From Trinickia symbiotica (GTDB lineage Bacteria; Pseudomonadota; Gammaproteobacteria; Burkholderiales; Burkholderiaceae): a DNA stretch of 64,000 nt. This document shows, piece after piece, positions 1-64,000 of the stretch. Position numbers and translations under genes: made by a program. The notes under the pieces were generated by a model that was given only the letters and a program-made list of their open reading frames with translations, was not told the DNA's origin and did not search any database. The stretch covers positions 62,001 to 126,000 of the forward strand of contig NZ_PTIR01000020.1 of the NCBI RefSeq assembly GCF_002934455.1, in the 5' to 3' direction. Every line of letters begins with the position of its first letter. The first letter of the stretch is position 1.

Positions 1-1731
1 GTCACCGAGAAGGACGCTGAAGGCCTCGACATCATCCGGCATTCGGCGGCGCACCTGCTCGCGTACGCGGTGAAGGATCTGTACCCCGAGGCCCAGGTCA
101 CGATCGGTCCGGTGATCGACAACGGCTTCTACTACGACTTCGCCTATCAGCGGCCGTTTACGCCCGAAGACCTCGAGCGGATCGAAAAGCGCATGCAGGA
201 GCTCGCGAAGAAAGACGAGCCCGTTTCGCGCCGCGTCGTCTCGCGTGACGAAGCCGTGGCGTATTTCAAGAGCATCGGCGAGAAATACAAGGCCGAGATC
301 ATCGAGTCGATTCCCGCGAGCGACGAAATCAAGCTCTACTCGCACGGCGGCTTCACGGATCTGTGCCGCGGGCCGCACGTGCCGTCCACGGGCAAGCTCA
401 AGGTGTTCAAGCTGATGAAGGTCGCGGGCGCGTACTGGCGCGGCGACTCGAAAAACGAGCAGCTGCAGCGGATCTACGGCACGGCCTGGGCGAAGAAGGA
501 AGATCAGGACGCCTATCTGCACATGCTCGAGGAAGCCGAGAAGCGCGATCACCGCAAGCTCGGCCGTCAGCTCGATCTCTTTCACCTGCAAGACGAATCG
601 CCCGGCATGGTGTTCTGGCATCCGAAGGGCTGGACGCTCTGGCAGCAAGTCGAGCAGTACATGCGCCGACGCGTGAACGCGGACGGCTATCTCGAGATCA
701 AGACGCCGATGATCATGGACCGTTCGCTCTGGGAGGCGTCGGGCCATTGGCAGAACTATCGCGAGAACATGTTCACGACCGAGTCGGAGAAGCGCGACTA
801 CGCGATCAAGCCGATGAACTGCCCGGGCCACGTGCAGGTGTTCAAGCACGGCCTGCGCTCCTATCGCGATCTGCCGTTGCGCTACGCCGAGTTCGGCTCG
901 TGCCACCGGAACGAGGCGTCGGGCGCGCTGCATGGCCTCATGCGCGTGCGCGGCTTCGTGCAGGACGATGCGCACATCTTCTGCACCGAGGATCAGTTCA
1001 TCGCCGAGTCGATCAAGTTCAACACGCTCGCGATGAGCGTCTACCGCGATTTCGGGTTCGAGCACATTGACATCAAGCTCTCGCTGCGGCCCGAGCAGCG
1101 CGCCGGCACGGACGAGATCTGGGACCAGGCGGAAGACGGGCTGCGTCATGCACTGACGGCCTGCGGTCTGCAATGGGAGGAGCTCGATGGCGAGGGCGCG
1201 TTCTATGGCCCGAAGATCGAGTACCACATCAAGGATGCGCTCGGCCGCTCATGGCAGTGCGGCACGCTGCAGCTCGACATGGTGCTGCCCGAGCGGCTCG
1301 GCGCGGAGTATGTCGCCGAAGACAACAGCCGCCGCCGCCCGGTGATGCTGCATCGGGCGATCGTCGGATCGATGGAGCGCTTTCTCGGTATCCTGATCGA
1401 GCATCATGCCGGCGCGATGCCGGCGTGGCTCGCGCCGACGCAGGCTGTCGTGATGAATATCGCCGAAAGTCAGGCTGAATACGCCAGCGGGATCGCTCAA
1501 TCGTTGCAAAAACAAGGAGTTAGAATCGAGGCCGATTTGCGCAACGAGAAAATTAGCTATAAAATACGCGAGCATACGCTCGAAAAGGTCCCGTATCTGC
1601 TTGTGGTCGGCGACAAAGAGCGTGAAGCACAAACGGTAGCCGTGCGTGCCCGTGGCGGTGTGGATCTGGGCGTCATGCCGATCGACACCTTCGTTGAGCG
1701 CCTGCGTCAGGACATCCAGGCCTTCAAGTGA
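1..1731 (+). CDS. thrS: threonine--tRNA ligase (5' end outside window)
   Basis: Threonyl-tRNA synthetase, which charges tRNA-Thr. The reading frame is open from base 1 and continues upstream, so the N-terminal TGS domain and the true start are missing. Visible parts are the editing domain ([16 protein letters not shown] near the 5' edge), the class II catalytic core with the zinc-site Cys in MNCPGH, the motif 2 region [12 protein letters not shown] and motif 3 at [19 protein letters not shown], and a C-terminal anticodon-binding domain ending in [10 protein letters not shown]. It sits upstream of infC, rpmI and rplT as in most proteobacteria. The internal start at base 70 is not the real start. 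Confidence 0.97.
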
Positions 1732-1782
1732 AGCCACTGCGGCAGCGCGGCTCGTTTTTTTAATCTTTAGAGGAAACGAAAC

Positions 1783-2304
1783 ATCGCTACTGAAAAGTCG
1801 CATCGCATCAACGGTGAGATCACGGCACCCGAGGTGCGTCTGGTCGGAGTCGACAACGAACCGCTCGGCATCGTAAAACTGGCAGAGGCTTTCCGGCTGT
1901 CGGAGCAGCAGGACGTGGATCTGGTGGAAATCGCTCCCCAGGCTTCCCCGCCTGTCTGCCGCCTGATGGATTACGGCAAGTTCAAATACCAGGAAGCGAA
2001 GAAGCAACACGAGGCCAAGCTCAAGCAGAAGGTCATCCAGGTCAAGGAAGTGAAGTTCCGCCCGGGGACCGATGACGGCGATTACAACGTCAAGCTGCGC
2101 AACCTCGTGCGCTTCCTCGAGGACGGCGACAAGACGAAGATCACGTTGCGTTTTCGTGGGCGTGAGATGGCGCACCAGGAAATCGGCATGCGGATGCTCG
2201 AGCGCTTGCGCACGGACCTCGACGAGGTCGGTCAGGTCGAGCAGATGCCGAAGATGGAAGGGCGCCAGATGATTATGGTGCTCGCGCCGAAAAAGAAGAA
2301 GTGA
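1783..2304 (+). CDS. infC: translation initiation factor IF-3 (ATC start)
   Basis: IF-3 binds the 30S subunit and proofreads initiator tRNA and start codon. The family N-terminus ([14 protein letters not shown]) lies upstream of the first ATG at 1834. The only fitting start is ATC at 1783, about eight bases after an AGAGGA ribosome binding site at 1769-1774, giving 173 aa. Non-canonical AUU/AUC starts are known for infC and underlie its autoregulation, because IF-3 discriminates against them. The protein has the usual N domain, a lysine-rich linker ([15 protein letters not shown]) and a C domain ending in APKKKK. It lies 51 bases after thrS. Confidence 0.95.
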
Positions 2305-2323
2305 GAAGACGTGCGGCGTGCCG

Positions 2324-2345
2324 GGCGGCTCTTTCGAGAGCCGCC
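2324..2345 (+). other. strong hairpin after infC
   Basis: GGCGGCTCT and AGAGCCGCC form a perfect 9-bp stem around a TTCG tetraloop, 20 bases after the infC stop. No T-run follows, so it may be an mRNA-stabilising, processing or attenuating structure rather than a full terminator. It falls in the 238-base gap between infC and rpmI, where the L20/L35 leader would be. Confidence 0.5.
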
Positions 2346-2542
2346 GGTGCGAAGCGTGTCGTCGATTTATGTAGGGTAGGAAAAGCTGGTTTCGGAAACA
2401 CACCGGGCTTCGAGGTGTTTCCTGAAAACGCGGCGGCCCTTAACGGCGCGCTGCAAACAAGTGGACTGGGTTTCGAAGGGCGGTTGAGGGGCTTTTTGCC
2501 GGCCGCACACCCATCGCCATCTAATAAATGGAGTTGTTCGTC

Positions 2543-2740
2543 ATGCCTAAGATGAAAACCAAGAAGAGCGCTGCAAAGCGCTTCGTGGTGCGTCCGGGCG
2601 GTACCGTCAAGCGCGGTCAAGCCTTCAAGCGCCACATCCTCACGAAGAAGACCACGAAGAACAAGCGTCACCTGCGCGGTTCGACCGCCGTCCATGATAC
2701 GAATCTGGACGCCGTTCGCGCGATGCTGCCGTTCGCTTAA
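2543..2740 (+). CDS. rpmI: 50S ribosomal protein L35
   Basis: Small basic protein of the large ribosomal subunit, 65 aa, with the typical start [14 protein letters not shown] and the end of the protein near AVRAMLPFA. An upstream ATG at 2528 would add five residues not found in the family. The chosen ATG has GGAG at 2530-2533, about nine bases upstream. It lies 28 bases before rplT, as in the conserved infC-rpmI-rplT operon. Confidence 0.97.
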
Positions 2741-2768
2741 CCTCAACCGACACTCATAGGAGAGAAAC

Positions 2769-3128
2769 ATGCCTCGAGTCAAACGTGGGGTTACAGCACG
2801 TGCCCGCCACAAGAAGATCATCAATCTCGCGAAAGGCTACCGCGGCCGCCGCAATAATGTGTTCCGCATTGCCAAGCAAGCGGTCATGCGCGCGGGCCAA
2901 TATGCCTATCGCGATCGTCGCAACAAGAAGCGCGTCTTCCGTGCGCTGTGGATCACGCGTATCAACGCGGCCGTGCGTCAGCACGACATGACGTACAGCG
3001 TCTTCATCAACGGCTTGAAGAAGGCCTCGATCGACCTCGACCGCAAGGTTCTGGCCGACATGGCTGTCTTCGACAAGGCTGCTTTTGCCGCGATCGTGAA
3101 GCAGGTGAAAGCCGCCGTTGCAGCCTGA
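2769..3128 (+). CDS. rplT: 50S ribosomal protein L20
   Basis: L20 binds 23S rRNA early in 50S assembly and in many bacteria represses its own operon. The 119-aa product starts [16 protein letters not shown] and keeps the family core ([19 protein letters not shown]). A Shine-Dalgarno sequence (TAGGAGAG) precedes the ATG. It is the last gene before two tandem hairpins. Confidence 0.98.
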
Positions 3129-3150
3129 TTGATAGACTGCGTGGTTCGTG

Positions 3151-3183
3151 GCGGCGATATCGGCGGCAAGCCGATATCGCCGC
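3151..3183 (+). other. long perfect inverted repeat downstream of rplT
   Basis: GCGGCGATATCGGC at 3151-3164 is perfectly complementary to 3170-3183, leaving a 5-base loop. No T-run follows directly; the next hairpin starts one base later. It may protect the rplT mRNA end or assist termination. Confidence 0.6.
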
Positions 3184-3223
3184 AACAAAAACGGGGGCTC
3201 CTCACCGAGCCCCCGTTTTTGTT
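3184..3223 (+). terminator. rho-independent terminator between rplT and pheS
   Basis: A perfect 17-bp stem with a 6-base loop (CTCACC). The arms carry A5 on the left and T5 on the right around a GC core (CGGGGGCTC / GAGCCCCCG), so it could work in both directions. pheS starts 50 bases downstream. No Phe-rich leader peptide like E. coli pheM is visible in this gap. Confidence 0.85.
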
Positions 3224-3273
3224 GGCGGGCAAAACATCGTTAAACACTTCTCGACGTCGAAATGAAGGGATCA

Positions 3274-4287
3274 ATGGATCTGGACCAGATAGTTGCCGAC
3301 GCGCACAAAGCCTTCGGCGAAGCGGCCGATAGTGTCACGCTCGAAAACGAGAAGGCGCGCTTCCTTGGCAAGTCGGGTGTGCTGACCGAGCTTCTGAAAG
3401 GGCTGGGCAAGCTCGATCCCGAGGAGCGCAAGGCGGAAGGCGCGCGCATCAACGTCGCCAAGCAGCAGGTCGAGGCGGCGCTCAGCGCGCGCCGCGAGGC
3501 GCTGGCCGAATTGCTGCTGAACCAGCGTCTCGCCGCGGAAGCCGTCGATGTCACGTTGCCGGGCCGCGGCCCCGGCGTGGGGAGCTTGCATCCGGTGATG
3601 CGGACGTGGGAGCGTGTCGAGCGGATCTTCGGCTCCATCGGCTTCGATGTCGCCGACGGCCCCGAAATCGAGACCGACTGGTACAACTTCACCGCGCTGA
3701 ATAGCCCCGAGAACCATCCGGCGCGCTCGATGCAGGATACGTTCTATATCGACGGCAACGACGAGGGCGGCCGGCCGCTGCTGTTGCGCACGCATACGAG
3801 CCCGATGCAGGTCCGCTATGCGCGCAACAACAAGCCGCCGATCAAGGTCATCGTGCCGGGCCGGACCTATCGCGTCGACAGCGATGCGACGCACTCGCCG
3901 ATGTTCAACCAGCTCGAGGGACTTTGGATCGACGAGAACATCAGCTTCGCCGACCTGAAGGGCGTCTATACCGACTTCCTCAAGAAGTTCTTCGAGCGCG
4001 ACGATATTCTCGTGCGCTTCAGGCCGTCGTATTTCCCGTTCACGGAGCCGTCGGCCGAAATCGACATGAAATTCGAGGAAGGCAAGAACGCCGGCAGGTG
4101 GCTCGAGATTTCGGGCTCGGGCCAGGTGCATCCGAACGTGATCCGCAACATGGGCCTGGACCCGGAGCGTTACATCGGCTTCGCATTCGGCAGCGGTCTC
4201 GAGCGACTGACGATGCTGCGCTACGGCGTACAAGACTTGCGGCTCTTCTTCGAGGGCGACTTGCGTTTCCTTCAGCAGTTCGCCTGA
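3274..4287 (+). CDS. pheS: phenylalanine--tRNA ligase alpha subunit
   Basis: Catalytic alpha subunit of the alpha2beta2 phenylalanyl-tRNA synthetase, 337 aa. It has an N-terminal coiled coil, then the class II core with the Phe-site segment [10 protein letters not shown], motif 2 and the motif 3 region [17 protein letters not shown] near the C-terminus. The start [14 protein letters not shown] is preferred over ATG 3262 because it matches the family and has AAGGGA about six bases upstream. pheT follows after 32 bases. Confidence 0.97.
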
Positions 4288-4319
4288 GCAGACCCAACCA
4301 CATTCGAACGTAGACACTC

Positions 4320-6752
4320 ATGCAATTCCCAGAATCCTGGCTTCGAACGTTCGTCGATCCGAAGCTCACGACGGATGAACTGTCGCATGCGCTGACGATG
4401 GCCGGACTCGAAGTCGAATCGCTGCGGCCGGCCGCGCCGCCGACTTCGAAGATCGTGGTCGGCCGCGTGCAGGAAGTCGTCAAGCATCCCGATGCCGACA
4501 AGCTCAACGTCTGCCAGGTCGATGCGGGCACGGGCGCGACGTTGAACATCGTCTGCGGCGCGCCGAACGTCGCCCCCGGCATCAAGGTGCCCGTCGCGCT
4601 GGTCGGCGCCGAGTTGCCGCCCGTCGAAGAGGGCGGGGCGCCGTTCCTCATCAAGCTGTCGAAGCTTCGTGGCGTGGAAAGTCAGGGGATGCTCTGCTCG
4701 GCGCGCGAGCTGAAGCTTTCGGAGGATCACAGCGGTCTGCTGATCCTGCCTGAAGACGCCGAGATCGGACAGGACATCCGCCAGACGCTGAATCTCGACG
4801 ACGCCATCTTCGAAATCAAGCTCACGCCGAACAAGGCGGACTGCCTTTCCGTCTTCGGCATCGCGCGCGAGACGGCCGCGATCACGGGCGCGCCGCTCCA
4901 TCCGCTCGCGATCGAGCCGGTGCCGGTCTCGCTCGACGAGACGCTGCCCGTCAAGATTGCGGCGCCGGAGCTCTGCGGGCGTTTTTCCGGGCGTGTCATT
5001 CGCGGCGTCAATGCACGCGCGAATACGCCGCAATGGATGGTCGAGCGGCTCGAGCGTTCAGGACAACGAAGCATTTCGGCGCTCGTCGATATCTCGAACT
5101 ACGTGATGCTCGAGCTCGGGCGTCCATCGCATGTCTTCGATCTCGACAAGATTCACGGCGGCATCGAAGTGCGTTGGGGGCGTCGAGGCGAGACGCTGAA
5201 GCTGCTCAACGGGAATACGGTCGAGCTCGATGAGACCGTTGGCGTGATTGCCGACGATCGCCATATCGAAAGCCTCGCCGGCATCATGGGCGGCGACAGC
5301 ACGGCCGTGTCGCTCGATACGACGAACGTCTACCTCGAAGCCGCATTCTGGTGGCCGGACAGCATTCGCGGCCGTGCGCGCAAGTACAACTTCTCGACCG
5401 ATGCGGCGCATCGTTTCGAGCGCGGCGTCGATTACGCGACGACGGTCGAGCACATCGAGCGCATCACGCGTCTCATCATCGACATTTGCGGCGGCAAGGC
5501 CGGCCCCGTCGACGATCAAGCCGTCAATCTACCGAAGCGCGAACCGGTGACGATGCGCGTTGCGCGCGCGCAGCGGATCATCGGCGTGCCGGTCGCGGCC
5601 GACGAGATCGCGCAGATTTTTGCGCGGCTCGGTCTCGCATTCGATTTCGACGGTGATGTATTCGCCGTTACGCCGCCGCCTTATCGCTTCGATCTCGAGA
5701 TCGAAGAGGATCTGATCGAGGAAGTCGCGCGCATTCACGGCTTCGAGAAGATTCCGGCGCGTCCGCCCGTGGCCGCGAACGAGATGCGTGCGACGAACGA
5801 GACGCACCGGTCGATTCACGCGATTCGCCATGCGCTCGCGGCGCGCGATTACGCGGAGACCGTCAACTTCAGCTTTGTCGACGAGGCGTGGGAAAGGGAC
5901 TTCGCCGGCAACGACAACCCCGTGCGGCTGCTCAATCCGATTGCGAGCCAGATGTCCGTGATGCGTACGACGCTGATCGGCAGCCTCGTGAACGTCCTGC
6001 GGCATAACCTCAATCGGCGGGCGGATCGTGTTCGCGTGTTCGAAGCGGGGCGCGTCTTCCTGCGCGCCCCGACGTCGCCCGCGGGCGAGCTCAGCGTCGA
6101 AGGCTACGAACAACCGAAGCGCATCGGCGCGCTTGCGTATGGCCCCGTCGCGGAAGAGCAATGGGGGCTGCCGACGCGGCACGTCGATTTCTTCGATCTG
6201 AAGGGGGACGTCGAGGCGCTTTTCGCGCCGCGCGTCGCGCGCTTCGTGAAGGCAGAGCATCCCGCGCTGCATCCGGGCCGCAGTGCTCGAATCGAGATCG
6301 ACGGTCGCGCAGTGGGCTGGATCGGGGAACTGCATCCTCGCTGGATGCAGCAATACGATTTGCCGCATGCGCCCATCGTATTCGAGATCGATGCCGAAGC
6401 GTTGATGCAACGCGCGCTGCCGACGACGACCGAAGTCTCGAAGTTTCCGCCCGTGCGGCGCGACATCGCCGTCGTCGTCGACCAGCAAGTCGAGGTGCAG
6501 GCGCTCATCGACGAGATGCAAAGGGCGCTCGAGGAAAGCGGATCGAAGCTCGTACAAAGGGTTGCGCTCTTCGATGAATTTCGTGCAAAATCAAGTACTT
6601 CCGGTGGCCTGGCGCCCCACGAGAAAAGCCTTGCCTTCCGCGTGACCCTGCAAGATACTGGCGGCACGCTGCAGGACGAGACGGTCGATGCGGTTGTCAA
6701 GACTCTCGTGGATCGTTTGGCTCGAGTCCACGGTGCGCGATTGCGGGGATGA
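4320..6752 (+). CDS. pheT: phenylalanine--tRNA ligase beta subunit
   Basis: Beta subunit of PheRS, 810 aa. Domain order is N-terminal fragment ([13 protein letters not shown]), OB-fold tRNA-binding domain (about 40-150), B3/B4 editing domain (about 210-390, with FDLDKIHG), B5 DNA-binding-like domain (about 405-475, [24 protein letters not shown]), the catalytic-like fold and a C-terminal FDX-ACB domain that binds the tRNA anticodon stem. Length and order are standard. ihfA follows after 66 bases. Confidence 0.97.
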
Positions 6753-6818
6753 AGCGCGTACCGCGACGGATCGGTGCTGGCGGATGGTGTCGGCACCGAA
6801 TGGCCGCCGCTCTTAGAC

Positions 6819-7229
6819 ATGAAAGAAATGAATTCGAGTGATTTCGAAGCCCTTCTTGCGGCGCAGCGTGGCGCCATGATTCGCGAGATTCCGACACCGC
6901 CCGCGAGCGTTTCTCCGGAAACGCCCACCTTGACGAAGGCCGAACTGGCCGAATTGCTCTTCGATAACGTCGGGCTGAACAAGCGCGAGGCGAAGGACAT
7001 GGTCGAGGCGTTTTTCGACGTGATTCGCGATGCCCTCGAAGGCGGGGATAGCGTGAAGTTGTCGGGGTTCGGTAATTTTCAACTGCGCGACAAGCCTCAG
7101 CGGCCGGGTCGCAACCCGAAGACGGGCGAGGCGATTCCGATTGCCGCTCGCCGCGTCGTGACGTTCCATGCGAGCCAGAAGCTGAAGGCGCTTGTCGAAA
7201 ACGGCGTCGAAGCGAGTTTCTCGCGCTAA
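6819..7229 (+). CDS. ihfA: integration host factor subunit alpha
   Basis: DNA-bending nucleoid protein that pairs with IhfB. The 136-aa product is longer than the roughly 99-aa enterobacterial IHF-alpha because of an extra N-terminal segment of about 37 residues before [21 protein letters not shown], as is common in Burkholderia. The IHF/HU core contains [20 protein letters not shown], the beta-arm region that intercalates DNA. ATG 6819 (MKEMNSSDF) fits better than ATG 6774, which would add an unrelated leader. It ends the pheST operon, as in E. coli. Confidence 0.93.
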
Positions 7230-7284
7230 AAAAGAAGAACGAGGGGCCGCGCTCGGGCGTTCTTCACCACGCAGGTAGCTGACG

Positions 7285-7695
7285 ATGACATCGACTGTCG
7301 AGAAGGTCGAGTTGCCTCCGATTCCGGCGAAGCGTTACTTCACGATAGGTGAGGTGAGCGAGCTATGCGGCGTCAAGCCGCATGTGCTGCGTTACTGGGA
7401 GCAGGAGTTCACGCAGTTGCGTCCGGTCAAGCGCCGTGGCAATCGCCGCTATTATCAGCACCATGAGGTGTTGTTGATACGCCGGATTCGCGAGCTGCTT
7501 TATGAGCAGGGGTTCACGATTAACGGCGCGCGCAACAGGCTTGATGCGCGTGGCGGGGCGGTCGATGAGGCGGAAGAGCGGCAGGAGAATGCGCAGGCGC
7601 CCGCCACGAGTTCGGCGGCGGCGAATGCAGCGAACGTCGATGTCGAGCAGTTGCGCAAGGAGCTACGTGCGGTGATCGAAATGCTGCGCGGGTGA
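7285..7695 (+). CDS. MerR-family regulator next to ihfA
   Basis: 136-aa DNA-binding protein with an N-terminal MerR winged helix (YFTIGEVSELCGVKPHVLRYWEQEF) and a second helical segment (EVLLIRRIRELLYEQGFTINGARNRL). The C-terminal part is short and Ala/Glu-rich with no metal-binding cysteines, so it resembles the MlrA/CarA-type subgroup rather than metal sensors. It lies 55 bases after ihfA on the same strand, a conserved arrangement in beta- and gammaproteobacteria. Its target is not known. Confidence 0.9.
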   Translation: MTSTVEKVELPPIPAKRYFTIGEVSELCGVKPHVLRYWEQEFTQLRPVKRRGNRRYYQHHEVLLIRRIRELLYEQGFTINGARNRLDARGGAVDEAEERQENAQAPATSSAAANAANVDVEQLRKELRAVIEMLRG

Positions 7696-7716
7696 GCGTG
7701 CCGAACGAAAGATCGG

Positions 7717-7745
7717 TTCTAATCGATTGAAGTCTCTGTTATACT
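7717..7745 (+). promoter_or_regulatory. promoter of tRNA-Pro
   Basis: A TATACT -10 box at 7740-7745 follows a weak TTCTAA -35 at 7717-7722 after 17 bp. The mature tRNA starts 11 bases after the -10, a fit for a short 5' leader. Confidence 0.5.
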
Positions 7746-7755
7746 TTTGTGCTTT

Positions 7756-7833
<78 letters not shown>

Positions 7834-7838
7834 TACTG

Positions 7839-7880
7839 ATAAGGGTTAGCGGTGTAGTGGCCGCTAACCCTTATGCTTTT
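7839..7880 (+). terminator. terminator of tRNA-Pro
   Basis: A perfect 14-bp stem (ATAAGGGTTAGCGG / CCGCTAACCCTTAT) with an 8-base loop, followed by GCTTTT. It begins 6 bases after the tRNA CCA. Confidence 0.85.
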
Positions 7881-7906
7881 GGTGGTCTAGATGATCGGCT
7901 CCGAGC

Positions 7907-8245
7907 TCAAACGCCTGCCGCTACGACCTTCAACGAGTCGAGCTCGACAGCGAGTTCTGCTCCCAAACTCGAATACATGTAGGCAACCGTTGCCCCCCGG
8001 CGATCTGAAAGGCGTTCGCCCTTGCTCAACTGGGCCATCACTCTGGAATAGTCTTTATCGGATGGTTCCGTCAGCCGGAGGCTGTAGACGATGTTCAGGA
8101 GACCGAACCCGTCAAGATGGAAACAGGTCACTCCCTCCAACACATCGGCGAAGTCATTCTCGCATATGACGTCTCGATCATCAGCTATCGCAGTAGCCGC
8201 CTTACGCTGCCGAGCGTAAGCGTCGGCAAAATGTCCTTCTCGATC
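7907..8245 (-). pseudogene. decayed ORF fragment, unknown protein
   Basis: The minus strand is open from 8245 to 7907, bounded upstream by an in-frame TAA. It has a coding-like composition (for example ADAYARQRKAATAIADDRDV, then LRLTEPSDKDYSRVMAQL) but no convincing ATG or ribosome binding site; a GTG at 8143 is the only plausible start. It overlaps the end of the neighbouring broken frame in another phase, which suggests a deletion or frameshift junction. I do not recognise the family. Confidence 0.35.
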
Positions 8246-8520
8246 TTATAGTCGAGGTGCTTCCGGGCAACCCGCGACGCGATCGAGATGCCGATCGTCG
8301 CGCCCTTCGGTTCGCGCCTCGTGGGTAGGAAAGGCCAGCCGATGATCAGCAGGGCCAGTCCGGTCAACTCGTCCACGCCGAAGTGCTTTGCTGCCTCGTC
8401 GAGCATGACGAGGAAAAACAATTGCGGCGGCGTTAGGGTCGTGTGTATGCCGTATGTGTAGGTATTGTTCGACAGGTTTTAGTCCTCGGAGTCGATCAGG
8501 GCGAGAACGTATCAGAACTC
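8185..8520 (-). pseudogene. broken membrane-protein-like gene fragment
   Basis: On the minus strand one frame reads YVLALIDSED, then a TAA, then NLSNNTYTYGIHTTLTPPQL, then FFLVMLDEAAKHFGVDELTG, continuing to KDILPTLTLGSVRRLLR and a stop at 8185. A TGA sits further upstream near 8512. The smooth protein-like sequence on both sides of the TAA suggests one gene hit by nonsense mutations. The FGVDELTGLALLIIGWPF part is hydrophobic. It vaguely recalls small phage/island membrane proteins, but this is from memory and weak. Confidence 0.35.
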
Positions 8521-8692
8521 GATTCGTCTGGGAATAGACAGATTGGGCTTCCCTTCTGAAGGCTCCTTCAGGCCGCAATGCGGCGTGGCTCATGCCGCCG
8601 ATTCCTCGGCTGGGATGCCGGAAGTCCAACGCTTGACCAGGAGCGAGACAACAGCGATCCCGCCGTGCGAGCCGTCGACAGACTTGCGAGTG

Positions 8693-8911
8693 ATGAACGG
8701 AGTGCGGACGTTCGACTTCAATGAAGCCGCCGCTTTCCTGAAGGTCGACCGAACAACTGCACTCTCGTTGGCTGGCCCAGGCCAACTACCGGGCGCAAAA
8801 ATCGGGCGAGCGTGGTTGTTCTTGAAGAGCGATGTCGTCGCCTATCTAGAACGAGAGATTGCGGCGGCCGCGGTGACGCCGTCGCTTGATACACGGTCAT
8901 CGTTTTCATAA
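8693..8911 (+). CDS. small excisionase-like helix-turn-helix protein
   Basis: 72-aa protein with a MerR/excisionase-type winged helix: FDFNEAAAFLKVDRTTALSL, then LPGAKIGRAWLFLKSDVVAYLERE. This is the pattern of excisionase-family DNA-binding domains (HTH, then an arginine and a hydrophobic strand reading W-LF-K-DV). The ATG at 8693 has no clear Shine-Dalgarno sequence. No integrase lies nearby. Its TAA overlaps the LysR-type operator at 8908, so it could be a remnant of an element inserted at tRNA-Pro. Confidence 0.55.
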   Translation: MNGVRTFDFNEAAAFLKVDRTTALSLAGPGQLPGAKIGRAWLFLKSDVVAYLEREIAAAAVTPSLDTRSSFS

Positions 8912-8970
8912 GACTTTCGTATCGCACCAGAGCAAGACAGTCTTGGCGTCAAACGGGAGCGCCACATACT
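8908..8970 (+). promoter_or_regulatory. LysR-type operator and promoter upstream of the RraA-like gene (site C)
   Basis: ATAAGACTTTCGTAT at 8908-8922 is an ATA-N9-TAT box. It is followed by CGCACCAGAG and TCTTGGCG, in which TTGGCG at 8943-8948 can serve as the -35. A CATACT -10 lies 16 bp later at 8965-8970. The layout is the same as in five other promoters of this block. The expected start site is near 8977, about 87 bases before the gene. Confidence 0.7.
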
Positions 8971-9063
8971 GTTATTGCTGCAACGACCTGCGAAGTAGCC
9001 CTGTCGAGGGAAGCGTCCGTGCGTTGTCTGCCTGCCTGTTCCATTGCGAGACGAAACCTGACC

Positions 9064-9732
9064 ATGTACAAAGCCATCAGAAAGAATCCTTCTTCGCCTC
9101 AAGCCGCCGAAAAGCTTCTGGAGGCGCTGCGCAATATTCCCGTATCTGCGCTGAGCGACAACATGCATCGCAACATTGGCAGCGTCGGACTTCAACCCTA
9201 TCAACGGCCGGGCAAGATGACGATGGCAGGCACGGCAGTCACGATGCGCTCGCGCGGCGGCGACAATCTGACGTATCTGCGCGCACTGGACTTTTGCCGT
9301 CCCGGCGACGTGCTGGTGATCGATGCAGGCGGGGATGTCAACAACGCGGTGGTCGGTGGCATCCTGACGTTTTACGCGGCGCGAGTGGGCGTGGCGGGTC
9401 TGGTGGTCGATGGTGCGATTCGCGACGTGGCTGAAATCCGCGATCGCGATTTCCCCGTCTATGCGCGAGGCGTCACGCATCGTGGACCCTACAAGGATGG
9501 CCCGGGCGAAATCAACGTGGCTGTCTCGGTGGGCGGTATGGTGGTCAATCCGGGGGATATCGTCGTCGGCGATCAGGACGGCTTGCTCGCGATTCCGCAG
9601 GTCGACGCCGGGCACGTTATCGAGAAGGCACTGGCCGTGCTCGAGAGAGAAGCCGAGACCATGCGTGCGATGAAGGAAGGGCGCTGGAGCCGCGCGTTCG
9701 TCGATGAACTCGAAGCGCGGTGTAACAACTGA
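9064..9732 (+). CDS. RraA-like protein (possible aldolase/hydratase-type enzyme)
   Basis: 222-aa RraA/HMG-aldolase-fold protein. Family marks are SDNMHR near residue 32, GTAVTMRSRGGDN, the central GDVLVIDAGGDVNNAVVGG, the GLVVDGAIRDV metal/pyruvate-site motif and the late NPGDIVVGDQDGLLAIP. These keep the Arg-Asp pair used by 4-carboxy-4-hydroxy-2-oxoadipate aldolases of this fold, so an enzymatic role on an oxo-acid is more likely than RNase E inhibition. ATG 9064 fits the family better than TTG/GTG alternatives upstream. It has its own LysR-type promoter and belongs to the catabolic block. Confidence 0.85.
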   Translation: MYKAIRKNPSSPQAAEKLLEALRNIPVSALSDNMHRNIGSVGLQPYQRPGKMTMAGTAVTMRSRGGDNLTYLRALDFCRPGDVLVIDAGGDVNNAVVGGILTFYAARVGVAGLVVDGAIRDVAEIRDRDFPVYARGVTHRGPYKDGPGEINVAVSVGGMVVNPGDIVVGDQDGLLAIPQVDAGHVIEKALAVLEREAETMRAMKEGRWSRAFVDELEARCNN

Positions 9733-9826
9733 GCCTTGATGTGGCTTTGCTCTTGTTGTCCGCGACGGCATTTTGCTTCGGTGTTAATCAGCGCCGAAAG
9801 CCGTCGCAGACAAAAAACCTTCAACT

Positions 9827-10861
9827 TCAATCGAACGTCATCAACACTTTCATCGATTTCGATCGGTCGCCTGCCGTCTGGAAAGCCTTCACGGATTCCT
9901 GATACGGAAAGACGCCTGAGATCAGCGGCTTGACGTCGATCAAGCCTTTGTTCAGCAACTCGACGGCCACCGCGAATTCCTCGTGAAATCGGAACGCGCC
10001 GCGCAGATCGAATTCCTTCGCCACGACCGCGTTCATCGGCAAGGTCATTTCGCCGCCGAGCCCGACCTGAACGATGATGCCGCGCGGCTTGAGCACATCG
10101 AACGCGCCGCGCAGCGCCGCAGCGTTGCCGCTTGCCTCGAACAGCACGTCGAAGCTGCCTTTATCGGCGGCAAACGGTTGCAGCGCGTCCGGCGCTTCGG
10201 CGACATTGAGCGCGATATCGGCGCCGACTTTCAAGGCGCTCTCCAAAGGCAACGTATTCACGTCTGTCACGACGATCGTGGCCGCGCCCGCCCGCCGTGC
10301 AGCCGCGACGATCAGCGCGCCGATTGGGCCGCAGCCGGTCACGAGCACGCGCTTGCCGAGCATCGGACCCGCACGCCGTACAGCATGGAGCGCGACGGAG
10401 AGCGGCTCGGCCATGGCCGCTTCAGCATCGCTCAACGAGTCCGCCACGAAATGGGCCTGCGACCGGTCGATCACGATCTCCTGACGAAACGCGCCTTGCA
10501 CGTGCGGCGTGCGCATTGCGCTGCCGTAGTAGCGCATGTCGAGGCAGTGATTGTGAAGACCTTGCTGACAGTATTGACACAGCCCGCATGGACGGCTCGG
10601 GCTGATGGCGATGCGCGTGCCGGCAGGCACGTCGATGACGCCCGAGCCGGCGCGCGACACGACGCCCGATACTTCATGGCCGAGCACCATCGGTTCGCGG
10701 ATGCGGACGGTGCCGAATCCGCCATGATTGAAGTAGTGAAGATCGGAGCCGCAGATGCCCCCCGCCCGAACCCGAACCAGCAACTGATTGGCTTCGGGCT
10801 CCGGCGTGGGAACGTCCTCGATGCGCAGATCCAACGGCGCGTGAATAACAAGTGCGTGCAT
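9827..10861 (-). CDS. idnD: L-idonate 5-dehydrogenase-like zinc alcohol dehydrogenase
   Basis: 344-aa zinc-dependent medium-chain dehydrogenase. The catalytic-zinc region CGSDLHYFNHGG, the GHEVSG motif, the structural-zinc cysteine cluster (PCGLCQYCQQGLHNHC) and the Rossmann motif VLVTGCGPIGALI are all present. MRYYGSAMRTPHVQGAF is typical of L-idonate 5-dehydrogenases, which oxidise L-idonate to 5-ketogluconate. The window also has gluconate 5-dehydrogenase and gluconokinase, the next two steps of that route. ATG 10861 is chosen because the longer frame adds a leader absent in the family. It has its own LysR-type promoter. Confidence 0.88.
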   Translation of the reverse strand: MHALVIHAPLDLRIEDVPTPEPEANQLLVRVRAGGICGSDLHYFNHGGFGTVRIREPMVLGHEVSGVVSRAGSGVIDVPAGTRIAISPSRPCGLCQYCQQGLHNHCLDMRYYGSAMRTPHVQGAFRQEIVIDRSQAHFVADSLSDAEAAMAEPLSVALHAVRRAGPMLGKRVLVTGCGPIGALIVAAARRAGAATIVVTDVNTLPLESALKVGADIALNVAEAPDALQPFAADKGSFDVLFEASGNAAALRGAFDVLKPRGIIVQVGLGGEMTLPMNAVVAKEFDLRGAFRFHEEFAVAVELLNKGLIDVKPLISGVFPYQESVKAFQTAGDRSKSMKVLMTFD

Positions 10862-10901
10862 GCTGTTTGCCTGTAATGGTGGAGGCTCGAACGTTCTGCA
10901 A

Positions 10902-10966
10902 ACGATAGCGGCGAATCGGCCCGCTGACAAAGAGCGAAGTCGTATGGGCCGATAGTCGCCGCTTAT
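10902..10966 (-). promoter_or_regulatory. LysR-type operator and promoter upstream of idnD (site F)
   Basis: On the minus strand ATAAGCGGCGACTAT (10966-10952) is followed by a conserved CCA, then TCTTTGTC, with TTTGTC at 10931-10926 as the -35. A CTATCG/TATCGT -10 lies at about 10908-10902. The TCTTTGTC is identical to that of site B. It sits immediately after the pntB stop codon, so idnD can be transcribed independently of the pnt genes. Confidence 0.65.
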
Positions 10967-10972
10967 GTGTGG

Positions 10973-12412
10973 TTAGTCGAGTGCCTTGCTCATGTTTTCG
11001 ATGACCTTTTTCGCGTCCGAAAAAACCATCATCGTCTTATCCATGTAGAACAGGTCGTTGTCGAGGCCTGCATAGCCCGATGCCATCGACCGCTTGTTGA
11101 CGATCACGGTACGCGCCTTGTACGCCTCGAGAATTGGCATGCCCGCGATAGGCGACGATGGGTCCGTCTTTGCCGCTGGATTGACTACGTCGTTTGCACC
11201 GAGAACGAGGACGACGTCGGTCTGGCCAAACTCGGCGTTGATGTCTTCCATTTCGTAAACCTGTTCGTACGGCACTTCCGCCTCCGCAAGCAGCACGTTC
11301 ATGTGGCCGGGCATGCGTCCCGCCACGGGGTGAATCGCATAGCGAACGTCGATGCCTTTGCCGGTGAGCTTGTCGGTCAGTTCCTTCAGCGCGTGCTGGG
11401 CGCGCGCAACGGCTAGCCCATAGCCCGGCACGATCACGACGGATTCCGCATTGCCGAGCAGGAAGGCTGCGTCGTCGGCTGAACCCGATTTGACGGGGCG
11501 TTGTTCGCGCTTCGTCGCACCGTCCGCCGCGGCTTCCGCACCGAAGCCGCCTAGCAGCACGCTAAGGAACGAGCGATTCATCGCGCGGCACATGATGTAC
11601 GAAAGAATCGCACCCGACGAACCTACTAGCGATCCGGCAATGATCAGCATCGAGTTGTTGAGGGAAAAGCCGATGCCTGCCGCGGCCCAGCCGGAGTACG
11701 AGTTGAGCATCGAGACGACGACGGGCATGTCGGCGCCGCCAATCGGAATGATGATCAGCACGCCGAGCATGAAGGCGATGGCCGTCACGACGATAAACGG
11801 CAACCATGACTGAGTGACGACGAACGCCAGGCCACAGGCGATCGCCGCCATCGCAAGGGCAAGATTGAGCAGGTGCTGGCCCCCGTACACGACGGGCGTG
11901 CCCTGGAAGAGCCGGAAGCGGTATTTGCCGGACAGCTTGCCGAATGCGATGACCGATCCCGAGAATGTCACTGCGCCGATGAACGTACCGATGAACAGTT
12001 CGACCCGATTGCCATAAGGCAGCACGCTGTCCGCCGTGGCAAGACCGAATGCGGACGGCTCGATCACCACTGCGCAGGCAATGCATACAGCCGCGAGGCC
12101 GATCAACGAATGCATCGCTGCAATCAGTTCGGGCATCTTCGTCATTTCGACGCGAGCGGCGATGACGGCACCAATCGATCCGCCGACAATCAACGCAATG
12201 ACGAGCAGCGACAGGCCGACTGTCAGGTCGGAGCCCAGCGCCGCGGCCTGTTTTCCGATGAGCGCGATGGTCGTCAGGATGGCGAGCGCCATACCGGCCA
12301 TCCCGAAGGTATTGCCAAGCCGCGCGCTCTTCGGATGCGACAGCCCCTTGAGCGCCTGAATGAAACAGACCGAGGCGACGAGATACAGCAACGTGACGAC
12401 ATTCATGCTCAT
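10973..12412 (-). CDS. pntB: NAD(P) transhydrogenase subunit beta
   Basis: 479-aa membrane protein of the proton-pumping transhydrogenase that makes NADPH from NADH. Several transmembrane helices (MNVVTLLYLVASVCFIQALKGL onward) lead into the C-terminal NADP(H)-binding domain III with VIVPGYGLAVARAQHALKEL, HPVAGRMPGHMNVLLAEA and VVLVLGANDVVNPAA. ATG 12412 overlaps the end of the small alpha subunit by four bases. It completes the split three-gene pnt type common in Burkholderia. Confidence 0.96.
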   Translation of the reverse strand: MSMNVVTLLYLVASVCFIQALKGLSHPKSARLGNTFGMAGMALAILTTIALIGKQAAALGSDLTVGLSLLVIALIVGGSIGAVIAARVEMTKMPELIAAMHSLIGLAAVCIACAVVIEPSAFGLATADSVLPYGNRVELFIGTFIGAVTFSGSVIAFGKLSGKYRFRLFQGTPVVYGGQHLLNLALAMAAIACGLAFVVTQSWLPFIVVTAIAFMLGVLIIIPIGGADMPVVVSMLNSYSGWAAAGIGFSLNNSMLIIAGSLVGSSGAILSYIMCRAMNRSFLSVLLGGFGAEAAADGATKREQRPVKSGSADDAAFLLGNAESVVIVPGYGLAVARAQHALKELTDKLTGKGIDVRYAIHPVAGRMPGHMNVLLAEAEVPYEQVYEMEDINAEFGQTDVVLVLGANDVVNPAAKTDPSSPIAGMPILEAYKARTVIVNKRSMASGYAGLDNDLFYMDKTMMVFSDAKKVIENMSKALD

Positions 12413-12750
12413 CGCTTGGCTCCCGTGGTTCCATTGGCACCATTCACGGCAGAGCTGCCGCTGTCCTTTTTCCTGAACATCTCGAGCATGCGGCGCGTGA
12501 CCAGAAAGCCGCCGAATACATTGACAGCCGCGAGCGCGACGGCGATTGCGCCGAACGCCTTGCCGGCCATGCCGACCGTCAACCCTGCCGCGAGCATCGC
12601 GCCGACGATGACAATGGCGGATATCGCGTTGGTGACGGCCATGAGCGGCGTATGAAGTGCAGGCGTCACATTCCACACGACGTGGTAGCCCACATAGATG
12701 GCGAGAACGAAAGTGATCAGATTGGTCGTGGTGTGAGCGATGAGTTCCAT
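12409..12750 (-). CDS. NAD(P) transhydrogenase subunit alpha part 2 (membrane)
   Basis: 113-aa membrane part of the alpha subunit, with three to four helices (NLITFVLAIYVGYHVVWNVTP, then LMAVTNAISAIVIVGAML, then AIAVALAAVNVFGGFLVTRRML). In E. coli this is the C-terminus of a single PntA; here it is a separate gene, as in Rhodospirillum and Burkholderia. It lies 10 bases after the soluble alpha part and overlaps pntB by four bases (ATGA), indicating translational coupling. Confidence 0.93.
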   Translation of the reverse strand: MELIAHTTTNLITFVLAIYVGYHVVWNVTPALHTPLMAVTNAISAIVIVGAMLAAGLTVGMAGKAFGAIAVALAAVNVFGGFLVTRRMLEMFRKKDSGSSAVNGANGTTGAKR

Positions 12751-12760
12751 CCTGTTCTCC

Positions 12761-13903
12761 TTATGCGATCTTCAGCGTCGACGCGTCGTGGCCGAGCAAC
12801 GTGGCCGCGACGATGTCGTCGCCCGTGTCTATCTTCGGCTGGCCATCGGCATCGATGATCAGCTTCAGAAAGTCGAGCACGTTGCGGGCATAGAGCGAGG
12901 ACGCTTCCGTCGCGACCATAGCGGGCAAATTGGTATAGCCGGCGATATGAACGCCGTGCCTGACGACGACTTCGTCTGTCCCGGTCAGCGTGCAGTTGCC
13001 GCCGCAGCGGTCGTTGGCGACCGCGCCGTGACCTGCGGCGAGATCGACGATCACGGAACCGCGTTTCATCGCGCGGACGGTGTCTTCGTCGAGCAGAGTC
13101 GGCGCCGTGCGTCCTTGAATCAGCGCTGTCGTGATGACGATGTCGGCCTGCCGGGCCCGCTCGTGCACCAATGCGCTCTGACGCGCGAGCCACGATGCCG
13201 GCATCGGGCGGGCATAGCCGCCCACGCCGTGGGCGGCTTCGCGCTCCTCATCGGTTTCATACGGGACGTCGAGAAATTTCGCGCCGAGCGATTCGATCTG
13301 TTCCTTGACGGTAGGGCGCACATCCGATGCTTCGATTACCGCACCGAGGCGCCTGGCCGTCGCAATCGCCTGCAGACCCGCGACACCCGCGCCGAGCACG
13401 AGTACGCGCGCTGCCTTGATGGTGCCCGCTGCCGTCATCAGCATCGGAAAGAACCGCTGATACAGCGTGGCCGCCAGCAGTACGGCCTTGTAGCCGGCGA
13501 TGTTCGCTTGCGACGACAGCACGTCCATGCTTTGCGCCCGCGTGGTCCGGGGAATCGATTCGAGTGCGAATGCACGGACGCCTGTCGCGCCGATGCGGGC
13601 GGCCTGGTCTGCGTCGAAAGGGTTGAGCATGCCGACGAGCAAGCGGCCGCGCTTGAGATGCGCGAATTCGCCATCGGTCGGTGATTGCACCTTCAGAACG
13701 AGGTCGGCATCCCATGCTTCTGTAGTGCCGACGAGCGTCGCGCCCGCCTCAGCATACGCGGTGTCGGAAAAATGGGCGCGCTCGCCAGCGCTTCTTTCGA
13801 TCAACACGGTATGGCCTTGCGCGGCGAGCCTTTTGACGGTCTCTGGCGTACCGGCGACACGCGTTTCGCCGGGGCGAATTTCGGCTGGAATGCCGATTTT
13901 CAT
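12761..13903 (-). CDS. pntA: NAD(P) transhydrogenase subunit alpha part 1 (soluble, NAD-binding)
   Basis: 380-aa NAD(H)-binding domain I, related to alanine dehydrogenase. It starts MKIGIPAEIRPGETRVAGTP, with the SSQANIAGYKAVLLAA motif and the Rossmann motif VLVLGAGVAGLQAIATARRLG followed by the acidic DVRP. ATG 13903 has a very strong AGGAGGA ribosome binding site, which decides the start over upstream codons. It begins the pntA1-pntA2-pntB set. The set may supply NADPH to the reductases of the block, which is an inference from location. Confidence 0.95.
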   Translation of the reverse strand: MKIGIPAEIRPGETRVAGTPETVKRLAAQGHTVLIERSAGERAHFSDTAYAEAGATLVGTTEAWDADLVLKVQSPTDGEFAHLKRGRLLVGMLNPFDADQAARIGATGVRAFALESIPRTTRAQSMDVLSSQANIAGYKAVLLAATLYQRFFPMLMTAAGTIKAARVLVLGAGVAGLQAIATARRLGAVIEASDVRPTVKEQIESLGAKFLDVPYETDEEREAAHGVGGYARPMPASWLARQSALVHERARQADIVITTALIQGRTAPTLLDEDTVRAMKRGSVIVDLAAGHGAVANDRCGGNCTLTGTDEVVVRHGVHIAGYTNLPAMVATEASSLYARNVLDFLKLIIDADGQPKIDTGDDIVAATLLGHDASTLKIA

Positions 13904-14027
13904 CTGGGTTTCCTCCTGAAATAGCTGGGCCTGATTTGACGGATCGGAATCCGCTTCTTGTCGGGAGAGGGGGCGAGCGTTATTGGGAAGCGAGGCGCGC
14001 CCCAACGCGATCTGACGGGTGAGGAAA

Positions 14028-14072
14028 CCGGCGGGCGTCGCAAGAGGCCAAGTTCCCTCTGGACGCCGCCGG
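14028..14072 (-). terminator. possible hairpin terminator downstream of the porin gene
   Basis: CCGGCGG-GCGTC and GACGC-CGCCGG pair with one bulge, enclosing a smaller AGAGG/CCTCT stem, right after the porin stop (minus-strand sense). There is no clear T-run, so it may be a partial terminator or mRNA-end stabiliser before pntA. Confidence 0.4.
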
Positions 14073-14074
14073 TA

Positions 14075-15184
14075 CTAGAACCTGTGACGCAGCCCGATTG
14101 CGGCTTCGAACAGCGAGTTGAAGCCAAAGAAAGGCTGATTCGATCCGGATGCCGCCGCGAGTGTCGTCCACGCACCCGTCAGGTGGTTGTAGTCCACGCC
14201 GACATAGACATCGGTGCGCTTGCTCAGCAGATAGTCGAATGTCGGGCCACTCGTAATGCGAGTGCCGCTTTGACCAGCGTGATGGACGAAATCGACATAG
14301 ACAGGAAGATCGAGCACGAACGTAGGCGTGATGTAGTACTGGACGGCAGCCGAGAAAGAGTCGTTGCGGTAGTCAGCGGGATAGACATGGCTGTAGATGT
14401 ACGAGCCGAACAACTTCGCCGCGCCGAACTTGTACGTTGCGCCCGCTGTGAAAATCTTCTGTGAGCTATCGGGGATCGTCACTCCGAAGTACGTGCTGCC
14501 ATAGGCCGTGGTGGCAGGATTCAGGCCGCCGATGTTGTTGACGATCTGGTAGGCCGCACCGACGTTCAAGGGGCCGTTGTCATACGAAATGCTCACGGCA
14601 GGCGACGAGTTCTGGTGGAAATTGCCTGCTGTCTGGCCGAATGTATAGGCCCCCTTGAGCGTGAAGCCGGCAAGCGTAGGCGAGGTGTAACGGACCGTAT
14701 TGTCGAGGCGCCCGCCGCCCGTCAAGCCCGCGCCCTGAAAGCCGACCGTGCCCGTGTAATTGGCGAACGCATAGATATCGTGCGTCCAGCCCGTTTCGTG
14801 CACTAGCGTGTACTGGCGTCCCAACGTCACCGTGCCGTACGGGCTGCTCAAGCCGACCAGCGCGGTGCGGCCGAACAGGCGCGCCGCGCCGGATGGCGTC
14901 GACTGCTGCGTCACGCCCGTATTCGGCGTGAAGCCGCCTTCCAGCTGGAAAATGGCTGCCAGACCGGCGCCCAGATCTTCGGTGCCTTGCAGGCCCCACC
15001 GGCTGCCCTGAATTTCTCCGCCGCTACCCATCGTGAAGAGTTTGCCGCCGGACTTGTTCTGATGCGTATCGAAGCGAACTGCTTCATCGATAATGCCGTA
15101 GAGTGTGACGCTCGATTGCGCGCATACTGCCCCAGAGGCAGCCAAAGCCGGTAAACTTAGTAGTCCTAATAGTAATTTTTTCAA
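14075..15184 (-). CDS. outer-membrane porin (TTG start)
   Basis: 369-aa general porin of the betaproteobacterial 16-stranded type. The signal peptide MKKLLLGLLSLPALAASGAVCA is cleaved before QSSVTLYG. Porin marks are GSRWGLQGTEDLGAGLAAIFQLE, GRTALVGLSSPYGTVTLGRQY and the C-terminal EAAIGLRHRF ending in Phe for BAM recognition. The only start giving a complete signal peptide is TTG at 15184, preceded by AAGGGGAT about nine bases upstream. It lies between the aminotransferase and pnt genes on the same strand, so it likely admits the block's substrate. Confidence 0.93.
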   Translation of the reverse strand: MKKLLLGLLSLPALAASGAVCAQSSVTLYGIIDEAVRFDTHQNKSGGKLFTMGSGGEIQGSRWGLQGTEDLGAGLAAIFQLEGGFTPNTGVTQQSTPSGAARLFGRTALVGLSSPYGTVTLGRQYTLVHETGWTHDIYAFANYTGTVGFQGAGLTGGGRLDNTVRYTSPTLAGFTLKGAYTFGQTAGNFHQNSSPAVSISYDNGPLNVGAAYQIVNNIGGLNPATTAYGSTYFGVTIPDSSQKIFTAGATYKFGAAKLFGSYIYSHVYPADYRNDSFSAAVQYYITPTFVLDLPVYVDFVHHAGQSGTRITSGPTFDYLLSKRTDVYVGVDYNHLTGAWTTLAAASGSNQPFFGFNSLFEAAIGLRHRF

Positions 15185-15305
15185 GAATAGATCCCCTTGC
15201 CTGTTAACGAAAAAAGAAATCGCTAATCCGACTGCCGCGTCCTGTCGGCGCAGCATGCCTTTCTCATCATGCGACGGGCTCGCGAGAGGCGCCGTCGCAT
15301 CACTC

Positions 15306-16514
15306 TCAGTCGAGCGCGGCGACGGCGTCTGCGATCTTCCGGCAACCTTCGTCGATGACGTCGATGCTCGTCGCGATCGACATGCGGAAGAAGGGCGATA
15401 CGCCATAAGCGGATCCGGCGACGAGTGCGACGCCGGCCTGTTCGAGCAGATACAGGACGACATCCGTATCGCCTTCGAGGCGCTCACCTTGCGGCGTCGT
15501 GCGTCCGATCAGACCGCTGCAGTTGACGTAGAGATAAAACGCGCCGCCCGGTGTCTTGCAACTGATGCCGGGAATGGCGTTGAGCGATTCGAGCGCGCGA
15601 TCGCGGCGCGCCCTATACGTCTGCACGGATTCCTGCACGAAGGTCTGATCGCCCGTCAGTGCGGCGAGCGCCGCGGCCTGACTGATCGTGCAGGCATTGC
15701 TGGTCGATTGCGATTGCAGCGTGTCGAGTGCAGCGATCAGGTCGGCGGGACCGGCCACGTAGCCGATACGCCAGCCCGTCATCGCGTACGTCTTAGACAC
15801 GCCGTTGACCACTAGCGTGCGCGATGCGAGCGCCGGTTCGATGGCCAGCAGGTGTGGCGTGGCGTCGCTGTCGAAGCGGATGTGCTCGTAGATGTCGTCC
15901 ATCATCACCAGCACGTTCGGATGACGCAGCAGGACGTCGGCGAGTGCGCGCAGTTCCCGGCCCGTATAAGTCGCGCCCGTCGGATTGGTCGGAGAATTGA
16001 TGATCAGCCAGCGCGTGCGCGATGTGATTGCGGCTTCGAGCAGAGCAGGAGTGAGCTTGAAGCCGTCCTCTTCGGTGCAAGGGACGACGACGGGCACGCC
16101 GTCGCATGCGAGTGCCATGTCCGGATAGGAGACCCAGTACGGCGCGGGAATCAGCACCTCATCACCGGCTTCGACCGTGATGGCGAGCGCATTGAAGATC
16201 GCATGCTTGGCGCCGCACGTCACGATGATGTCTTTGGGGTCGTACGGGAGGCCGTTCTCGCGTTGCAGCTTCGCCGCGATCGCGGCCCGCAGCGCGGGCG
16301 TGCCGGCCGTCGCCGTGTAGCGCGTTTCGCCGCGTTCCATCGCGTCGAAGGCAGCCTTGCGGATATGCGCGGGCGTGTCAAAATCGGGCTCGCCGACCAC
16401 CAGATTGACGATGTGTTTTCCCTGCCGCCTCAGTTCCGCAGCCCTATCGGCCGCCGCGCTGCTTGGTGATGGTTTGATCCGCTGGACGCGGGCCGCGATG
16501 CGCGATGCACTCAC
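15306..16514 (-). CDS. class I/II PLP aminotransferase (aspartate aminotransferase-like)
   Basis: 402-aa fold-type I aminotransferase of the AspC subgroup Igamma. Visible motifs are GEPDFDTPAHIRKAA, TCGAKHAIFNAL, the Asn of INSPTNPTGA, the PLP lysine in VSKTYAMTGWRIGYV and the substrate Arg in FFRMSIATS. Members take aspartate, glutamate, aromatic amino acids or prephenate, so the substrate is open. It is transcribed away from the LysR gene and starts 36 bases after a LysR-type promoter, which ties it to the regulon. The PLP and substrate residues are intact. Confidence 0.88.
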   Translation of the reverse strand: MSASRIAARVQRIKPSPSSAAADRAAELRRQGKHIVNLVVGEPDFDTPAHIRKAAFDAMERGETRYTATAGTPALRAAIAAKLQRENGLPYDPKDIIVTCGAKHAIFNALAITVEAGDEVLIPAPYWVSYPDMALACDGVPVVVPCTEEDGFKLTPALLEAAITSRTRWLIINSPTNPTGATYTGRELRALADVLLRHPNVLVMMDDIYEHIRFDSDATPHLLAIEPALASRTLVVNGVSKTYAMTGWRIGYVAGPADLIAALDTLQSQSTSNACTISQAAALAALTGDQTFVQESVQTYRARRDRALESLNAIPGISCKTPGGAFYLYVNCSGLIGRTTPQGERLEGDTDVVLYLLEQAGVALVAGSAYGVSPFFRMSIATSIDVIDEGCRKIADAVAALD

Positions 16515-16549
16515 ACTTGACTCCTCGACGGCATTTGATGAGGCTTCAC

Positions 16550-16612
16550 ATTAAGCGCGCGAAAAAGTTCAAGCCAAGATGACTTTCCGCTGGCGCAATA
16601 ACATCCACTTAT
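16550..16612 (-). promoter_or_regulatory. LysR-type operator and promoter upstream of the aminotransferase (site E)
   Basis: On the minus strand ATAAGTGGATGTTAT (16612-16598) is followed by TGCGCCAGCGG, TCTTGGC and TTGGCT as the -35 (16577-16572), with CTTAAT as the -10 at 16555-16550. It is in the intergenic region shared with the divergent LysR gene, so it may also autoregulate the regulator. Confidence 0.68.
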
Positions 16613-16795
16613 GACGCGGCGCGATGCACGCGCCCCGATGAACGTATGACGGACGGCTGCAGAAGGCCGTCTGCAGCCGCAGCATGCGCGGTGAGCGACG
16701 ATGCTGCACGAGGCGAGGGTAAGGATTTCGACGACTGTCCGTAGGCCGGAGCTTGCCCTATCATGGTTGCAATTCGTCAACCTTGAGATGCCACC

Positions 16796-17722
16796 GTGAA
16801 TCTGCGGCGTTTGAAGTATTTCGTGAAGATCGTCGATATCGGCAGCTTGACTCAGGCCGCCGAAGTGCTTCATATCGCGCAGCCGGCATTGAGCCAGCAG
16901 CTGATCACGCTCGAAGACGAGTTCCAGCAGCAGTTGCTCGTGCGCACAAAGCGCGGTGTCACGACCACGGAGGCCGGCGCGACCCTTTACCGCCACGCAC
17001 AACTGATTCTTCGTCAGTACGAACAGGCTCAGGCCGACGTGAAAAGCGCCGGCCAGACCTTGTCCGGGCAGGTATCCGTCGGGCTTGCGCCGGGTACGGG
17101 CGCGTCGGCGCTGTCGCTGCCGCTGCTGCGCACCGTGCGTGCGCGGCATCCGAGCATCCTGCTCTATATTAACGAGAACTTCGGCACGACGCTCAGCGAG
17201 CTCATCATGAATGGGCGCATGGACATGGCCGTGCTGTACGGCGACAAGCCGGTTCACGGCCTGTCGTTCCAGCTGCTGATGAACGAGGAGATGTTTCTCG
17301 TCGCGCCGCGCAGCATGGGGATCGTGCAGGAGAAGATCGCTGTCACGGACTTGCGCGACGTGCCGCTTCTGTTGCCTCGCCCGTATAACTATCTGCGCAA
17401 ATACGTCGACGAAGGGTTTGCGAGCGTGCAGATGATGCCGAACGTGGTTGCCGAAATCGAATCCGCATCGACCTTGTCGGCTGCTGTCGGCGCGGGGATC
17501 GGCGCGACCATTCTGCCTGAATCCACCGCGCGGGTGGTGGCGGCGGCGGGCGACATCGTGCAGTCGCGCATCGTGTCGCCCGTCATCAAGATTCCGCTAT
17601 CGGTCTGCCTGTCCGACCACTTGCCGCTCTCCGAGCCTGCCGCCGCCGTCAAGGATATCCTGCTCGAACTGGCCGGCGACCTCGCGCTCGGCGTGCGCGT
17701 CGTGCCTGGCGCCGATACATAA
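16796..17722 (+). CDS. LysR-family regulator (Nac/Cbl-like), probable controller of the block
   Basis: 308-aa LysR protein with an N-terminal winged HTH (MNLRRLKYFVKIVDIGSLTQAAEVLHIAQPALSQQL, 1-35) and a C-terminal co-inducer domain from about residue 90. The N-terminus resembles the Nac/Cbl group, whose members bind ATA-N9-TAT. The start is GTG 16796. It is divergent from the aminotransferase gene, and its stop codon lies inside operator site A of the downstream operon. Six ATA-N9-TAT promoters around it make it the natural candidate regulator; the effector is unknown. Confidence 0.9.
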   Translation: MNLRRLKYFVKIVDIGSLTQAAEVLHIAQPALSQQLITLEDEFQQQLLVRTKRGVTTTEAGATLYRHAQLILRQYEQAQADVKSAGQTLSGQVSVGLAPGTGASALSLPLLRTVRARHPSILLYINENFGTTLSELIMNGRMDMAVLYGDKPVHGLSFQLLMNEEMFLVAPRSMGIVQEKIAVTDLRDVPLLLPRPYNYLRKYVDEGFASVQMMPNVVAEIESASTLSAAVGAGIGATILPESTARVVAAAGDIVQSRIVSPVIKIPLSVCLSDHLPLSEPAAAVKDILLELAGDLALGVRVVPGADT

Positions 17723-17781
17723 GCGCGCCTTATCGCGACAAAGCCAAACCGTCTTGGCGCAAATTTTCTGCGCCGGATACA
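17719..17781 (+). promoter_or_regulatory. LysR-type operator and promoter of the biotin-carboxylase operon (site A)
   Basis: ATAAGCGCGCCTTAT at 17719-17733 overlaps the LysR stop codon. It is followed by CGCGACAAAG and TCTTGGCG, with TTGGCG at 17754-17759 and GATACA 16 bp later at 17776-17781. The predicted start near 17788 leaves a leader of about 154 bases before the first gene. Confidence 0.7.
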
Positions 17782-17941
17782 TTGAGTCCATCGCCAGTCG
17801 CCCGGCGTGCAGTGAGCCGGCGCGATAAGGCTTGCCGTCGAGCTGGCGACACAACGGCCCTAAGTCAGCCCCGTCGCGCAGCCGCGGTGTTTCGCGCACG
17901 CCGCTCTTGCCGCGTGCGCCTAACCGGCTACGGGCTCAAGG

Positions 17942-18460
17942 ATGGATCTTCAGAAGATAAAAGCACTGATCGACCTGCTGGCGGAATCGCCGCTCGACAG
18001 GCTCGAGGTGATCGAAGGCGAGGAACGGGTCAAGCTTGTCAAGGCAAAACGTCGTGGCGGCCGCGGCGCTGTGCAACGGGGCGAAGACCGCTCCGCTGCG
18101 CCGCTCCTGGGCGAGCGGCAAGAGAGGGGCGAGCCGTTCGATGAGACGACGAATGCCGTCGACACCACCCGCGCAGCAACCAGTGCGCGCAGCGCGACGG
18201 CTGCGACGGCTGCGACGGCCGACACACCGCAGATCGTTCGCGCACCGATGTTCGGCATCGTTCACCTCACGCCGTCGCCGGGTGAAGCGCCGTTCGTGCA
18301 GGTGGGCGACTCCGTCGTAGAAGGGCAGGTGCTGTGCACGATTGAAGCGATGAAGATGTTCAACGCGATCGAGTGCGATTGCCGCGGCACGCTATACGAG
18401 GTGCTCGTCGCGCCTGGTAGCGAAGTCGAATCGGGTCAACCGCTCTTTCGCATCGGCTGA
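17942..18460 (+). CDS. biotin carboxyl carrier protein (intact biotinylation motif)
   Basis: 172-aa carrier protein. The N-terminal MDLQKIKALIDLLAESPLDR and the following strand are AccB-like. A low-complexity Ala/Thr linker (encoded by a nine-base repeat near 18194-18220) leads to the biotinyl domain with IEAMKMFNAIECD. The acceptor Lys is residue 138, 34 residues from the C-terminus as usual. It is the first gene of a six-gene operon with its own biotin carboxylase and KipI/KipA-type subunits, so it probably serves that enzyme and not fatty-acid synthesis. Confidence 0.87.
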   Translation: MDLQKIKALIDLLAESPLDRLEVIEGEERVKLVKAKRRGGRGAVQRGEDRSAAPLLGERQERGEPFDETTNAVDTTRAATSARSATAATAATADTPQIVRAPMFGIVHLTPSPGEAPFVQVGDSVVEGQVLCTIEAMKMFNAIECDCRGTLYEVLVAPGSEVESGQPLFRIG

Positions 18461-18466
18461 TCGACC

Positions 18467-19819
18467 ATGTTCAACAAGGTACTGATTGCCAATCGCGGCG
18501 AAATTGCGCTTCGCATCCAGCGTGCGTGTCACGAACTGGGGCTCAAGACGGTCGCCGTCTATTCCGAGCCGGACGTCGATGCGCGCTACGTTCGGTTGGC
18601 CGATGAGGCGCTATGCATCGGCCCTGCATCGCCGGGCCAGAGCTATCTGAGCCATGCCGCGATTCTGTTTGCGGCCCACGTGAGCGGAGCAGAAGCGATT
18701 CATCCCGGTTACGGGTTCCTCTCCGAGAACGCGGACTTTGCCGCTGAAATCGAAGCGGCGGGGCTCACCTTTATCGGCCCGGCGCCGCATTCGATCCGCA
18801 CGATGGGCGACAAGGTCGCCGCCAAGCGCGCGATGCGCGCAGCGGGCGTGCCTTGCGTGCCGGGGCCGGACGGCAGCCTGCCGGACGATCCCGACCTCAT
18901 CATGCGGATCGCGGAAGAGATCGGCTTTCCCGTGATCGTGAAGGCAGCAGGGGGCGGCGGCGGGCGTGGCATGCGGGTCGTGCGCGAGCCCGATCAACTG
19001 CTGGAGGCGGTTACCGTGACACGTGAGGAAGCTCGCCGCGCGTTTGGCAAGTCCGAGCTTTACGTCGAGAAATTCCTCCAGTATCCGCGCCATGTCGAAA
19101 TCCAGGTCCTGTGCGATACGCACGGTAACGCTTTGTGGCTTGGCTCACGCGACTGCTCGCTGCAACGCCGGCATCAGAAAGTGCTGGAGGAGGCGCCCGC
19201 GCCGGGCATTGATCCGCAGCTGATTCGCCATGTAGGCGAACGCTGCGCGCAAGCGTGCCGGCAGATCGGCTATCGCGGAGCGGGCACCTTCGAATTTCTG
19301 TTCGAAGATGACTGCTTCTACTTCATCGAAATGAATACACGGCTGCAGGTCGAGCACCCCGTGACCGAAATGACCTCGGGCATTGACATCGTGCGAGAGC
19401 AGATTCGCATCGCACAAGGTCACGCACTGAGTGTGAGTCAGCGCGATATCCGCACGCAAGGGCACGCTTTTGAATGCCGGATCAACGCGGAAGATCCGTT
19501 TTCGTTCGTGCCTTGCCCGGGCAAGATCGAGGTGTGGGAATTGCCCGGCGGCAACGGCGTCCGCGTGGATTCGCACATTAGCAGCGGTTCCGTCGTCCCG
19601 CCCTATTACGACTCGCTGATCGCCAAGGTCATCACGCACGGCGACACGCGCGACGAGGCGTTGACACGCATGCGTGCCGCGCTGTCGGAACTGCGCATCG
19701 AAGGCATACGCACCAACGTGCCGCTGCATCGCGCCATGCTCGGCGACGAGGGGTTCCAGGCAGGCGGGGTCGATATACATCATCTCGAGCGCTGGCTCGC
19801 AGAAAGGAAGCAGGTATGA
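18467..19819 (+). CDS. accC: biotin carboxylase subunit (AccC paralogue)
   Basis: 450-aa ATP-grasp biotin carboxylase that carboxylates carrier-bound biotin using ATP and bicarbonate. It has the N-terminal [20 protein letters not shown], the glycine-rich ATP loop [14 protein letters not shown], the catalytic [16 protein letters not shown] and the late [13 protein letters not shown]. Length equals stand-alone AccC. The setting next to KipI/KipA homologues suggests a dedicated paralogue, comparable to the biotin-carboxylase part of urea carboxylase. Its TGA overlaps the next start (ATGA). Confidence 0.92.
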
Positions 19820-20574
19820 CGCTGACCATTGAGCATGCGTCGATGGGTGACTCGGCCACATCCCGTGGGCGTCAGCGGAACGCCACGAGGGCGGCACCCG
19901 CGATGAACCGCGACGAATCGGAGCAGCAGTTGACCATCAGCATGTTGGGGACAACGGCCATGCTGTTCGAGGCGCCGGGCGCACTAGATCTGCCGGCGCA
20001 ACGGCGCATCTGGTCGCTCGCCCGCGAAGTCGAATCATGGCCGGGCGTGCGCGAAGCGGTGCCGGGCGTCACCAATCTGATGCTGACGTTTGTCACGCCG
20101 CCTGCTGACCCCGACTCGCTCGCCGACGCGTTACGCGACGCATGGACGGCAGCAGGCGAGTTGCAGATCGAAGGCAAGATCGTCGAGTTACCCGTCGTGT
20201 ACGGCGGCGAATTCGGGCCACATCTGCAGGATGTCGTCGACCACACGGGACTGTCCGTCGACGAGGTCGTGCGCTTGCACTGCGCGCCGCTTTATACCGT
20301 CTATGCGCTGGGCAGCCATCCGGGGTACTGCTATCTCGGAGGGATGGACCCGCGCATCGCCACGCCGCGCCGCAAGGTGCCCGTGCTGCGCCTGCCCGGC
20401 GGCGCGGTGTCGATTGGCGGCGTGCAAACGGGCGTGTCGGCGTCGACGGGGCCAAGCGGCTGGAACACCATCGGCCATACGTCGATGGTGTTCTTCGATC
20501 CATCGAGAGACAACCCGGCAACGCTCGCACCCGGCGACATGATCCGTTTTCGCGTCGAGAGGATTATCCGATGA
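19816..20574 (+). CDS. pxpB: PxpB/KipI-family subunit (carboxyltransferase N-half)
   Basis: 252-aa KipI/PxpB (AHS1, allophanate hydrolase subunit 1) family protein. The conserved core is [27 protein letters not shown], then [34 protein letters not shown] and GWNTIGHT. An extra N-terminal stretch of about 40 residues precedes the domain; ATG 19816 is kept for its overlap with accC, but an internal start is possible. The same domain forms half of the carboxyltransferase of urea carboxylase, and PxpB is part of 5-oxoprolinase. The symbol denotes the family; substrate identity is open. Confidence 0.85.
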
Positions 20575-21578
20575 TCGAGGTACTGTCTTCATCCGCGCTC
20601 GCCACGGTGCAGGACCATGGCCGCGAGGGCTATCTGCGCTACGGTGTCGGTACGGCGGGCGCGATGGACCGGCTGGCGCTCGCGGTCGGCAATCTGCTGC
20701 TCGGCAATCCCGACGACGCAGCCGGCATCGAAATTCCGATGTTCCCCTTTCGCATCCGCTTTCTCGATGCCCTCGACTTCGCCATTACGGGCGCCGATTG
20801 CGCTGCGCGGCTGGGTGATAAACCCGTGCTGCCCTGGTGGACGACGCATGCAAGAAAGGGCGATGTCTTGACCGTCGGCGTGCCGAATAACGGCATGCGG
20901 TGCTATCTGTCGCTCGCGGGCGGCGTGGACGTCCCTGTCGTGCTCGGTTCGCGCAGCACGCAGTTGCGCGGCCAGTTCGGCGGCTACGAAGGCCGTCAGT
21001 TGCACAAGGGCGATGTGCTCAAGGCAATCGGCTGCATTCACCGCGCCGAACCCGATCAAGCGGTGCACAGCGCGGGCTTCGGCATGGTACCGCCCGAACA
21101 TGCGTTGCCCGCGCCCGTGTCCACGCCATGCGCTGAAGTGGGCGACACGGTAGTGCGCGTGCTGCCCGCGGCCGAATACGACGGCTATCAGCCGCAATCG
21201 ATCGAAGCGTTTTGGCGCGAAGGATGGAAAGTCACGACGCAGAGCGACCGGTACGGCTATCGGCTAGCGGGTCCAACGCTGGAGCCGGTGCGCCACATCG
21301 AAAAGCGATCGCACGGCATCGTGCCTGGCGTGATCCAGGTGCCGCACAGCGGCCAGCCGATCATTCAGTTGCGCGACGCGCAGCCATCGGGTGGTTATCC
21401 GAAGATCGGCACGGTGATTGAGGCGGACCTGTGGCGGCTCGCTCAGGCGCGTATCGGGACGAAGATCCGTTTTGCCCAGGCGACGTACCAGGAAGCCGTC
21501 GCCGCACTGGACGAACTCGAGCATTACCTCACGCGGGTCCGCCATCTCATAGGACTCTTTCGTTCCTCCAGACACTGA
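20571..21578 (+). CDS. pxpC: PxpC/KipA-family subunit (biotin-dependent carboxyltransferase family)
   Basis: 335-aa AHS2/KipA-family protein. It starts [26 protein letters not shown]-type and contains the invariant GAMDRLALAVGNLLLGNP, the SLAGGVDVPVVLGSRST motif and the late SHGIVPGVIQVPHSGQPII with the family tail. It partners KipI/PxpB. In urea carboxylase the two domains are fused and carry out carboxyl transfer from biotin to an amide nitrogen. The gene overlaps pxpB by four bases and is followed three bases later by the second carrier-like gene. Confidence 0.88.
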   Translation: MIEVLSSSALATVQDHGREGYLRYGVGTAGAMDRLALAVGNLLLGNPDDAAGIEIPMFPFRIRFLDALDFAITGADCAARLGDKPVLPWWTTHARKGDVLTVGVPNNGMRCYLSLAGGVDVPVVLGSRSTQLRGQFGGYEGRQLHKGDVLKAIGCIHRAEPDQAVHSAGFGMVPPEHALPAPVSTPCAEVGDTVVRVLPAAEYDGYQPQSIEAFWREGWKVTTQSDRYGYRLAGPTLEPVRHIEKRSHGIVPGVIQVPHSGQPIIQLRDAQPSGGYPKIGTVIEADLWRLAQARIGTKIRFAQATYQEAVAALDELEHYLTRVRHLIGLFRSSRH

Positions 21579-21581
21579 AAC

Positions 21582-22043
21582 ATGACACAGAAAATCGAAG
21601 TCGATCTCGGGGAGATTCGGCAGATCACAGCGTGGCTGGCCGCGAGCGATATCGGGTTCATCGAGGTCAGCAAGTCTGGCGCAACCGTGCGTCTGAAGGT
21701 CGACGACGGGCATCGTAGTGGCAAGGGCACTCTGGCCGAGCCATCGGCGGCATCGGCATCTGCGACGCGCACAGGCAGCACGCAGTACGCCCGCACACAG
21801 GCCGTCAGCGTGATGGCCAAAACAGTGGCCGTCTTTCTCGCGGCGCATCCGGCGCATTCGACGCCGCTCGTCGAAGCCGGCGCTCGTGTCGGGCAGGGCG
21901 ATGTGATCGGGCTGCTGCAAATCGCGCATCTTTGTGTGCCCGTGGTTGCACCTGTTGCGGGCGTGGTGACGCAACCGCTCGTCGCGCATGGTGTGACAGT
22001 GGGCTACGGCACGCCGTTGTTCGAGATTGTGCCGATAGCCTAG
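21582..22043 (+). CDS. biotinyl/lipoyl-domain protein without the biotinyl lysine
   Basis: 153-aa protein built like AccB: an N-terminal segment (VDLGEIRQITAWLAASDIGF), a Ser/Ala/Thr linker and a C-terminal biotinyl-like barrel (PLVEAGARVGQGDVIGLLQI, then VVAPVAGVVTQPLVAHGVTV, then GYGTPLFEIVP). Where a true carrier has E-A-M-K-M the sequence reads QIAHLCVPV, so no lysine is available for biotin. It lies three bases after the KipA-type gene. A structural or targeting role is more likely than carrying biotin; the intact carrier is the first gene of the operon. Confidence 0.8.
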   Translation: MTQKIEVDLGEIRQITAWLAASDIGFIEVSKSGATVRLKVDDGHRSGKGTLAEPSAASASATRTGSTQYARTQAVSVMAKTVAVFLAAHPAHSTPLVEAGARVGQGDVIGLLQIAHLCVPVVAPVAGVVTQPLVAHGVTVGYGTPLFEIVPIA

Positions 22044-22089
22044 ACGCATCTCGATCGACGGCATCGGATGAGAAAACGGAGAATGGATT

Positions 22090-22857
22090 GTGGAAATAGA
22101 TCTCAACGCCGATCTCGGCGAAGGCTTCGGACCGTACCGGATGGGCGAGGACGAAGCGATGCTCGATGTCGTGTCGTCCGCGAACGTGGCATGTGGGTTT
22201 CACGCGGGCGATCCCGTCATCATGGATAGAACGGTGCGTCTCGCGCTCGCGCGCCGGATCGAAGTGGGCGCGCATGTCGGCTTTCCCGATCTGCTCGGTT
22301 TCGGCCGTCGGCAGATTCAGGCCGATCCGCTGGAACTGGCGAACTATGTCGTCTATCAGATGGGCGCGCTTGCCGGCATCGCGAAGCGGGCGGGGTATCG
22401 AGTCACGCATATGAGCTTTCATGGGGCGCTCGGCAATATGGCTGCGGCGTCGTACGAACTGGCCGAGCCGCTGGTGCGAGCCGTGTCTGAATTCGACCGC
22501 GACCTCATCATCAGCGTATCCACGAACACCGAGATCGAGCGCGCAGCGGATCGCATCGGCATTCGCACGGCGAACACGTTTCTCGCCGACCGGGCCTACG
22601 ACGATCAGGGTGTGCTCGTGTCGCGCAAGCTCGAAGGCGCCGTCATCAAGGACCGTGCGGCCGTGATGGCGCGTGTCCAGACGCTGCTCGAAGACGGCAC
22701 GATCACGACCATCACCGGCAACAAGCTCAGGATGAAAGTGCAGTCGATCCTGTTGCACGGCGACACGCCCGGCGCCGTCGAACTCGCGCGCGCGGTGCGC
22801 GGCTCGATCGAAGCGGCGGGCGGCCGCGTGGTGCCCGTATCGAAGGTGGTTCGATAG
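22090..22857 (+). CDS. pxpA: LamB/YcsF (PxpA-like) protein with altered active-site loop
   Basis: 255-aa YcsF/PxpA family TIM-barrel protein starting at GTG 22090 (EIDLNADLGEGFGPYRMGED). Family motifs SSANVACGFHAGDPVIM, VGAHVGFPDLLGFGRR and ILLHGDTPGAVELAR are present. The usual V-K-P-H-G-x-L-Y-N loop is replaced by M-S-F-H-G-A-L-G-N, losing the conserved Lys, Pro and Tyr. PxpA works with PxpBC in ATP-dependent 5-oxoproline opening, so the change suggests another substrate. The symbol is by family only. It ends the operon. Confidence 0.85.
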   Translation: MEIDLNADLGEGFGPYRMGEDEAMLDVVSSANVACGFHAGDPVIMDRTVRLALARRIEVGAHVGFPDLLGFGRRQIQADPLELANYVVYQMGALAGIAKRAGYRVTHMSFHGALGNMAAASYELAEPLVRAVSEFDRDLIISVSTNTEIERAADRIGIRTANTFLADRAYDDQGVLVSRKLEGAVIKDRAAVMARVQTLLEDGTITTITGNKLRMKVQSILLHGDTPGAVELARAVRGSIEAAGGRVVPVSKVVR

Positions 22858-22891
22858 CCGCGCATCGTGGCAAACCGGGTAGAGGCGATCC

Positions 22892-22954
22892 ATAAGCGAG
22901 CCTTATTGCTACAAATCCAATCCGTCTTTGTCCCGTGTTTTCACGACGTATAGA
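22892..22954 (+). promoter_or_regulatory. LysR-type operator and promoter of the SDR-ghrB operon (site B)
   Basis: ATAAGCGAGCCTTAT at 22892-22906 differs from site A by one base. It is followed by TGCTACAAAT and TCTTTGTC, with TTTGTC at 22927-22932 as the -35 and an excellent TATAGA -10 at 22949-22954 after 16 bp. The predicted start near 22961 leaves a leader of about 55 bases. Confidence 0.72.
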
Positions 22955-23015
22955 TTCCAAACAGACGTATCGCCCATCTTGCAAAGCGATACTAGACTTG
23001 AGACAGAGGTCATTC

Positions 23016-23765
23016 ATGCCGTTTTCAGACTATAAGACCGCGCTCGTGACGGGCGCTTCCACGGGTATGGGCGCGGCGATCGTCGAGCGATTCTGTCGCG
23101 AAGGACTCGAAGTGCACGCGCTGGCACGTAGTGCCGATCGCCTGAATGAACTGGCGGCGCGCACCGGCTGCATTCCGCATGCGATCGACGTCAGCGATCT
23201 GCCGGCCGTGACGAAGCTGACGCAGGAGGTGCCGTTCGACATCGTCGTCAACAATGCGGGCGTGTCCCGCAAGGGCTCGATTCTGGACGCAGGCGTCGAG
23301 GATATCGACGTTCAGGTTGAAGTGAACCTGCAAGCCGTGCTGCATATCGTTCGGCTCACGATGCCGGGCATGGTCGCGCGCGACTGCGGCCATATCGTCA
23401 ATATCAGCTCGATTGCGGCTATCTACAACTTCAACGGCAATTCGATCTATCACGCGACCAAGGCAGCGATCCATGCATTGTCGCGTCAGTTGCGCGTCGA
23501 TGCGACGGGCAAGCGCGTGCGCGTGACGGAGATTTGTCCAGGCCGCGTCGCCACCGATATTTTCGGTCACGTCCACGGCAATATCGAAGAGGCGCGCAAG
23601 CAGTTCATCGAAGGCTTCGAACTGCCGACACCGGCCGACATCGCCGACGCCATTGCGTTCGCCATTGCCGCACCGCTCGCGGTGAATATCAGCAACATGG
23701 AAATTTTGCCCACGCTGCAGGTGCCAGGCGGGCTTACGACGATCAAGCGGGGGCCCGCTGGGTAG
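23016..23765 (+). CDS. short-chain dehydrogenase/reductase (YdfG-like)
   Basis: 249-aa classical SDR. The cofactor motif TGASTGMG, the NNAG motif and the catalytic Ser with Tyr-His-Ala-Thr-Lys (ISSIAAIYNFNGNSIYHATK) are present. The sequence is closest in feel to the NADP-dependent 3-hydroxy acid/serine dehydrogenase group (YdfG), but specificity is not certain. ATG 23016 follows AGAGG by six bases and is preferred over the longer frame at 22935, which would begin upstream of the predicted transcription start. The D-2-hydroxyacid dehydrogenase follows after 73 bases. Confidence 0.85.
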   Translation: MPFSDYKTALVTGASTGMGAAIVERFCREGLEVHALARSADRLNELAARTGCIPHAIDVSDLPAVTKLTQEVPFDIVVNNAGVSRKGSILDAGVEDIDVQVEVNLQAVLHIVRLTMPGMVARDCGHIVNISSIAAIYNFNGNSIYHATKAAIHALSRQLRVDATGKRVRVTEICPGRVATDIFGHVHGNIEEARKQFIEGFELPTPADIADAIAFAIAAPLAVNISNMEILPTLQVPGGLTTIKRGPAG

Positions 23766-23838
23766 GCCGGGTAGGCGCACAAGGTCGGCGCCTCTGGGCA
23801 GCCGCTTTCAATCATCACAGACTTAAAGGAGATCTTTC

Positions 23839-24849
23839 ATGCGTGTACCGGTACTCGTGACCCGAGCGTCGTTTCCCGACATCGTCGATCGCCTGCGCAC
23901 GAACTTCGATGTCACCGACAATCCGGACGACACGATCTGGACGCAGCCGGAACTGATCGCACGTCTGCAAGGGAAAGTCGGCGCGATGACGGCAGGCAGC
24001 GACCGTATCGATGCGACGCTGCTCGATGCCTGTCCCCAACTCAGAGCTGTGTGCAACATCGGCGTCGGCTACAACAACATCGACGTGGACGCATGCACCG
24101 CGCGCGGCGTGATTGTGACGAACACGCCGGACGTTCTCACCGATACGACGGCTGATTTTGGCTTTGCGCTGATGATGGCCACCGCGCGGCGCATCGCCGA
24201 GTCGGAGCACTATCTGCGCGGCGGCCTCTGGACGAAAACGGGACGCTACGACATGTTCGTCGGCGGTGACGTGCATGGCTCTACACTCGGCATTCTCGGC
24301 ATGGGTCGCATCGGGCAGGCGATTGCGCGTCGCGGCGCATTCGGATTCAACATGCGCGTGATCTATCACAACCGCTCGCAATTGCCGGCACATGTGGAGG
24401 AAAGCTGCGGTGCGCACTACGTCGACAAGGCAACGCTGTTGCGCGAGTCCGATCATCTGATCGTAGTGGTGCCGTATTCCGCGAGTTCTCATCATACGAT
24501 CGGCGCGGCCGAACTGAAGCAGATGAAGTCGTCGGCGACGCTGACCAACATCGCGCGCGGCGGCGTTGTGGACGATGCCGCGCTGGCCGAGGCGCTCAAG
24601 GAGGGCAGCATCGCGGCAGCGGGGCTGGACGTGTTCGAAGGCGAGCCCGTTGTGCATCGCGCCCTGCTCGCGCAGAAAAACGTCGTGCTGACGCCGCATA
24701 TCGGCAGCGCATCGGTTTCCACTCGGCGCGCGATGGCCTCGCTTTGCGCGGACAACCTCATTGCGGCGCTGGGCTGTGGTCCGACGGCGGGCAAGCCGCC
24801 GACGCCTGTGAATCCGCAGGTATTGTCGGGCGCGCTGGAAGAGCGCTAA
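23839..24849 (+). CDS. ghrB: D-2-hydroxyacid dehydrogenase (glyoxylate/hydroxypyruvate/2-ketogluconate reductase-like)
   Basis: 336-aa D-isomer-specific 2-hydroxyacid dehydrogenase. It has the substrate-loop NIGVGYNNIDVDACTARG, the Rossmann motif LGILGMGRIGQAIARRG, the NIARGGVVDD motif, catalytic Glu in FEGEPVVHR and the His of LTPHIGSAS. It best matches the GhrB/TkrA group, which reduces glyoxylate, hydroxypyruvate and 2-ketogluconate. With idnD, gntK and gluconate 5-dehydrogenase close by, a keto-sugar-acid substrate is plausible. An AAGGAGAT ribosome binding site precedes the ATG. Confidence 0.88.
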   Translation: MRVPVLVTRASFPDIVDRLRTNFDVTDNPDDTIWTQPELIARLQGKVGAMTAGSDRIDATLLDACPQLRAVCNIGVGYNNIDVDACTARGVIVTNTPDVLTDTTADFGFALMMATARRIAESEHYLRGGLWTKTGRYDMFVGGDVHGSTLGILGMGRIGQAIARRGAFGFNMRVIYHNRSQLPAHVEESCGAHYVDKATLLRESDHLIVVVPYSASSHHTIGAAELKQMKSSATLTNIARGGVVDDAALAEALKEGSIAAAGLDVFEGEPVVHRALLAQKNVVLTPHIGSASVSTRRAMASLCADNLIAALGCGPTAGKPPTPVNPQVLSGALEER

Positions 24850-24879
24850 GAGCCCCATGCGTATGACGTGATGCAAGTC

Positions 24880-24908
24880 CATGTGCGCTCGCATTACGAG
24901 CGCACATG
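24880..24908 (+). terminator. hairpin after ghrB
   Basis: CATGTGCGCTCG and CGAGCGCACATG form a perfect 12-bp stem with a 5-base loop, 31 bases after the ghrB stop. It is followed by CAAAAC, not a T-run, so termination strength is uncertain. Confidence 0.6.
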
Positions 24909-25007
24909 CAAAACGACAAACGAGGCGCCCGTAGAGGCGCCCACATTGGAGACATATCCCATGCCCGACTTCGCTCGAGCCACGGCTGTAAGCCGGTTCA
25001 GCCCATC

Positions 25008-25071
25008 ATTCCCGAAACTTATCGCACCAGAGGAAAGGCCTCTGCAAGGGCCTTTTTTTGCGAGCTAGTAT
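25008..25071 (+). promoter_or_regulatory. LysR-type operator and promoter of the ABC importer operon (site D, degenerate)
   Basis: ATTCCCGAAACTTAT at 25008-25022 (ATT-N9-TAT) is followed by CGCACCAGAG, identical over ten bases to site C, and by TCT at the conserved spacing. A CTAGTA/TAGTAT -10 lies at 25065-25071. It lacks the TTGGC -35 of the other sites. A T-tailed hairpin overlaps the middle of the element. Confidence 0.5.
25034..25059 (+). terminator. rho-independent terminator inside the ABC promoter region
   Basis: AAAGGCC (25034-25040) pairs with GGCCTTT (25049-25055) around an 8-base loop, and a run of seven T ends at 25059. It probably ends transcription from the SDR-ghrB operon just upstream of the importer's own start site. 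Confidence 0.7.
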
Positions 25072-25178
25072 CAATTCAAGCTTGCAGTCATTGACCGCTC
25101 TTGGTGGCGACGCGCGGCCTTGCCATGCGTTCAACCGGACCGGGTAAGGCCTGGATCTGAATCATAGGGACGTGCAAC

Positions 25179-25880
25179 ATGAAACTTCATTTTGACCTCG
25201 CAACCGTGTTGCAAGGGGATTATGGGGCGTTGTTTCTCCATGGCATGGAGCTCACGCTTGCGATGGCGGCGTTGGCGTGGATGTTTTCGATGATCGTCGG
25301 CATTCTTCTGACGGTGATCCGGATGACAAACTTCCGTCCTGCAACGGCCTTCGTCGCGAGTTTCGTTGCCTATCACCGTAACGTTCCGATGCTTGTTCAA
25401 ATCCTGTTCTGGTATTTCGGTATCTCGAACATCCTGCCAGAGCACGTGCAGGCGCTGCTCAACAACTATAACGGCCAGTTCATCTTCGCCGTGATCGCGA
25501 TCGGACTTTGCAGCGCAGCTTATCTGTCGGAGGACATTCGCAGCGGCCTGCGCGCCATTCCTTATGGCCAGTTCGAAGCGTCGCGCGCGCTGGGGCTGAA
25601 TTTTTTTAGTGCGATGCGTTACGTCGTGCTGCCGCAAGCGCTGCGCAAGGCGATTCCGCCGATGATCAATCACACGGTGCTGCTCTTCAAGAACACGAGT
25701 CTCGCGATGGCGATAGGCGCAGCCGAACTCACTTACGTGACGCGTCAGATCGAAAACGAGACGTTCCTCTCTTTTGAATCGTACTTCGTCGCCACGGTGG
25801 TTTACCTCGGCATCTCGCTTGTCATCATGCTCTGCGGAGCACGGATCGCGGCGCACTACCGTATTCCAGGAGTCAGGTGA
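25179..25880 (+). CDS. amino-acid ABC transporter permease 1 (GltJ/HisQ type)
   Basis: 233-aa inner-membrane permease of the polar amino-acid uptake family. Helices start at HGMELTLAMAALAWMFSMIVGILLT, and the EAA coupling loop reads [39 protein letters not shown]. It should dimerise with the second permease and contact the ATPase. It is the first gene of the importer operon, and its TGA runs into the start region of the next permease. Confidence 0.92.
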   Translation: MKLHFDLATVLQGDYGALFLHGMELTLAMAALAWMFSMIVGILLTVIRMTNFRPATAFVASFVAYHRNVPMLVQILFWYFGISNILPEHVQALLNNYNGQFIFAVIAIGLCSAAYLSEDIRSGLRAIPYGQFEASRALGLNFFSAMRYVVLPQALRKAIPPMINHTVLLFKNTSLAMAIGAAELTYVTRQIENETFLSFESYFVATVVYLGISLVIMLCGARIAAHYRIPGVR

Positions 25881-25882
25881 CC

Positions 25883-26632
25883 ATGTTCGAAATCCTGCGT
25901 GACAACTGGACGCTTCTGCTCATCGGGCAGTATCCGCACGGCCCACTAGGCGGCATCGTGTTGACTATCCTGCTTTCGCTGTCGGCACTCGTTATCGCCT
26001 TTCCGCTCGGCATTCTGGTTGCGCTGGCACGCATCAGCCCGTTCGCCGTACTGCGCGCGCCCGCCACGGGTCTTGTCTATATGGTGCGTGGCGTACCGCT
26101 CCTCATGGTGATCTTCTGGGTGTATTTCCTGGTGCCCGTCCTTACCGGTTATCCCGTCACCGGCTTCGTCACGATGTTGTGCGCACTGGTGGTCTATGAC
26201 TCAGCGTATCTCGGCGAAATTATCCGCGCGGGCATTGAAGGGCTGCCGCGCGGGCAAATGGAAGCGTCACGTGCGCTCGGCTTGAGCTACTTAAAGACGA
26301 TGCGCGCCGTGATCCTGCCGCAGGCGCTGTACAACGTCGTGCCAAGCATGGTCACGCAGTTCGTATCGACGATCAAGGAGACATCGCTCGGCTACATTAT
26401 CAACGTCCAGGAAATTTCGTTCGCAGCCGACCAGATCAACAACCGGCTGCTGACCAAGCCGTTTCCTGTCTACCTGATTCTTGCGCTGAGCTATTTCGCG
26501 CTGTGCTATGCGTTGACGCAGCTCGCCCATTTCCTGGAACGACGCGTGACCCGCAAGCGGGCAGGTGCTCGCGTCACCAAGGCGAAGGCGAGTGCAGTCG
26601 CGCTGGCCGATCCGTTGCCTGGCAAGAACTAG
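25883..26632 (+). CDS. amino-acid ABC transporter permease 2 (GltK/HisM type)
   Basis: 249-aa permease with the N-terminal HAAAP-type helix [28 protein letters not shown], the [17 protein letters not shown] segment and the EAA loop [23 protein letters not shown] 25883 is chosen because AGGAG lies ten bases upstream; GTG 25877, overlapping the previous stop, is only four bases from it. The basic C-terminal tail ([18 protein letters not shown]) is cytoplasmic. Confidence 0.9.
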
Positions 26633-26657
26633 GCGTTCACTCAATTCAAGGTGTCGC

Positions 26658-27386
26658 ATGATCAAGTTTTCTGGCGTCAACAAATGGTACGGCGAGTATC
26701 ACGCGCTCGTGGATGTGAATGCCGAAGTGCGTAAAGGCGAAGTGGTCGTCGTGTGCGGACCTTCGGGGTCGGGAAAGTCGACGCTGATTCGCACCGTCAA
26801 CTGTCTCGAGGAAATCAACCGAGGGCAGATCTTTTTCGACGGACAGAACATTCACGACAGGAAGATCGGGCTGAATGCCTATCGCAGCCGTATTGGTTTC
26901 GTGTTCCAGCAGTTCAACCTGTTTCCGCATCTGTCCGTGCTCGACAACATCACGCTTTCGCCGATGCGAGTGAACGGACTCAAGCGCGCGGAGGCGGAGC
27001 GCAAAGCGTCGGAACTGCTGTCGCGCGTCGGTCTGTCGAGCAAGGCGAATGCATATCCTGCGCAGTTGTCCGGCGGTCAGCAGCAGCGCGTCGCGATTGC
27101 ACGGGCACTGGCGATGGACCCGCCCGCCATGCTGTTTGACGAGCCCACCAGCGCGCTCGACCCGGAAATGGTGGGGGAAGTACTGAACGTGATGAAAAGT
27201 CTCGCCCAGGAGGGAATGACGATGATGTGCGTCACGCACGAGATGGGCTTTGCACGTGAGGTCGCGGACCGCGTGTGGTTCATGGATGCCGGGCGGATGC
27301 TCGAAACGGCGACGCCTGAGGAGTTCTTCTCGCGTCCAAAGCACGCGCGGGCACAACGATTCCTGTCGGATCTACGCATGCATTAG
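26658..27386 (+). CDS. amino-acid ABC transporter ATP-binding protein (GltL/GlnQ type)
   Basis: 242-aa ATPase of the polar amino-acid importer. Walker A is GPSGSGKST, the Q-loop [14 protein letters not shown], the signature [15 protein letters not shown], Walker [13 protein letters not shown] and the switch His is in [15 protein letters not shown] 26658 begins the standard [12 protein letters not shown]; an open frame upstream to 26565 overlaps the permease gene and is not used. It lies 25 bases after permease 2. Confidence 0.94.
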
Positions 27387-27469
27387 ACGAGGCCGCAGGC
27401 CTTGATGAGCGAGATCGATACAGCTCGATCGGCCGTTGATTGCTCTACATAAACTTCAGGAGTTTGGAA

Positions 27470-28318
27470 ATGCAGGTAAAGAAGATTTGCGCCGGGATGT
27501 TAATCGCGTGGGGTGCGCTGGCGTGGATTGCGCCGGCTTGCGCCGATCAGTTGGCTGATATCAAGAGCCGTGGGGAACTTACCTGCGGCGTCTACTCGAA
27601 TGTCGAGCCGTTCTCTTATCCGAATGCGCAGACGAGGCAGCTGGAAGGCATGGATGTGGACTTGTGCAATGCCGTCGCAAAACAGATTGGTGTCAAGGCG
27701 AAGCTCGAACCGCTGGCCGTCGAAGCGCGCATTCCGCAATTGAAACTGGGGCGCGTCGATATTGTCGTCGCGAATCTGGCTTATACCAAAACGCGTGCGA
27801 CGCAGATCGAGTTCAGCGATTCGTACTATTCGACCAAAGAAGTGCTAGTGGTGAAGAAAGCCGACGCGAATAAAAAACTCGCTGATTTTGCGGGACAAAA
27901 GATCAGTGCCGCCGACGGTTCGACCTCCGCGCTGTCGATTCCGATCTCAATCAAGGGCGGGCAGGCCGTCACGTTCCATGATACGAGTTCGGCCTTCCTT
28001 GCACTGGAACAGAACAAGGTGAAGGGCTTTGTCACGAATCAGATGACGGCTACGAAGATCGCGAAGCAAGTGGAAGGCACGGACGGCGCCGTCGCGATCG
28101 CGTCCGAGCCGATGCTGATCGAGCCAATCGCGGTTGGTTTGCGGCAGAACGAACCGGCCTTGCTGGGCGCGGTCAACGAAGCGCTTGCAGCGATGGAGCA
28201 AAGCGGCGAAATGAGCAGTATCTTCGACAAATGGCTCGGGCCGAAGACGCCTTACGGACTCACGCGAACCGAGAAGGTGACGCCGATCAATCAGCTCAAG
28301 TTCACGCCGGTGTCCTGA
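27470..28318 (+). CDS. periplasmic amino-acid-binding protein of the ABC importer
   Basis: 282-aa family 3 solute-binding protein. A signal peptide (MQVKKICAGMLIAWGALAWIAPACA) is cleaved before DQLADIKSRGELTCGVYSNV. The conserved LEGMDVDLCNAVAKQIG and RVDIVVANLAYTKTRATQIEFS segments mark the ligand-binding lobes. CAGGAG precedes ATG 27470 by seven bases. The ligand is not certain; family members bind glutamate, glutamine, cystine or related polar compounds. It closes the importer genes, with gluconokinase one base after its stop. Confidence 0.92.
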   Translation: MQVKKICAGMLIAWGALAWIAPACADQLADIKSRGELTCGVYSNVEPFSYPNAQTRQLEGMDVDLCNAVAKQIGVKAKLEPLAVEARIPQLKLGRVDIVVANLAYTKTRATQIEFSDSYYSTKEVLVVKKADANKKLADFAGQKISAADGSTSALSIPISIKGGQAVTFHDTSSAFLALEQNKVKGFVTNQMTATKIAKQVEGTDGAVAIASEPMLIEPIAVGLRQNEPALLGAVNEALAAMEQSGEMSSIFDKWLGPKTPYGLTRTEKVTPINQLKFTPVS

Positions 28319-28319
28319 C

Positions 28320-28838
28320 GTGGCATATAAGGTCGTCGTGATGGGGGTGTCGGGATCTGGCAAATCAACACTCGCGCGCCGTCTCGCTCAGGCGCTCAAC
28401 GGTAGCTTCATCGAAGGGGACGACCATCACGCGGAGGACAGCCGCGATAAGATGCGTCGAGGCATTGCGTTGTGCGACAGTGATCGGGAACCCTGGTTGG
28501 ATCGGTTATCGGCATGTATGCGCGCGAACGCCGACACGACCGTCCTCTCGTGCTCCGCGTTGAAGCGAAGCTACCGTGCGCGCTTGCGCGCCGGCGTGGA
28601 CGAACTGAAGTTCGTGTTCCTCGACATCTCGTTGTCTGAAGCCATCGAACGAGTCTCGCAACGACGTGGCCATGAGTTTCCGACCTCTCTGGTTGCCGAT
28701 CAGTTTGCGGCGCTGGAGTCGCCGGCCGGTGAAGGACGCGTGCTGTGCCTGTCTGCGGGGCAGGCGGTCGGACGCAATGTCGCCGCGGCCGCGCGATGGA
28801 TCCGCTCGGAGATGGAGCATAGTGTAAGCATTGAGTGA
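28320..28838 (+). CDS. gntK: gluconokinase (GTG start)
   Basis: 172-aa P-loop gluconate kinase making 6-phosphogluconate. Walker A GVSGSGKS is at residues 9-16, followed by the family motifs FIEGDDHH, RDKMRRGIALCDSDREPWL and LSCSALKRSYRARLR. The start is GTG 28320, one base after the binding-protein stop, indicating that it is cotranscribed with the importer. Together with IdnD and the following reductase it completes a route from L-idonate/5-ketogluconate to the pentose phosphate or Entner-Doudoroff pathways. Confidence 0.92.
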   Translation: MAYKVVVMGVSGSGKSTLARRLAQALNGSFIEGDDHHAEDSRDKMRRGIALCDSDREPWLDRLSACMRANADTTVLSCSALKRSYRARLRAGVDELKFVFLDISLSEAIERVSQRRGHEFPTSLVADQFAALESPAGEGRVLCLSAGQAVGRNVAAAARWIRSEMEHSVSIE

Positions 28839-28851
28839 ACGAGGAGTAGAG

Positions 28852-29625
28852 TTGAAAGACAACCTGGAAATGTTCGATCTTTCAGGCCGCCGTGCGCTGG
28901 TCACAGGATCGAGTACGGGAATCGGCTTCGCACTCGCCAAAGGACTGGCGGGCGCGGGCGCGGAAGTCGTGCTGAATGCGCGCAACGAGGCGCGGCTGGC
29001 GGAAGCCGTCGGGCGTTTGCGCAAAGAAGGCGCAACAGTCCATGCAGCACGCTTCGACGTGACGTCGCCGGACGAAGTCCAAGCGGCCATCGCGGGTATC
29101 GAGCAGGATGTCGGCGCAATCGACATCCTTATCAACAATGCCGGGATGCAGCGCCGCGCGCCGCTCGAGCAGTTCTCGCACGAACAGTGGGAAGAACTGA
29201 TGAAGACCAACGTCGAGAGCGTGTTTCTGGTGGGCCAGGCGGTCGCGCGGTACATGATCGAGCGCAAGCGCGGCAAGATCATCAACATCTGTTCAGTACA
29301 GAGCGAGCTGGGTCGTCCGAGCATTGCCGCTTATACCGCGAGCAAAGGCGCCGTGAAGATGCTGACCAAGGGCATGGCAATCGACTGGGGCCAGCACGGC
29401 ATTCAGGTGAACGGCTTGGGGCCCGGATACTTCAAGACTGAGTTGACGGAAGCGCTCGTGAAAGACGAGAAATTCAGCAGCTGGTTGATTGGCCGCACGC
29501 CTTCGCGTCGCTGGGGCGATGTGGAGGATCTCGTCGGCGCGGCAGTGTTTCTGGCGAGCAGTGCGTCGAACTTCGTCAACGGTCATATCCTGTATGTGGA
29601 TGGGGGCGTGACGGCGACGCTCTAG
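28852..29625 (+). CDS. idnO: gluconate 5-dehydrogenase-like SDR
   Basis: 257-aa SDR of the IdnO/Gno group interconverting 5-ketogluconate and gluconate. It has FDLSGRRALVTGSSTGIG, NNAG, the catalytic Ser of INICSVQSELGRPSIAAYTASKG with Tyr and Lys, and GPGYFKTELTEALV, typical of gluconate 5-dehydrogenases. The start is uncertain: TTG 28852 has GAGGAG five bases upstream and is chosen over TTG 28831, which overlaps gntK, and ATG 28870. It is the last gene of the importer operon. Confidence 0.87.
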   Translation: MKDNLEMFDLSGRRALVTGSSTGIGFALAKGLAGAGAEVVLNARNEARLAEAVGRLRKEGATVHAARFDVTSPDEVQAAIAGIEQDVGAIDILINNAGMQRRAPLEQFSHEQWEELMKTNVESVFLVGQAVARYMIERKRGKIINICSVQSELGRPSIAAYTASKGAVKMLTKGMAIDWGQHGIQVNGLGPGYFKTELTEALVKDEKFSSWLIGRTPSRRWGDVEDLVGAAVFLASSASNFVNGHILYVDGGVTATL

Positions 29626-29722
29626 GTTCGTGTCGCTACGTGATTTAATTAACCTGCGCGATCCGGATGGACGTGTGTGGCGACATCAGGCGCCGGCCAA
29701 GGCTGATCGATAAGGAGGGACC

Positions 29723-30583
29723 ATGAGCGAAGCACAGGACGACGGCCCGGATAGCACAGCCGCACGGGTTGCATTGTGGCGTGCCCTGCATGTTCAGATC
29801 GATGCGCCGCCGCACGTGCTCGATGACGAGATAGGTCTTCGGCTGCTTGCACCGGATGCCGGCTGGCGGCAGCGCGGCGACATGAATCCTGAGTTCACTC
29901 GCCCATTTCGCGCATCGATCGTCGCGCGCGCTCGCTTCATCGAGGATCTTGTCGTCGAGCAAGCAGCGCACGGACTAACGCAGTACGTAATCGTCGGTGC
30001 TGGTCTCGACAGCTTTGCGCAGCGACGGCCGGACATTGCCGCTGGCTTGACGGTCTTCGAAGTCGATCGACCCGGCCCGCAGAGGTGGAAGCGTCGGCGC
30101 TTGGCTGAACTCGGTTTCGGCGTGCCGGATTGGTTGCGCTTCGTGCCCGTCGACTTCGAGGCGGGCGGATCGTGGCGAGAGGGGCTGACAGCAGCCGGCT
30201 TCGATGCAGGCAAGCCGGCCGTCGTAGTGTCGACGGGCGTCAGCATGTATCTGACGAAGGAGGCAAACGCGGCGGCGCTGCGTGAAGTCGCGGCGCTCGC
30301 ACCCGGGTCCACGCTTGCAATGACATTCCTGCTGCCGCTGGAATTGGCGGACGCGGACGTGCGGCCGGGGCTCGAGATAGCCGCCAAGGGTGCGCAAGCG
30401 AGCGGCACGCCGTTCATCAGCTTCTTCACGCCGGCACAGATGTTGGAATTGGCCAAGGAGAGTGGCTTCACGGCCGCACTGCACGTGTCGGCAGATGACC
30501 TGACGCAGCGCTACTTCGCCGGCCGATCGGACGGCCTTCGTCCACCGAGCAACGCCGAAGAACTGCTAATCGCGACGACGTAG
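29723..30583 (+). CDS. class I SAM-dependent methyltransferase (LCMT/PPM-type)
   Basis: 286-aa methyltransferase of the leucine carboxyl methyltransferase-like family, often found in actinobacteria and Burkholderia. Family marks are the N-terminal DSTAARVALWRALHVQID, RASIVARARFIEDLV, the SAM-binding strand VIVGAGLDSFAQR and the acidic VFEVDRPGPQRWKRRRL. GVSMYLTKEAN follows the post-I motif. The substrate is unknown. An AAGGAGG-type site precedes ATG 29723. No LysR-type site was seen in front of it, so it probably lies outside the regulon. Confidence 0.85.
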   Translation: MSEAQDDGPDSTAARVALWRALHVQIDAPPHVLDDEIGLRLLAPDAGWRQRGDMNPEFTRPFRASIVARARFIEDLVVEQAAHGLTQYVIVGAGLDSFAQRRPDIAAGLTVFEVDRPGPQRWKRRRLAELGFGVPDWLRFVPVDFEAGGSWREGLTAAGFDAGKPAVVVSTGVSMYLTKEANAAALREVAALAPGSTLAMTFLLPLELADADVRPGLEIAAKGAQASGTPFISFFTPAQMLELAKESGFTAALHVSADDLTQRYFAGRSDGLRPPSNAEELLIATT

Positions 30584-30584
30584 C

Positions 30585-31121
30585 TCAAAAGACCACACGA
30601 ACTGCGACGAATATCGCCGCTCCCGCGGCGATCAGCAATAGCGCATTGATTCGCGTGCGCATCACGCAGACGGTCGAAATGGCTGCAAGCACGCGCGCCA
30701 ACCATCCGCCGTCGAGTCCCTGCAGCAGCACATAGACTGAAGCGAGCAGCATGCCGGCCGCCACCGGCCGCAGTCCCGTTTCGAGCGCGATCTGCCAGCG
30801 CGCGCCTTGATGACGTCGCCACATGTGTGCGACATCGTAGATGAGGAAGGCGGTGGGGCCGAATAGCGCGAGCGTCGCAATGACGGCACCCCAAAGTCCC
30901 GCGACCTGCCAGCCGATCAGCGTCGCTAGCAGCGAGCCCGGGCCCGGCGCCATTCGCGCAATGGCGAAGTCGTTCATGAATTGGTCGGTCGTCATCCAAT
31001 GATGGACATCGACCACCTGTCGCTGAATGTCGGCGATGATGGTTTGCCCGCCGCCGATCGTGGCGATCGAAAGCGGTGCGAATAGGGCGGCCAGTGCCGC
31101 GTAACGGCTTGTGCTCGACAT
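30585..31121 (-). CDS. chrA: chromate transporter, C-terminal-half subunit
   Basis: 178-aa short-chain CHR protein. It contains the CHR motif region (SIATIGGGQTIIADIQRQVVD) and FNDFAIARMAPGPGSLLATLIGWQV-like membrane segments followed by further helices. Short CHR proteins occur as tandem pairs whose two halves have opposite membrane orientation and together equal one long ChrA that exports chromate. Its ATG overlaps the stop of the preceding half by one base, so both are coupled. Confidence 0.85.
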   Translation of the reverse strand: MSSTSRYAALAALFAPLSIATIGGGQTIIADIQRQVVDVHHWMTTDQFMNDFAIARMAPGPGSLLATLIGWQVAGLWGAVIATLALFGPTAFLIYDVAHMWRRHQGARWQIALETGLRPVAAGMLLASVYVLLQGLDGGWLARVLAAISTVCVMRTRINALLLIAAGAAIFVAVRVVF

Positions 31122-31813
31122 CAGCGTTCGGCTGCCGACGATGCGGCGCCTGCACGCCGGTACTCGAGCGCAACGCTCACGCTTCCCGCGGCCAATACGG
31201 TCCAGACAAGTGGCCAATGCAGGAAGCCCACGGCGACGAACGTCAGGGCCGCCACCAAGAACGGAAATATGCGGTGCGGCAGACGGCGCACGGCGGTTAG
31301 TGCCATCGATATCGATAGCCCGATCGCGGCAGCGGCTGCGCCTGCCAGCGCGACATGAGTCAACGAGAAGCGCGCGAGCGTCGAGAACAATACGCCGAGC
31401 ACGATGATGAGAAAGGCCGGGGGGATGATGATGCCGGCAAAGCCTGCGACCGCGCCGCGCCAACCGCACAAGCGATAGCCGATCCAGATCGCGAGGTTTT
31501 TGACGTTGACGCCTGGGAGCGCTTGAGAGAGCGCCAGGCCGTTGAGAAACTCGTCTTCGTCGATCCAATGCCGTTCGTCGACGAACTCGCGCATCATTCG
31601 CCCGCTCAGTCCGCCGCCAAAGCTCGTCAACCCGATCTGAGAAAAAACCAGAAACAGCTTCGACACACCGGGGCGAGGCGCGCCGCTCGTGAGCGGCTCA
31701 GACGGATCGGCGGGTTTCGGGTCGAGCATTGATTTCGCTGGCTGAGATGAAACGACTGCGATGGTACCGCCGATGCCTGACGATTTGCTTCCGGCTCGTT
31801 TGCGGGCCATCAC
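31121..31813 (-). CDS. chrA: chromate transporter, N-terminal-half subunit
   Basis: 230-aa CHR-family membrane protein. After a polar N-terminal region of about 50 residues come FLVFSQIGLTSFGGGLSGRMM, the Pro-Gly motif ALSQALPGVNVKNLAIWIGY and several helices. This is the first half of a bipartite ChrA. The long N-terminus is unusual; starts at 31810 or 31729 are possible, but none has a clear ribosome binding site. It forms a two-gene operon with the C-terminal half. Confidence 0.83.
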   Translation of the reverse strand: MMARKRAGSKSSGIGGTIAVVSSQPAKSMLDPKPADPSEPLTSGAPRPGVSKLFLVFSQIGLTSFGGGLSGRMMREFVDERHWIDEDEFLNGLALSQALPGVNVKNLAIWIGYRLCGWRGAVAGFAGIIIPPAFLIIVLGVLFSTLARFSLTHVALAGAAAAAIGLSISMALTAVRRLPHRIFPFLVAALTFVAVGFLHWPLVWTVLAAGSVSVALEYRRAGAASSAAER

Positions 31814-32288
31814 CGACGGTCGAAGCGGCGTGCCGGCAGTGCGTTACTGCGCGGCGAGTTTATGCAGATAGTTGATGATGACATTTGACGTGGGAAGCCT
31901 ACGGCGCGCACGGCCCGACATCGCGAGCGCAATGGTGACGGTATTCGTTGGGGTCGCAAGGCATAATACGGCGGCCTTTGGCTGAATGATTACAAAATCT
32001 TGCCCATTCTCGAATAGGTCCTGAGACCGCAGCCCCTAAAGACGGCGCCAGCCTGAGCCGCTCAGGCTGGGCTCCTGGATGCACGAAAAGTGACGATCTG
32101 GGATAATAAAGTGCTGTCTATCGACAGCGATCGTTTCTTCAGGACAAGTTAAACGCTCATGGCTGCAATGCCGGCTGCACCCCACCTTTCATTTCTCAAT
32201 CCACAGATCAAACACGCATTGAACGAGCGAGGCAGCCGCGGAACTCGCGCCTACGCTCCCGCGATCGCAGCGACGCGCGGAGGCAGCA
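31814..32288. other. intergenic region with one hairpin
   Basis: No gene seen between the chromate transporter and the exporter gene. A perfect 10-bp stem with a 3-base loop (CCAGCCTGAG / CTCAGGCTGG) lies at 32048-32070. A TAATAA-type AT-rich patch near 32103-32110 could be part of the exporter promoter. Confidence 0.5.
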
Positions 32289-33776
32289 ATGGAGGGCACT
32301 GAAGGGCTCTCCGCGCCGGCTCGCGCCGCTTCCCCCGTCCGCTCGTTTCGCGAATTGCTGCTGGCGATGCTCGGCATCGGGCTCGTCAATATGCTCGTGG
32401 CGCTCGATCAGACGGTCGTCAGCACGGCATTGCCCTCGATCGTCGCCGACCTGAAGGGCGCGGAATACTACGCATGGATCGCGAGCGTCTATTTGCTCGC
32501 ATCGGTCGTCTCAGTGCCGATCTTCGGCCGGCTCGGCGACTACTTCGGTCGCAAGGGTTTCGTCATCGCGTCGATCACGACGTTTACGCTCGCATCCGCG
32601 TTATGCGGACTCGCTCCGAACGTCGAGACACTCGTGTTCGCGAGAGCGCTGCAGGGCGTCGGCGGCGGAATGATGGTCGGCACCGCCTTCGCCTCGATCC
32701 CCGATCTCTTTCCCGATCCGCACGCTCGTGTGCGCTGGCAGGTCGTCATGGCGGGCTCCTATGGGATCGCCACGGCAGCCGGACCGTTTCTCGGCGGATT
32801 CCTTAGTTCTACTTATGGTTGGCGCTCGACGTTTCTCGTCAACCTGCCGGTCGGTCTCGCCGGCCTTTACATCGTGATTCGCTATTTGCCGCGTATCGCA
32901 CACGGCGGCAAGGCGCGCGCAAAGATCGATTGGCTCGGCGCGGCCTTTTTGTCGGTGCTGCTTGCGTCGCTGCAGATGGGCATCGAGCGGTTGCCGACGA
33001 ACGGATTTGGCGTATCGACTCTGAGGTTTTGCGCGATAGCGATCGGTTCATGCATCGCGCTATACGCGTGGGAAAAGCGGCACGCCCAACCGATTTTGCC
33101 GATCGACTTGTTTGCGGATCGCAATCTCGTGCTGCTGTTTCTGCTTTCGTTCGCCGCCGGTTTCGCGATGTTTTCGATGTTGTTCTTCATGCCGCTGTTG
33201 CTGCAGACGGGTTTCGGCATGACGCCTCAGGCGGCGGGGCTCGCGGTGACGCCGCTCCCGGTTTGTCTCGCGCTCGGCAGCATGGTGAACACGCGGATCG
33301 TCACGCGTCTGCGCGTACCGATGTCGATCGTCACGCTCGGCTATGCGTTGATCGGCGCGGGCTGCTTCGGGGCGACGCTGCTCGGCGGGACGAGCCCACA
33401 CCTGTTGGGCGCGGTCTCGATGGCCGCGGCAGGCGTCGGGCTCGGCTTCATTCTCAACAACCTGAATGTCTTCTCGCAGGAACTGAGCGGGCGCACGCGC
33501 TTTGGCATCATCACGGGCCTCATTCAGTCCACCCGAATGGTCGGCGGCATGCTCGGGACCGCCACGATCGGCACGCTGGTCGCGCGCAGTCTCGCGCGCG
33601 TCGTGGCGGACCCCAATCATGCCGCGCTCGAGCAAGGGCAAAGCGCCGTCGTACATGCGATCCATATGGGTTTTTCGATCGACGTGGTCGTCATGTGCGG
33701 TGCGGTCTATTGCACGCGGCGTCTCGTCGGTGTGCGGCTGCGTCGATCCTCCGTGCAGAGTCCATTGGCGGAATGA
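32289..33776 (+). CDS. MFS drug exporter (DHA2, EmrB-like)
   Basis: 495-aa, 14-helix major facilitator. Family marks are the motif LDQTVVSTALPSIVADL in helix 1, the loop 2-3 motif GRLGDYFGRKG, ALQGVGGGMMVG in helix 4 and the antiporter motif C-like GSYGIATAAGPFLGGFL with WRSTFLVNLPVG. It probably exports drugs or organic compounds with proton exchange. GGAGG precedes ATG 32289. No partner EmrA-type gene is next to it. Confidence 0.9.
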   Translation: MEGTEGLSAPARAASPVRSFRELLLAMLGIGLVNMLVALDQTVVSTALPSIVADLKGAEYYAWIASVYLLASVVSVPIFGRLGDYFGRKGFVIASITTFTLASALCGLAPNVETLVFARALQGVGGGMMVGTAFASIPDLFPDPHARVRWQVVMAGSYGIATAAGPFLGGFLSSTYGWRSTFLVNLPVGLAGLYIVIRYLPRIAHGGKARAKIDWLGAAFLSVLLASLQMGIERLPTNGFGVSTLRFCAIAIGSCIALYAWEKRHAQPILPIDLFADRNLVLLFLLSFAAGFAMFSMLFFMPLLLQTGFGMTPQAAGLAVTPLPVCLALGSMVNTRIVTRLRVPMSIVTLGYALIGAGCFGATLLGGTSPHLLGAVSMAAAGVGLGFILNNLNVFSQELSGRTRFGIITGLIQSTRMVGGMLGTATIGTLVARSLARVVADPNHAALEQGQSAVVHAIHMGFSIDVVVMCGAVYCTRRLVGVRLRRSSVQSPLAE

Positions 33777-33890
33777 CGGTGCGCCGCGCCGCGGCGGCCA
33801 CGCCTGGCTGAGCGCGGGACGAGCCGCTTGCGTGGCTCGGCCGATGCGACAATTCGATTTTGCACTCCCTCATCGCCAAGGAATTCTTCG

Positions 33891-34676
33891 ATGTCGTCCA
33901 CCTCTTCGAAACTGCCCCGCGTACTGCTCACGAACGACGATGGAATCGATGCCCCCGGTCTTGCCGCACTTGAGGCGGTCGCGGCCGAGCTCGCGGACGA
34001 GGTCTGGGTCGTGGCGCCCGAGCACGATCAGAGCGGCACATCGCATTCGATCAGCCTGCATTCGCCGTTGCGCGTCAGTCGGCAAGGCGACCGCCGGTTC
34101 GGCGTTGCGGGCACGCCCGGCGATTGTGTCGTGATGGCCGTGCGTCATCTGATGGTGGACTCTCCGCCGACGCTCGTGCTTTCCGGCATCAACCGCGGCG
34201 GCAATCTCGGTGTCGAGACGATGTTTTCCGGGACGGTCGGCGCCGCGATGACGGGTCTTTTGCTCGGACTTCCTTCGATCGCGTTGAGCCAGACTTTTAC
34301 CGATAGCAAGACGGTACGGTGGGATACGGCACGCGCGCTTGCGCCCGGCGTCATTCGTCGGTTGCTCGATGTCTCCCACGCGGAGCCCGTTTGCCTCAAT
34401 GTGAACTTCCCCGATGTCGATGCGGCCGCGGCGGGGCCGTTGTCGGTCACGCGTCAAGGCCCCGGGCTCGTGCAAGGTATCAATGTGCTGCCGAACGTCG
34501 ATCCTCGCGGCATCGACTATTTCTGGATGCGATTTCAGCGTGGCCCCCGTGAGAACGGACCGGATACGGAGACGGCGGTCGTGGCCGCGGGCGGTATCTC
34601 CGTCACGCCGCTCGCATTCGAGCGTACGGACGAGCGCGCGTTCACGGTGCTTGCCGACGCGTTGCGGACTGACTGA
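33891..34676 (+). CDS. surE: 5'/3'-nucleotidase SurE
   Basis: 261-aa metal-dependent nucleotidase acting on nucleoside monophosphates. The metal site DDGIDAPG near the N-terminus, HDQSGTSHSIS, GTPGDCV and SGINRGGN are diagnostic. ATG 33891 (MSSTSSKLPRVLLTNDDG) has AAGGA upstream and is preferred over 33828. In Burkholderia surE usually neighbours pcm, nlpD and rpoS; these are not present here, so this may be an extra copy. Confidence 0.93.
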   Translation: MSSTSSKLPRVLLTNDDGIDAPGLAALEAVAAELADEVWVVAPEHDQSGTSHSISLHSPLRVSRQGDRRFGVAGTPGDCVVMAVRHLMVDSPPTLVLSGINRGGNLGVETMFSGTVGAAMTGLLLGLPSIALSQTFTDSKTVRWDTARALAPGVIRRLLDVSHAEPVCLNVNFPDVDAAAAGPLSVTRQGPGLVQGINVLPNVDPRGIDYFWMRFQRGPRENGPDTETAVVAAGGISVTPLAFERTDERAFTVLADALRTD

Positions 34677-34789
34677 TTGAACGGCGAGCGGCGCGGGCGC
34701 CTCGCGGTAACCCGGCGCGTACCGGCTTGGCGCCGCACCGCCGGAAGCGGTTCTCAACAAAGCGGCGAGGCGGCAGCTCGCCTAGGGAT

Positions 34790-34824
34790 TTGTCTAAGGG
34801 TAAACAACTAGGTATAAACCCTAG
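34790..34824 (+). promoter_or_regulatory. promoter with CTAGG...CCCTAG palindrome before a tiny gene
   Basis: TTGTCT at 34790-34795 and TATAAA at 34813-34818 are separated by 17 bp. The -10 lies inside the inverted repeat CTAGGTATAAACCCTAG (34808-34824). A similar palindrome (CTAGGG-AAAA-CCCTAG) lies next to the promoter of the small DUF3563 gene at 52130-52145. A copy of CTAGGG is also at 34782-34787. Confidence 0.55.
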
Positions 34825-34873
34825 ATCGTGCTATGATTGGCGCTCGTATAGGTAAGCCAGTCGTCACGTCCCG

Positions 34874-35068
34874 ATGAAAACCTTCGAAAAAATTGCCTTC
34901 TCGCTCGTCACGATGTTCGGTCTGATGTGCTTTGCTGTCGTCGTCTACGGCAGCAGCCCCGATGCGCGCGATGCGGTTCATGAAGTAATCCACGCCAGCG
35001 AGAATTGGCCAGCTTCCTCTTGCTCGATGAGCCCCACCGACCCGTGCACGATGTATTGGCTCAACTGA
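34874..35068 (+). CDS. tiny single-helix membrane or exported protein
   Basis: 64-aa product starting MKTFEKIAFSLVTMFGLMCF, with one hydrophobic segment (about 8-25) followed by a polar tail containing CSMSPTDPCTMYWLN. The two late cysteines could form a disulfide in the periplasm. It has a good promoter upstream and a strong terminator downstream, which supports a real gene although the ribosome binding site is weak. I do not recognise the family. Confidence 0.6.
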   Translation: MKTFEKIAFSLVTMFGLMCFAVVVYGSSPDARDAVHEVIHASENWPASSCSMSPTDPCTMYWLN

Positions 35069-35546
35069 GTCGGCTTGTCGCTTCTCCGCCATTGCTGTTG
35101 GCTACTGCTTCGGGCGCGAATCGCCCGGGGTTCGCCCGCTCGCCTCGTCTGTCCCGTCGTGCGACAACCATAGGGTGCGGCGCCCAATGAGGCGCCGCGC
35201 GCTTTTACACGCGCCTGCGGTAATCGCCTAGGTCTTCTCTTCGAGATTCGCGCCGAATCGCGGCCACGGTTTTGAAGGCCAGCGACTCCTCCGTACTTTC
35301 CCGCCTTCTGTCAAGAAGTGAACGGCCCGCGTAGCGGCGCCGTCGTCAACGCCGTCACCATGTCCCGCGATCGGTGCCGACTTCTGCTTCGCCCATGAGT
35401 TTCCGAGAACGAAGCATTCGGAAATTGTCACTTGTTCGCGCCTTTATGGCTTCTTAGGATCGGTTGGACCAGTCGCGATGTAGCGCGCCGCCGATCACAG
35501 AGCTCGCTTGCATCGATTTCCCTCGGACTTTTCGGGTCTCTTCGAC
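35069..35546. other. intergenic region upstream of the MFS gene
   Basis: Apart from the terminator at 35177-35206 I see no gene, RNA or repeat. The stretch 35220-35440 has only short shadow frames. Confidence 0.5.
35177..35206 (+). terminator. terminator downstream of the tiny membrane protein gene
   Basis: GCGGCGCC (35177-35184) pairs with GGCGCCGC (35191-35198) over a 6-base loop, followed by GCGCTTTT. Confidence 0.7.
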
Positions 35547-36815
35547 ATGATCGATGCAAACACGGGTCGTCGCGCGCGTCTTTGGGTATTCGTGCTGCTC
35601 TATGCGGGGTTCTGCATCTCGTATATCGACCGGGCGGCCATTTCGATTTCGCTCGTTCATATCGGAAGGGACTTTCATCTGAGTCCCGCGGCGCTCGGTG
35701 TCGTGTTGAGCGCGTTCTACCTGAGCTATGCCGCGATGCAGATTCCCGGGGGATGGATCGCCGATCGCTGGGGCAGCAAAAGCGTTATCGTCGCCTCGAT
35801 CGCATTCTGGTCGCTCTTTACGCTATTGACGGGGTTCGCCTGGTCCCTCGTCTCGCTGATCGTCATTCGCTTCGTTTTCGGACTGGGCGAGGGCGGATAT
35901 CCGTCCGCATCCGTCAAAGGCATCGCCGAGATTTATCCGCGCGCGGACCGACCCAAATTGGCGGCGCTGCTGGTCTCGTCCAATTACGTCGGCAGCTTCA
36001 TCGCGCCGCTCGTCGTGGCGCCGCTCGTTCTCGCATTGGGGTGGCGGCATGCGTTCGCGGCGATTGGCATCGCGGGCATCGTATTCGCGCTTGTCTATCT
36101 GATTTTCGTGAAGGGGACGGGGCGGACGCGCGCAAGCGCGAGTGCGGGCGATTTGGCCGCCTCGATGGCGGCTACCGGCACCGCACGGCGAGAAGCGGCG
36201 ACGACCCGCGCGTTGCTGAAGATGCCGCTGATGTGGAAGATCCTGACGGTCTGGTTCGGAATGGGAATCGTCAACAAGGGCCTCGACGCATGGATGCCTG
36301 CGTATCTGCTGACCGTGCGTCATCTCGACTTGAAGGCCGTCGGAATGCTGACGCCGTTGCCGTTCGTCGCCGCGAGCATTTCGACGGCGCTCGGAGGATG
36401 GGTGATGACCCGTTTCTTCGACGGCAAGGAAAAGCTTTTGGCGATGGGCTGCTGTGCGGTGACAGGCTTCTTTCTCTACAAGATGTATACGGCTCAGTCG
36501 GTCGCGGGAGTCATTGCGTTCCAGTCGATCGTCTATTTCTTCAAGTCGGTCGTGCTGGCTATCGTGATGGCGCTGCCGACGAAGATCCTGCCGCAGCGGC
36601 TCGTCGGAACAGGAATAGGGATGGTCAACTTCGGCGGGCAGCTGGCCGGATTCGTCGCGCCGCTCGTGATGGGGTTGCTCGTTTCGCTCTACCACAGCTT
36701 CGATGCGGCATTCGCATTCCTGATAGCCGCGACTGTCGTCGCTACGTTGGTCAGCCTCTCCATCCAGACCAGCAAGATACGCGACGTGCACGCAGCAACT
36801 GCGCAGGAGGCCTGA
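35547..36815 (+). CDS. MFS transporter (anion:cation symporter/sugar-acid type)
   Basis: 422-aa, 12-helix major facilitator. It begins ANTGRRARLWVFVLLYAGFC and shows SYIDRAAISISLVHIGRDF, GGWIADRWGSKSV and FGLGEGGYPSASVKGIAEI, marks of the ACS family that imports organic anions such as glucarate, galactonate or phthalate-like acids. ATG 35547 gives a standard N-terminus; ATG 35508 would add 13 residues. A LysR gene and an amidase follow on the same strand, so the imported compound may be an amide or its acid. Confidence 0.87.
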   Translation: MIDANTGRRARLWVFVLLYAGFCISYIDRAAISISLVHIGRDFHLSPAALGVVLSAFYLSYAAMQIPGGWIADRWGSKSVIVASIAFWSLFTLLTGFAWSLVSLIVIRFVFGLGEGGYPSASVKGIAEIYPRADRPKLAALLVSSNYVGSFIAPLVVAPLVLALGWRHAFAAIGIAGIVFALVYLIFVKGTGRTRASASAGDLAASMAATGTARREAATTRALLKMPLMWKILTVWFGMGIVNKGLDAWMPAYLLTVRHLDLKAVGMLTPLPFVAASISTALGGWVMTRFFDGKEKLLAMGCCAVTGFFLYKMYTAQSVAGVIAFQSIVYFFKSVVLAIVMALPTKILPQRLVGTGIGMVNFGGQLAGFVAPLVMGLLVSLYHSFDAAFAFLIAATVVATLVSLSIQTSKIRDVHAATAQEA

Positions 36816-36933
36816 CGCTCCACTCGCGCTCCGCGCGCGCTACGCTCCCTTGCATGCGCGAATCGCCGGCGTTTCTTTGGCCGCGTACGATGAGGCTATG
36901 ATGTGTGCATTCTCATCGACGCGATGATTGCCT

Positions 36934-37866
36934 ATGAGCGCCCGAATCCTGCAGGAGGCCGCGGTTCGCTATTTCCTCGAAGTCGTCAACACGGGGTCGA
37001 TCAGCGATGCGGCGAATCGCCTGCACGTCGTGCCTTCGGCCGTCAGCCGTCAGATCAGCCGGCTCGAAAGCGAGCTGAACGTGACGCTCTTCGAGCGGCA
37101 ATCGCGCGGCATGGTACCGAGCAAGGCGGGCGAACTGCTGGCTGCCTACGCGCGCCGTTCGCTGCTCGACGCGGAGCAAGTGACGATCGAGATCGAAGCG
37201 CTGCGCGACGACGCTGAGCATGCGATTCGGGTCGCCTGCACCGAGGGATTCGTGGGAGGCTTTCTGCCGCGAGCGATGAGCGATTTTCGGCGCGCCGAGC
37301 CGGCTGCCCGCTTCGAGCTCGTCGTCGATTCGGCGAGCGGTGTCACGCGGCGAGTGCGCGAGGCCGATGTCGACGTCGGTCTCACGTTCAGCTTCGGCCC
37401 GGCCGCCGACATTCACGTCGCTCATGCACTGCCGTCCCCGATCCTCGCGGTCGTCGCCGCCGGGCATCCGCTCGCAGCGGCGCAATCGGTGTCGTTTCGC
37501 GAACTGCTCACCTATCCGCTCGCGATTCCGGGACCGAACTCGACGTTGCGCAAGCTGATCGACATCTACTGCAGCCGGGAAGGGACCACCTATAAGAGCG
37601 TGCTCAGCAGCGAGACGCTCGAGGCGCTGCTTCGCTTCACGCTGGCCAGCAATGCGATCACGTTCTGCGGCGAGCTCGTCATTCGCGACCGGCTGGCGTC
37701 CGGGCAGCTGATCGCCGTGCGCGTCCCCGAGCTCGCTGTCAGCGATAGGACGGTCGAGGTGCAGACGCTGGCGCGGCGGCAAATACCTCCGTTGTTGCAA
37801 GCGTTCATCGATTTGCTCGGCCGTGAGCTGATTGGCGATCGGGCCGGCGCGGTTGTCCAAAAGTAA
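36934..37866 (+). CDS. LysR-family regulator of the MFS-amidase cluster
   Basis: 310-aa LysR protein. The HTH is AAVRYFLEVVNTGSISDAAN followed by RLHVVPSAVSRQISRLE, and the co-inducer domain starts near residue 90. ATG 36934 is used rather than TTG 36928. It lies between the transporter and amidase genes, all on the plus strand, so it probably regulates them. The binding site was not identified. Confidence 0.9.
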   Translation: MSARILQEAAVRYFLEVVNTGSISDAANRLHVVPSAVSRQISRLESELNVTLFERQSRGMVPSKAGELLAAYARRSLLDAEQVTIEIEALRDDAEHAIRVACTEGFVGGFLPRAMSDFRRAEPAARFELVVDSASGVTRRVREADVDVGLTFSFGPAADIHVAHALPSPILAVVAAGHPLAAAQSVSFRELLTYPLAIPGPNSTLRKLIDIYCSREGTTYKSVLSSETLEALLRFTLASNAITFCGELVIRDRLASGQLIAVRVPELAVSDRTVEVQTLARRQIPPLLQAFIDLLGRELIGDRAGAVVQK

Positions 37867-37954
37867 CGGCTCCCTTCGCGAATCGTCACTGGTTCATCCG
37901 TGGCGGTTCCGATACATTCGGAGAGATCTTTCTGTCGCGAGGAATACGTAGAAG

Positions 37955-39487
37955 ATGTCCGATACGAACGAATTGCTCGGTGCGAGCGCGGTCGCGCTCA
38001 GCTCGATGCTCGATACGCGCCGCATTTCGGCTGTCGAACTGCTCGAGGCCTGCATCGAGCGTATCGAGGCGCTGAACCCCAAGATCAACGCGTTTACGGC
38101 GACCTGCTATGCGCGCGCACGCCGCGAGGCCGCCGCCGCGGATGCCGCTTTCGGCAGAGGCGAGCGCAAGGGTCTGTTGCAGGGGTTGCCGATCGGCATC
38201 AAGGATCTCGAAGAAACCGAAGGACTCCTCACGACCTACGGATCGCCGCTATTTCGCGATAACGTACCTTCGATGGACAACGTTTTCGTCAGGCGGCTGC
38301 GCGAAGCCGGGGCAATCGTGGTCGGCAAGACCAACGTGCCGGAAATGGGCGCTGGAGCGAACACGTTCAATCCCGTGTGGGGCGCGACGGGCAATCCGTT
38401 CGACCCGCGCCTCAATGCCGGCGGCTCGTCGGGCGGCTCGGCGGCCGCATTGGCTGTCGATATGGTGCCGATCGCGAGCGGATCCGATACGGGCGGCTCG
38501 CTGCGCATCCCGGCGGCCAAGTGCGGCGTGGTCGGCTTGAGGACATCGCCGGGGTTGGTGCCGAGCGAACGAAAGCCGCTCGGGTGGACGCCGCTCGCGG
38601 TGGTGGGGCCGATGGCGCGCAATGTCGAGGACGCGTGGCTGCAATTGGCCGCCACCGCCGGCATGTCGGGCACGGATCCATTGAGCTATCCGCTTCCGAT
38701 CCCGCAAGCTGGGCGAGAGGGCGCATTGCCGTGCGCGGATCTCTCGCGGTTGCGCGTCGGCTATACGGAAGACTTCGGTGTTTGCGAAGTCGACGATGCC
38801 ATTCGAGAAGTATTCCGCGCGAAGGTGCGTGCGCTCAGCACTCACTTCGCGCTGTGCGAGCCCGTCGATTTCGATCTGGCGGATGCCCACCGCACGTTCG
38901 ATGTGCTGCGCGCGGAGGCATTCGTCGCGGGCCTGCGGGAAGCCTACGAGCGCGATCCGGATTCTCTCGGCCCTAATCCGCGCGCGAACTACGAGATGGG
39001 CGCGAGCCTGTCGTTAGGCGATTGCGTCTGGGCTCATGCGGCGCAGACACGCTTGTTCCGGCAATTCCAGCGGCTTTTCGACCGCTACGATCTGATCTTG
39101 TCGCCGACGACGCCCGTCTCACCGTTTCCTTGGGCGCAGCCTCATGCGAAGGCGATCAATGGCGTCACGCTCGACAACTATTACCGGTGGCTCGCCCTGA
39201 CGTATGTCGTGACGCTCGTCACGAACCCCGCGTTGTCGCTGCCGTGCGGCCCTGATCATGCGGGCATGCCGTTCGGCTTGCAGGTCGTCGGGCGTTTTCG
39301 CGGCGATTTCGAGCTGTTGAGCGCCGCGCGCGCATTGGAGGCGGTCTGCGATGCATCGCCTGTCACGCGCCGCCCCAAACCCGATATCGCCCGGCTCCTG
39401 CGCTCGGATGTCGATTTGCGGACGCTCGTCACGCATCCGCCGGGGCAGGGTGGTGCTGCCGGCACGAAGGCTGCCGCCGCCGTTTGA
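37955..39487 (+). CDS. amidase-signature family amidase
   Basis: 510-aa amidase with the Ser-cisSer-Lys triad: Lys in LPIGIKDLEET, Ser in NAGGSSGGSAAALA and the nucleophile Ser region SGSDTGGSLRIPAA. The C-terminal FGLQVVGRFRGDFELL is typical of GatA-like amidases. It hydrolyses an unknown amide to acid plus ammonia. It is not GatA itself, because gatB and gatC are absent and the neighbours are an MFS transporter and LysR regulator. AGGAAT precedes the ATG. Confidence 0.9.
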   Translation: MSDTNELLGASAVALSSMLDTRRISAVELLEACIERIEALNPKINAFTATCYARARREAAAADAAFGRGERKGLLQGLPIGIKDLEETEGLLTTYGSPLFRDNVPSMDNVFVRRLREAGAIVVGKTNVPEMGAGANTFNPVWGATGNPFDPRLNAGGSSGGSAAALAVDMVPIASGSDTGGSLRIPAAKCGVVGLRTSPGLVPSERKPLGWTPLAVVGPMARNVEDAWLQLAATAGMSGTDPLSYPLPIPQAGREGALPCADLSRLRVGYTEDFGVCEVDDAIREVFRAKVRALSTHFALCEPVDFDLADAHRTFDVLRAEAFVAGLREAYERDPDSLGPNPRANYEMGASLSLGDCVWAHAAQTRLFRQFQRLFDRYDLILSPTTPVSPFPWAQPHAKAINGVTLDNYYRWLALTYVVTLVTNPALSLPCGPDHAGMPFGLQVVGRFRGDFELLSAARALEAVCDASPVTRRPKPDIARLLRSDVDLRTLVTHPPGQGGAAGTKAAAAV

Positions 39488-39545
39488 TCGGACGGAGTTG
39501 ATCGAGACGACCGGCCGTTCTCCGCTCCGGTCGTGGGCGGCTCCA

Positions 39546-40595
39546 TCACCTGCTGCGTGAAGGGCGCCTCGCGCTTCGCGGCGGCGCCGTCGAGGCGCGC
39601 ACGACGAGCCGCGGCGGCGAGGTTTCGTAGAGGACCGGCGCCATGTCGGATGGCCGTGTGCCGGTCGCGATCAGTTCCCGCAGCAGCGTGACGGCGAGCT
39701 TGGCCGCCTCGGCTGTCGGTACTGCGACCGTCGTCAACGCGGGACGCGACTCGCGGGCGAGCTGAATGTCGGTGATGCCGGTGACCGACAGATCGCCGGG
39801 TACCGCGAGCCCGAGATCGGCGGCGGCGTGAATGGCCCCGAGCGCGGGCAGATCGTTCGTCGCGAAGAGCGCCGTGATCTCGGGGTTGGCGCTCAGAAGT
39901 TCATGCGCGGCCGCATAGCCGCCCTGGACGGTGTCGGGCGCATGCCGGACATGCTCCGCGTGGACCGTCAGGTGAGCCGCCTTCATCGCCGCGACGAACC
40001 CTTCATAGCGCGGCGTGTGAATTCCCGAGACCTTGCTGCCGACGATCGCGCCGATCCGGCGATGGCCGAGCTCGATCAGGTGCGAGGCGGCCAGCCGGCC
40101 CGCCAGCGCAAAATCGACCGCGACGCTCGGCAGCCCCGGCGGGTCGTTCGGCTTCTCCCACATGCAGAGCACGACGGGGGCGCCGCGCGCCTCGGTCAGA
40201 TGCAAATCGGCGAAGTCGAGGTTCGCGTTCATCACGAGCACGCCTTCCGAGAGCGTGCCCGCGATCTGATCGAGATAGGCGCGGCCCATCAGCGGATCTT
40301 CGTTCGTATTGCAGATGATGACGAAGTGACCGCTCGCGCGTGCGGCGCGCTCGACGGCAAGCGCGAACTCCGGGTAAAACGGATTGGCGATGCTCGAAAC
40401 CATCAAGGCGAGCGTCGGTGCGCGCCCTTCGGCCAGCGCGCGCGCCGCCAGGTGCGGGCGGTAGCCGAGCGCGTCGATGGCATCGAGCACGCGCTGGCGA
40501 GTCTCGGCGCCGACGCGTCCGCGACTGCGCAGGACGTTCGATACGGTGGCGGGCGTCACGCCGGCGTGACGAGCGACTTCGTTGATGGTGGTCAT
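39546..40595 (-). CDS. LacI-family regulator of the galactoside cluster
   Basis: 349-aa LacI/GalR repressor. The HTH and hinge are TTINEVARHAGVTPATVSNV and ALGYRPHLAARALAEG, followed by a periplasmic-binding-protein-like sugar domain (LALMVSSIANPFYPEF, RRIGAIVG, TALFATNDLPALGAI). It is divergent from the ABC ATPase and beta-galactosidase genes. A TTAAGCGCTTAA palindrome in the shared intergenic region is a probable operator. Confidence 0.93.
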   Translation of the reverse strand: MTTINEVARHAGVTPATVSNVLRSRGRVGAETRQRVLDAIDALGYRPHLAARALAEGRAPTLALMVSSIANPFYPEFALAVERAARASGHFVIICNTNEDPLMGRAYLDQIAGTLSEGVLVMNANLDFADLHLTEARGAPVVLCMWEKPNDPPGLPSVAVDFALAGRLAASHLIELGHRRIGAIVGSKVSGIHTPRYEGFVAAMKAAHLTVHAEHVRHAPDTVQGGYAAAHELLSANPEITALFATNDLPALGAIHAAADLGLAVPGDLSVTGITDIQLARESRPALTTVAVPTAEAAKLAVTLLRELIATGTRPSDMAPVLYETSPPRLVVRASTAPPRSARRPSRSR

Positions 40596-40660
40596 TTCAG
40601 TGCGAGGGTGCCGAGGGCGACGGCAGCGAATGACGGGTGCGTGGGGATTGTTTCATTATT

Positions 40661-40676
40661 TGGGACGCCTAACCAA
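40661..40676 (-). promoter_or_regulatory. possible second LacI-type half-operator
   Basis: On the minus strand TTGGTTAGGCGTCCCA resembles the left half of the palindrome region GGTTAAGCGCTTAA at 40856-40869 (TTGGTTA then GCG). It lies upstream of lacI and could allow autoregulation or looping. The symmetry is imperfect. Confidence 0.35.
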
Positions 40677-40857
40677 AATTTGCAGATTGCCCGAACTATC
40701 GGCACCATGCGGACACAGACGAACGAACGATATCGGAGACAGCTTTGCAGGGCAGGGGCTTGGGCAGGCGCGAACGGCGCACGGTCCGCTCAGCGGCTTG
40801 CAGAGCACACCACAGGCACGATCTCTCGCCCAGAGATCGATTTTAAGCACCTGTTGG

Positions 40858-40869
40858 TTAAGCGCTTAA
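40858..40869. promoter_or_regulatory. LacI-type operator before the ABC-galactosidase operon
   Basis: TTAAGCGCTTAA is a perfect 12-bp palindrome with the central CG typical of LacI-family operators. It lies 38 bases before the ATPase start, within the 312-base divergent region 40596-40907, where no other gene is seen. Confidence 0.65.
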
Positions 40870-40907
40870 TCTCCGACTTCGACCGATTAAATCACGGAGT
40901 CGATGCA

Positions 40908-42107
40908 ATGGCGAGCATTTCGTTGAAGGGCGTGAGCAAAGCGTACGGCGAGGCCGCTCCGGTCGTGCGGAACGTCGACCTGGAGATTGGCGCCAACGAG
41001 TTCTGCGTGTTTCTCGGCCCATCCGGTTGCGGCAAATCCACACTGCTGCGAATGATTGCCGGCTTGGAGGACCTGACGGAAGGGGAGGTGGCGATCGGCT
41101 CGCGCGTGGTCAACGACGTGCCGGCCGCCGAGCGTGGCGTCGCGATGGTGTTTCAAAGCTACGCGCTCTTTCCGCATATGACGGTCTTCGAGAACATGGC
41201 GTTCGGGCTCAAGCTCGCGAAGACACCGAAGGCCGAAATCGACCGGCGCGTGCGCGAAGCCGCGCGCGTCCTCCAGCTCGAAACCCTGCTCGACAGGCGG
41301 CCGAAGGCGCTCTCGGGTGGGCAGCGCCAGCGCGTCGCGATCGGGCGGGCGATCGTGCGCGAGCCCGGCGTGTTTCTTTTCGACGAGCCGCTCTCGAATC
41401 TCGATGCGACGTTGCGTGGGCAGACGCGCGTCGAAATCGCACGGCTTCACCGGCAGTTCGCGAAGGCGAGCGTCGTCTATGTGACGCACGACCAGATCGA
41501 GGCGATGACGCTCGCCGACAAAATCGTTCTTCTCCATACGGGCAACGATACCCAACGATACGGCAGCATCGCGCAGATCGGCGCGCCGCTCGAGCTCTAT
41601 CATCGGCCCGCGAGCCGGTTCGTTGCCGGTTTCATCGGCTCGCCCAGAATGAACTTCCTGCCGGCGACGATCGAGTCGGCCGATTCGACGGGCGTCACAG
41701 TCACGCTCGTGCGCACGAGCGAGCGTGTGCGCCTCCCGCTCGATGGCAGCGCGTTGGAGAGCGGTCAGCCAGTGACACTCGGCGTGCGGCCCGAACACCT
41801 ACGGCTCGGCGATGCTATCGACGATAAGGAGTCCTTATCATCGACGACCGGGCAAGCAGCGGGTAGCCGCGATTCGCTGCGCCTGACTCGGCCGATCGCG
41901 CTCGTCGAACGGCTTGGCGAGCAGAGCTACGTGCATCTCGATCAGCCCGACGGCGCGGTCCTGATCGCGAAGGTCGCCGGCAACGCGCTCGTTGCGCGTG
42001 GCGAGCGCGCGTCGTTCACGGCCGATGCGTCGGCTTGCCATCTTTTCACCGAGGACGGCTTTGCGGTCAGGCCGCTTCATCCCCAACGATCCGAACACTA
42101 CGCTTGA
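40908..42107 (+). CDS. sugar ABC transporter ATP-binding protein (UgpC/MalK type) with an insertion
   Basis: 399-aa ATPase with the MalK-like C-terminal TOBE domain. Walker A GPSGCGKST, Q-loop FQSYALFPHMTV, signature LSGGQRQRVAIGRAI, Walker B FLFDEPLSNLD and switch His YVTHDQIEAM are intact. ATG 40908 follows CGGAG. Between GVRPEHLRLGD and RPIALVERLGEQSYV the protein carries about 25 extra Ser/Asp-rich residues, encoded in part by a 27-bp near-palindrome at 41818-41844. It energises the sugar importer encoded downstream. Confidence 0.9.
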   Translation: MASISLKGVSKAYGEAAPVVRNVDLEIGANEFCVFLGPSGCGKSTLLRMIAGLEDLTEGEVAIGSRVVNDVPAAERGVAMVFQSYALFPHMTVFENMAFGLKLAKTPKAEIDRRVREAARVLQLETLLDRRPKALSGGQRQRVAIGRAIVREPGVFLFDEPLSNLDATLRGQTRVEIARLHRQFAKASVVYVTHDQIEAMTLADKIVLLHTGNDTQRYGSIAQIGAPLELYHRPASRFVAGFIGSPRMNFLPATIESADSTGVTVTLVRTSERVRLPLDGSALESGQPVTLGVRPEHLRLGDAIDDKESLSSTTGQAAGSRDSLRLTRPIALVERLGEQSYVHLDQPDGAVLIAKVAGNALVARGERASFTADASACHLFTEDGFAVRPLHPQRSEHYA

Positions 42108-42115
42108 GGACAACG

Positions 42116-44098
42116 ATGCATCTCGGAGTCTGTTACTACCCGGAACATTGGCCGCAGTCGATGTGGGAAGACGACGCCCGGCGCATGAAGGCGCTCGGCA
42201 TCGCGCGCGTGCGCATCGCGGAGTTTGCCTGGAGCAGGATCGAGCCGTCGCCGGGTGAATTCGATTGGGCCTGGCTCGATCGCGCCGTCGATACGCTCGG
42301 TCGCGCCGGCCTCGAGATCGTCATGTGCACGCCGACGGCGACGCCGCCGAAATGGCTCATCGACAAGCATCCCGACATCCTGCCCGTCGGCGCCGATGGG
42401 CGTCCGCGCGTCTTCGGCTCGCGCCGCCATTACGATTTCTCGTCGCCGTCCTACTTCGAAGCCGCGCGTCGCATCTGCACGGCTGTCGCCGCGCGCTACG
42501 GACGGCATCCGGCCGTGGCCTTCTGGCAGACGGATAACGAATACGGCTGCCATCAAACCGTCGTCAGTTACTCCTCCGCGGCCGTCGCTCGGTTTCGCGA
42601 TTGGCTGCGCGCGCGGTATGGTTCGATCGACGCGCTCAATCGTGCCTGGGGAACCGTGTTCTGGAGCATGGAGTATCGCGACTTCGACGAAATCGACGCG
42701 CCGGTTGCGACCGTCACCGAAGCGCATCCGTCGCATCGGCTCGACTACCGTCGTTTCGCTTCGGACGAGCTCGCGCGTTTCAACCGCATGCAGGTCGAGA
42801 TCATCCGCGAGCATTCGCCGGGCCGGCCCGTCGCGCACAACTTCATGCAGCTTTTCACCGAGTTCGACCATTACAAGGTGGCGGCCGATCTCGACATCGC
42901 GGCGTGGGACAGCTATCCGCTCGGCGCGCTCGAGGAGCTCTGGTTCGATCCGGCCGTGAAGTCGCGCTGGTTGCGCACGGGGCATCCCGATTTCGCTTCG
43001 TTCAATCACGATGTCTATCGCGGCATGTCGAAGCTGCCGTTCTGGGTCATGGAGCAGCAGCCAGGCCCCGTCAACTGGGCGCATTGGAATCCGTCGCCGC
43101 TGCCGGGCATGGTGCGGCTATGGAGCTGGGAGGCATTCGCGCATGGCGCCGGTTGCGTGTCGTATTTCCGTTGGCGTCAGGCGCCGTTTGCGCAAGAGCA
43201 GATGCATGCGGGGCTCAATACACCCGACAACCGGCTCGATATCGGCGGCACGGAGGCGAGCCGCGTCGCTGACGAGGTCAAGGCGTTGCTCGAGGCACAG
43301 AAAGGTGCGACGGCCGACGTGCGCGGCCAAGCCGCGCTCGTCTATGACTACACGGCCAAGTGGCTCTTCGAAGTCCATCCGCAAGGCGCCGATTTCCACT
43401 ACCCGCGCTTCGCGTTCGAGTACTACTCGGCCCTGCGATCGCTCGGCCTCGATGTCGATATCGTATCGGCGGACGCGCCGCTCGACGGCTATCGGATGAT
43501 CGTCGTGCCGCCGTTGCCGATCGTCCCGCCTGACTTCGCCGCGCGGCTCGCGCGCTCCGGCGCGCAGATCGTCATCGGGCCGCGAACCGGCTCGAAGACC
43601 GTCGATCTGCAGATTCCGCCGAATCTGCCGCCCGGTGTGCTCGCGGACGCTTTGTCGTTGCGCGTATGGCGCGTCGAATCATTGCGGCCGAACGTGACGC
43701 CGGCCGTTCGCGAGAAGGATGCGGGTGAGGACTCGCGCATCGGTCAGAGTCGGCATTGGCGCGATCTCGTCGAGCTTGCCGACGGTGCACGGCACGACGT
43801 GCGCGCCGTCTTCGAGGATGATCACCCGGCCTACGTTCGGTGCGGCGCGTTTCATTACTTCGCGAGCGTTTTCGACGAGGCATTGACGACGCGCTGGTTC
43901 TCGGAGATCGCGGCCGCGGCGGGACTGTCAGTCACGCCGCTCGCGGATGGCGTACGCGTGAGCCGCCGTGGCGGACTCACCTACGTTTTCAATTATGGCG
44001 ACCGTCCTCATTCGATCGAAGGCGTCGATGCGTCGGCGTTCGTACTGGGCACGGGCGAGGTCGAGCCGCGCGGTGTGTCGATCTACCGAACTGCATGA
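42116..44098 (+). CDS. beta-galactosidase, glycoside hydrolase family 42
   Basis: 660-aa GH42 enzyme. The N-terminal barrel starts HLGVCYYPEHWPQSMWEDDA, the acid/base Glu is in FWQTDNEYGCH, the nucleophile Glu in PFWVMEQQPGPVNW, and trimerisation and C-terminal domains follow. There is no signal peptide, so it works in the cytosol on an imported galactoside. ATG 42116 has TGAGGA upstream and lies eight bases after the ATPase stop. The setting suggests uptake of galactose-containing oligosaccharides rather than lactose alone. Confidence 0.93.
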   Translation: MHLGVCYYPEHWPQSMWEDDARRMKALGIARVRIAEFAWSRIEPSPGEFDWAWLDRAVDTLGRAGLEIVMCTPTATPPKWLIDKHPDILPVGADGRPRVFGSRRHYDFSSPSYFEAARRICTAVAARYGRHPAVAFWQTDNEYGCHQTVVSYSSAAVARFRDWLRARYGSIDALNRAWGTVFWSMEYRDFDEIDAPVATVTEAHPSHRLDYRRFASDELARFNRMQVEIIREHSPGRPVAHNFMQLFTEFDHYKVAADLDIAAWDSYPLGALEELWFDPAVKSRWLRTGHPDFASFNHDVYRGMSKLPFWVMEQQPGPVNWAHWNPSPLPGMVRLWSWEAFAHGAGCVSYFRWRQAPFAQEQMHAGLNTPDNRLDIGGTEASRVADEVKALLEAQKGATADVRGQAALVYDYTAKWLFEVHPQGADFHYPRFAFEYYSALRSLGLDVDIVSADAPLDGYRMIVVPPLPIVPPDFAARLARSGAQIVIGPRTGSKTVDLQIPPNLPPGVLADALSLRVWRVESLRPNVTPAVREKDAGEDSRIGQSRHWRDLVELADGARHDVRAVFEDDHPAYVRCGAFHYFASVFDEALTTRWFSEIAAAAGLSVTPLADGVRVSRRGGLTYVFNYGDRPHSIEGVDASAFVLGTGEVEPRGVSIYRTA

Positions 44099-44207
44099 GG
44101 TTGACGGACGTCGGACGCGCCGACGTCCGAAATCGAGGAAGTCGTAAAAGGTCGCGAGAGACCGCATGTGGCCGCAAAGCGAGGCCAACAACATCAAAGG
44201 AGACAGC

Positions 44208-45479
44208 ATGAAGCATTCTTCAAACCGCTCGCGTTTGGGCCGCACCGCCATTGCGGCCGCCCTGGTCGCGGCCGCGACCGCCGGGTCCTGGTACGCGAAC
44301 GATGCGCACGCCGGCGAGCTCGATATCAACATTGCCTACAAGGGGGCGAGCCAGCGCGCGGTCTGGCAGAAGGTGCTCGACGAGTTCAAGGCGGCGCATC
44401 CCGATATCGACGTGAAAGTCGCGTTCGTCGAGGAAGAGGCCTACAAGGTGCAGCTCCCGTCGTGGCTCACGACTGTATCGCCCGATATCGTCAACTGGCA
44501 TGACGGCGAGCGGATGGCCTATTACGCGAAGCGCGGCCTCTTCGACGACCTGAGCGGCCAGTGGAACAAGGACGGCTGGGACGGCATGTATGCGTCGACG
44601 AAGGAAGCGTCCTCGTATAAGGGCAAGCAGTACGCGGCGCCCACCTTCTACTATTCGTGGGGCCTCTTCTATCGAAAGGACTTGTTCCAGAAGGCCGGCA
44701 TTGCTTCGGAGCCCAAAACGTGGCCCGAGTTTCTCGACGCTTGCAAGAAGCTGAAAGCGGCGGGCATTACGCCGATCGCAGTGGCGGGGCGCGATGCATG
44801 GACGCTCGCCGGCTGGTTCGACTATCTCGACTTGCGGCTGAACGGCAACGCGTTTCACCAAAAGCTGATGGCGGGCGAAGTGCCCTACACCGACCCGCGC
44901 GTGAAGAAGGTCTATACGACGTGGAAGCAGCTGCTCGACGATCACGACTTCATCGACAATTCGCTCTCGTACGATCTCGATTCCGCACAGCCGTTCCTGT
45001 TCCAGGGCAAGGCGGCGATGATGCTGATGGGCACGTTCATCAGCGCGGGGTTCCCGGCCGACGTGAAGCCGAAAATGGGCTACTTCCAGTTCCCGATCAT
45101 CGATCCCAACGTGCCGACGGCTGAAGACGGTCCGGTCGAATCGCTGCACATCCCGGCGCATGCGAAGCACAAGGCCGAGGCGCAGGCGTTCCTCGCCTTT
45201 ACGGAGACGCCGAAGATCAGTGCGGAGCTGGCTTACGGGATGGGCTCGCTTCCGGCGAACAGCCAGTCCACCGAGCCTGAAGACCCGATTTCGAAGGTCG
45301 GCTTCCAGATCCTCTCGAACACGAAGGGCGGGATCGCGCAGTTCTATGATCGCGATATGACGAAGGAGATGGCGGACGAGGGCATGAAGGGCATGCAGCA
45401 GTTCGTCGCCGATCCGACGAAGCTCGATGACGTCCTGGCGCAACTCGAGCAGGCACGCAAGCGGATCTACAAGAAGTAG
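44208..45479 (+). CDS. sugar ABC transporter substrate-binding protein
   Basis: 423-aa family 1 extracellular sugar-binding protein. The N-terminus MKHSSNRSRLGRTAIAAALV through AGSWYANDAHA is a signal peptide, cleaved before GELDINIAYKG. Typical segments are SWLTTVSPDIVNWHDGERM, KQYAAPTFYYSWGLFYRKDLF and the lobe AMMLMGTFISAGFP. AAAGGAGA precedes the ATG. It delivers the galactoside substrate to the permeases encoded next. Confidence 0.93.
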   Translation: MKHSSNRSRLGRTAIAAALVAAATAGSWYANDAHAGELDINIAYKGASQRAVWQKVLDEFKAAHPDIDVKVAFVEEEAYKVQLPSWLTTVSPDIVNWHDGERMAYYAKRGLFDDLSGQWNKDGWDGMYASTKEASSYKGKQYAAPTFYYSWGLFYRKDLFQKAGIASEPKTWPEFLDACKKLKAAGITPIAVAGRDAWTLAGWFDYLDLRLNGNAFHQKLMAGEVPYTDPRVKKVYTTWKQLLDDHDFIDNSLSYDLDSAQPFLFQGKAAMMLMGTFISAGFPADVKPKMGYFQFPIIDPNVPTAEDGPVESLHIPAHAKHKAEAQAFLAFTETPKISAELAYGMGSLPANSQSTEPEDPISKVGFQILSNTKGGIAQFYDRDMTKEMADEGMKGMQQFVADPTKLDDVLAQLEQARKRIYKK

Positions 45480-45490
45480 GCTTATGCATC

Positions 45491-45511
45491 GCGGCGGCCT
45501 TGCGCCGCCGC
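45491..45511 (+). other. mRNA hairpin between binding-protein and permease genes
   Basis: GCGGCGGC and GCCGCCGC form an 8-bp GC stem over a 5-base loop, 11 bases after the binding-protein stop. No T-run follows. Such stems commonly keep binding-protein mRNA levels above those of the permeases. Confidence 0.55.
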
Positions 45512-45529
45512 CGTCAGCAGGAGAAGGTC

Positions 45530-46507
45530 GTGTCGCACTCGGTTACTCGTCGAAGCATCCCTGCCGCACCCGACGGCGCGGACTATTCCGCGCCGGCTGA
45601 ACGCATGCCTGTGCGATCTCGCGCGGTGCGCCTGCACGGAAAGCCCGGCTTGTCGCCGACTGCCCGACGGCAGCGGCGCGCGGCCTGGCTGTTTCTCGCG
45701 CCGGCCTGCCTGATGTTCGGCGTCTATGTCATCTGGCCCATCGTCTCGACGCTGTCGCTGAGCTTTTTCAACTGGGACGGCATGACCGACAAGACCTTCG
45801 TCGGTCTCGCGAACTATATCGAACTCTTTCAGGCGCCGACGTTCTACACGGCGCTCAAGAACAATCTGATCTGGCTCGCGCTGTTTCTGCTCGCTCCGCC
45901 CGCGGGGCTTGCCGTCGCCCTCTATCTCAACCAGAGCGTCGCGGGCATTCGCCTCGTGAAGTCGCTCTTCTTTGCGCCGTTCGTGCTCTCAGGTGTCGTC
46001 GTCGGGCTGGTCTTTTCGTGGTTTTACGATCCGACTTTCGGCCTGCTCGCGCTGTTGCTCCGTCACGGCATACCGGTGCTCGGCGACGCGCGGTACGCGA
46101 CGTTTGGCATCATCGCGGCCGCGCTTTGGGCGCAGACGGCCTATTGCATGATTCTTTACCTGACCGGCTTGACCGGGCTCAACAGCGAACAGCTCGAAGC
46201 GGCGCGAATGGAAGGTGCGCGCGGATGGGCGATGCTCTGGCAAGTCGTATTGCCGCAGTTGAGGCCGGCGACGTTCATGGCGATCGTCGTGACGGTCATC
46301 GGCGCGCTGCGCAGTTTCGATCTGATCTCCGTGATGACGGGCGGCGGGCCGTTCGAAAGCTCCACGGTGCTCGCTTATTACATGTACGACCAGGCGATCA
46401 AATACTACCGGCTTGGCTATTCGGCCGCGATTGCCGTTGTCCTCTTTGCGATTACGTTGCTCTACATCGTCTATCACCTGCGGCGCATGCTGCGGGACGA
46501 ACAGTGA
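45530..46507 (+). CDS. sugar ABC transporter permease 1 (MalF/UgpA type, GTG start)
   Basis: 325-aa permease. A polar N-terminus of about 50 residues precedes AAWLFLAPACLMFGVYVIWP, and the EAA loop is LEAARMEGARGWAMLWQVVLPQLRP. GTG 45530 lies after AGGAGAAGG, which decides the start. It pairs with the second permease to form the channel of the galactoside importer. Confidence 0.91.
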   Translation: MSHSVTRRSIPAAPDGADYSAPAERMPVRSRAVRLHGKPGLSPTARRQRRAAWLFLAPACLMFGVYVIWPIVSTLSLSFFNWDGMTDKTFVGLANYIELFQAPTFYTALKNNLIWLALFLLAPPAGLAVALYLNQSVAGIRLVKSLFFAPFVLSGVVVGLVFSWFYDPTFGLLALLLRHGIPVLGDARYATFGIIAAALWAQTAYCMILYLTGLTGLNSEQLEAARMEGARGWAMLWQVVLPQLRPATFMAIVVTVIGALRSFDLISVMTGGGPFESSTVLAYYMYDQAIKYYRLGYSAAIAVVLFAITLLYIVYHLRRMLRDEQ

Positions 46508-46556
46508 GACAACGGGAACGCCGTCGTAAGAACCGCCGCAACAAGTAGGAGCATTC

Positions 46557-47408
46557 ATGTATCCGCTGCCCATCGACAAGTGGCGCCCGGTATCGCGCCG
46601 GTTCTATAAGTTTTCTTTGCCCGTCGCGCTCGGCATCTGGCTGCTGCCGATGATCGCCGTGCTCGTTACGTCGATTCGATCGACAGAGGAACTGACCGAG
46701 GGCAATTACTGGGGATGGCCAAAGCACTTCGCGCTCTTGGCGAACTATCGCGAAGCGCTGACGGCTTCGCCGATGCTCCACTATTTCTGGAACAGTGTAT
46801 TGATCACCGTGCCATCCGTCATCGGGGCAATTGCGCTTGCCGCCATGGCCGGCTTCGCGCTCGCGACTTATAAGTTTCGCGGCAACGCGCTCTTGTTTGG
46901 AATCTTCGTCGCAGGCAACTTCGTACCGGTGCAGGTGCTCATGATTCCGGTGCGTCAGCTCACGCTCGGCCTCGGGCTCTACAACACCGTGGAGGCACTG
47001 ATTCTGTTTCATATCGCGTTTCAGACTGGGTTTTGCACGCTGTTTCTACGCAACTTCATCAAGCAATTGCCGTTCGAGCTCGTCGAGGCCGCGCGGATCG
47101 AAGGCGCCGGCGAATGGACGGTCTTTTTCAGGATCGTATTGCCGCTCGTGAGGCCCGCGCTCGCGGCGCTCGGCATCCTCGTGTTCACGTTCGTCTGGAA
47201 CGACTATTTTTGGGCGTTGTGCCTGACGCAGGGCGACGATGCCGCGCCGATCACGGTCGGCGTTGCCGCGTTGAGAGGGCAATGGACGACCGCGTGGAAT
47301 CTCGTATCCGCGGGATCGCTACTCGCCGCGCTGCCGTCAGTCGCGATGTTCTTCGCCATGCAAAAGCACTTCATCGCGGGGCTGACGTTCGGCGCGACGA
47401 AGGGTTAG
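46557..47408 (+). CDS. sugar ABC transporter permease 2 (MalG/UgpE type)
   Basis: 283-aa permease with six helices. The N-terminal helix is FSLPVALGIWLLPMIAVLVTS and the EAA loop is LVEAARIEGAGEWTVFFRIVLPLVRP. FVWNDYFWALCLTQ is typical of MalG-like proteins. An AGGAG-type site precedes the ATG. It is the last gene of the galactoside operon. Confidence 0.92.
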   Translation: MYPLPIDKWRPVSRRFYKFSLPVALGIWLLPMIAVLVTSIRSTEELTEGNYWGWPKHFALLANYREALTASPMLHYFWNSVLITVPSVIGAIALAAMAGFALATYKFRGNALLFGIFVAGNFVPVQVLMIPVRQLTLGLGLYNTVEALILFHIAFQTGFCTLFLRNFIKQLPFELVEAARIEGAGEWTVFFRIVLPLVRPALAALGILVFTFVWNDYFWALCLTQGDDAAPITVGVAALRGQWTTAWNLVSAGSLLAALPSVAMFFAMQKHFIAGLTFGATKG

Positions 47409-47475
47409 GCGGGAAGCGTCGATGCGCCGCTGAATGCTGGAGCGCCCGGCACCGAGCGCTAAGTGCTAGCTCAAG

Positions 47476-49398
47476 TCATTGCTCGACGATGTCGAAGGAG
47501 GTCCGCGCGTTGCGCTCGACAAGGGGCTCCTTGCAAACGAGGTCCGCGAACTGCTCGAACGGCATGGGCCGCCCGGTCAGGAAGCCCTGCACGACGTCGC
47601 AGCCCGCCTCGATGAGCCATTCGAGCTGCTCGGGCATCTCAACACCCTCGGCGACGACCGCGATGTCAAAGCTATGCGCCATCGAGATGATCGCCGTGGC
47701 GATCGGCTGCCCCGAATCGGGCAGCGTGCGAACGAACCGACGGTCGATTTTTAAACTGTTGACCGGGAACGACTGCAGATAGGAAAGCGAGGAGTAGCCG
47801 GTTCCAAAATCGTCCAAGGCAAGGCGTACGCCTGCCGCTCGCAGTCGACGCATGGCTTCGACGCCCGCCTCGATATTGGCCATGAGCTGACTCTCGGTCA
47901 GCTCGATCTCAAGCAAGCCGGCGGCCAGGCCGCTTTGCTCGAGCACGTTCCTTACGTCGTCGGTGAACCGCGGGTGCCGCAACTGATGCGCGGACACATT
48001 GACGGCGACGGGAATCGAGGCTGACGAATGCGCATTCCAGCGAGCCGCATCCTGGCATGCTCGCCGCAGCACCCATTGTCCGAGTGTGACGATGAGGCCG
48101 CTGTCCTCTGCGATCGGAATGAAATCGACAGGCGATATCGGGCCGTCGGTCGGATGGACCCAGCGAAGCAGCGCCTCGGCGCCGACGAGCGTTCCTCCCC
48201 GGCAGTCGAACTGCGGCTGATACGCGAGCTCGAACGCATTCGTCTCGATCGCTTTGCGCAACTCCATTTCGAGCCGCACACGTTTGCGCGTCTCGACTGT
48301 CATAGCGGGGTGAAATTCGACCGCGGAGTTTTTCCCTTTGCTCTTGGCCGCATGCAAGGCGATGTCGGCACTGCTGACGAGCGAGGCCACGTCCGAAGCG
48401 TCGTCGGGAAACACGCTCATGCCCACGCTCGCCGTTGCGGCGACGCTCGTGCGAGACAGCGCGAACGGACGCGCGAGCGCTTGAGCGATCCGCTCGGCCG
48501 TTGCATGCGCTTCAAGCTTGCTGGCGGCAATATCGACGACGACGGCAAATTCGTCGCCGCCTATCCGGCAGACGATGTCGGTCGCCCGGACGATGCGCCG
48601 CAGCGCCGCCGCGACGTGCTTGAGCAGTTCATCGCCGGCGCCATGCCCGAGCGTGTCGTTCACTGACTCGAAGTCGTCGAGATCGACGAGAACGAGCGCG
48701 ATGCGCAGGGGGCCACCGATCGACCGGCGCAGCCGGCGATCGAGCTCTTCGTAAAACGCGCGCCGGTTCGGCAACCCGGTGAGCGGGTCGGTCGATGCCA
48801 GATATTCGAGTTCTTTCTCCGCGGCGGCGACGCGGGCGTCCAAGCGTGCGGTCAGTGCGAACGCGATCCAGATTGCGCCCAGCGATGCAGCCGCGAGGAA
48901 ACCGGCGTAACGGATAAGCTGAACGAGCATCGCGTCGGTTCTCGCGACGAGGACGACGCTGCCGAGCCAAGTCCCCGCCTGGCTGATCGGCCGCGCAACG
49001 AATACGTCGCGCAGCGAAAGGCGGCTCGCCGCCGCGCTCGCGTTGGCGAGCGTCCCTTCCTCGAGTTCCCGTTCTTTCAGTCCCGGCTTCGCACAACTCG
49101 CGAACCGTCTTCCCGTGCTCGTATAGACGTCCGCGCTCTCGATGTAAGGCACTTTACAGAGCGTGCGCAAGATCTCGCTTGCGGTGTGCTCGTCGTCGAA
49201 CATCATCGACGCCGAGACGTTGTCGGCCACCATTTCGGCTTGCATGTCGACGTCTTCCGTCAGCGTCGCGCGCAGCGTGATGGCTTGATAAGCCAGGAGC
49301 ACGACGCTCGCGGCGACGAGCGCGATGCTCGCCGGCAGCAGCTTGATCCGCGGCAAAGGAAGCACCGCGCTCGGCGTGACCTCCGTCGTACGCTTCAC
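47476..49398 (-). CDS. membrane GGDEF-EAL protein (YfiN-like sensor region)
   Basis: 640-aa cyclic-di-GMP enzyme. Helix 1 (about 20-42), a periplasmic CHASE8-like region (about 43-155), helix 2 (about 163-184), GGDEF domain (about 200-365, GGDEF at 280-284 with an RATD inhibitory site at 271-274) and EAL domain (EAL at 408-410, plus [14 protein letters not shown] and LKIDRRF). Both active sites look intact, so it may make and degrade c-di-GMP. Its ATG overlaps the YfiR-like gene by four bases; the partner probably controls it from the periplasm. Confidence 0.92.
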
Positions 49399-49916
49399 GA
49401 GACTTTCCTGGCCAGTCGTAGCAGCTTCGAACTGAGGCGAAGGTGACGCCGCAATGCTTCACCATTGTCGATGTCGAACCGGAGTCGCCCGTCTTCGCGG
49501 AAGAGTCGAATCACATAGGGGCCTTCGGGGGCATCGGTTGTCCTAATGATCAGGAGAGGCTGGTCCCGCCCCGTTGCGGGGCTCTCCCGAAGCGCGAAGG
49601 TACCGTTTCCATCGACGACCAGCACATCGCATCCCACGATATCGTCGCTGCGACCGGCGACGTAGCGCAGATGACAAACGCGCATGGCGATGAAGCGCCC
49701 CTCGAGTTTCTCCAGCGCCGGGGCAACGTTGCTTTGCGGACGTACGCAAATCAGCAGGTGGCGTGCATTCGCGCGAGCGGGCGGCCAATCGGTAAAGGCG
49801 GCGAAGTCGGCAACGTACTCGGCCTCGATCGACGATAGGTCCGGCTCTGCGAGCGCGCGTTCCTGCGCGGCTATGGCAGCGAGCAGCAGCGCGAAGGTGA
49901 CTAGTGTCCGTCTCAT
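49395..49916 (-). CDS. YfiR-family periplasmic regulator
   Basis: 173-aa DUF4154/YfiR-like protein. A signal peptide ([23 protein letters not shown]) is followed by [20 protein letters not shown], the YfiR-type start in which the family has a hydrophobic-Ala-x-FT-WP pattern, and by three cysteines that may form disulfides. In Pseudomonas YfiR represses the diguanylate cyclase YfiN in the periplasm. Here it overlaps the GGDEF-EAL gene, so a similar pair is likely. No YfiB lipoprotein gene follows. Confidence 0.85.
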
Positions 49917-50251
49917 TCGAGTCTCGCCGCATCGAGCGTCGCCGCGAGCAAGGGGGAATCGACGGACCTCGACGAATCGGATGGGACGGTCTCACGGGCC
50001 TCTTCATCCGAAGCGACCGCAATCGGCGAGAAAACCGCTATCGAAAAACGTGCAGGCGGGGCCCGCCGGGTCGAGGGTTGTTCCGAGATCATGGAGCCAA
50101 TTTGGAAAAGCCAGACTTGCGGCCCGGCATGGATCTGCTTTTCTTTATCGGCTGATTCGTCCGATTCTTGAGAATCGTTAGGAGGCGGGGCAAGCTCCGC
50201 CCCGGTACGGCCTTCGATTATTCCATTCTCTGAAAAGGGTTTTTTCGTCGC
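49917..50251. other. intergenic region, nothing recognised
   Basis: Between the YfiR-like gene and the RmlD-like gene, both on the minus strand. I see no gene, RNA or clear repeat; a promoter for the YfiR operon is expected just above 49916. Confidence 0.45.
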
Positions 50252-51172
50252 TCAGCGCTGATCGAGTGGAAACGCGTCGAGCACACTTCGCAGTGCCTCG
50301 TCGAACGGAGTGCGCCGACCGATCTCGAGCGCCTCGAGCCGGCTCGCGTCGAGCTGACAATCACGCGGCCTTGGCGTGGCTTCGGCGCTCGCCGGCTGCG
50401 GCTCTATGCGCGCCGCGATGCCGAGCGCACGCGCGATCCGCTTGGCGATTTCGAATTTGGTCATCGGTTCGGCCCCCGACCAATGCGCAATGCCGCAAAT
50501 CGGCTCCCCGTGCTCATATCGCTCGAGCATTTGCCGGATGACGTACGCAACGTCGTCCGTGAACGTCGGGTAGCGCGTCGCCCAGTCATCCATCACGGCC
50601 GCCGGCGCGTCGGGGGCGGCCGATGCGACGAGTGCCGGCGCCAGGCTCGTCACGGCGGATTCCTGCCATTCGACGATGTGCCCGAACAGGAGCGGCAATC
50701 GCAGCACGCAGCCGAGGTCCGTCGCCTGCCGCAGCGCTCGCTCGCCATCGAGCTTGCTTCGGCCGTACGCATTGATGGGGCAGGGAGGGTCGTCCGTACG
50801 ATAGGGCGGCTTCGTTCCGTCGAAGACGTAATCCGTGGAAAGGGACAAGACCCAGGCGCCGTGCCGTTTCGCGGCTGTGGCGATGGTCCGGACGGCCTCC
50901 ACGTTCAACGCACGCGCGAGTTCCGGGTCGCGCTCGCAAACGTCGGGGCGCCGCTCGGCCGCTGCAATGACGATCGCATCGGGAGTGTGCTGCGCGACGA
51001 ATGCCTCGATCGCGGCCGCCTCACGGATGTCGAGCGCCACGGTACGATGATCGGCGCGGCGGTGCGCCGTGCCGATCACCTTCCAGTCGGCACGCGTGCC
51101 CAATTCACGGACGACGGCTCGACCGACGAGGCCGGACGCGCCGATGACGGCAATGCGGACGAGCCGCTTCAT
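50252..51172 (-). CDS. RmlD-like NAD(P)-dependent sugar-nucleotide reductase family protein
   Basis: 306-aa extended SDR. The cofactor motif VIGASGLVGRAVVREL is near the N-terminus, followed by STDYVFDGTKPPYRTDDPP, which is typical of dTDP-4-dehydrorhamnose reductases, and the catalytic Tyr-x3-Lys in INAYGRSKLDGE. No other rhamnose genes are near, so a role like the MAT2B/RmlD-related proteins is possible. Its ATG shares one base with the copZ stop, an unusual coupling to a copper chaperone. Confidence 0.82.
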   Translation of the reverse strand: MKRLVRIAVIGASGLVGRAVVRELGTRADWKVIGTAHRRADHRTVALDIREAAAIEAFVAQHTPDAIVIAAAERRPDVCERDPELARALNVEAVRTIATAAKRHGAWVLSLSTDYVFDGTKPPYRTDDPPCPINAYGRSKLDGERALRQATDLGCVLRLPLLFGHIVEWQESAVTSLAPALVASAAPDAPAAVMDDWATRYPTFTDDVAYVIRQMLERYEHGEPICGIAHWSGAEPMTKFEIAKRIARALGIAARIEPQPASAEATPRPRDCQLDASRLEALEIGRRTPFDEALRSVLDAFPLDQR

Positions 51173-51393
51173 CAAGCGCCGCCGGGCGCGCGGGGCGCCG
51201 CGCCCTTGACCGTGTAGCCGGCCTCGCCGATCGCGGCGCCGAGGCGGTCCGCGGCCTCTTTCGATTCGATGCGGACGAGCCCGTTTTCGAGCTCGATCTG
51301 CACGCGCGCGTTAGCGTCGAGCGCGCGCACGGCTTTGGTGACGGCCGCGACGCAGTGCTGGCAACTCATACCTTCGACTTGGAATTCGATCAT
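51172..51393 (-). CDS. copZ: copper chaperone, heavy-metal-associated domain protein
   Basis: 73-aa HMA-domain protein with the copper site GMSCQHC (Cys-x-x-Cys) in the first loop and the usual beta-alpha fold ending in GAAIGEAGYTV. It carries Cu(I) in the cytosol. ATG 51393 gives the standard start MIEFQVEG; longer frames are not used. It is divergent from cueR across a CueR-type palindrome. No copper ATPase gene is nearby. Confidence 0.9.
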   Translation of the reverse strand: MIEFQVEGMSCQHCVAAVTKAVRALDANARVQIELENGLVRIESKEAADRLGAAIGEAGYTVKGAAPRAPGGA

Positions 51394-51509
51394 TTGAGGT
51401 ATCCCTTTCGAGTGAGCAGTTCTATCTAGCAAGTGGCGCGAAGGCCAGAGTCCGTCTTTCCGCGCATTGGCATCGACACCGGCCCCTACACCGACGGCTC
51501 GCATGGTAT

Positions 51510-51530
51510 ACCTTCCCATGGTAGGAAGGT
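51510..51530. promoter_or_regulatory. CueR-type operator between copZ and cueR
   Basis: ACCTTCC-CATGGTA-GGAAGGT is a perfect 7-7-7 inverted repeat, matching operators of copper-sensing MerR proteins. A TATACC -10 for copZ lies at 51510-51505 on the minus strand, and a TACGAT -10-like element for cueR at 51532-51537 on the plus strand. Confidence 0.85.
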
Positions 51531-51563
51531 CTACGATGTTTCGTGTTATTGGGAGCACTCGCG

Positions 51564-52004
51564 ATGAACATTGGTGAAGCGGCCCGCGCGTCGGGCGTGA
51601 CGGCGAAAATGATCCGCTATTACGAAAGCGTCGGCTTGCTTGCGCCGAAGGCACGCACGGAAGCAGGCTACCGCCTCTATGGTCCTACCGAAGTGCACAC
51701 GCTGCGCTTCATTCGGCAGGCGCGCCGACTTGGCTTTCTCGTGGACGATATCCGCAAGCTGCTCGCGCTTTGGCAGGATCGCTCGCGCGCCAGTGCCGAA
51801 GTGAAAGCGATCGCCCTCGAGCACATCGCGGAATTGGAACTGCGCATCACCGAGCTCACGGAAATGCGCGACGTACTCGCGCAGCTTGCCAATCACTGCC
51901 ACGGAGACGAGCGACCAGACTGTCCCATTCTCGACGAATTGTCGACGTCGCGTCTCGATCATGAAAGTCATCCTTCGCTTCCGCTGGCGAAGGTAGCGCG
52001 TTAA
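51564..52004 (+). CDS. cueR: Cu(I)-responsive MerR-family regulator
   Basis: 146-aa CueR. The HTH is MNIGEAARASGVTAKMIRYY, followed by the dimerisation helix and the metal-binding loop with Cys in NHCHGDERPDCP, giving two cysteines spaced like CueR (C-x7-C or similar). ATG 51564 has GGGAG upstream. It is divergent from copZ with a perfect operator between, so it should activate copZ in response to copper or silver. Confidence 0.92.
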   Translation: MNIGEAARASGVTAKMIRYYESVGLLAPKARTEAGYRLYGPTEVHTLRFIRQARRLGFLVDDIRKLLALWQDRSRASAEVKAIALEHIAELELRITELTEMRDVLAQLANHCHGDERPDCPILDELSTSRLDHESHPSLPLAKVAR

Positions 52005-52088
52005 GTGCACATTCATGGTGCATTCATTGCGTTTTAGGCAACGCGGCGCACCATTCCGAATCGGAATGCTCAGTATTCGATCATTTCA

Positions 52089-52145
52089 CTGGCAACTTTC
52101 CGGGGCGTGGTTATAATCGGGTTAACCCTCTAGGGAAAACCCTAG
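52089..52145 (+). promoter_or_regulatory. promoter with CTAGGG palindrome before the DUF3563 gene
   Basis: CTGGCA at 52089-52094 and a consensus TATAAT at 52112-52117 are 17 bp apart. The inverted repeat CTAGGGAAAACCCTAG at 52130-52145 starts just after the expected transcription start and could be an operator. GGGTTAACCC, another palindrome, lies at 52119-52128. Confidence 0.65.
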
Positions 52146-52184
52146 GCTGTGCCGCCAGGGCGATCCTGGCCTTCGGAGAACATC

Positions 52185-52331
52185 ATGTTTGCCTACATCC
52201 TCGAAAAACTCAGCAACTGGTTTGAATCCGCCGAGCGTAGCCGCCGCGAAGAATACCTGGCGTCGTCGTCCGATGTCTTCGATCTCGAGCGTCGCCTCCG
52301 CGCGCTCGAGAGCAGCGGCTACACGCACTGA
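52185..52331 (+). CDS. DUF3563 family small protein
   Basis: 48-aa protein MFAYILEKLSNWFESAERSR onward, with the conserved amphipathic helix and the motif FDLERRLRALE. This is the DUF3563 family of Burkholderia and relatives, function unknown. GGAG lies seven bases before the ATG, and a consensus promoter is upstream. The gene is too short for many gene finders. Confidence 0.88.
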   Translation: MFAYILEKLSNWFESAERSRREEYLASSSDVFDLERRLRALESSGYTH

Positions 52332-52445
52332 ACGCCTCGTCGCTCGCGCCGCTGGGCGCAACTGTGTTACTGGCGTCAATGGCGCAGTCGCGCTAAGGTG
52401 AGCGCATTGCTCGCGTCGGCGGGCGTATCTCACGGATGGCAGTCC

Positions 52446-52787
52446 ATGCGCTCGGTCTCCAGGCAACGCCAACTCGCATTCCTTCTTTCGTCGGTGTGGC
52501 TCCTCGCGGCCGCGCCGTCGCATCCCGCTTTCGCCGCATCCGACCGTCAGCCCCTCGTGCTCGACAGCAAAACGGGCATCCATGATGGGCAAAGCGGCAT
52601 CGTCCTCCAGAACGCGCCGCTCGTCAGTGAACCGATGGTGCCCGCGCAGTCGCTGCCGGTAGCAACCGAACTCGCGCCGCAAGGGCAGCCTCCGATCGTC
52701 GTCTCTCCCTATATCGACGTGTCTCCGGATGCATCCGCGCCGCGAGGCCGGCACCGGATTCGGGCGGGCTCGGTGCCGACGCAATAG
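52446..52787 (+). CDS. small secreted hypothetical protein
   Basis: 113-aa product. A signal peptide (RSVSRQRQLAFLLSSVWLLA then APSHPAFA) precedes a Pro/Val-rich mature part with LVLDSKTGIHDGQSGIVLQN and PIVVSPYIDVSP. ATG 52446 is preferred because it starts the signal peptide; GTG 52398 is the alternative. It looks like a conserved Burkholderia secreted protein without known domain. It is on its own between the DUF3563 gene and rlmJ. Confidence 0.65.
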   Translation: MRSVSRQRQLAFLLSSVWLLAAAPSHPAFAASDRQPLVLDSKTGIHDGQSGIVLQNAPLVSEPMVPAQSLPVATELAPQGQPPIVVSPYIDVSPDASAPRGRHRIRAGSVPTQ

Positions 52788-52852
52788 CAATCAACTACCC
52801 CGTTCTAAAGGGCGGCATTAATGCCGGGGTTTCCCGCACATACTGATGATGA

Positions 52853-53698
52853 TCACGTCAAGCGGGACTCGATCTTGAATTCGGCTGCGTCGTCCTGCCC
52901 CAACACGCGGGCAAGATAGGGAAGCATCTCCTTCATCGTCGCGGCGAGCGTATAAGGCGGGTTCAGGATGAACATGCCGCTGCCGTAAAGGCCATAACCG
53001 TCCGACGGTGGGCGGCTGACCGTCAACGTCACGTGCAGCCAATCCGTGGCTGGCAGCCGCTTCAACTGATCGGGAAACCGCTCCGATTCGGCACGGACCA
53101 CTTGCGGATACCAGATCGCATAGGTCCCTGTTGCGAAGCGCTTGAGGCTTTCCTCGATGCAGGTGAGCGTGCGCGCGTAGTCGCGCTTGTCTTCGTACGA
53201 GGGATCGACGAGCACCAGCGCCCGGCGCGGAGGCGGCGGCAACAAGGCCTTGATCCCGTCGAAACCGTCCCCCGCGTAAAGCATCGCTCGACGGCCGGTG
53301 TCGCGAAAGTTGTGGCGCAAGATATCGATTTCGGTCGAATGCAGCTCAAAGAGCCGCATTCGATCCTGCGTACGCAAAAGCCGCCAGGCCAGAAAGGGCG
53401 ATCCGGGGTAAAAGCGCAATTGCCCGTCCGCGTTGAGCGCGCTCACTTGTTCGACATAGTCGGCGACGGACGCCGGCAGGTCCGCGCGCGCCCATAATCT
53501 TGCGATACCCGTTTCATACTCGGACGTTTTCGCGGCATAGCCCTCCGTCAGCGAATACACGCCCGCGCCCGCGTGCGTGTCGACATACCAGTACGGCTTG
53601 TCCTTCTGCCCGAGGTAGCGCAGAAGCTGCACGACGACCGCGTGCTTGAGGACATCGGCATGATTGCCGGCATGAAAGGCATGGCGGTAGCTGAGCAT
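52853..53698 (-). CDS. rlmJ: 23S rRNA (adenine(2030)-N6)-methyltransferase
   Basis: 281-aa methyltransferase for A2030 of 23S rRNA. It starts MLSYRHAFHAGNHADVLKH, has the THAGAGVY SAM motif and a catalytic motif reading DPSYE, where E. coli has DPPYE. The late GSGMFILNPPY is also typical of RlmJ. Length is standard. Confidence 0.93.
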   Translation of the reverse strand: MLSYRHAFHAGNHADVLKHAVVVQLLRYLGQKDKPYWYVDTHAGAGVYSLTEGYAAKTSEYETGIARLWARADLPASVADYVEQVSALNADGQLRFYPGSPFLAWRLLRTQDRMRLFELHSTEIDILRHNFRDTGRRAMLYAGDGFDGIKALLPPPPRRALVLVDPSYEDKRDYARTLTCIEESLKRFATGTYAIWYPQVVRAESERFPDQLKRLPATDWLHVTLTVSRPPSDGYGLYGSGMFILNPPYTLAATMKEMLPYLARVLGQDDAAEFKIESRLT

Positions 53699-54110
53699 GG
53701 GGGAAAGCGGCGGTAAAGGTCAGCGCCTGGTGGTGTAGCGGTCAGGCGGGAGCGAGCCAGCGCGGCGACGGCGGGCCCGACGAGCCAGGCCTTCGCGCGT
53801 GGCCCCTGTCGGGCGCGCGTCATCGGGGCTGCTCGAATGGCGCGTATTGTACGCGAACGATCGCGAGTACCGCTTTGCTCGCCGGTTCGCGCGGTGCCGT
53901 GCGTGCTGGTCGTCTCGATAGCTCATCGATTGGATCTCCTGGAGAAACGGTGAGTTGCGGTACGGCTTCACGCCGCGCGGAAGGTCGTTCGTGCACAATA
54001 GCGAAGTCCGCCGCGGCGTGGGAGCATGCCGAACGACATATGCCGTTCGGCAACGTTGCCGCGTCTCGCACGCCGTGGTGTCATTGTGTCCACCTCGATG
54101 GAGATCCCAA
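53699..54110. other. intergenic region with a 26-bp palindrome
   Basis: Divergent region between rlmJ and hbdH. No gene is convincing. The main structure is the palindrome at 54027-54052, which lies 58 bases before the hbdH start. Confidence 0.5.
54027..54052. promoter_or_regulatory. 26-bp near-perfect palindrome upstream of hbdH
   Basis: TGCCGAACG-A-CATATG-C-CGTTCGGCA is symmetric about CATATG with a single mismatched pair. It is long enough for a dimeric repressor and is in the right place to control hbdH and the patatin gene. The regulator is not identified. Confidence 0.5.
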
Positions 54111-54908
54111 ATGTCCTCGTTGAATACCAGCTTGAACGGGAAGGCGGCGGTCGTGACCGGCGCGGCCAGCGGCATCGGCAAGGAAATTGCGTTGACGCTT
54201 GCCCGGCAGGGCGCCGCCGTGGCGATCGCGGACCTGAACCTCGCCGGCGCGCAGGCGGTCGCCGATGAAATCGTCAAGGCCGGCGGCAAGGCCATTGGCG
54301 TGGCGATGGACGTGACGAACGAAGAGGCCGTCACGACAGGCATCGATCAGGTCGCCGAGCAGTTCGGCTCGGTCGACATCCTCGTTTCGAACGCTGGCAT
54401 CCAGATCGTCAATCCGATCGAAAACTACTCGTTCTCCGATTGGAAGAAGATGCAGGCCATCCACGTCGATGGCGCGTTTCTGACCACGAAGGCCGCGCTC
54501 AAGCACATGTATCGCGATAATCGCGGCGGCGTCGTCATCTATATGGGCTCGGTTCACTCGCACGAAGCCTCGCCGCTGAAATCGGCCTACGTCGCGGCGA
54601 AGCACGCGCTGCTGGGCCTCGCCCGGGTGCTGGCGAAGGAGGGCGCCGCCCACAACGTTCGCTCGCACGTGGTATGCCCTGGCTTCGTGCGCACACCGCT
54701 CGTCGACAAACAGATTCCCGAACAGGCCAAGGAACTGGGCATCAGCGAAGAAGAGGTCGTCAAGCGCGTCATGCTCGGCCAGACGGTAGACGGTGTTTTC
54801 ACGACAGTCGAAGATGTCGCGCAGACGGTGCTGTTCCTTTCCACGTTCCCGAGCGCGGCACTGACGGGGCAGTCGTTCGTCGTCAGCCACGGCTGGTATA
54901 TGCAATAA
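54111..54908 (+). CDS. hbdH: 3-hydroxybutyrate dehydrogenase
   Basis: 265-aa SDR oxidising (R)-3-hydroxybutyrate to acetoacetate in polyhydroxybutyrate breakdown. [28 protein letters not shown], the catalytic Ser of [20 protein letters not shown] with Tyr and Lys, the conserved [20 protein letters not shown] and the final [11 protein letters not shown] are diagnostic. GGAG precedes ATG 54111. The patatin-like gene follows after 12 bases, so both probably serve storage-lipid or PHB metabolism. Confidence 0.94.
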
Positions 54909-54920
54909 GGAGAGCCGGCG

Positions 54921-56171
54921 ATGGCAGAGCGCAATGGGAGACCAATCGGCGCTGGAGCATCGTCGGCGCCCGAGGCCGCGCGTGCGCGGCCGGATAGCTG
55001 GGAGGCTGACGAGGCGGTTGGCCAACCCGCTATCGTTTTGCCGCCGTATGAAACGGTTGCACTGGTGCTGCAAGGCGGCGGCGCGCTCGGCGCCTATCAA
55101 GCCGGTGTCTACGAAGGGCTTCACGAGGCAGGCGTGTTGCCCAACTGGATCGCCGGCATTTCGATAGGGGCGCTCAATACGGCCATCATCGCGGGCAACG
55201 CGCCCGACGATCGAGTGGCGAAATTGCACGAGTTCTGGGAGACGATCTGTCAGCCCGCTTACGGTTTGCCGTTGCCGCCGGCTGTCGAGAACGCCTTCTT
55301 CGAATCCAACGAAACCGTGCGCACGGCATTCACGGCCATGCAGGCCGTGAGCGCCCTTCTCGACGGGCAGAAAGGCTTTTTCGTGCCGCGCGTGCCGCCG
55401 CCATTGCCGTTCTCGGTCACCACGCCCGATCGAGCGAGCTGGTACGACACCACGCCGTTGAAAGCGACGCTCGAACGCCTGTGCGACTTCGATCGAATCA
55501 ATTCGGGCGAAATGCGCGTCTCGGTGGCGGCCGTCAACGTCGGCACCGGCAACTTTGCCTACTTCCACAATACGCACACGAAGCTTCGGCCCGAGCATTT
55601 CATCGCATCGGCTTCATTACCGCCGGGGTTCGCTGCTACGAACGTCGACGGTGAATACTATTGGGACGGCGGACTGATGTCGAACACGCCGCTTTGGGAA
55701 GTCGTCCAAACTACGCCGCGCCGCGATACGCTCGCGTTTCAGGTGGACCTTTGGAGCGCGCGCGGCCCTGTGCCGAACAACGTCACTGACGTACAGGGCC
55801 GAGTGAAGGACATTCAGTATTCGAGCCGCACGAGGCTCGTCACGGACATGCTCCAGCATTCGCAGCGCTTTCGCCATGTGTTGCGCGAATTGCTGACGCG
55901 CGTGGCGCCGGAACATCGCGACGATCCCTGGTGCAAGCTGGCCGACGAGCTGGCAACCTCGCGCCGCTACAACGTGTTTCAGCTCGTTTATCGCGACAAG
56001 GAATTCGAGGGCAATTACAAGGACTATCAGTTCGGGCTGTCCACGATGCATCTGCATTGGAAGAGCGGCCTGCAAGACATTCGCTTGAGCCTCGCTCAGC
56101 CTGGATGGCTGGAAATGCCTCAGAACGACGCCGGGTTCGTGACGCACGACATCCATCGGGATCTGCGCTGA
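54921..56171 (+). CDS. patatin-like phospholipase with DUF3734
   Basis: 416-aa patatin-family lipase. The glycine-rich oxyanion loop LQGGGALGAYQAGVYEGL, the nucleophile motif GISIGALN and the catalytic Asp in WDGGLMSNTPL are present, and the C-terminal third (about 300-410) matches DUF3734 proteins. It follows hbdH closely, a pairing frequent in Burkholderia and Ralstonia, where it may link to PHB granules. No signal peptide is visible. Confidence 0.9.
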   Translation: MAERNGRPIGAGASSAPEAARARPDSWEADEAVGQPAIVLPPYETVALVLQGGGALGAYQAGVYEGLHEAGVLPNWIAGISIGALNTAIIAGNAPDDRVAKLHEFWETICQPAYGLPLPPAVENAFFESNETVRTAFTAMQAVSALLDGQKGFFVPRVPPPLPFSVTTPDRASWYDTTPLKATLERLCDFDRINSGEMRVSVAAVNVGTGNFAYFHNTHTKLRPEHFIASASLPPGFAATNVDGEYYWDGGLMSNTPLWEVVQTTPRRDTLAFQVDLWSARGPVPNNVTDVQGRVKDIQYSSRTRLVTDMLQHSQRFRHVLRELLTRVAPEHRDDPWCKLADELATSRRYNVFQLVYRDKEFEGNYKDYQFGLSTMHLHWKSGLQDIRLSLAQPGWLEMPQNDAGFVTHDIHRDLR

Positions 56172-56195
56172 GCAGTGCTCTCGGCGAAGTCGAGC

Positions 56196-56223
56196 GCGAG
56201 AAGGAGAACGCGAGAAGGAGAAC
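56196..56223 (+). repeat. short tandem repeat after the patatin gene
   Basis: GCGAGAAGGAGAAC occurs twice in tandem. It is directly before a GC hairpin and probably arose by slippage. Confidence 0.6.
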
Positions 56224-56243
56224 GGCGCCGCGAGGGCGCCGTT
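56221..56243. terminator. hairpin between patatin and tyrB genes
   Basis: AACGGCGCC and GGCGCCGTT form a perfect 9-bp stem over a 5-base loop. It lies between two convergent genes and may act on both strands. Confidence 0.6.
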
Positions 56244-56316
56244 CGTGCGTATGGCCAGCGTGTCGGCCGAGCCGGGCAGCGTTGCGGCCCGCGCCGCGCG
56301 GCGTGCCGCTCGCCCG

Positions 56317-57516
56317 TTATTTGATCACGTGCGCGATCGCGTTCGCGACGACGTCGATATTGCGCGTGTTGAGGGCGGCAACGCAGATGCGGCCCGTGCT
56401 GACCGCATAGATGCCGAACTCTTCGCGCAGACGATCCACCTGAGCGGCCGTCAATCCCGAGTACGAGAACATCCCGCGCTGCGCATTGACGAAGCCGAAG
56501 TCGCGGTCGACGCCTGCCGCTTTCAGGCGCTCGACGAGACCATTGCGCATCGCGCGAATGCGGTCGCGCATCTCCGCCAGCTCCTGTTCCCACGTTGCCC
56601 GCAAAGCCGGCGTGTTGAGGATGCTGGCGACAATCGAGGCGCCGTGCGTCGGCGGGTTCGAGTAGTTCGTGCGAATGACGCGCTTCAGTTGCGAGAGCAC
56701 GCGCGCCGCTTCTTCCTTCGTATCGGTGATGATCGAAAGCGCGCCCACGCGCTCGCCGTAGAGCGAGAACGACTTCGAGAACGACGACGCCACGAACGTA
56801 TTCACCTCCGCCGCGGCGAAAAGCCGTACCGCGAGCGCGTCAGCCTCGATGCTGTCGCCGAAGCCCTGGTACGCGATGTCGAGGAACGGCACGAGCCCGC
56901 GCGCCTTCACCACTTCGACGATCTGCTTCCATTGCGCCTCGCCGAGATCGACGCCGGTCGGGTTATGGCAGCACGCGTGCAGCACGACGACCGTCCCTGC
57001 GGGATAGCCGTTGAGGGCATCGAGCATCGCGGCGAAATTGACGCCATGCGTCGCGCCGTCGTAATAGGGGTACGAGACGACTTCGAAGCCCGCGCCTTCG
57101 AAGAGGGCGCGGTGATTTTCCCAGCTTGGGTCGCTGATGGCGACCTTCGCGGCCGGCTTCAGGCGTTTGAGGAAGTCGGCGCCGATCTTGAGCGCCCCCG
57201 TGCCACCGAGCGCCTCGGCCGTCACCACGCGTCCCTCCGCGATGAGCGGCGAAGACTGGCCGAGCAACAGCGTTTGCGCGGCGGTGTTGTAGGCCGCGAT
57301 GCCTTCGATTGGCAGGTAGCCGCGCGGCTGCTCAGCCGCGACGCGAGCCTGTTCCGCCTCACGCACCGCGCGCAGCAACGGGATCTTGCCTCCCTCGTTG
57401 AAGTACACGCCGACGCCGAGATTGACTTTCGTCGGGCGCGAGTCGGCGTTGAATGCTTCGTTGAGGCCGAGGATCGGGTCGCGGGGCGCGAGTTCGACTG
57501 CGGAGAAAAGGGACAT
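56317..57516 (-). CDS. tyrB: aromatic amino acid aminotransferase
   Basis: 399-aa class I aminotransferase of the TyrB/AspC Ialpha group. It starts MSLFSAVELAPRDPILGLNE, with VNLGVGVYFNEGGKIPLL, HACCHNPTGVD, the PLP lysine in SSFSKSFSLYGERVG and the C-terminal Arg in STGRICVAALN. It transfers amino groups between aromatic amino acids or aspartate and 2-oxoglutarate. It is divergent from uvrB. Confidence 0.93.
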   Translation of the reverse strand: MSLFSAVELAPRDPILGLNEAFNADSRPTKVNLGVGVYFNEGGKIPLLRAVREAEQARVAAEQPRGYLPIEGIAAYNTAAQTLLLGQSSPLIAEGRVVTAEALGGTGALKIGADFLKRLKPAAKVAISDPSWENHRALFEGAGFEVVSYPYYDGATHGVNFAAMLDALNGYPAGTVVVLHACCHNPTGVDLGEAQWKQIVEVVKARGLVPFLDIAYQGFGDSIEADALAVRLFAAAEVNTFVASSFSKSFSLYGERVGALSIITDTKEEAARVLSQLKRVIRTNYSNPPTHGASIVASILNTPALRATWEQELAEMRDRIRAMRNGLVERLKAAGVDRDFGFVNAQRGMFSYSGLTAAQVDRLREEFGIYAVSTGRICVAALNTRNIDVVANAIAHVIK

Positions 57517-57790
57517 GATGTACGTTCGGCGTAGTAAGGAAAGAGAGCTGCTCTCGCATCGGGCCCGAAACCGGCGGCGGATGGCGTCCGTTCGGCAATG
57601 GGCGGCCGGCCCGCGGCGAAACGCTATGACAGAAACCGGGATTGTAGCGAATTTTGGCGTGAATCCGGGCCAGAAATCGCAATTGCCGCGGAAGCCGGAA
57701 GGTTGGGATCGTCGCGGCGGCGGGTCTGCTCGCGAAGGCGCAAACCGTTAAAATAGCGTTTTTCTTCGGCGAAGGATGCCCTTTTTCCTC

Positions 57791-59881
57791 ATGTCCGAGC
57801 ACACGTCCCACGCCGCCGATGACCTCGACGAATCGAAGTTCGTCGAATTCGACGGCTCCCCGTTCCACCTTTACCAGCCTTACCCGCCGGCCGGGGATCA
57901 GCCCGAGGCGATCAAGCTGATCGTCGAAGGCGTCGAAGACGGTCTCTCGTTCCAGACGCTGCTTGGCGTAACGGGCTCGGGCAAGACTTTCACGATGGCC
58001 AACGCGATCGCGCGCCTTGGGCGCCCGGCGATCGTGTTCGCACCGAACAAGACGCTCGCCGCGCAGCTCTACTCGGAATTCCGCGAGTTCTTCCCGCGCA
58101 ACGCGGTGGAGTATTTCGTCTCCTACTACGACTACTACCAGCCCGAAGCTTACGTGCCGCAGCGGGACCTCTTCATCGAAAAGGATTCGTCGATCAACGA
58201 GCACATCGAACAGATGCGGCTTTCGGCGACGAAGAGCCTGATGGAGCGGCGCGACGTCGTCATCGTCGCGACGGTCTCGGCGATATACGGTATCGGCAAC
58301 CCGAGCGAATATCACCAGATGATCCTCACGCTGCGCACGGGCGACAAGATCGGGCAGCGCGAGGTGATCGCGCGGCTGATCGCGATGCAGTACTCACGCA
58401 ACGAGGCCGATTTCCAGCGCGGCGCATTCCGCGTGCGCGGCGACACGATCGACGTCTTCCCGGCCGAGCACGCCGAAATGGCGCTGCGCATCGAGCTTTT
58501 CGATGACGAGGTCGATTCGCTGCATCTGTTCGATCCGCTGACGGGCCGCGTGCGCCAGAAGATTCCGCGCTTCACCGTCTATCCCTCGTCGCACTACGTG
58601 ACGCCGCGAGAGACGGTCATGCGCGCGGTCGAGACGATCAAGGCTGAACTGCGCGAGCGGCTCGAGTTCTTCCATCGCGAGGGCAGGCTCGTCGAGGCGC
58701 AACGCCTCGAGCAGCGTACCCGCTTCGACCTCGAGATGCTGCAGGAGCTCGGCTTTTGCAAGGGCATCGAGAACTACACGCGGCATTTCTCCGGTGCGGC
58801 GCCGGGTGAGCCGCCTCCGACGCTCGTCGATTACCTGCCGCCCGACGCGGTGATGTTCCTCGACGAGTCGCACGTGCTGATCGGCCAGCTCAACGGCATG
58901 TACAACGGCGACCGCGCACGCAAGCAAAATCTCGTCGACTACGGATTTCGGCTGCCGTCGGCGCTCGACAACCGGCCGCTCAAGTTCCACGAATTCGAGC
59001 GCAAGATGCGGCAGGGCATCTTCGTGACGGCGACGCCCGCCGATTACGAGCGCAGGACATCGGGTCAGGTCGTCGAGCAAGTCGTGCGGCCGACGGGGCT
59101 CGTCGACCCTGAAGTCGAGGTGCGTCCGGCGCGCACGCAAGTCGACGACGTTCTGTCGGAAATCAACGCGCGCGTCGCCGCGAACGAGCGCGTGCTCGTC
59201 ACCGTGCTCACCAAGCGCATGGCCGAGCAGCTCACGGAGTTTCTTGCCGATCATGGCGTCAAAGTCCGCTATCTGCATAGCGACATCGACACCGTCGAGC
59301 GCGTCGAGATCATCCGCGATCTGCGGCTCGGCACGTTCGACGTGCTGGTCGGGATCAACCTGTTGCGCGAGGGGCTCGACATTCCGGAAGTTTCGCTCGT
59401 GGCCATTCTCGACGCGGACAAGGAAGGCTTCCTTCGGGCGGAACGGTCGCTGATCCAGACGATCGGCCGGGCCGCGCGCAACGTCAACGGCCGCGCGATT
59501 CTTTACGCCGACCAGATCACCGATTCGATGCGCCGCGCGATCGACGAAACCGAGCGGCGCCGGGCGAAGCAAATCGCTCACAACGAGCGGATGGGCATTA
59601 CGCCGCGCGGCGTCGTGAAGCGGATCAAGGACATCATCGACGGTGTCTACAACGCCGACGATGCGCGCGCCGAGCTGAAGGAGATGCAGCAGCGGGCCAA
59701 ATTCGAAGACATGTCGGAAAAGCAGCTCGCCAAGGAAATCAAGCGGCTCGAGAAGCAGATGATGGACTTTGCCAAGAATCTCGAATTCGAAAAGGCCGCT
59801 CAGGCGCGCGATCAGCTCGCCGCGTTGCGAGAACGCGCGTTCGGCGCGAACGTCGGCGATTCGATCGTCGGCAACGGCTGA
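57791..59881 (+). CDS. uvrB: excinuclease ABC subunit B
   Basis: 696-aa nucleotide-excision repair helicase. The Walker A motif is [13 protein letters not shown], the beta-hairpin region [13 protein letters not shown], helicase motif II DESHV, motif [14 protein letters not shown] and the UvrC-interaction domain near the C-terminus ([20 protein letters not shown]). ATG 57791 ([11 protein letters not shown]) matches Burkholderia proteins better than ATG 57776, which has its GAAGG directly adjacent. Confidence 0.97.
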
Positions 59882-59965
59882 GTACCGCCGATACAACGCC
59901 AATTCCCCGCTCCCCGCGTGTCTATTTGGTATGACGAGCAGTTCGGTGTTAGACTTCCACCCAAT

Positions 59966-59984
59966 TGATAATCGTTCGCATTTG
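59966..59984 (+). promoter_or_regulatory. Fur-box-like site upstream of ftrA
   Basis: GATAATCGTTCGCATTTGC matches 12 of 19 positions of the classical Fur box. It lies about 95 bases before ftrA, in the only AT-rich part of the uvrB-ftrA gap. Confidence 0.55.
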
Positions 59985-60079
59985 CGTTCGTGTTCGTGTT
60001 CCAGTGCGGCAACGATCGTCGAGAACGCGTTTCGCGGCGGAGCGGGTGCTCCGCCTTTGTCCCTTTCGTAGGAGTTTCG

Positions 60080-60628
60080 ATGCAGCGTACTTCCTGGATT
60101 CGCGGCGGCCTCGTGGCGGCCGTCGCGATGGCCTCCGTGGCGGCGTCGGCCGCCGAATACCCGATCGGCAAGCAACAGATCGCGGGCGGCATGGAGATCG
60201 GTGCCGTCTATTTGCAGCCGATCACGATGGATCCCGAGGGCATGATGCGCAAGGCGTCCGATTCGGATATTCATCTCGAGGCCGATATCCATGCGGTGAA
60301 GGGCAATCCGACGGGCTTCGCGGAAGGCGACTGGATGCCGTACCTGCAAGTGACTTACGAATTGACGAAGCCGGGCTCGAACTATTCGGCGAAAGGCGAT
60401 CTCATGCCGATGGTGGCGGACGACGGCCCCCACTATGGTGACAACGTCAAGCTCGCCGGGCCGGGCAAGTACCACCTCAAGGTCGTCGTGAACCCGCCGA
60501 TGCAAACGGGCCATATGGCATTCGGTCGCCACGTCGACAAAGAAACCGGCGTGGGTCCGTGGTTCAAGCCGATCACGCTCGAATACGACTTTCCGTTCGC
60601 GGGCATCGGCAAGAAGGGCGGGTACTGA
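60080..60628 (+). CDS. ftrA: periplasmic iron-binding protein FtrA (P19/FetP family)
   Basis: 182-aa P19-type protein. A signal peptide (MQRTSWIRGGLVAAVAMASV through SAA) leads to AEYPIGKQQIAGGMEIGAVYLQPI, with the metal-site Glu and Met and the His in DSDIHLEADIHA and TGHMAFGRHVD. It binds iron (and copper) in the periplasm and works with the FtrC permease. GTAGGAG precedes ATG 60080. First gene of the ftrABCD operon. Confidence 0.87.
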   Translation: MQRTSWIRGGLVAAVAMASVAASAAEYPIGKQQIAGGMEIGAVYLQPITMDPEGMMRKASDSDIHLEADIHAVKGNPTGFAEGDWMPYLQVTYELTKPGSNYSAKGDLMPMVADDGPHYGDNVKLAGPGKYHLKVVVNPPMQTGHMAFGRHVDKETGVGPWFKPITLEYDFPFAGIGKKGGY

Positions 60629-60678
60629 GCGATGCGGCCATTCTTCATGACCGTCGCGATCGCGGCCGGGAGGCATGC

Positions 60679-61026
60679 ATGAGCGTATATCGCAAGATTG
60701 CAGGGTTCGCGTCGGCGGTGATCATTGCCATGGCGAGCGTCGGCACCGCGGCGCACGCCGACGATCTCCCGACGTTCAAGCTCGAAATGGCCGACGGCAA
60801 GCTGAATCCGGCGCGGATCGACGTGCCGGCCGGCAAACGCATCAAGATCGAGATTCGCAACACGGGCAAGGGCGCGGTGGAGTTCGAAAGCGTCGAGCTG
60901 CGCAAAGAGAAGGTGCTCGCGCCGGGCGCAGACTCGTTCGTCGTCATTGCGCCGCTCGATCCGGGGCAATACAAGTTCTTCGATGATTTTCATCAGACGG
61001 CGCAAGGCGTGATCGTCGCGAAGTAG
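60679..61026 (+). CDS. ftrB: periplasmic cupredoxin FtrB
   Basis: 115-aa protein with a signal peptide (MSVYRKIAGFASAVIIAMAS then VGTAAHA) and a cupredoxin fold (FKLEMADGKLNPARIDVPAG, FESVELRKEKVLAPG, PGQYKFFDDFHQTAQG). The usual copper ligands Cys and Met are not evident, as in other FtrB proteins, which are thought to help oxidise Fe(II) during uptake. GGGAGG precedes the ATG. Confidence 0.83.
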   Translation: MSVYRKIAGFASAVIIAMASVGTAAHADDLPTFKLEMADGKLNPARIDVPAGKRIKIEIRNTGKGAVEFESVELRKEKVLAPGADSFVVIAPLDPGQYKFFDDFHQTAQGVIVAK

Positions 61027-61078
61027 CAGTTGCGCGCGGTCGCTCGTTCAGGGGACGGCCGCACGCGGGAGAGGATGG

Positions 61079-61921
61079 ATGGGCCAGGTACTGTTCGTGG
61101 TATGGCGGGAAAGCGTCGAGGCGCTGCTCGTAGTCGGTATTCTCTATGCATGGTTGAGCCACGGCGACGATTCGGCGCGTCGCGGTCTGCCTTACTTGTG
61201 GGTCGGCGTGGGCGCGGGATTGCTCGCGGCCGTGGCTTTGGGCGCGGCGCTCGTCGGCTTCAGCGAGTTCCTGTCGGGCGATGCGGCCGATTATTTCCAG
61301 ACGGGCATGGTCCTCATCGCGTGCGTGCTGATCGTCCAGATGGTGCTCTGGATGAAACGTCATGGGCGGACGCTCAAACGCGATATGGAGCGTTCGCTGC
61401 AAGCGCATACGCGCGACGGTAACGGCTGGGGCATCGCCGTTCTGGTGGCGCTCGCCATTGCGCGGGAAGGCAGCGAGACCGTCATCTTCCTCTACGGCCT
61501 CGGATTCGGGCAGTCAGGCGCTGTCAAAGGCACCGACGTCATTGCGATCGTGCTCGGCTTCGGGCTCGCGCTCTTTACTTTCTATCTGCTGCAGCTCGGC
61601 GGGCGCATCTTTTCGTGGCGCCAGTTTTTCCGCGTGACCGAGATCATGCTGTTGTTGCTGGCGGCCGGTTTGCTCCAGACCGGTGTCGATAAATTGATCG
61701 ACAAGGAGATCCTGCCGCTCGGGATCACGCAAGTGTGGAACACTTCGGCGCTGCTCGACGACTCGAGCACGGTGGGCTCGCTCGTCGCCGCGCTGACAGG
61801 TTACCGAGCGCATCCGTCGCTGACGAACCTCGTCGCGTATTTGCTCTACTGGTTGTTCGTCGGCTGGCTCGTGCGCCGCGCGAGCCGTGTGCCGGCGGCC
61901 GCGGCGAGCCGAGCGGTATGA
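61079..61921 (+). CDS. ftrC: FTR1-family iron permease FtrC
   Basis: 280-aa inner-membrane permease with seven helices. The two REXXE iron motifs are RESVE (residues 10-14) and REGSE (about residue 130), as in yeast Ftr1 and E. coli EfeU. GGGAGAGG precedes the ATG. Its stop overlaps the ftrD start (ATGA). It moves iron made available by FtrA and FtrB across the membrane. Confidence 0.92.
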   Translation: MGQVLFVVWRESVEALLVVGILYAWLSHGDDSARRGLPYLWVGVGAGLLAAVALGAALVGFSEFLSGDAADYFQTGMVLIACVLIVQMVLWMKRHGRTLKRDMERSLQAHTRDGNGWGIAVLVALAIAREGSETVIFLYGLGFGQSGAVKGTDVIAIVLGFGLALFTFYLLQLGGRIFSWRQFFRVTEIMLLLLAAGLLQTGVDKLIDKEILPLGITQVWNTSALLDDSSTVGSLVAALTGYRAHPSLTNLVAYLLYWLFVGWLVRRASRVPAAAASRAV

Positions 61922-63330
61922 GCGCACGGATCGGCGTTTCGGCGAGCGCGGGGCGGCTCGCGCATGTCGGCGACTGGATGCAGCGCAACGCCGCGGCCAT
62001 TCGCGCGGTGCAATGGCTGGTCGTCGCGGTCTACGCATTTTTGATCGTCGTCCCGGCCTGCCTGCCGCTGCCCGACGACACGGCGCACCTGTGGAGCAAT
62101 CTCACGCTCGCTGCCCAGTTCGTGTTCTGGGGCATCTGGTGGCCGTTCGTCCTGCTTTCGATGGTTCTGCTCGGCCGTGTCTGGTGCGGCGTGCTGTGTC
62201 CCGAGGGTGCGCTTGCCGAGTTTGCGAGCCGGCACGGCCGGGGACGGGCCATCCCGCGCTGGATGCGTTGGGGCGGTTGGCCGTTCGTGGCCTTCGGATT
62301 GACGACCATCTACGGCCAGATGGTCAGCGTCTACCAATATCCGCTCGCGGTTTTGTTGGTGTTGGGTGGCTCGACGTTTGCCGCGATCGTCATCGGTTTG
62401 CTCTATGGGCGCGAAAAGCGTGTCTGGTGCCGCTATCTATGCCCGGTCAATGGCGTCTTTTCGTTGCTCGCGCGGCTTGCGCCTTTCCACTACAAGGTTG
62501 ACGAGGACGCATGGCGGCGCTCGTACAAGCAAGGCGAGCAAGGTCACCGCGTGATCCCGATCAACTGCGCGCCGCTGGTTCCGCTGCGCAATATGAAGGG
62601 CGCCGCGTCGTGCCACATGTGCGGCCGCTGCAGCGGACACCGTGAGGCCATCGCGCTCAGTTGGCGTTCGCCTTCGCATGAAGTCGTCGAACTCGGCAGG
62701 CAGGCAGGCAACGCGTGGGATACCGCATTGGTGCTCTATGGGTTGCTCGGCGTCGCGATTGGCGCGTTTCATTGGACGGTGAGCCCCTGGTTCGTGCAGT
62801 TGAAGCAATTTCTTGCCATGTGGCTGATCGATCACGATGTGACGTGGCCGCTTGCGACGAACGCGCCGTGGTTCGTCCTGACGCACTATCCCGACCGGAA
62901 CGATGTTTTCTCATGGCTCGATGGGACACTCGTCGTTGGCTATATTCTCGCAACGGCCGTCGTCTACGGCACGGCGCTGCTCGCGTTGATCGCGCTGGCG
63001 GCGCGCGCGCTGGGGTCTTGGGATCGCCAGCGCCTCCATCATTTGACGCAGGCGCTCATTCCGGTTGCGGGAGCCGGTGTCTTTCTCGGTTTGTCCGCGA
63101 CAACGGTTTCGCTTTTGCGCGCCGAGCATCTCGCGCTCGACTGGGTGCCCGTCGTCCGGATTGCCGTGCTGGCCGTCGCCAATTCATGGAGTGCGTGGCT
63201 CGGCTGGCGAATTGCATGCAGCTATCGACCACGCTGGCTAGCTCTCTTTGGTGCGATGGTGCCTTTCGTTGCGGCGCTTGCCGTTGCCGACAGTGCGTGG
63301 TGGCTGATGTTCTGGGGCTTCTCGCACTGA
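61918..63330 (+). CDS. ftrD: FtrD, membrane iron-sulfur electron-transfer protein
   Basis: 470-aa membrane protein with 4Fe-4S-type cysteines: RVWCGVLCPEG, VWCRYLCPVNG, and SCHMCGRCSGH. NapH/RnfE-like polyferredoxin segments sit between helices. FtrD probably accepts electrons from ferrous-iron oxidation by the other Ftr proteins. It completes the ftrABCD set known from Bordetella and Brucella. The last part (about 330-470) is a run of helices. Confidence 0.88.
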   Translation: MSARIGVSASAGRLAHVGDWMQRNAAAIRAVQWLVVAVYAFLIVVPACLPLPDDTAHLWSNLTLAAQFVFWGIWWPFVLLSMVLLGRVWCGVLCPEGALAEFASRHGRGRAIPRWMRWGGWPFVAFGLTTIYGQMVSVYQYPLAVLLVLGGSTFAAIVIGLLYGREKRVWCRYLCPVNGVFSLLARLAPFHYKVDEDAWRRSYKQGEQGHRVIPINCAPLVPLRNMKGAASCHMCGRCSGHREAIALSWRSPSHEVVELGRQAGNAWDTALVLYGLLGVAIGAFHWTVSPWFVQLKQFLAMWLIDHDVTWPLATNAPWFVLTHYPDRNDVFSWLDGTLVVGYILATAVVYGTALLALIALAARALGSWDRQRLHHLTQALIPVAGAGVFLGLSATTVSLLRAEHLALDWVPVVRIAVLAVANSWSAWLGWRIACSYRPRWLALFGAMVPFVAALAVADSAWWLMFWGFSH

Positions 63331-63622
63331 GGCTCGTATGAGCGGATGACTGCGAGCGGGAGGGGAGCGCCTGCGATTGGCCGGCAAGCCTGCCATTAAG
63401 GGTCCTGCCGAACGCTAGCCGACCGTCTGACGGCATCAAAGGCTGCACGGCGCGGATGTTCGCTGTGAAGCAGGAAGTGACATCAAAAAAGCGGCATGGC
63501 TGGCTTCGACGGTTGCTGAAAGGCTTGCACGAAGGGGTCTAGACTCGCGTGCTACGTCGTCTCTGCTGGCTACTGCCCAACACCTCTCACGGAGGTGGTC
63601 CCCACAATAACTCGATAGAGCG
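63331..63622. other. intergenic region, nothing recognised
   Basis: Between convergent ftrD and hemP. I see no gene and no strong terminator, only short GC stems. Confidence 0.4.
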
Positions 63623-63901
63623 CTACTTCGTCAGGATGAGCTTGCCCAGGCGCGTTGCTCGCAGCTGATAAGTCTCGCCGTTGTGCGTGATCAGCACATG
63701 CGTGCGTCCCTGTAACAGCGAGTCACTACGCAAGACGCGCTGTTCGCTCGGGCCCGCGCTCGTGCTTGTGCTGGCGCTATGAGGCGATTGCTGCGTGCGC
63801 ATCTCGCGCGCGGAACCGCGGGCGTCCAGGCTGCGATGACGCGGCGTGCCGTGAGTGGAGGCTCGCAGCGTCAAAGTGGAAGGGCGGGCGAACTCGGTCA
63901 T
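63623..63901 (-). CDS. hemP: hemin uptake protein HemP
   Basis: 92-aa protein. The C-terminal 40 residues (VLRSDSLLQGRTHVLITHNG then ETYQLRATRLGKLILTK) carry the complete HemP/HmuP signature. The N-terminal half is a Ser/Thr/Arg-rich low-complexity extension, longer than in enteric HemP. HmuP acts as a co-activator of heme-uptake genes in Bradyrhizobium and Burkholderia. A near-consensus Fur box overlaps the promoter upstream of its start. Confidence 0.87.
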   Translation of the reverse strand: MTEFARPSTLTLRASTHGTPRHRSLDARGSAREMRTQQSPHSASTSTSAGPSEQRVLRSDSLLQGRTHVLITHNGETYQLRATRLGKLILTK

Positions 63902-63950
63902 ACCGTGCGTTCTCTCAGTCGCGCATCGCGCGGTTGCATTCGATGGACGA

Positions 63951-63979
63951 ATTATAAATGAGAATCATTATCGATTGAA
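63951..63979 (-). promoter_or_regulatory. Fur-box promoter of hemP
   Basis: On the minus strand TTCAAT at 63979-63974 and a consensus TATAAT at 63956-63951 are 17 bp apart. The spacer is filled by GATAATGATTCTCATTTAT (63972-63954), matching 14 of 19 Fur-box positions. Iron-bound Fur should therefore repress hemP. Confidence 0.8.
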
Positions 63980-64000
63980 AGAAGATTTTCATCGACACGC

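Follow-up and report, generated by a model that had tools for sequence, protein, structure and literature searches.

A two-part operator and a Nac-like LysR regulator that appear to form a local regulon recurring across Proteobacteria

Six composite sites in a 64-kb stretch of the Trinickia symbiotica genome (64,000 nucleotides, hereafter the window) are very probably bound by the LysR-type regulator encoded among them, which would activate the six units that follow in response to a pathway metabolite (Table 1). Comparisons between genomes support the pairing of this LysR with the operator well. The same regulator–operator pair recurs across Proteobacteria, with the enterobacterial Nac as an apparent late offshoot.

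Six composite sites in one locus

Direct reading of the window finds the six sites (named here by their first base) at the places and on the strands given in the earlier note, and bears out its letters: AT at positions 1-2, TAT at 13-15, G at 17, CA at 21-22 and TCT at 34-36 in all six, ATAAG at 1-5 and T at 37 in five, and TTGGC in three. A gene start lies downstream of every site, in line with the statement that each precedes a transcription unit. The count is amended to five full sites and one divergent site.

Table 1. Sites and genes of the locus, in window positions
Feature	Position	Strand	Remarks
Operator-promoter 1	8908..8973	+	upstream of RraA-like gene; -10 TACTGT at 8967-8972
RraA-like aldolase/decarboxylase family gene	9064..9732	+	PF03737; NF004850 above cut-off
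Zinc alcohol dehydrogenase	9827..10861	-	closest to L-idonate 5-dehydrogenase, under that equivalog's cut-off
Operator-promoter 2	10901..10966	-	upstream of idonate-dehydrogenase-like gene; -10 TATCGT at 10907-10902
Transhydrogenase genes pntB, pntA2, pntA1	10973..13903	-	starts approximate
Porin	14075..15184	-	PF13609
Class I/II aminotransferase	15306..16514	-	aspartate transaminase equivalog PRK06107, above cut-off
Operator-promoter 3	16547..16612	-	upstream of aminotransferase gene, divergent from lysR; -10 TAATGT
LysR-type regulator, Nac-like DNA-binding domain	16796..17722	+	Pfam HTH_1 (N-terminal) and LysR_substrate (C-terminal)
Operator-promoter 4	17719..17784	+	upstream of accB/accC/pxpBC/pxpA run; ATAAG overlaps lysR stop codon; -10 TACATT
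accB-like, accC-like, pxpB, pxpC, second biotin/lipoyl-like, pxpA	17942..22857	+	PxpABC-type lactamase genes with biotin carboxylase
Operator-promoter 5	22892..22957	+	upstream of SDR and 2-hydroxyacid dehydrogenase genes; -10 TAGATT
SDR dehydrogenase and D-2-hydroxyacid (glyoxylate reductase-like) dehydrogenase	23016..24849	+	
Divergent site 6	25008..25073	+	upstream of amino-acid ABC transporter genes; -10 TAGTAT at 25066-25071
Polar amino-acid ABC transporter (two permeases, ATPase, binding protein), gluconokinase, gluconate 5-dehydrogenase-like SDR	25179..29625	+	last two genes assigned to this unit by spacing

The expectation that a weight matrix would single out these promoters held at one length and less well, for single sites, at two others. 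With a 41-bp matrix run over both strands of the 64 kb, 3 to 5 places scored better than each held-out site, all of them trained sites and never more than those five. At 63 bp, the held-out site 10966 was outranked by 20 places, at least 15 of them other than the trained sites; at 24 bp, it was outranked by 10 places and the held-out site 8908 by 6. The many equal-scoring matches at random positions that the earlier note had named as evidence against the set are absent: with all six sites trained at 41 bp, the lowest score among them is 34.2, and no place elsewhere exceeds 10.2.

We scanned the whole genome (6.71 Mb) for ATAAGN7TATNGN3CAN11TCTT with at most two mismatches, using the reversed pattern as control. 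The scan returned five exact matches, all at this locus, and one match with two mismatches; the control returned one. The two-mismatch match (C2:365550) was rejected as a seventh member. It lies beside a LysR paralog (29% identical) and a gene start that by eye resembles muconate cycloisomerase. Its dyad is ATACC/GGTAT, CCAGA and TCTTGG follow in the register of the composite sites, and we take it for a BenM/CatM-like operator of that paralog. A three-mismatch match at window position 32103 was set aside as chance; the reversed control also yields one.

Site 25008 is the divergent one, without the left half-site and without TTGGC. A 66-bp matrix built from other genomes only gives it 2.9, the best background place 0.5, and the other five sites 38-61. 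Its variant is retained before ABC-transporter genes in other Burkholderiales, by a rough assignment of site groups across loci that uses distance from lysR; sites resembling operator-promoter 1 also precede rraA in other loci. Site 6 overlaps a terminator-like hairpin with a T-run (-22.6 kcal/mol, z -2.9). We rejected a terminator alone as its explanation: judged by eye, some Caballeronia copies lose the stem and keep the operator words and TAGTAT.

The operator and lysR across genomes

The matrix of the window sites gave 262 matches, in 80 out of 80 LysR-relative loci (the best 80 of 120 LysR relatives, every one chosen for its lysR). Thirty column-permuted matrices gave 1.2 matches on average and 5 at most. 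These loci are mutually related, and their matches do not count as independent events. Among Burkholderiaceae, the refined operator is found in nine of the nine genomes with lysR and in one of the 141 without it. When related genomes were scanned as the earlier note had proposed, all 37 operator matches in the 11 whole genomes fell inside this locus in every one of them, and the reversed pattern gave none. Operator copies outside the locus are thus essentially absent from the genomes searched. Operator and lysR travel together in alpha-, beta- and gammaproteobacteria, which supports a single LysR regulon across the block. The best sites of the 10 Enterobacterales loci reach only 23-35. One operator-locus comparison took 80 of 82 loci.

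The exception among genomes without lysR (G142) has its operator beside a 71-residue idnO fragment. Of the other cluster genes it shows only distant resemblances to accC and pxpC (35-41%), within a frame of 1199 residues, and the site is for this reason read as what is apparently a relic of a deleted cluster.

Among the 37 gammaproteobacterial loci that are not from Enterobacterales, 29 have a lone ATAAG-N7-TAT dyad, without CANA or TCTT, in the 300 bp upstream of lysR itself; in shuffles the rate is 0.1%. Three further candidates (L066, L068, L069) are the palindrome of a composite site on the opposite strand and were left out of the 29. A lone dyad before lysR fits what one expects of autoregulation without sigma-70 activation. 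Nature would in this way have dissected the operator: it has two parts at promoters that require sigma-70 activation, and only the dyad ahead of the gammaproteobacterial regulator gene.

Promoter register and operator layout

The earlier note had placed the -10 hexamer at positions 58-63. We replace it by a TA-N3-T element at 60-65 (at 59-64 in site 25008; Table 1), with a TTGGCG-like -35 at 36-41. The upstream ATA-N9-TAT dyad, formerly put near -62, stands, and its centre moves to about -64 because the -10 was reread. In other genomes, the TA-N3-T frame begins at 60 in 39 of 49 nonredundant sites and at 61 in 8 of them, 47 of 49 together. These 49 are the 50 sites under 70% identity minus one ATT-type copy of site 6. 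They were chosen with the matrix of the six window sites, so that conservation at 1-41 is inflated; positions 60-65 were unused in the choice, and conservation there is not inflated.

A full site consists of a dyad (ATAAG-N5-CTTAT, with T2-N11-A14 spacing and its centre at about -64 counted from the putative -10), CANA at 21-24, and an AA-N6-TT half-site ending in TCTT at 34-37. This second half-site runs into the TTGGC -35, and the TA-N3-T -10 follows 18 bp further. Nac is known for the consensus ATA-N9-TAT, and in Klebsiella it reportedly activates from about -64 at such a box. Five of the six sites combine a T-N11-A dyad centred near -65 and a further half-site that covers the -35. The LysR model, in the parts of the two papers available to us, has a dyad near -65 and a second site over the -35 (PMC4834489; PMC6628147), and we count the agreement in favour of the LysR pairing. 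In the same portion of PMC6628147, the benzoate-muconate regulators BenM/CatM/CatR have an ATAC-N7-GTAT Site 1 and a Site 2 over the -35, a layout like the present one, but their half-sites are ATAC/GTAT instead of ATAAG/CTTAT and the regulator is a different one. On this model, one LysR dimer would occupy the upstream dyad; with inducer, a second dimer would take up the half-site at the -35 and bring in RNA polymerase.

Alternative explanations and kinship to Nac

A regulator encoded elsewhere could bind the composite site, with lysR a mere passenger. Other cluster genes accompany the operator too, and co-occurrence alone cannot single out LysR for that reason. Yet these other genes vary from locus to locus (compared over the window's own gene set, in a table that omits pntA2 and accB2, with lysR in all 80 loci by selection), and the Nac-type ATA-N9-TAT dyad matches the Nac-type DNA-binding domain of LysR; we regard a passenger lysR as improbable. 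There is practically no chance that ordinary strong sigma-70 promoters and coincidence produced the pattern, and as a full account this is refuted. TTGGC and TA-N3-T are indeed -35 and -10 elements, some of which every promoter has, but ATAAG, TAT, CANA and TCTT are nearly invariant (partly by selection) and lie mostly outside the core promoter, matched controls gave about zero matches, and a scan with the generic promoter consensus recovers one of the six sites (site 2, TTGTCA-17-TATCGT).

The regulator could also be a true global Nac, the six sites being a few among many nitrogen-regulated targets. The earlier note had called it Nac-type, which is apt for the DNA-binding domain: this is 84% identical to that of E. 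coli Nac, and the protein scores 446.8 bits against the NCBIfam NAC equivalog NF008410 (cut-off 309), a cut-off passed, among 120 sampled genomes of the order, by the window genome alone. It is not apt for a nitrogen regulator. The effector domain is only 42% identical, and the window LysR sits in a betaproteobacterial branch outside the enterobacterial Nac clade. Nac is global and the window LysR local, as far as the composite site tells: its five exact matches are all at the locus and the genome holds no further full ones. In terms of sequence elements, sigma-54 promoters precede 26 of 27 nac genes, as do NtrC-like sites (26 of 27); they also occur upstream of gammaproteobacterial lysR relatives, but Burkholderiaceae lysR loci have 0 of 25 and 1 of 25, respectively. 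This survey covered 37 of 38 loci of the non-enterobacterial gamma group and the other groups completely, with one duplicate (L177 = L082) in the Enterobacterales group. Hence a global Nac is very unlikely, and the Burkholderiaceae branch shows, by these elements, no apparent nitrogen link. The automatic label "nitrogen assimilation regulator NAC" can mislead outside enterobacteria.

The trees place Nac inside the operator-linked local LysR group. The initial tree used far paralogs and the later ones nearer outgroups; the second set kept the nearer outgroups, dropped some near-copies, and added intermediates and more Nac sequences. For the grouping of operator-linked LysRs as one clade without Nac, which was picked after the first tree was seen, the AU test gives p 0.139 (first set) and 0.024 (second set), and none of 200 bootstrap trees in either set recovers it. 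On these values, the nesting of Nac within the local group is favoured, not proved. No composite operator with CANA and TCTT scores 10 or more in the sequence covered near 27 genes for Nac and 7 for intermediates, and none of the cluster genes lies beside nac within stretches of about 4 kb (14 kb for E. coli).

It is more probable than not that the enterobacterial Nac evolved from a dedicated, locus-bound LysR by cluster exit, effector drift, and loss of the second element. In gammaproteobacteria, the ancestral local regulator would have been the product of a gene controlled by sigma-54 and NtrC-like elements, feeding sigma-70 promoters through the two-part operator. Nac would then have left the cluster, kept its DNA-binding domain, let its effector domain drift and given up the second operator element, with the consequence, in this scenario, that a bare dyad would be enough genome-wide. 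This is a testable route from a local catabolic regulator to a global one. Among the matches listed in our literature search, which reached little of the subscription literature, no title or abstract opening describes this regulon or such an origin of Nac.

Genes and putative pathway

The regulon may serve the uptake and breakdown of one compound. Window PxpA scores 335.7 bits against subfamily NF003814 (cut-off 226) and PxpC 307 bits against the PxpC equivalog (cut-off 500). The core shared across classes comprises the PxpABC-type lactamase, the SDR, the amino-acid ABC importer and the aminotransferase, and on this basis suggests a cyclic-amide amino acid as substrate. The locus is also a pointer to a lactam-type catabolic pathway with its own regulator over three classes of Proteobacteria, of which we found no description among the matches listed. 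A dedicated regulator for a PxpABC cluster is also found in Corynebacterium glutamicum (PxpR-pxpTABC); according to the available part of that report, its authors knew of no earlier study of the regulation of bacterial 5-oxoproline metabolism (PMC13274462). PxpR is there a GntR-type repressor, in contrast to the LysR with several sites described here, and the present cluster, Enterobacterales apart, mostly has a biotin carboxylase in addition.

Catabolism of idonate and gluconate would suit the present window alone, and we rejected it as the general pathway: the idonate and gluconate genes are not in the widely shared core, although the flank covered in most loci ends before gntK and idnO. A doubtful guess starts from a hydroxylated lactam: PxpABC would open it, transamination and cleavage by the RraA-like aldolase would follow, and the glyoxylate-reductase-like enzyme would reduce the product. 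Such a route suits those loci in which aspAT, rraA and hadh are grouped.

The operator sites in the window and the genome

The regulon described in the earlier note is real. All six intergenic sites lie at the coordinates and on the strands it gave, and carry the letters it listed as shared (see table). In the matrix scan that it proposed, the 63-bp matrix failed for the held-out site 10966, which had 20 better places. With a 41-bp matrix, three to five positions outscored each held-out site when both strands of the 64-kb window were searched; these never outnumbered the five trained sites, and only trained sites scored better. A 24-bp matrix was weaker (10 better places in the window for site 10966 and 6 for site 8908). 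Trained on all six sites, the 41-bp matrix scored the weakest at 34.2 and the best other place in the window at 10.2. Across the whole genome (6.71 Mb), the core pattern with up to two mismatches gave five exact matches, all in the cluster, and one with two mismatches (reversed control: 1 match). The refined pattern with up to three mismatches gave the same five and one three-mismatch match (reversed control: 1). Site 25008 is too divergent for either pattern. Sequence, statistics, conservation and kinship are direct observations; we infer LysR binding, activation, the inducer and the substrate.

Coordinates of the operator sites and associated features
Feature	Location	Strand
Site 1	window 8908	+
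Site 2	window 10966	-
Site 3	window 16612	-
Site 4	window 17719	+
Site 5	window 22892	+
Site 6	window 25008	+
LysR-type regulator gene	window 16796-17722	+
lysR promoter region	window 16745-16796	
tRNA gene	window 7756-7829	
Short open frames (~1 kb)	window 7891-8900	
Frame searched against Pfam	window 8246-8785	
BenM/CatM-like operator	contig C2:365550 of the window's genome (L094 1501)	
Two operator-promoter copies, Pseudomonas	L062 10915 and 11589	
Exact operator and 71-residue idnO fragment	L138 6380-6682 (genome G142, related to the window's genus)	

To describe the operator, we used 49 non-redundant sites (<70% identical to one another), all from other genomes and selected on positions 1-41, counted from the first base of the site. 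Their profile reads A1 T2 A3 A4 G5, Y12 T13 A14 T15 and C21 A22 N A24, followed by A28 W29, T34 C35 T36 T37 and T60 A61 N3 T65. The TA-N3-T frame starts at position 60 in 39 sites and at 61 in 8. Because it recurs there although positions 60-65 played no part in the selection, the -10 is better placed at 60-65 than at 58-63, the register given in the earlier note, and would pair with a predicted -35, TTGGC, at 36-40. If the last base of the -10 is -7, transcription would begin at about position 72, which puts the dyad centre near -64. Sites 17719 and 22892 have a perfect recognition dyad (ATAAG-N5-CTTAT), the ATAAG of the former overlapping the lysR stop codon. The second element of site 16612 is also a dyad (AAG-N4-CTT).

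The sixth site stands apart. It ranks next after the trained sites in the window with the 41-bp held-out matrix. With a matrix from other genomes only it scores 2.9, against a best background of 0.5 and 38-61 for the other five window sites. It also folds into a terminator-like hairpin. Copies lie upstream of ABC-transporter genes in 18 loci (rough grouping) and, read by eye, have CTTAT and CCAGA in 18/18 and TCTG and TAGTAT in 16/18. Site 25008 is probably a genuine but variant member, of which we are less sure than of the other five.

Co-occurrence of the operator and the LysR

We scanned the best 80 of 120 loci of LysR relatives from named genomes (61-96% identity; 1.52 Mb) with a matrix built from the six window sites alone, counting scores of at least 17. 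This identified 262 sites, with at least one in 80/80 of these loci, and a site scoring at least 25 in 77/80. Thirty column-permuted matrices averaged 1.2 matches on the same sequence (maximum 5). Each of the 262 is followed, 60-340 bp downstream, by the start of an open frame of 100 codons or more, which carries little weight because the same is true of 298/400 random places. Among 150 Burkholderiaceae genomes (as grouped by the tool's taxonomy), the exact refined operator is found in 10, which include all 9 with a close LysR ortholog (≥63% identity). The tenth, G142, has a single site adjoining the idnO (gluconate 5-dehydrogenase-like SDR) fragment; this is most simply seen as a deletion relic, an apparent regulatory fossil of a lost cluster. 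In 11 whole genomes of several families, selected among the sources of these 80 loci, the core pattern with at most one mismatch gave 37 matches (reversed pattern: 0), in each genome within 14 kb of a single contig at this locus, a confinement that makes the LysR appear dedicated to its own locus.

The two Pseudomonas copies are alike over 85 bases, and between them lies another LysR-like stretch, which shares 45% identity with the window LysR; the promoter, and perhaps the regulator, may have duplicated locally. The operator at C2:365550 has an ATAC-type dyad, CCAGA and TCTTGG in register, and adjoins a LysR paralog and a gene reading by eye like muconate cycloisomerase. Paralogous LysRs seem to share the operator layout, with other half-sites.

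Kinship to Nac

The window LysR exceeds the NCBIfam NAC cut-off. It is 84% identical to the Escherichia coli nitrogen regulator Nac (L095) in the DNA-binding domain and 42% in the effector domain; effector domains within the operator-linked group are 52-68% identical (five sequences compared). Trees of 53-row and 50-row sets nest Nac inside the operator-linked LysRs, with bootstrap/SH-aLRT values, respectively, of 96/82 and 83/52 (Rouxiella/Serratia fork), 100/98 and 99/95 (Enterobacterales) and 96/88 and 89/74 (gammaproteobacteria). The alternative, an unbroken operator-linked group, occurs in 0/200 bootstrap trees in both sets alike; the AU test rejects it for the 53-row set (p 0.024) and does not for the 50-row set (p 0.139). 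Operator and cluster genes were found neither near seven intermediate Enterobacteriaceae LysRs (18 kb each) nor near 27 Nac genes (~4 kb each; E. coli 14 kb). In one genome (G435), a Nac (72% to E. coli) coexists with the local regulator, its cluster and its operators. The favoured, if not settled, reading is that Nac would be an offshoot of the local regulator.

Nitrogen-control elements

The stretch preceding the regulator gene was scored by fixed rules for sigma-54 -24/-12 boxes and for NtrC-like dyads, in loci that are often closely related, so that counts are not independent. Sigma-54 boxes and NtrC-like dyads occur, respectively, in 0/25 and 1/25 Burkholderiaceae, 5/7 and 2/7 of the Oxalobacteraceae/Comamonadaceae set (including L139, by tree grouping), 32/37 and 24/37 gammaproteobacteria outside Enterobacterales, 11/11 and 8/11 Enterobacterales local regulators (one a duplicate), 6/7 and 6/7 intermediates, 26/27 and 26/27 Nac, and 0/4 and 0/4 alphaproteobacterial and Lysobacterales MAGs (shuffled controls: 0-6%). 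From these counts, the gammaproteobacterial local regulator already resembles the middle step of a cascade running from sigma-54 to sigma-70, a resemblance that the window's family does not share. The E. coli nac match is the sigma-54 site listed in PMC4591121, and therefore checks the method; nac is activated by NtrC, according to PMC9731577. The lysR promoter region holds a CTTGCCCTATCAT/TATGAT-like stretch, kept in most Paraburkholderia-group loci examined; it is a putative sigma-70-like -10, where gammaproteobacteria have the sigma-54 box.

In 29/37 gammaproteobacterial loci outside Enterobacterales, the 300 bp upstream of the regulator gene contain the dyad alone, lacking the second element; in 19/37 it is flanked on one side by a scored NtrC-like site and on the other by a scored sigma-54 box. 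The latter arrangement is that of Klebsiella nac autorepression, and the lone dyad would fit autoregulation. By a separate rule, it was counted in 0/11 Enterobacterales local regulators, 3/7 intermediates, 3/27 Nac and 1/23 Burkholderiaceae, the last being a site 3 copy cut at the stretch edge. In L036, L044, L058, L086 and other gammaproteobacterial loci, most of the lone ATAAG-N7-TAT dyads precede the lysR sigma-54 box by 20-57 bp.

Gene content and substrate

Family searches identify in the window cluster an RraA-like protein, a zinc dehydrogenase nearest idonate 5-dehydrogenase, a transhydrogenase, a porin, an aspartate-transaminase-like enzyme, accB/accC-like genes, PxpB, PxpC, PxpA, an SDR, a glyoxylate-reductase-like dehydrogenase (hadh), a polar amino-acid ABC transporter, a gluconokinase and a gluconate 5-dehydrogenase-like SDR. 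PxpABC, the SDR, the ABC transporter and the aminotransferase form the core common to fetched loci. Because several loci are short and flanks stop at 10 kb, absences in the following counts are upper bounds. Biotin carboxylase is present in 22/22 Burkholderiaceae, 6/6 Oxalobacteraceae/Comamonadaceae, 33/38 other gammaproteobacteria, 3/3 alphaproteobacterial MAGs and only 1/10 Enterobacterales loci (a weak match); the corresponding counts are 14/22, 4/6, 0/38, 3/3 and 0/10 for rraA, and 20/22, 4/6, 1/38 (weak), 0/3 and 0/10 for hadh. The likeliest substrate, by kind, is a cyclic-amide amino acid.

Short open frames fill about 1 kb after the tRNA gene; the one searched had no Pfam match. This stretch may be a worn insertion at the tRNA that ends at the start of site 1.
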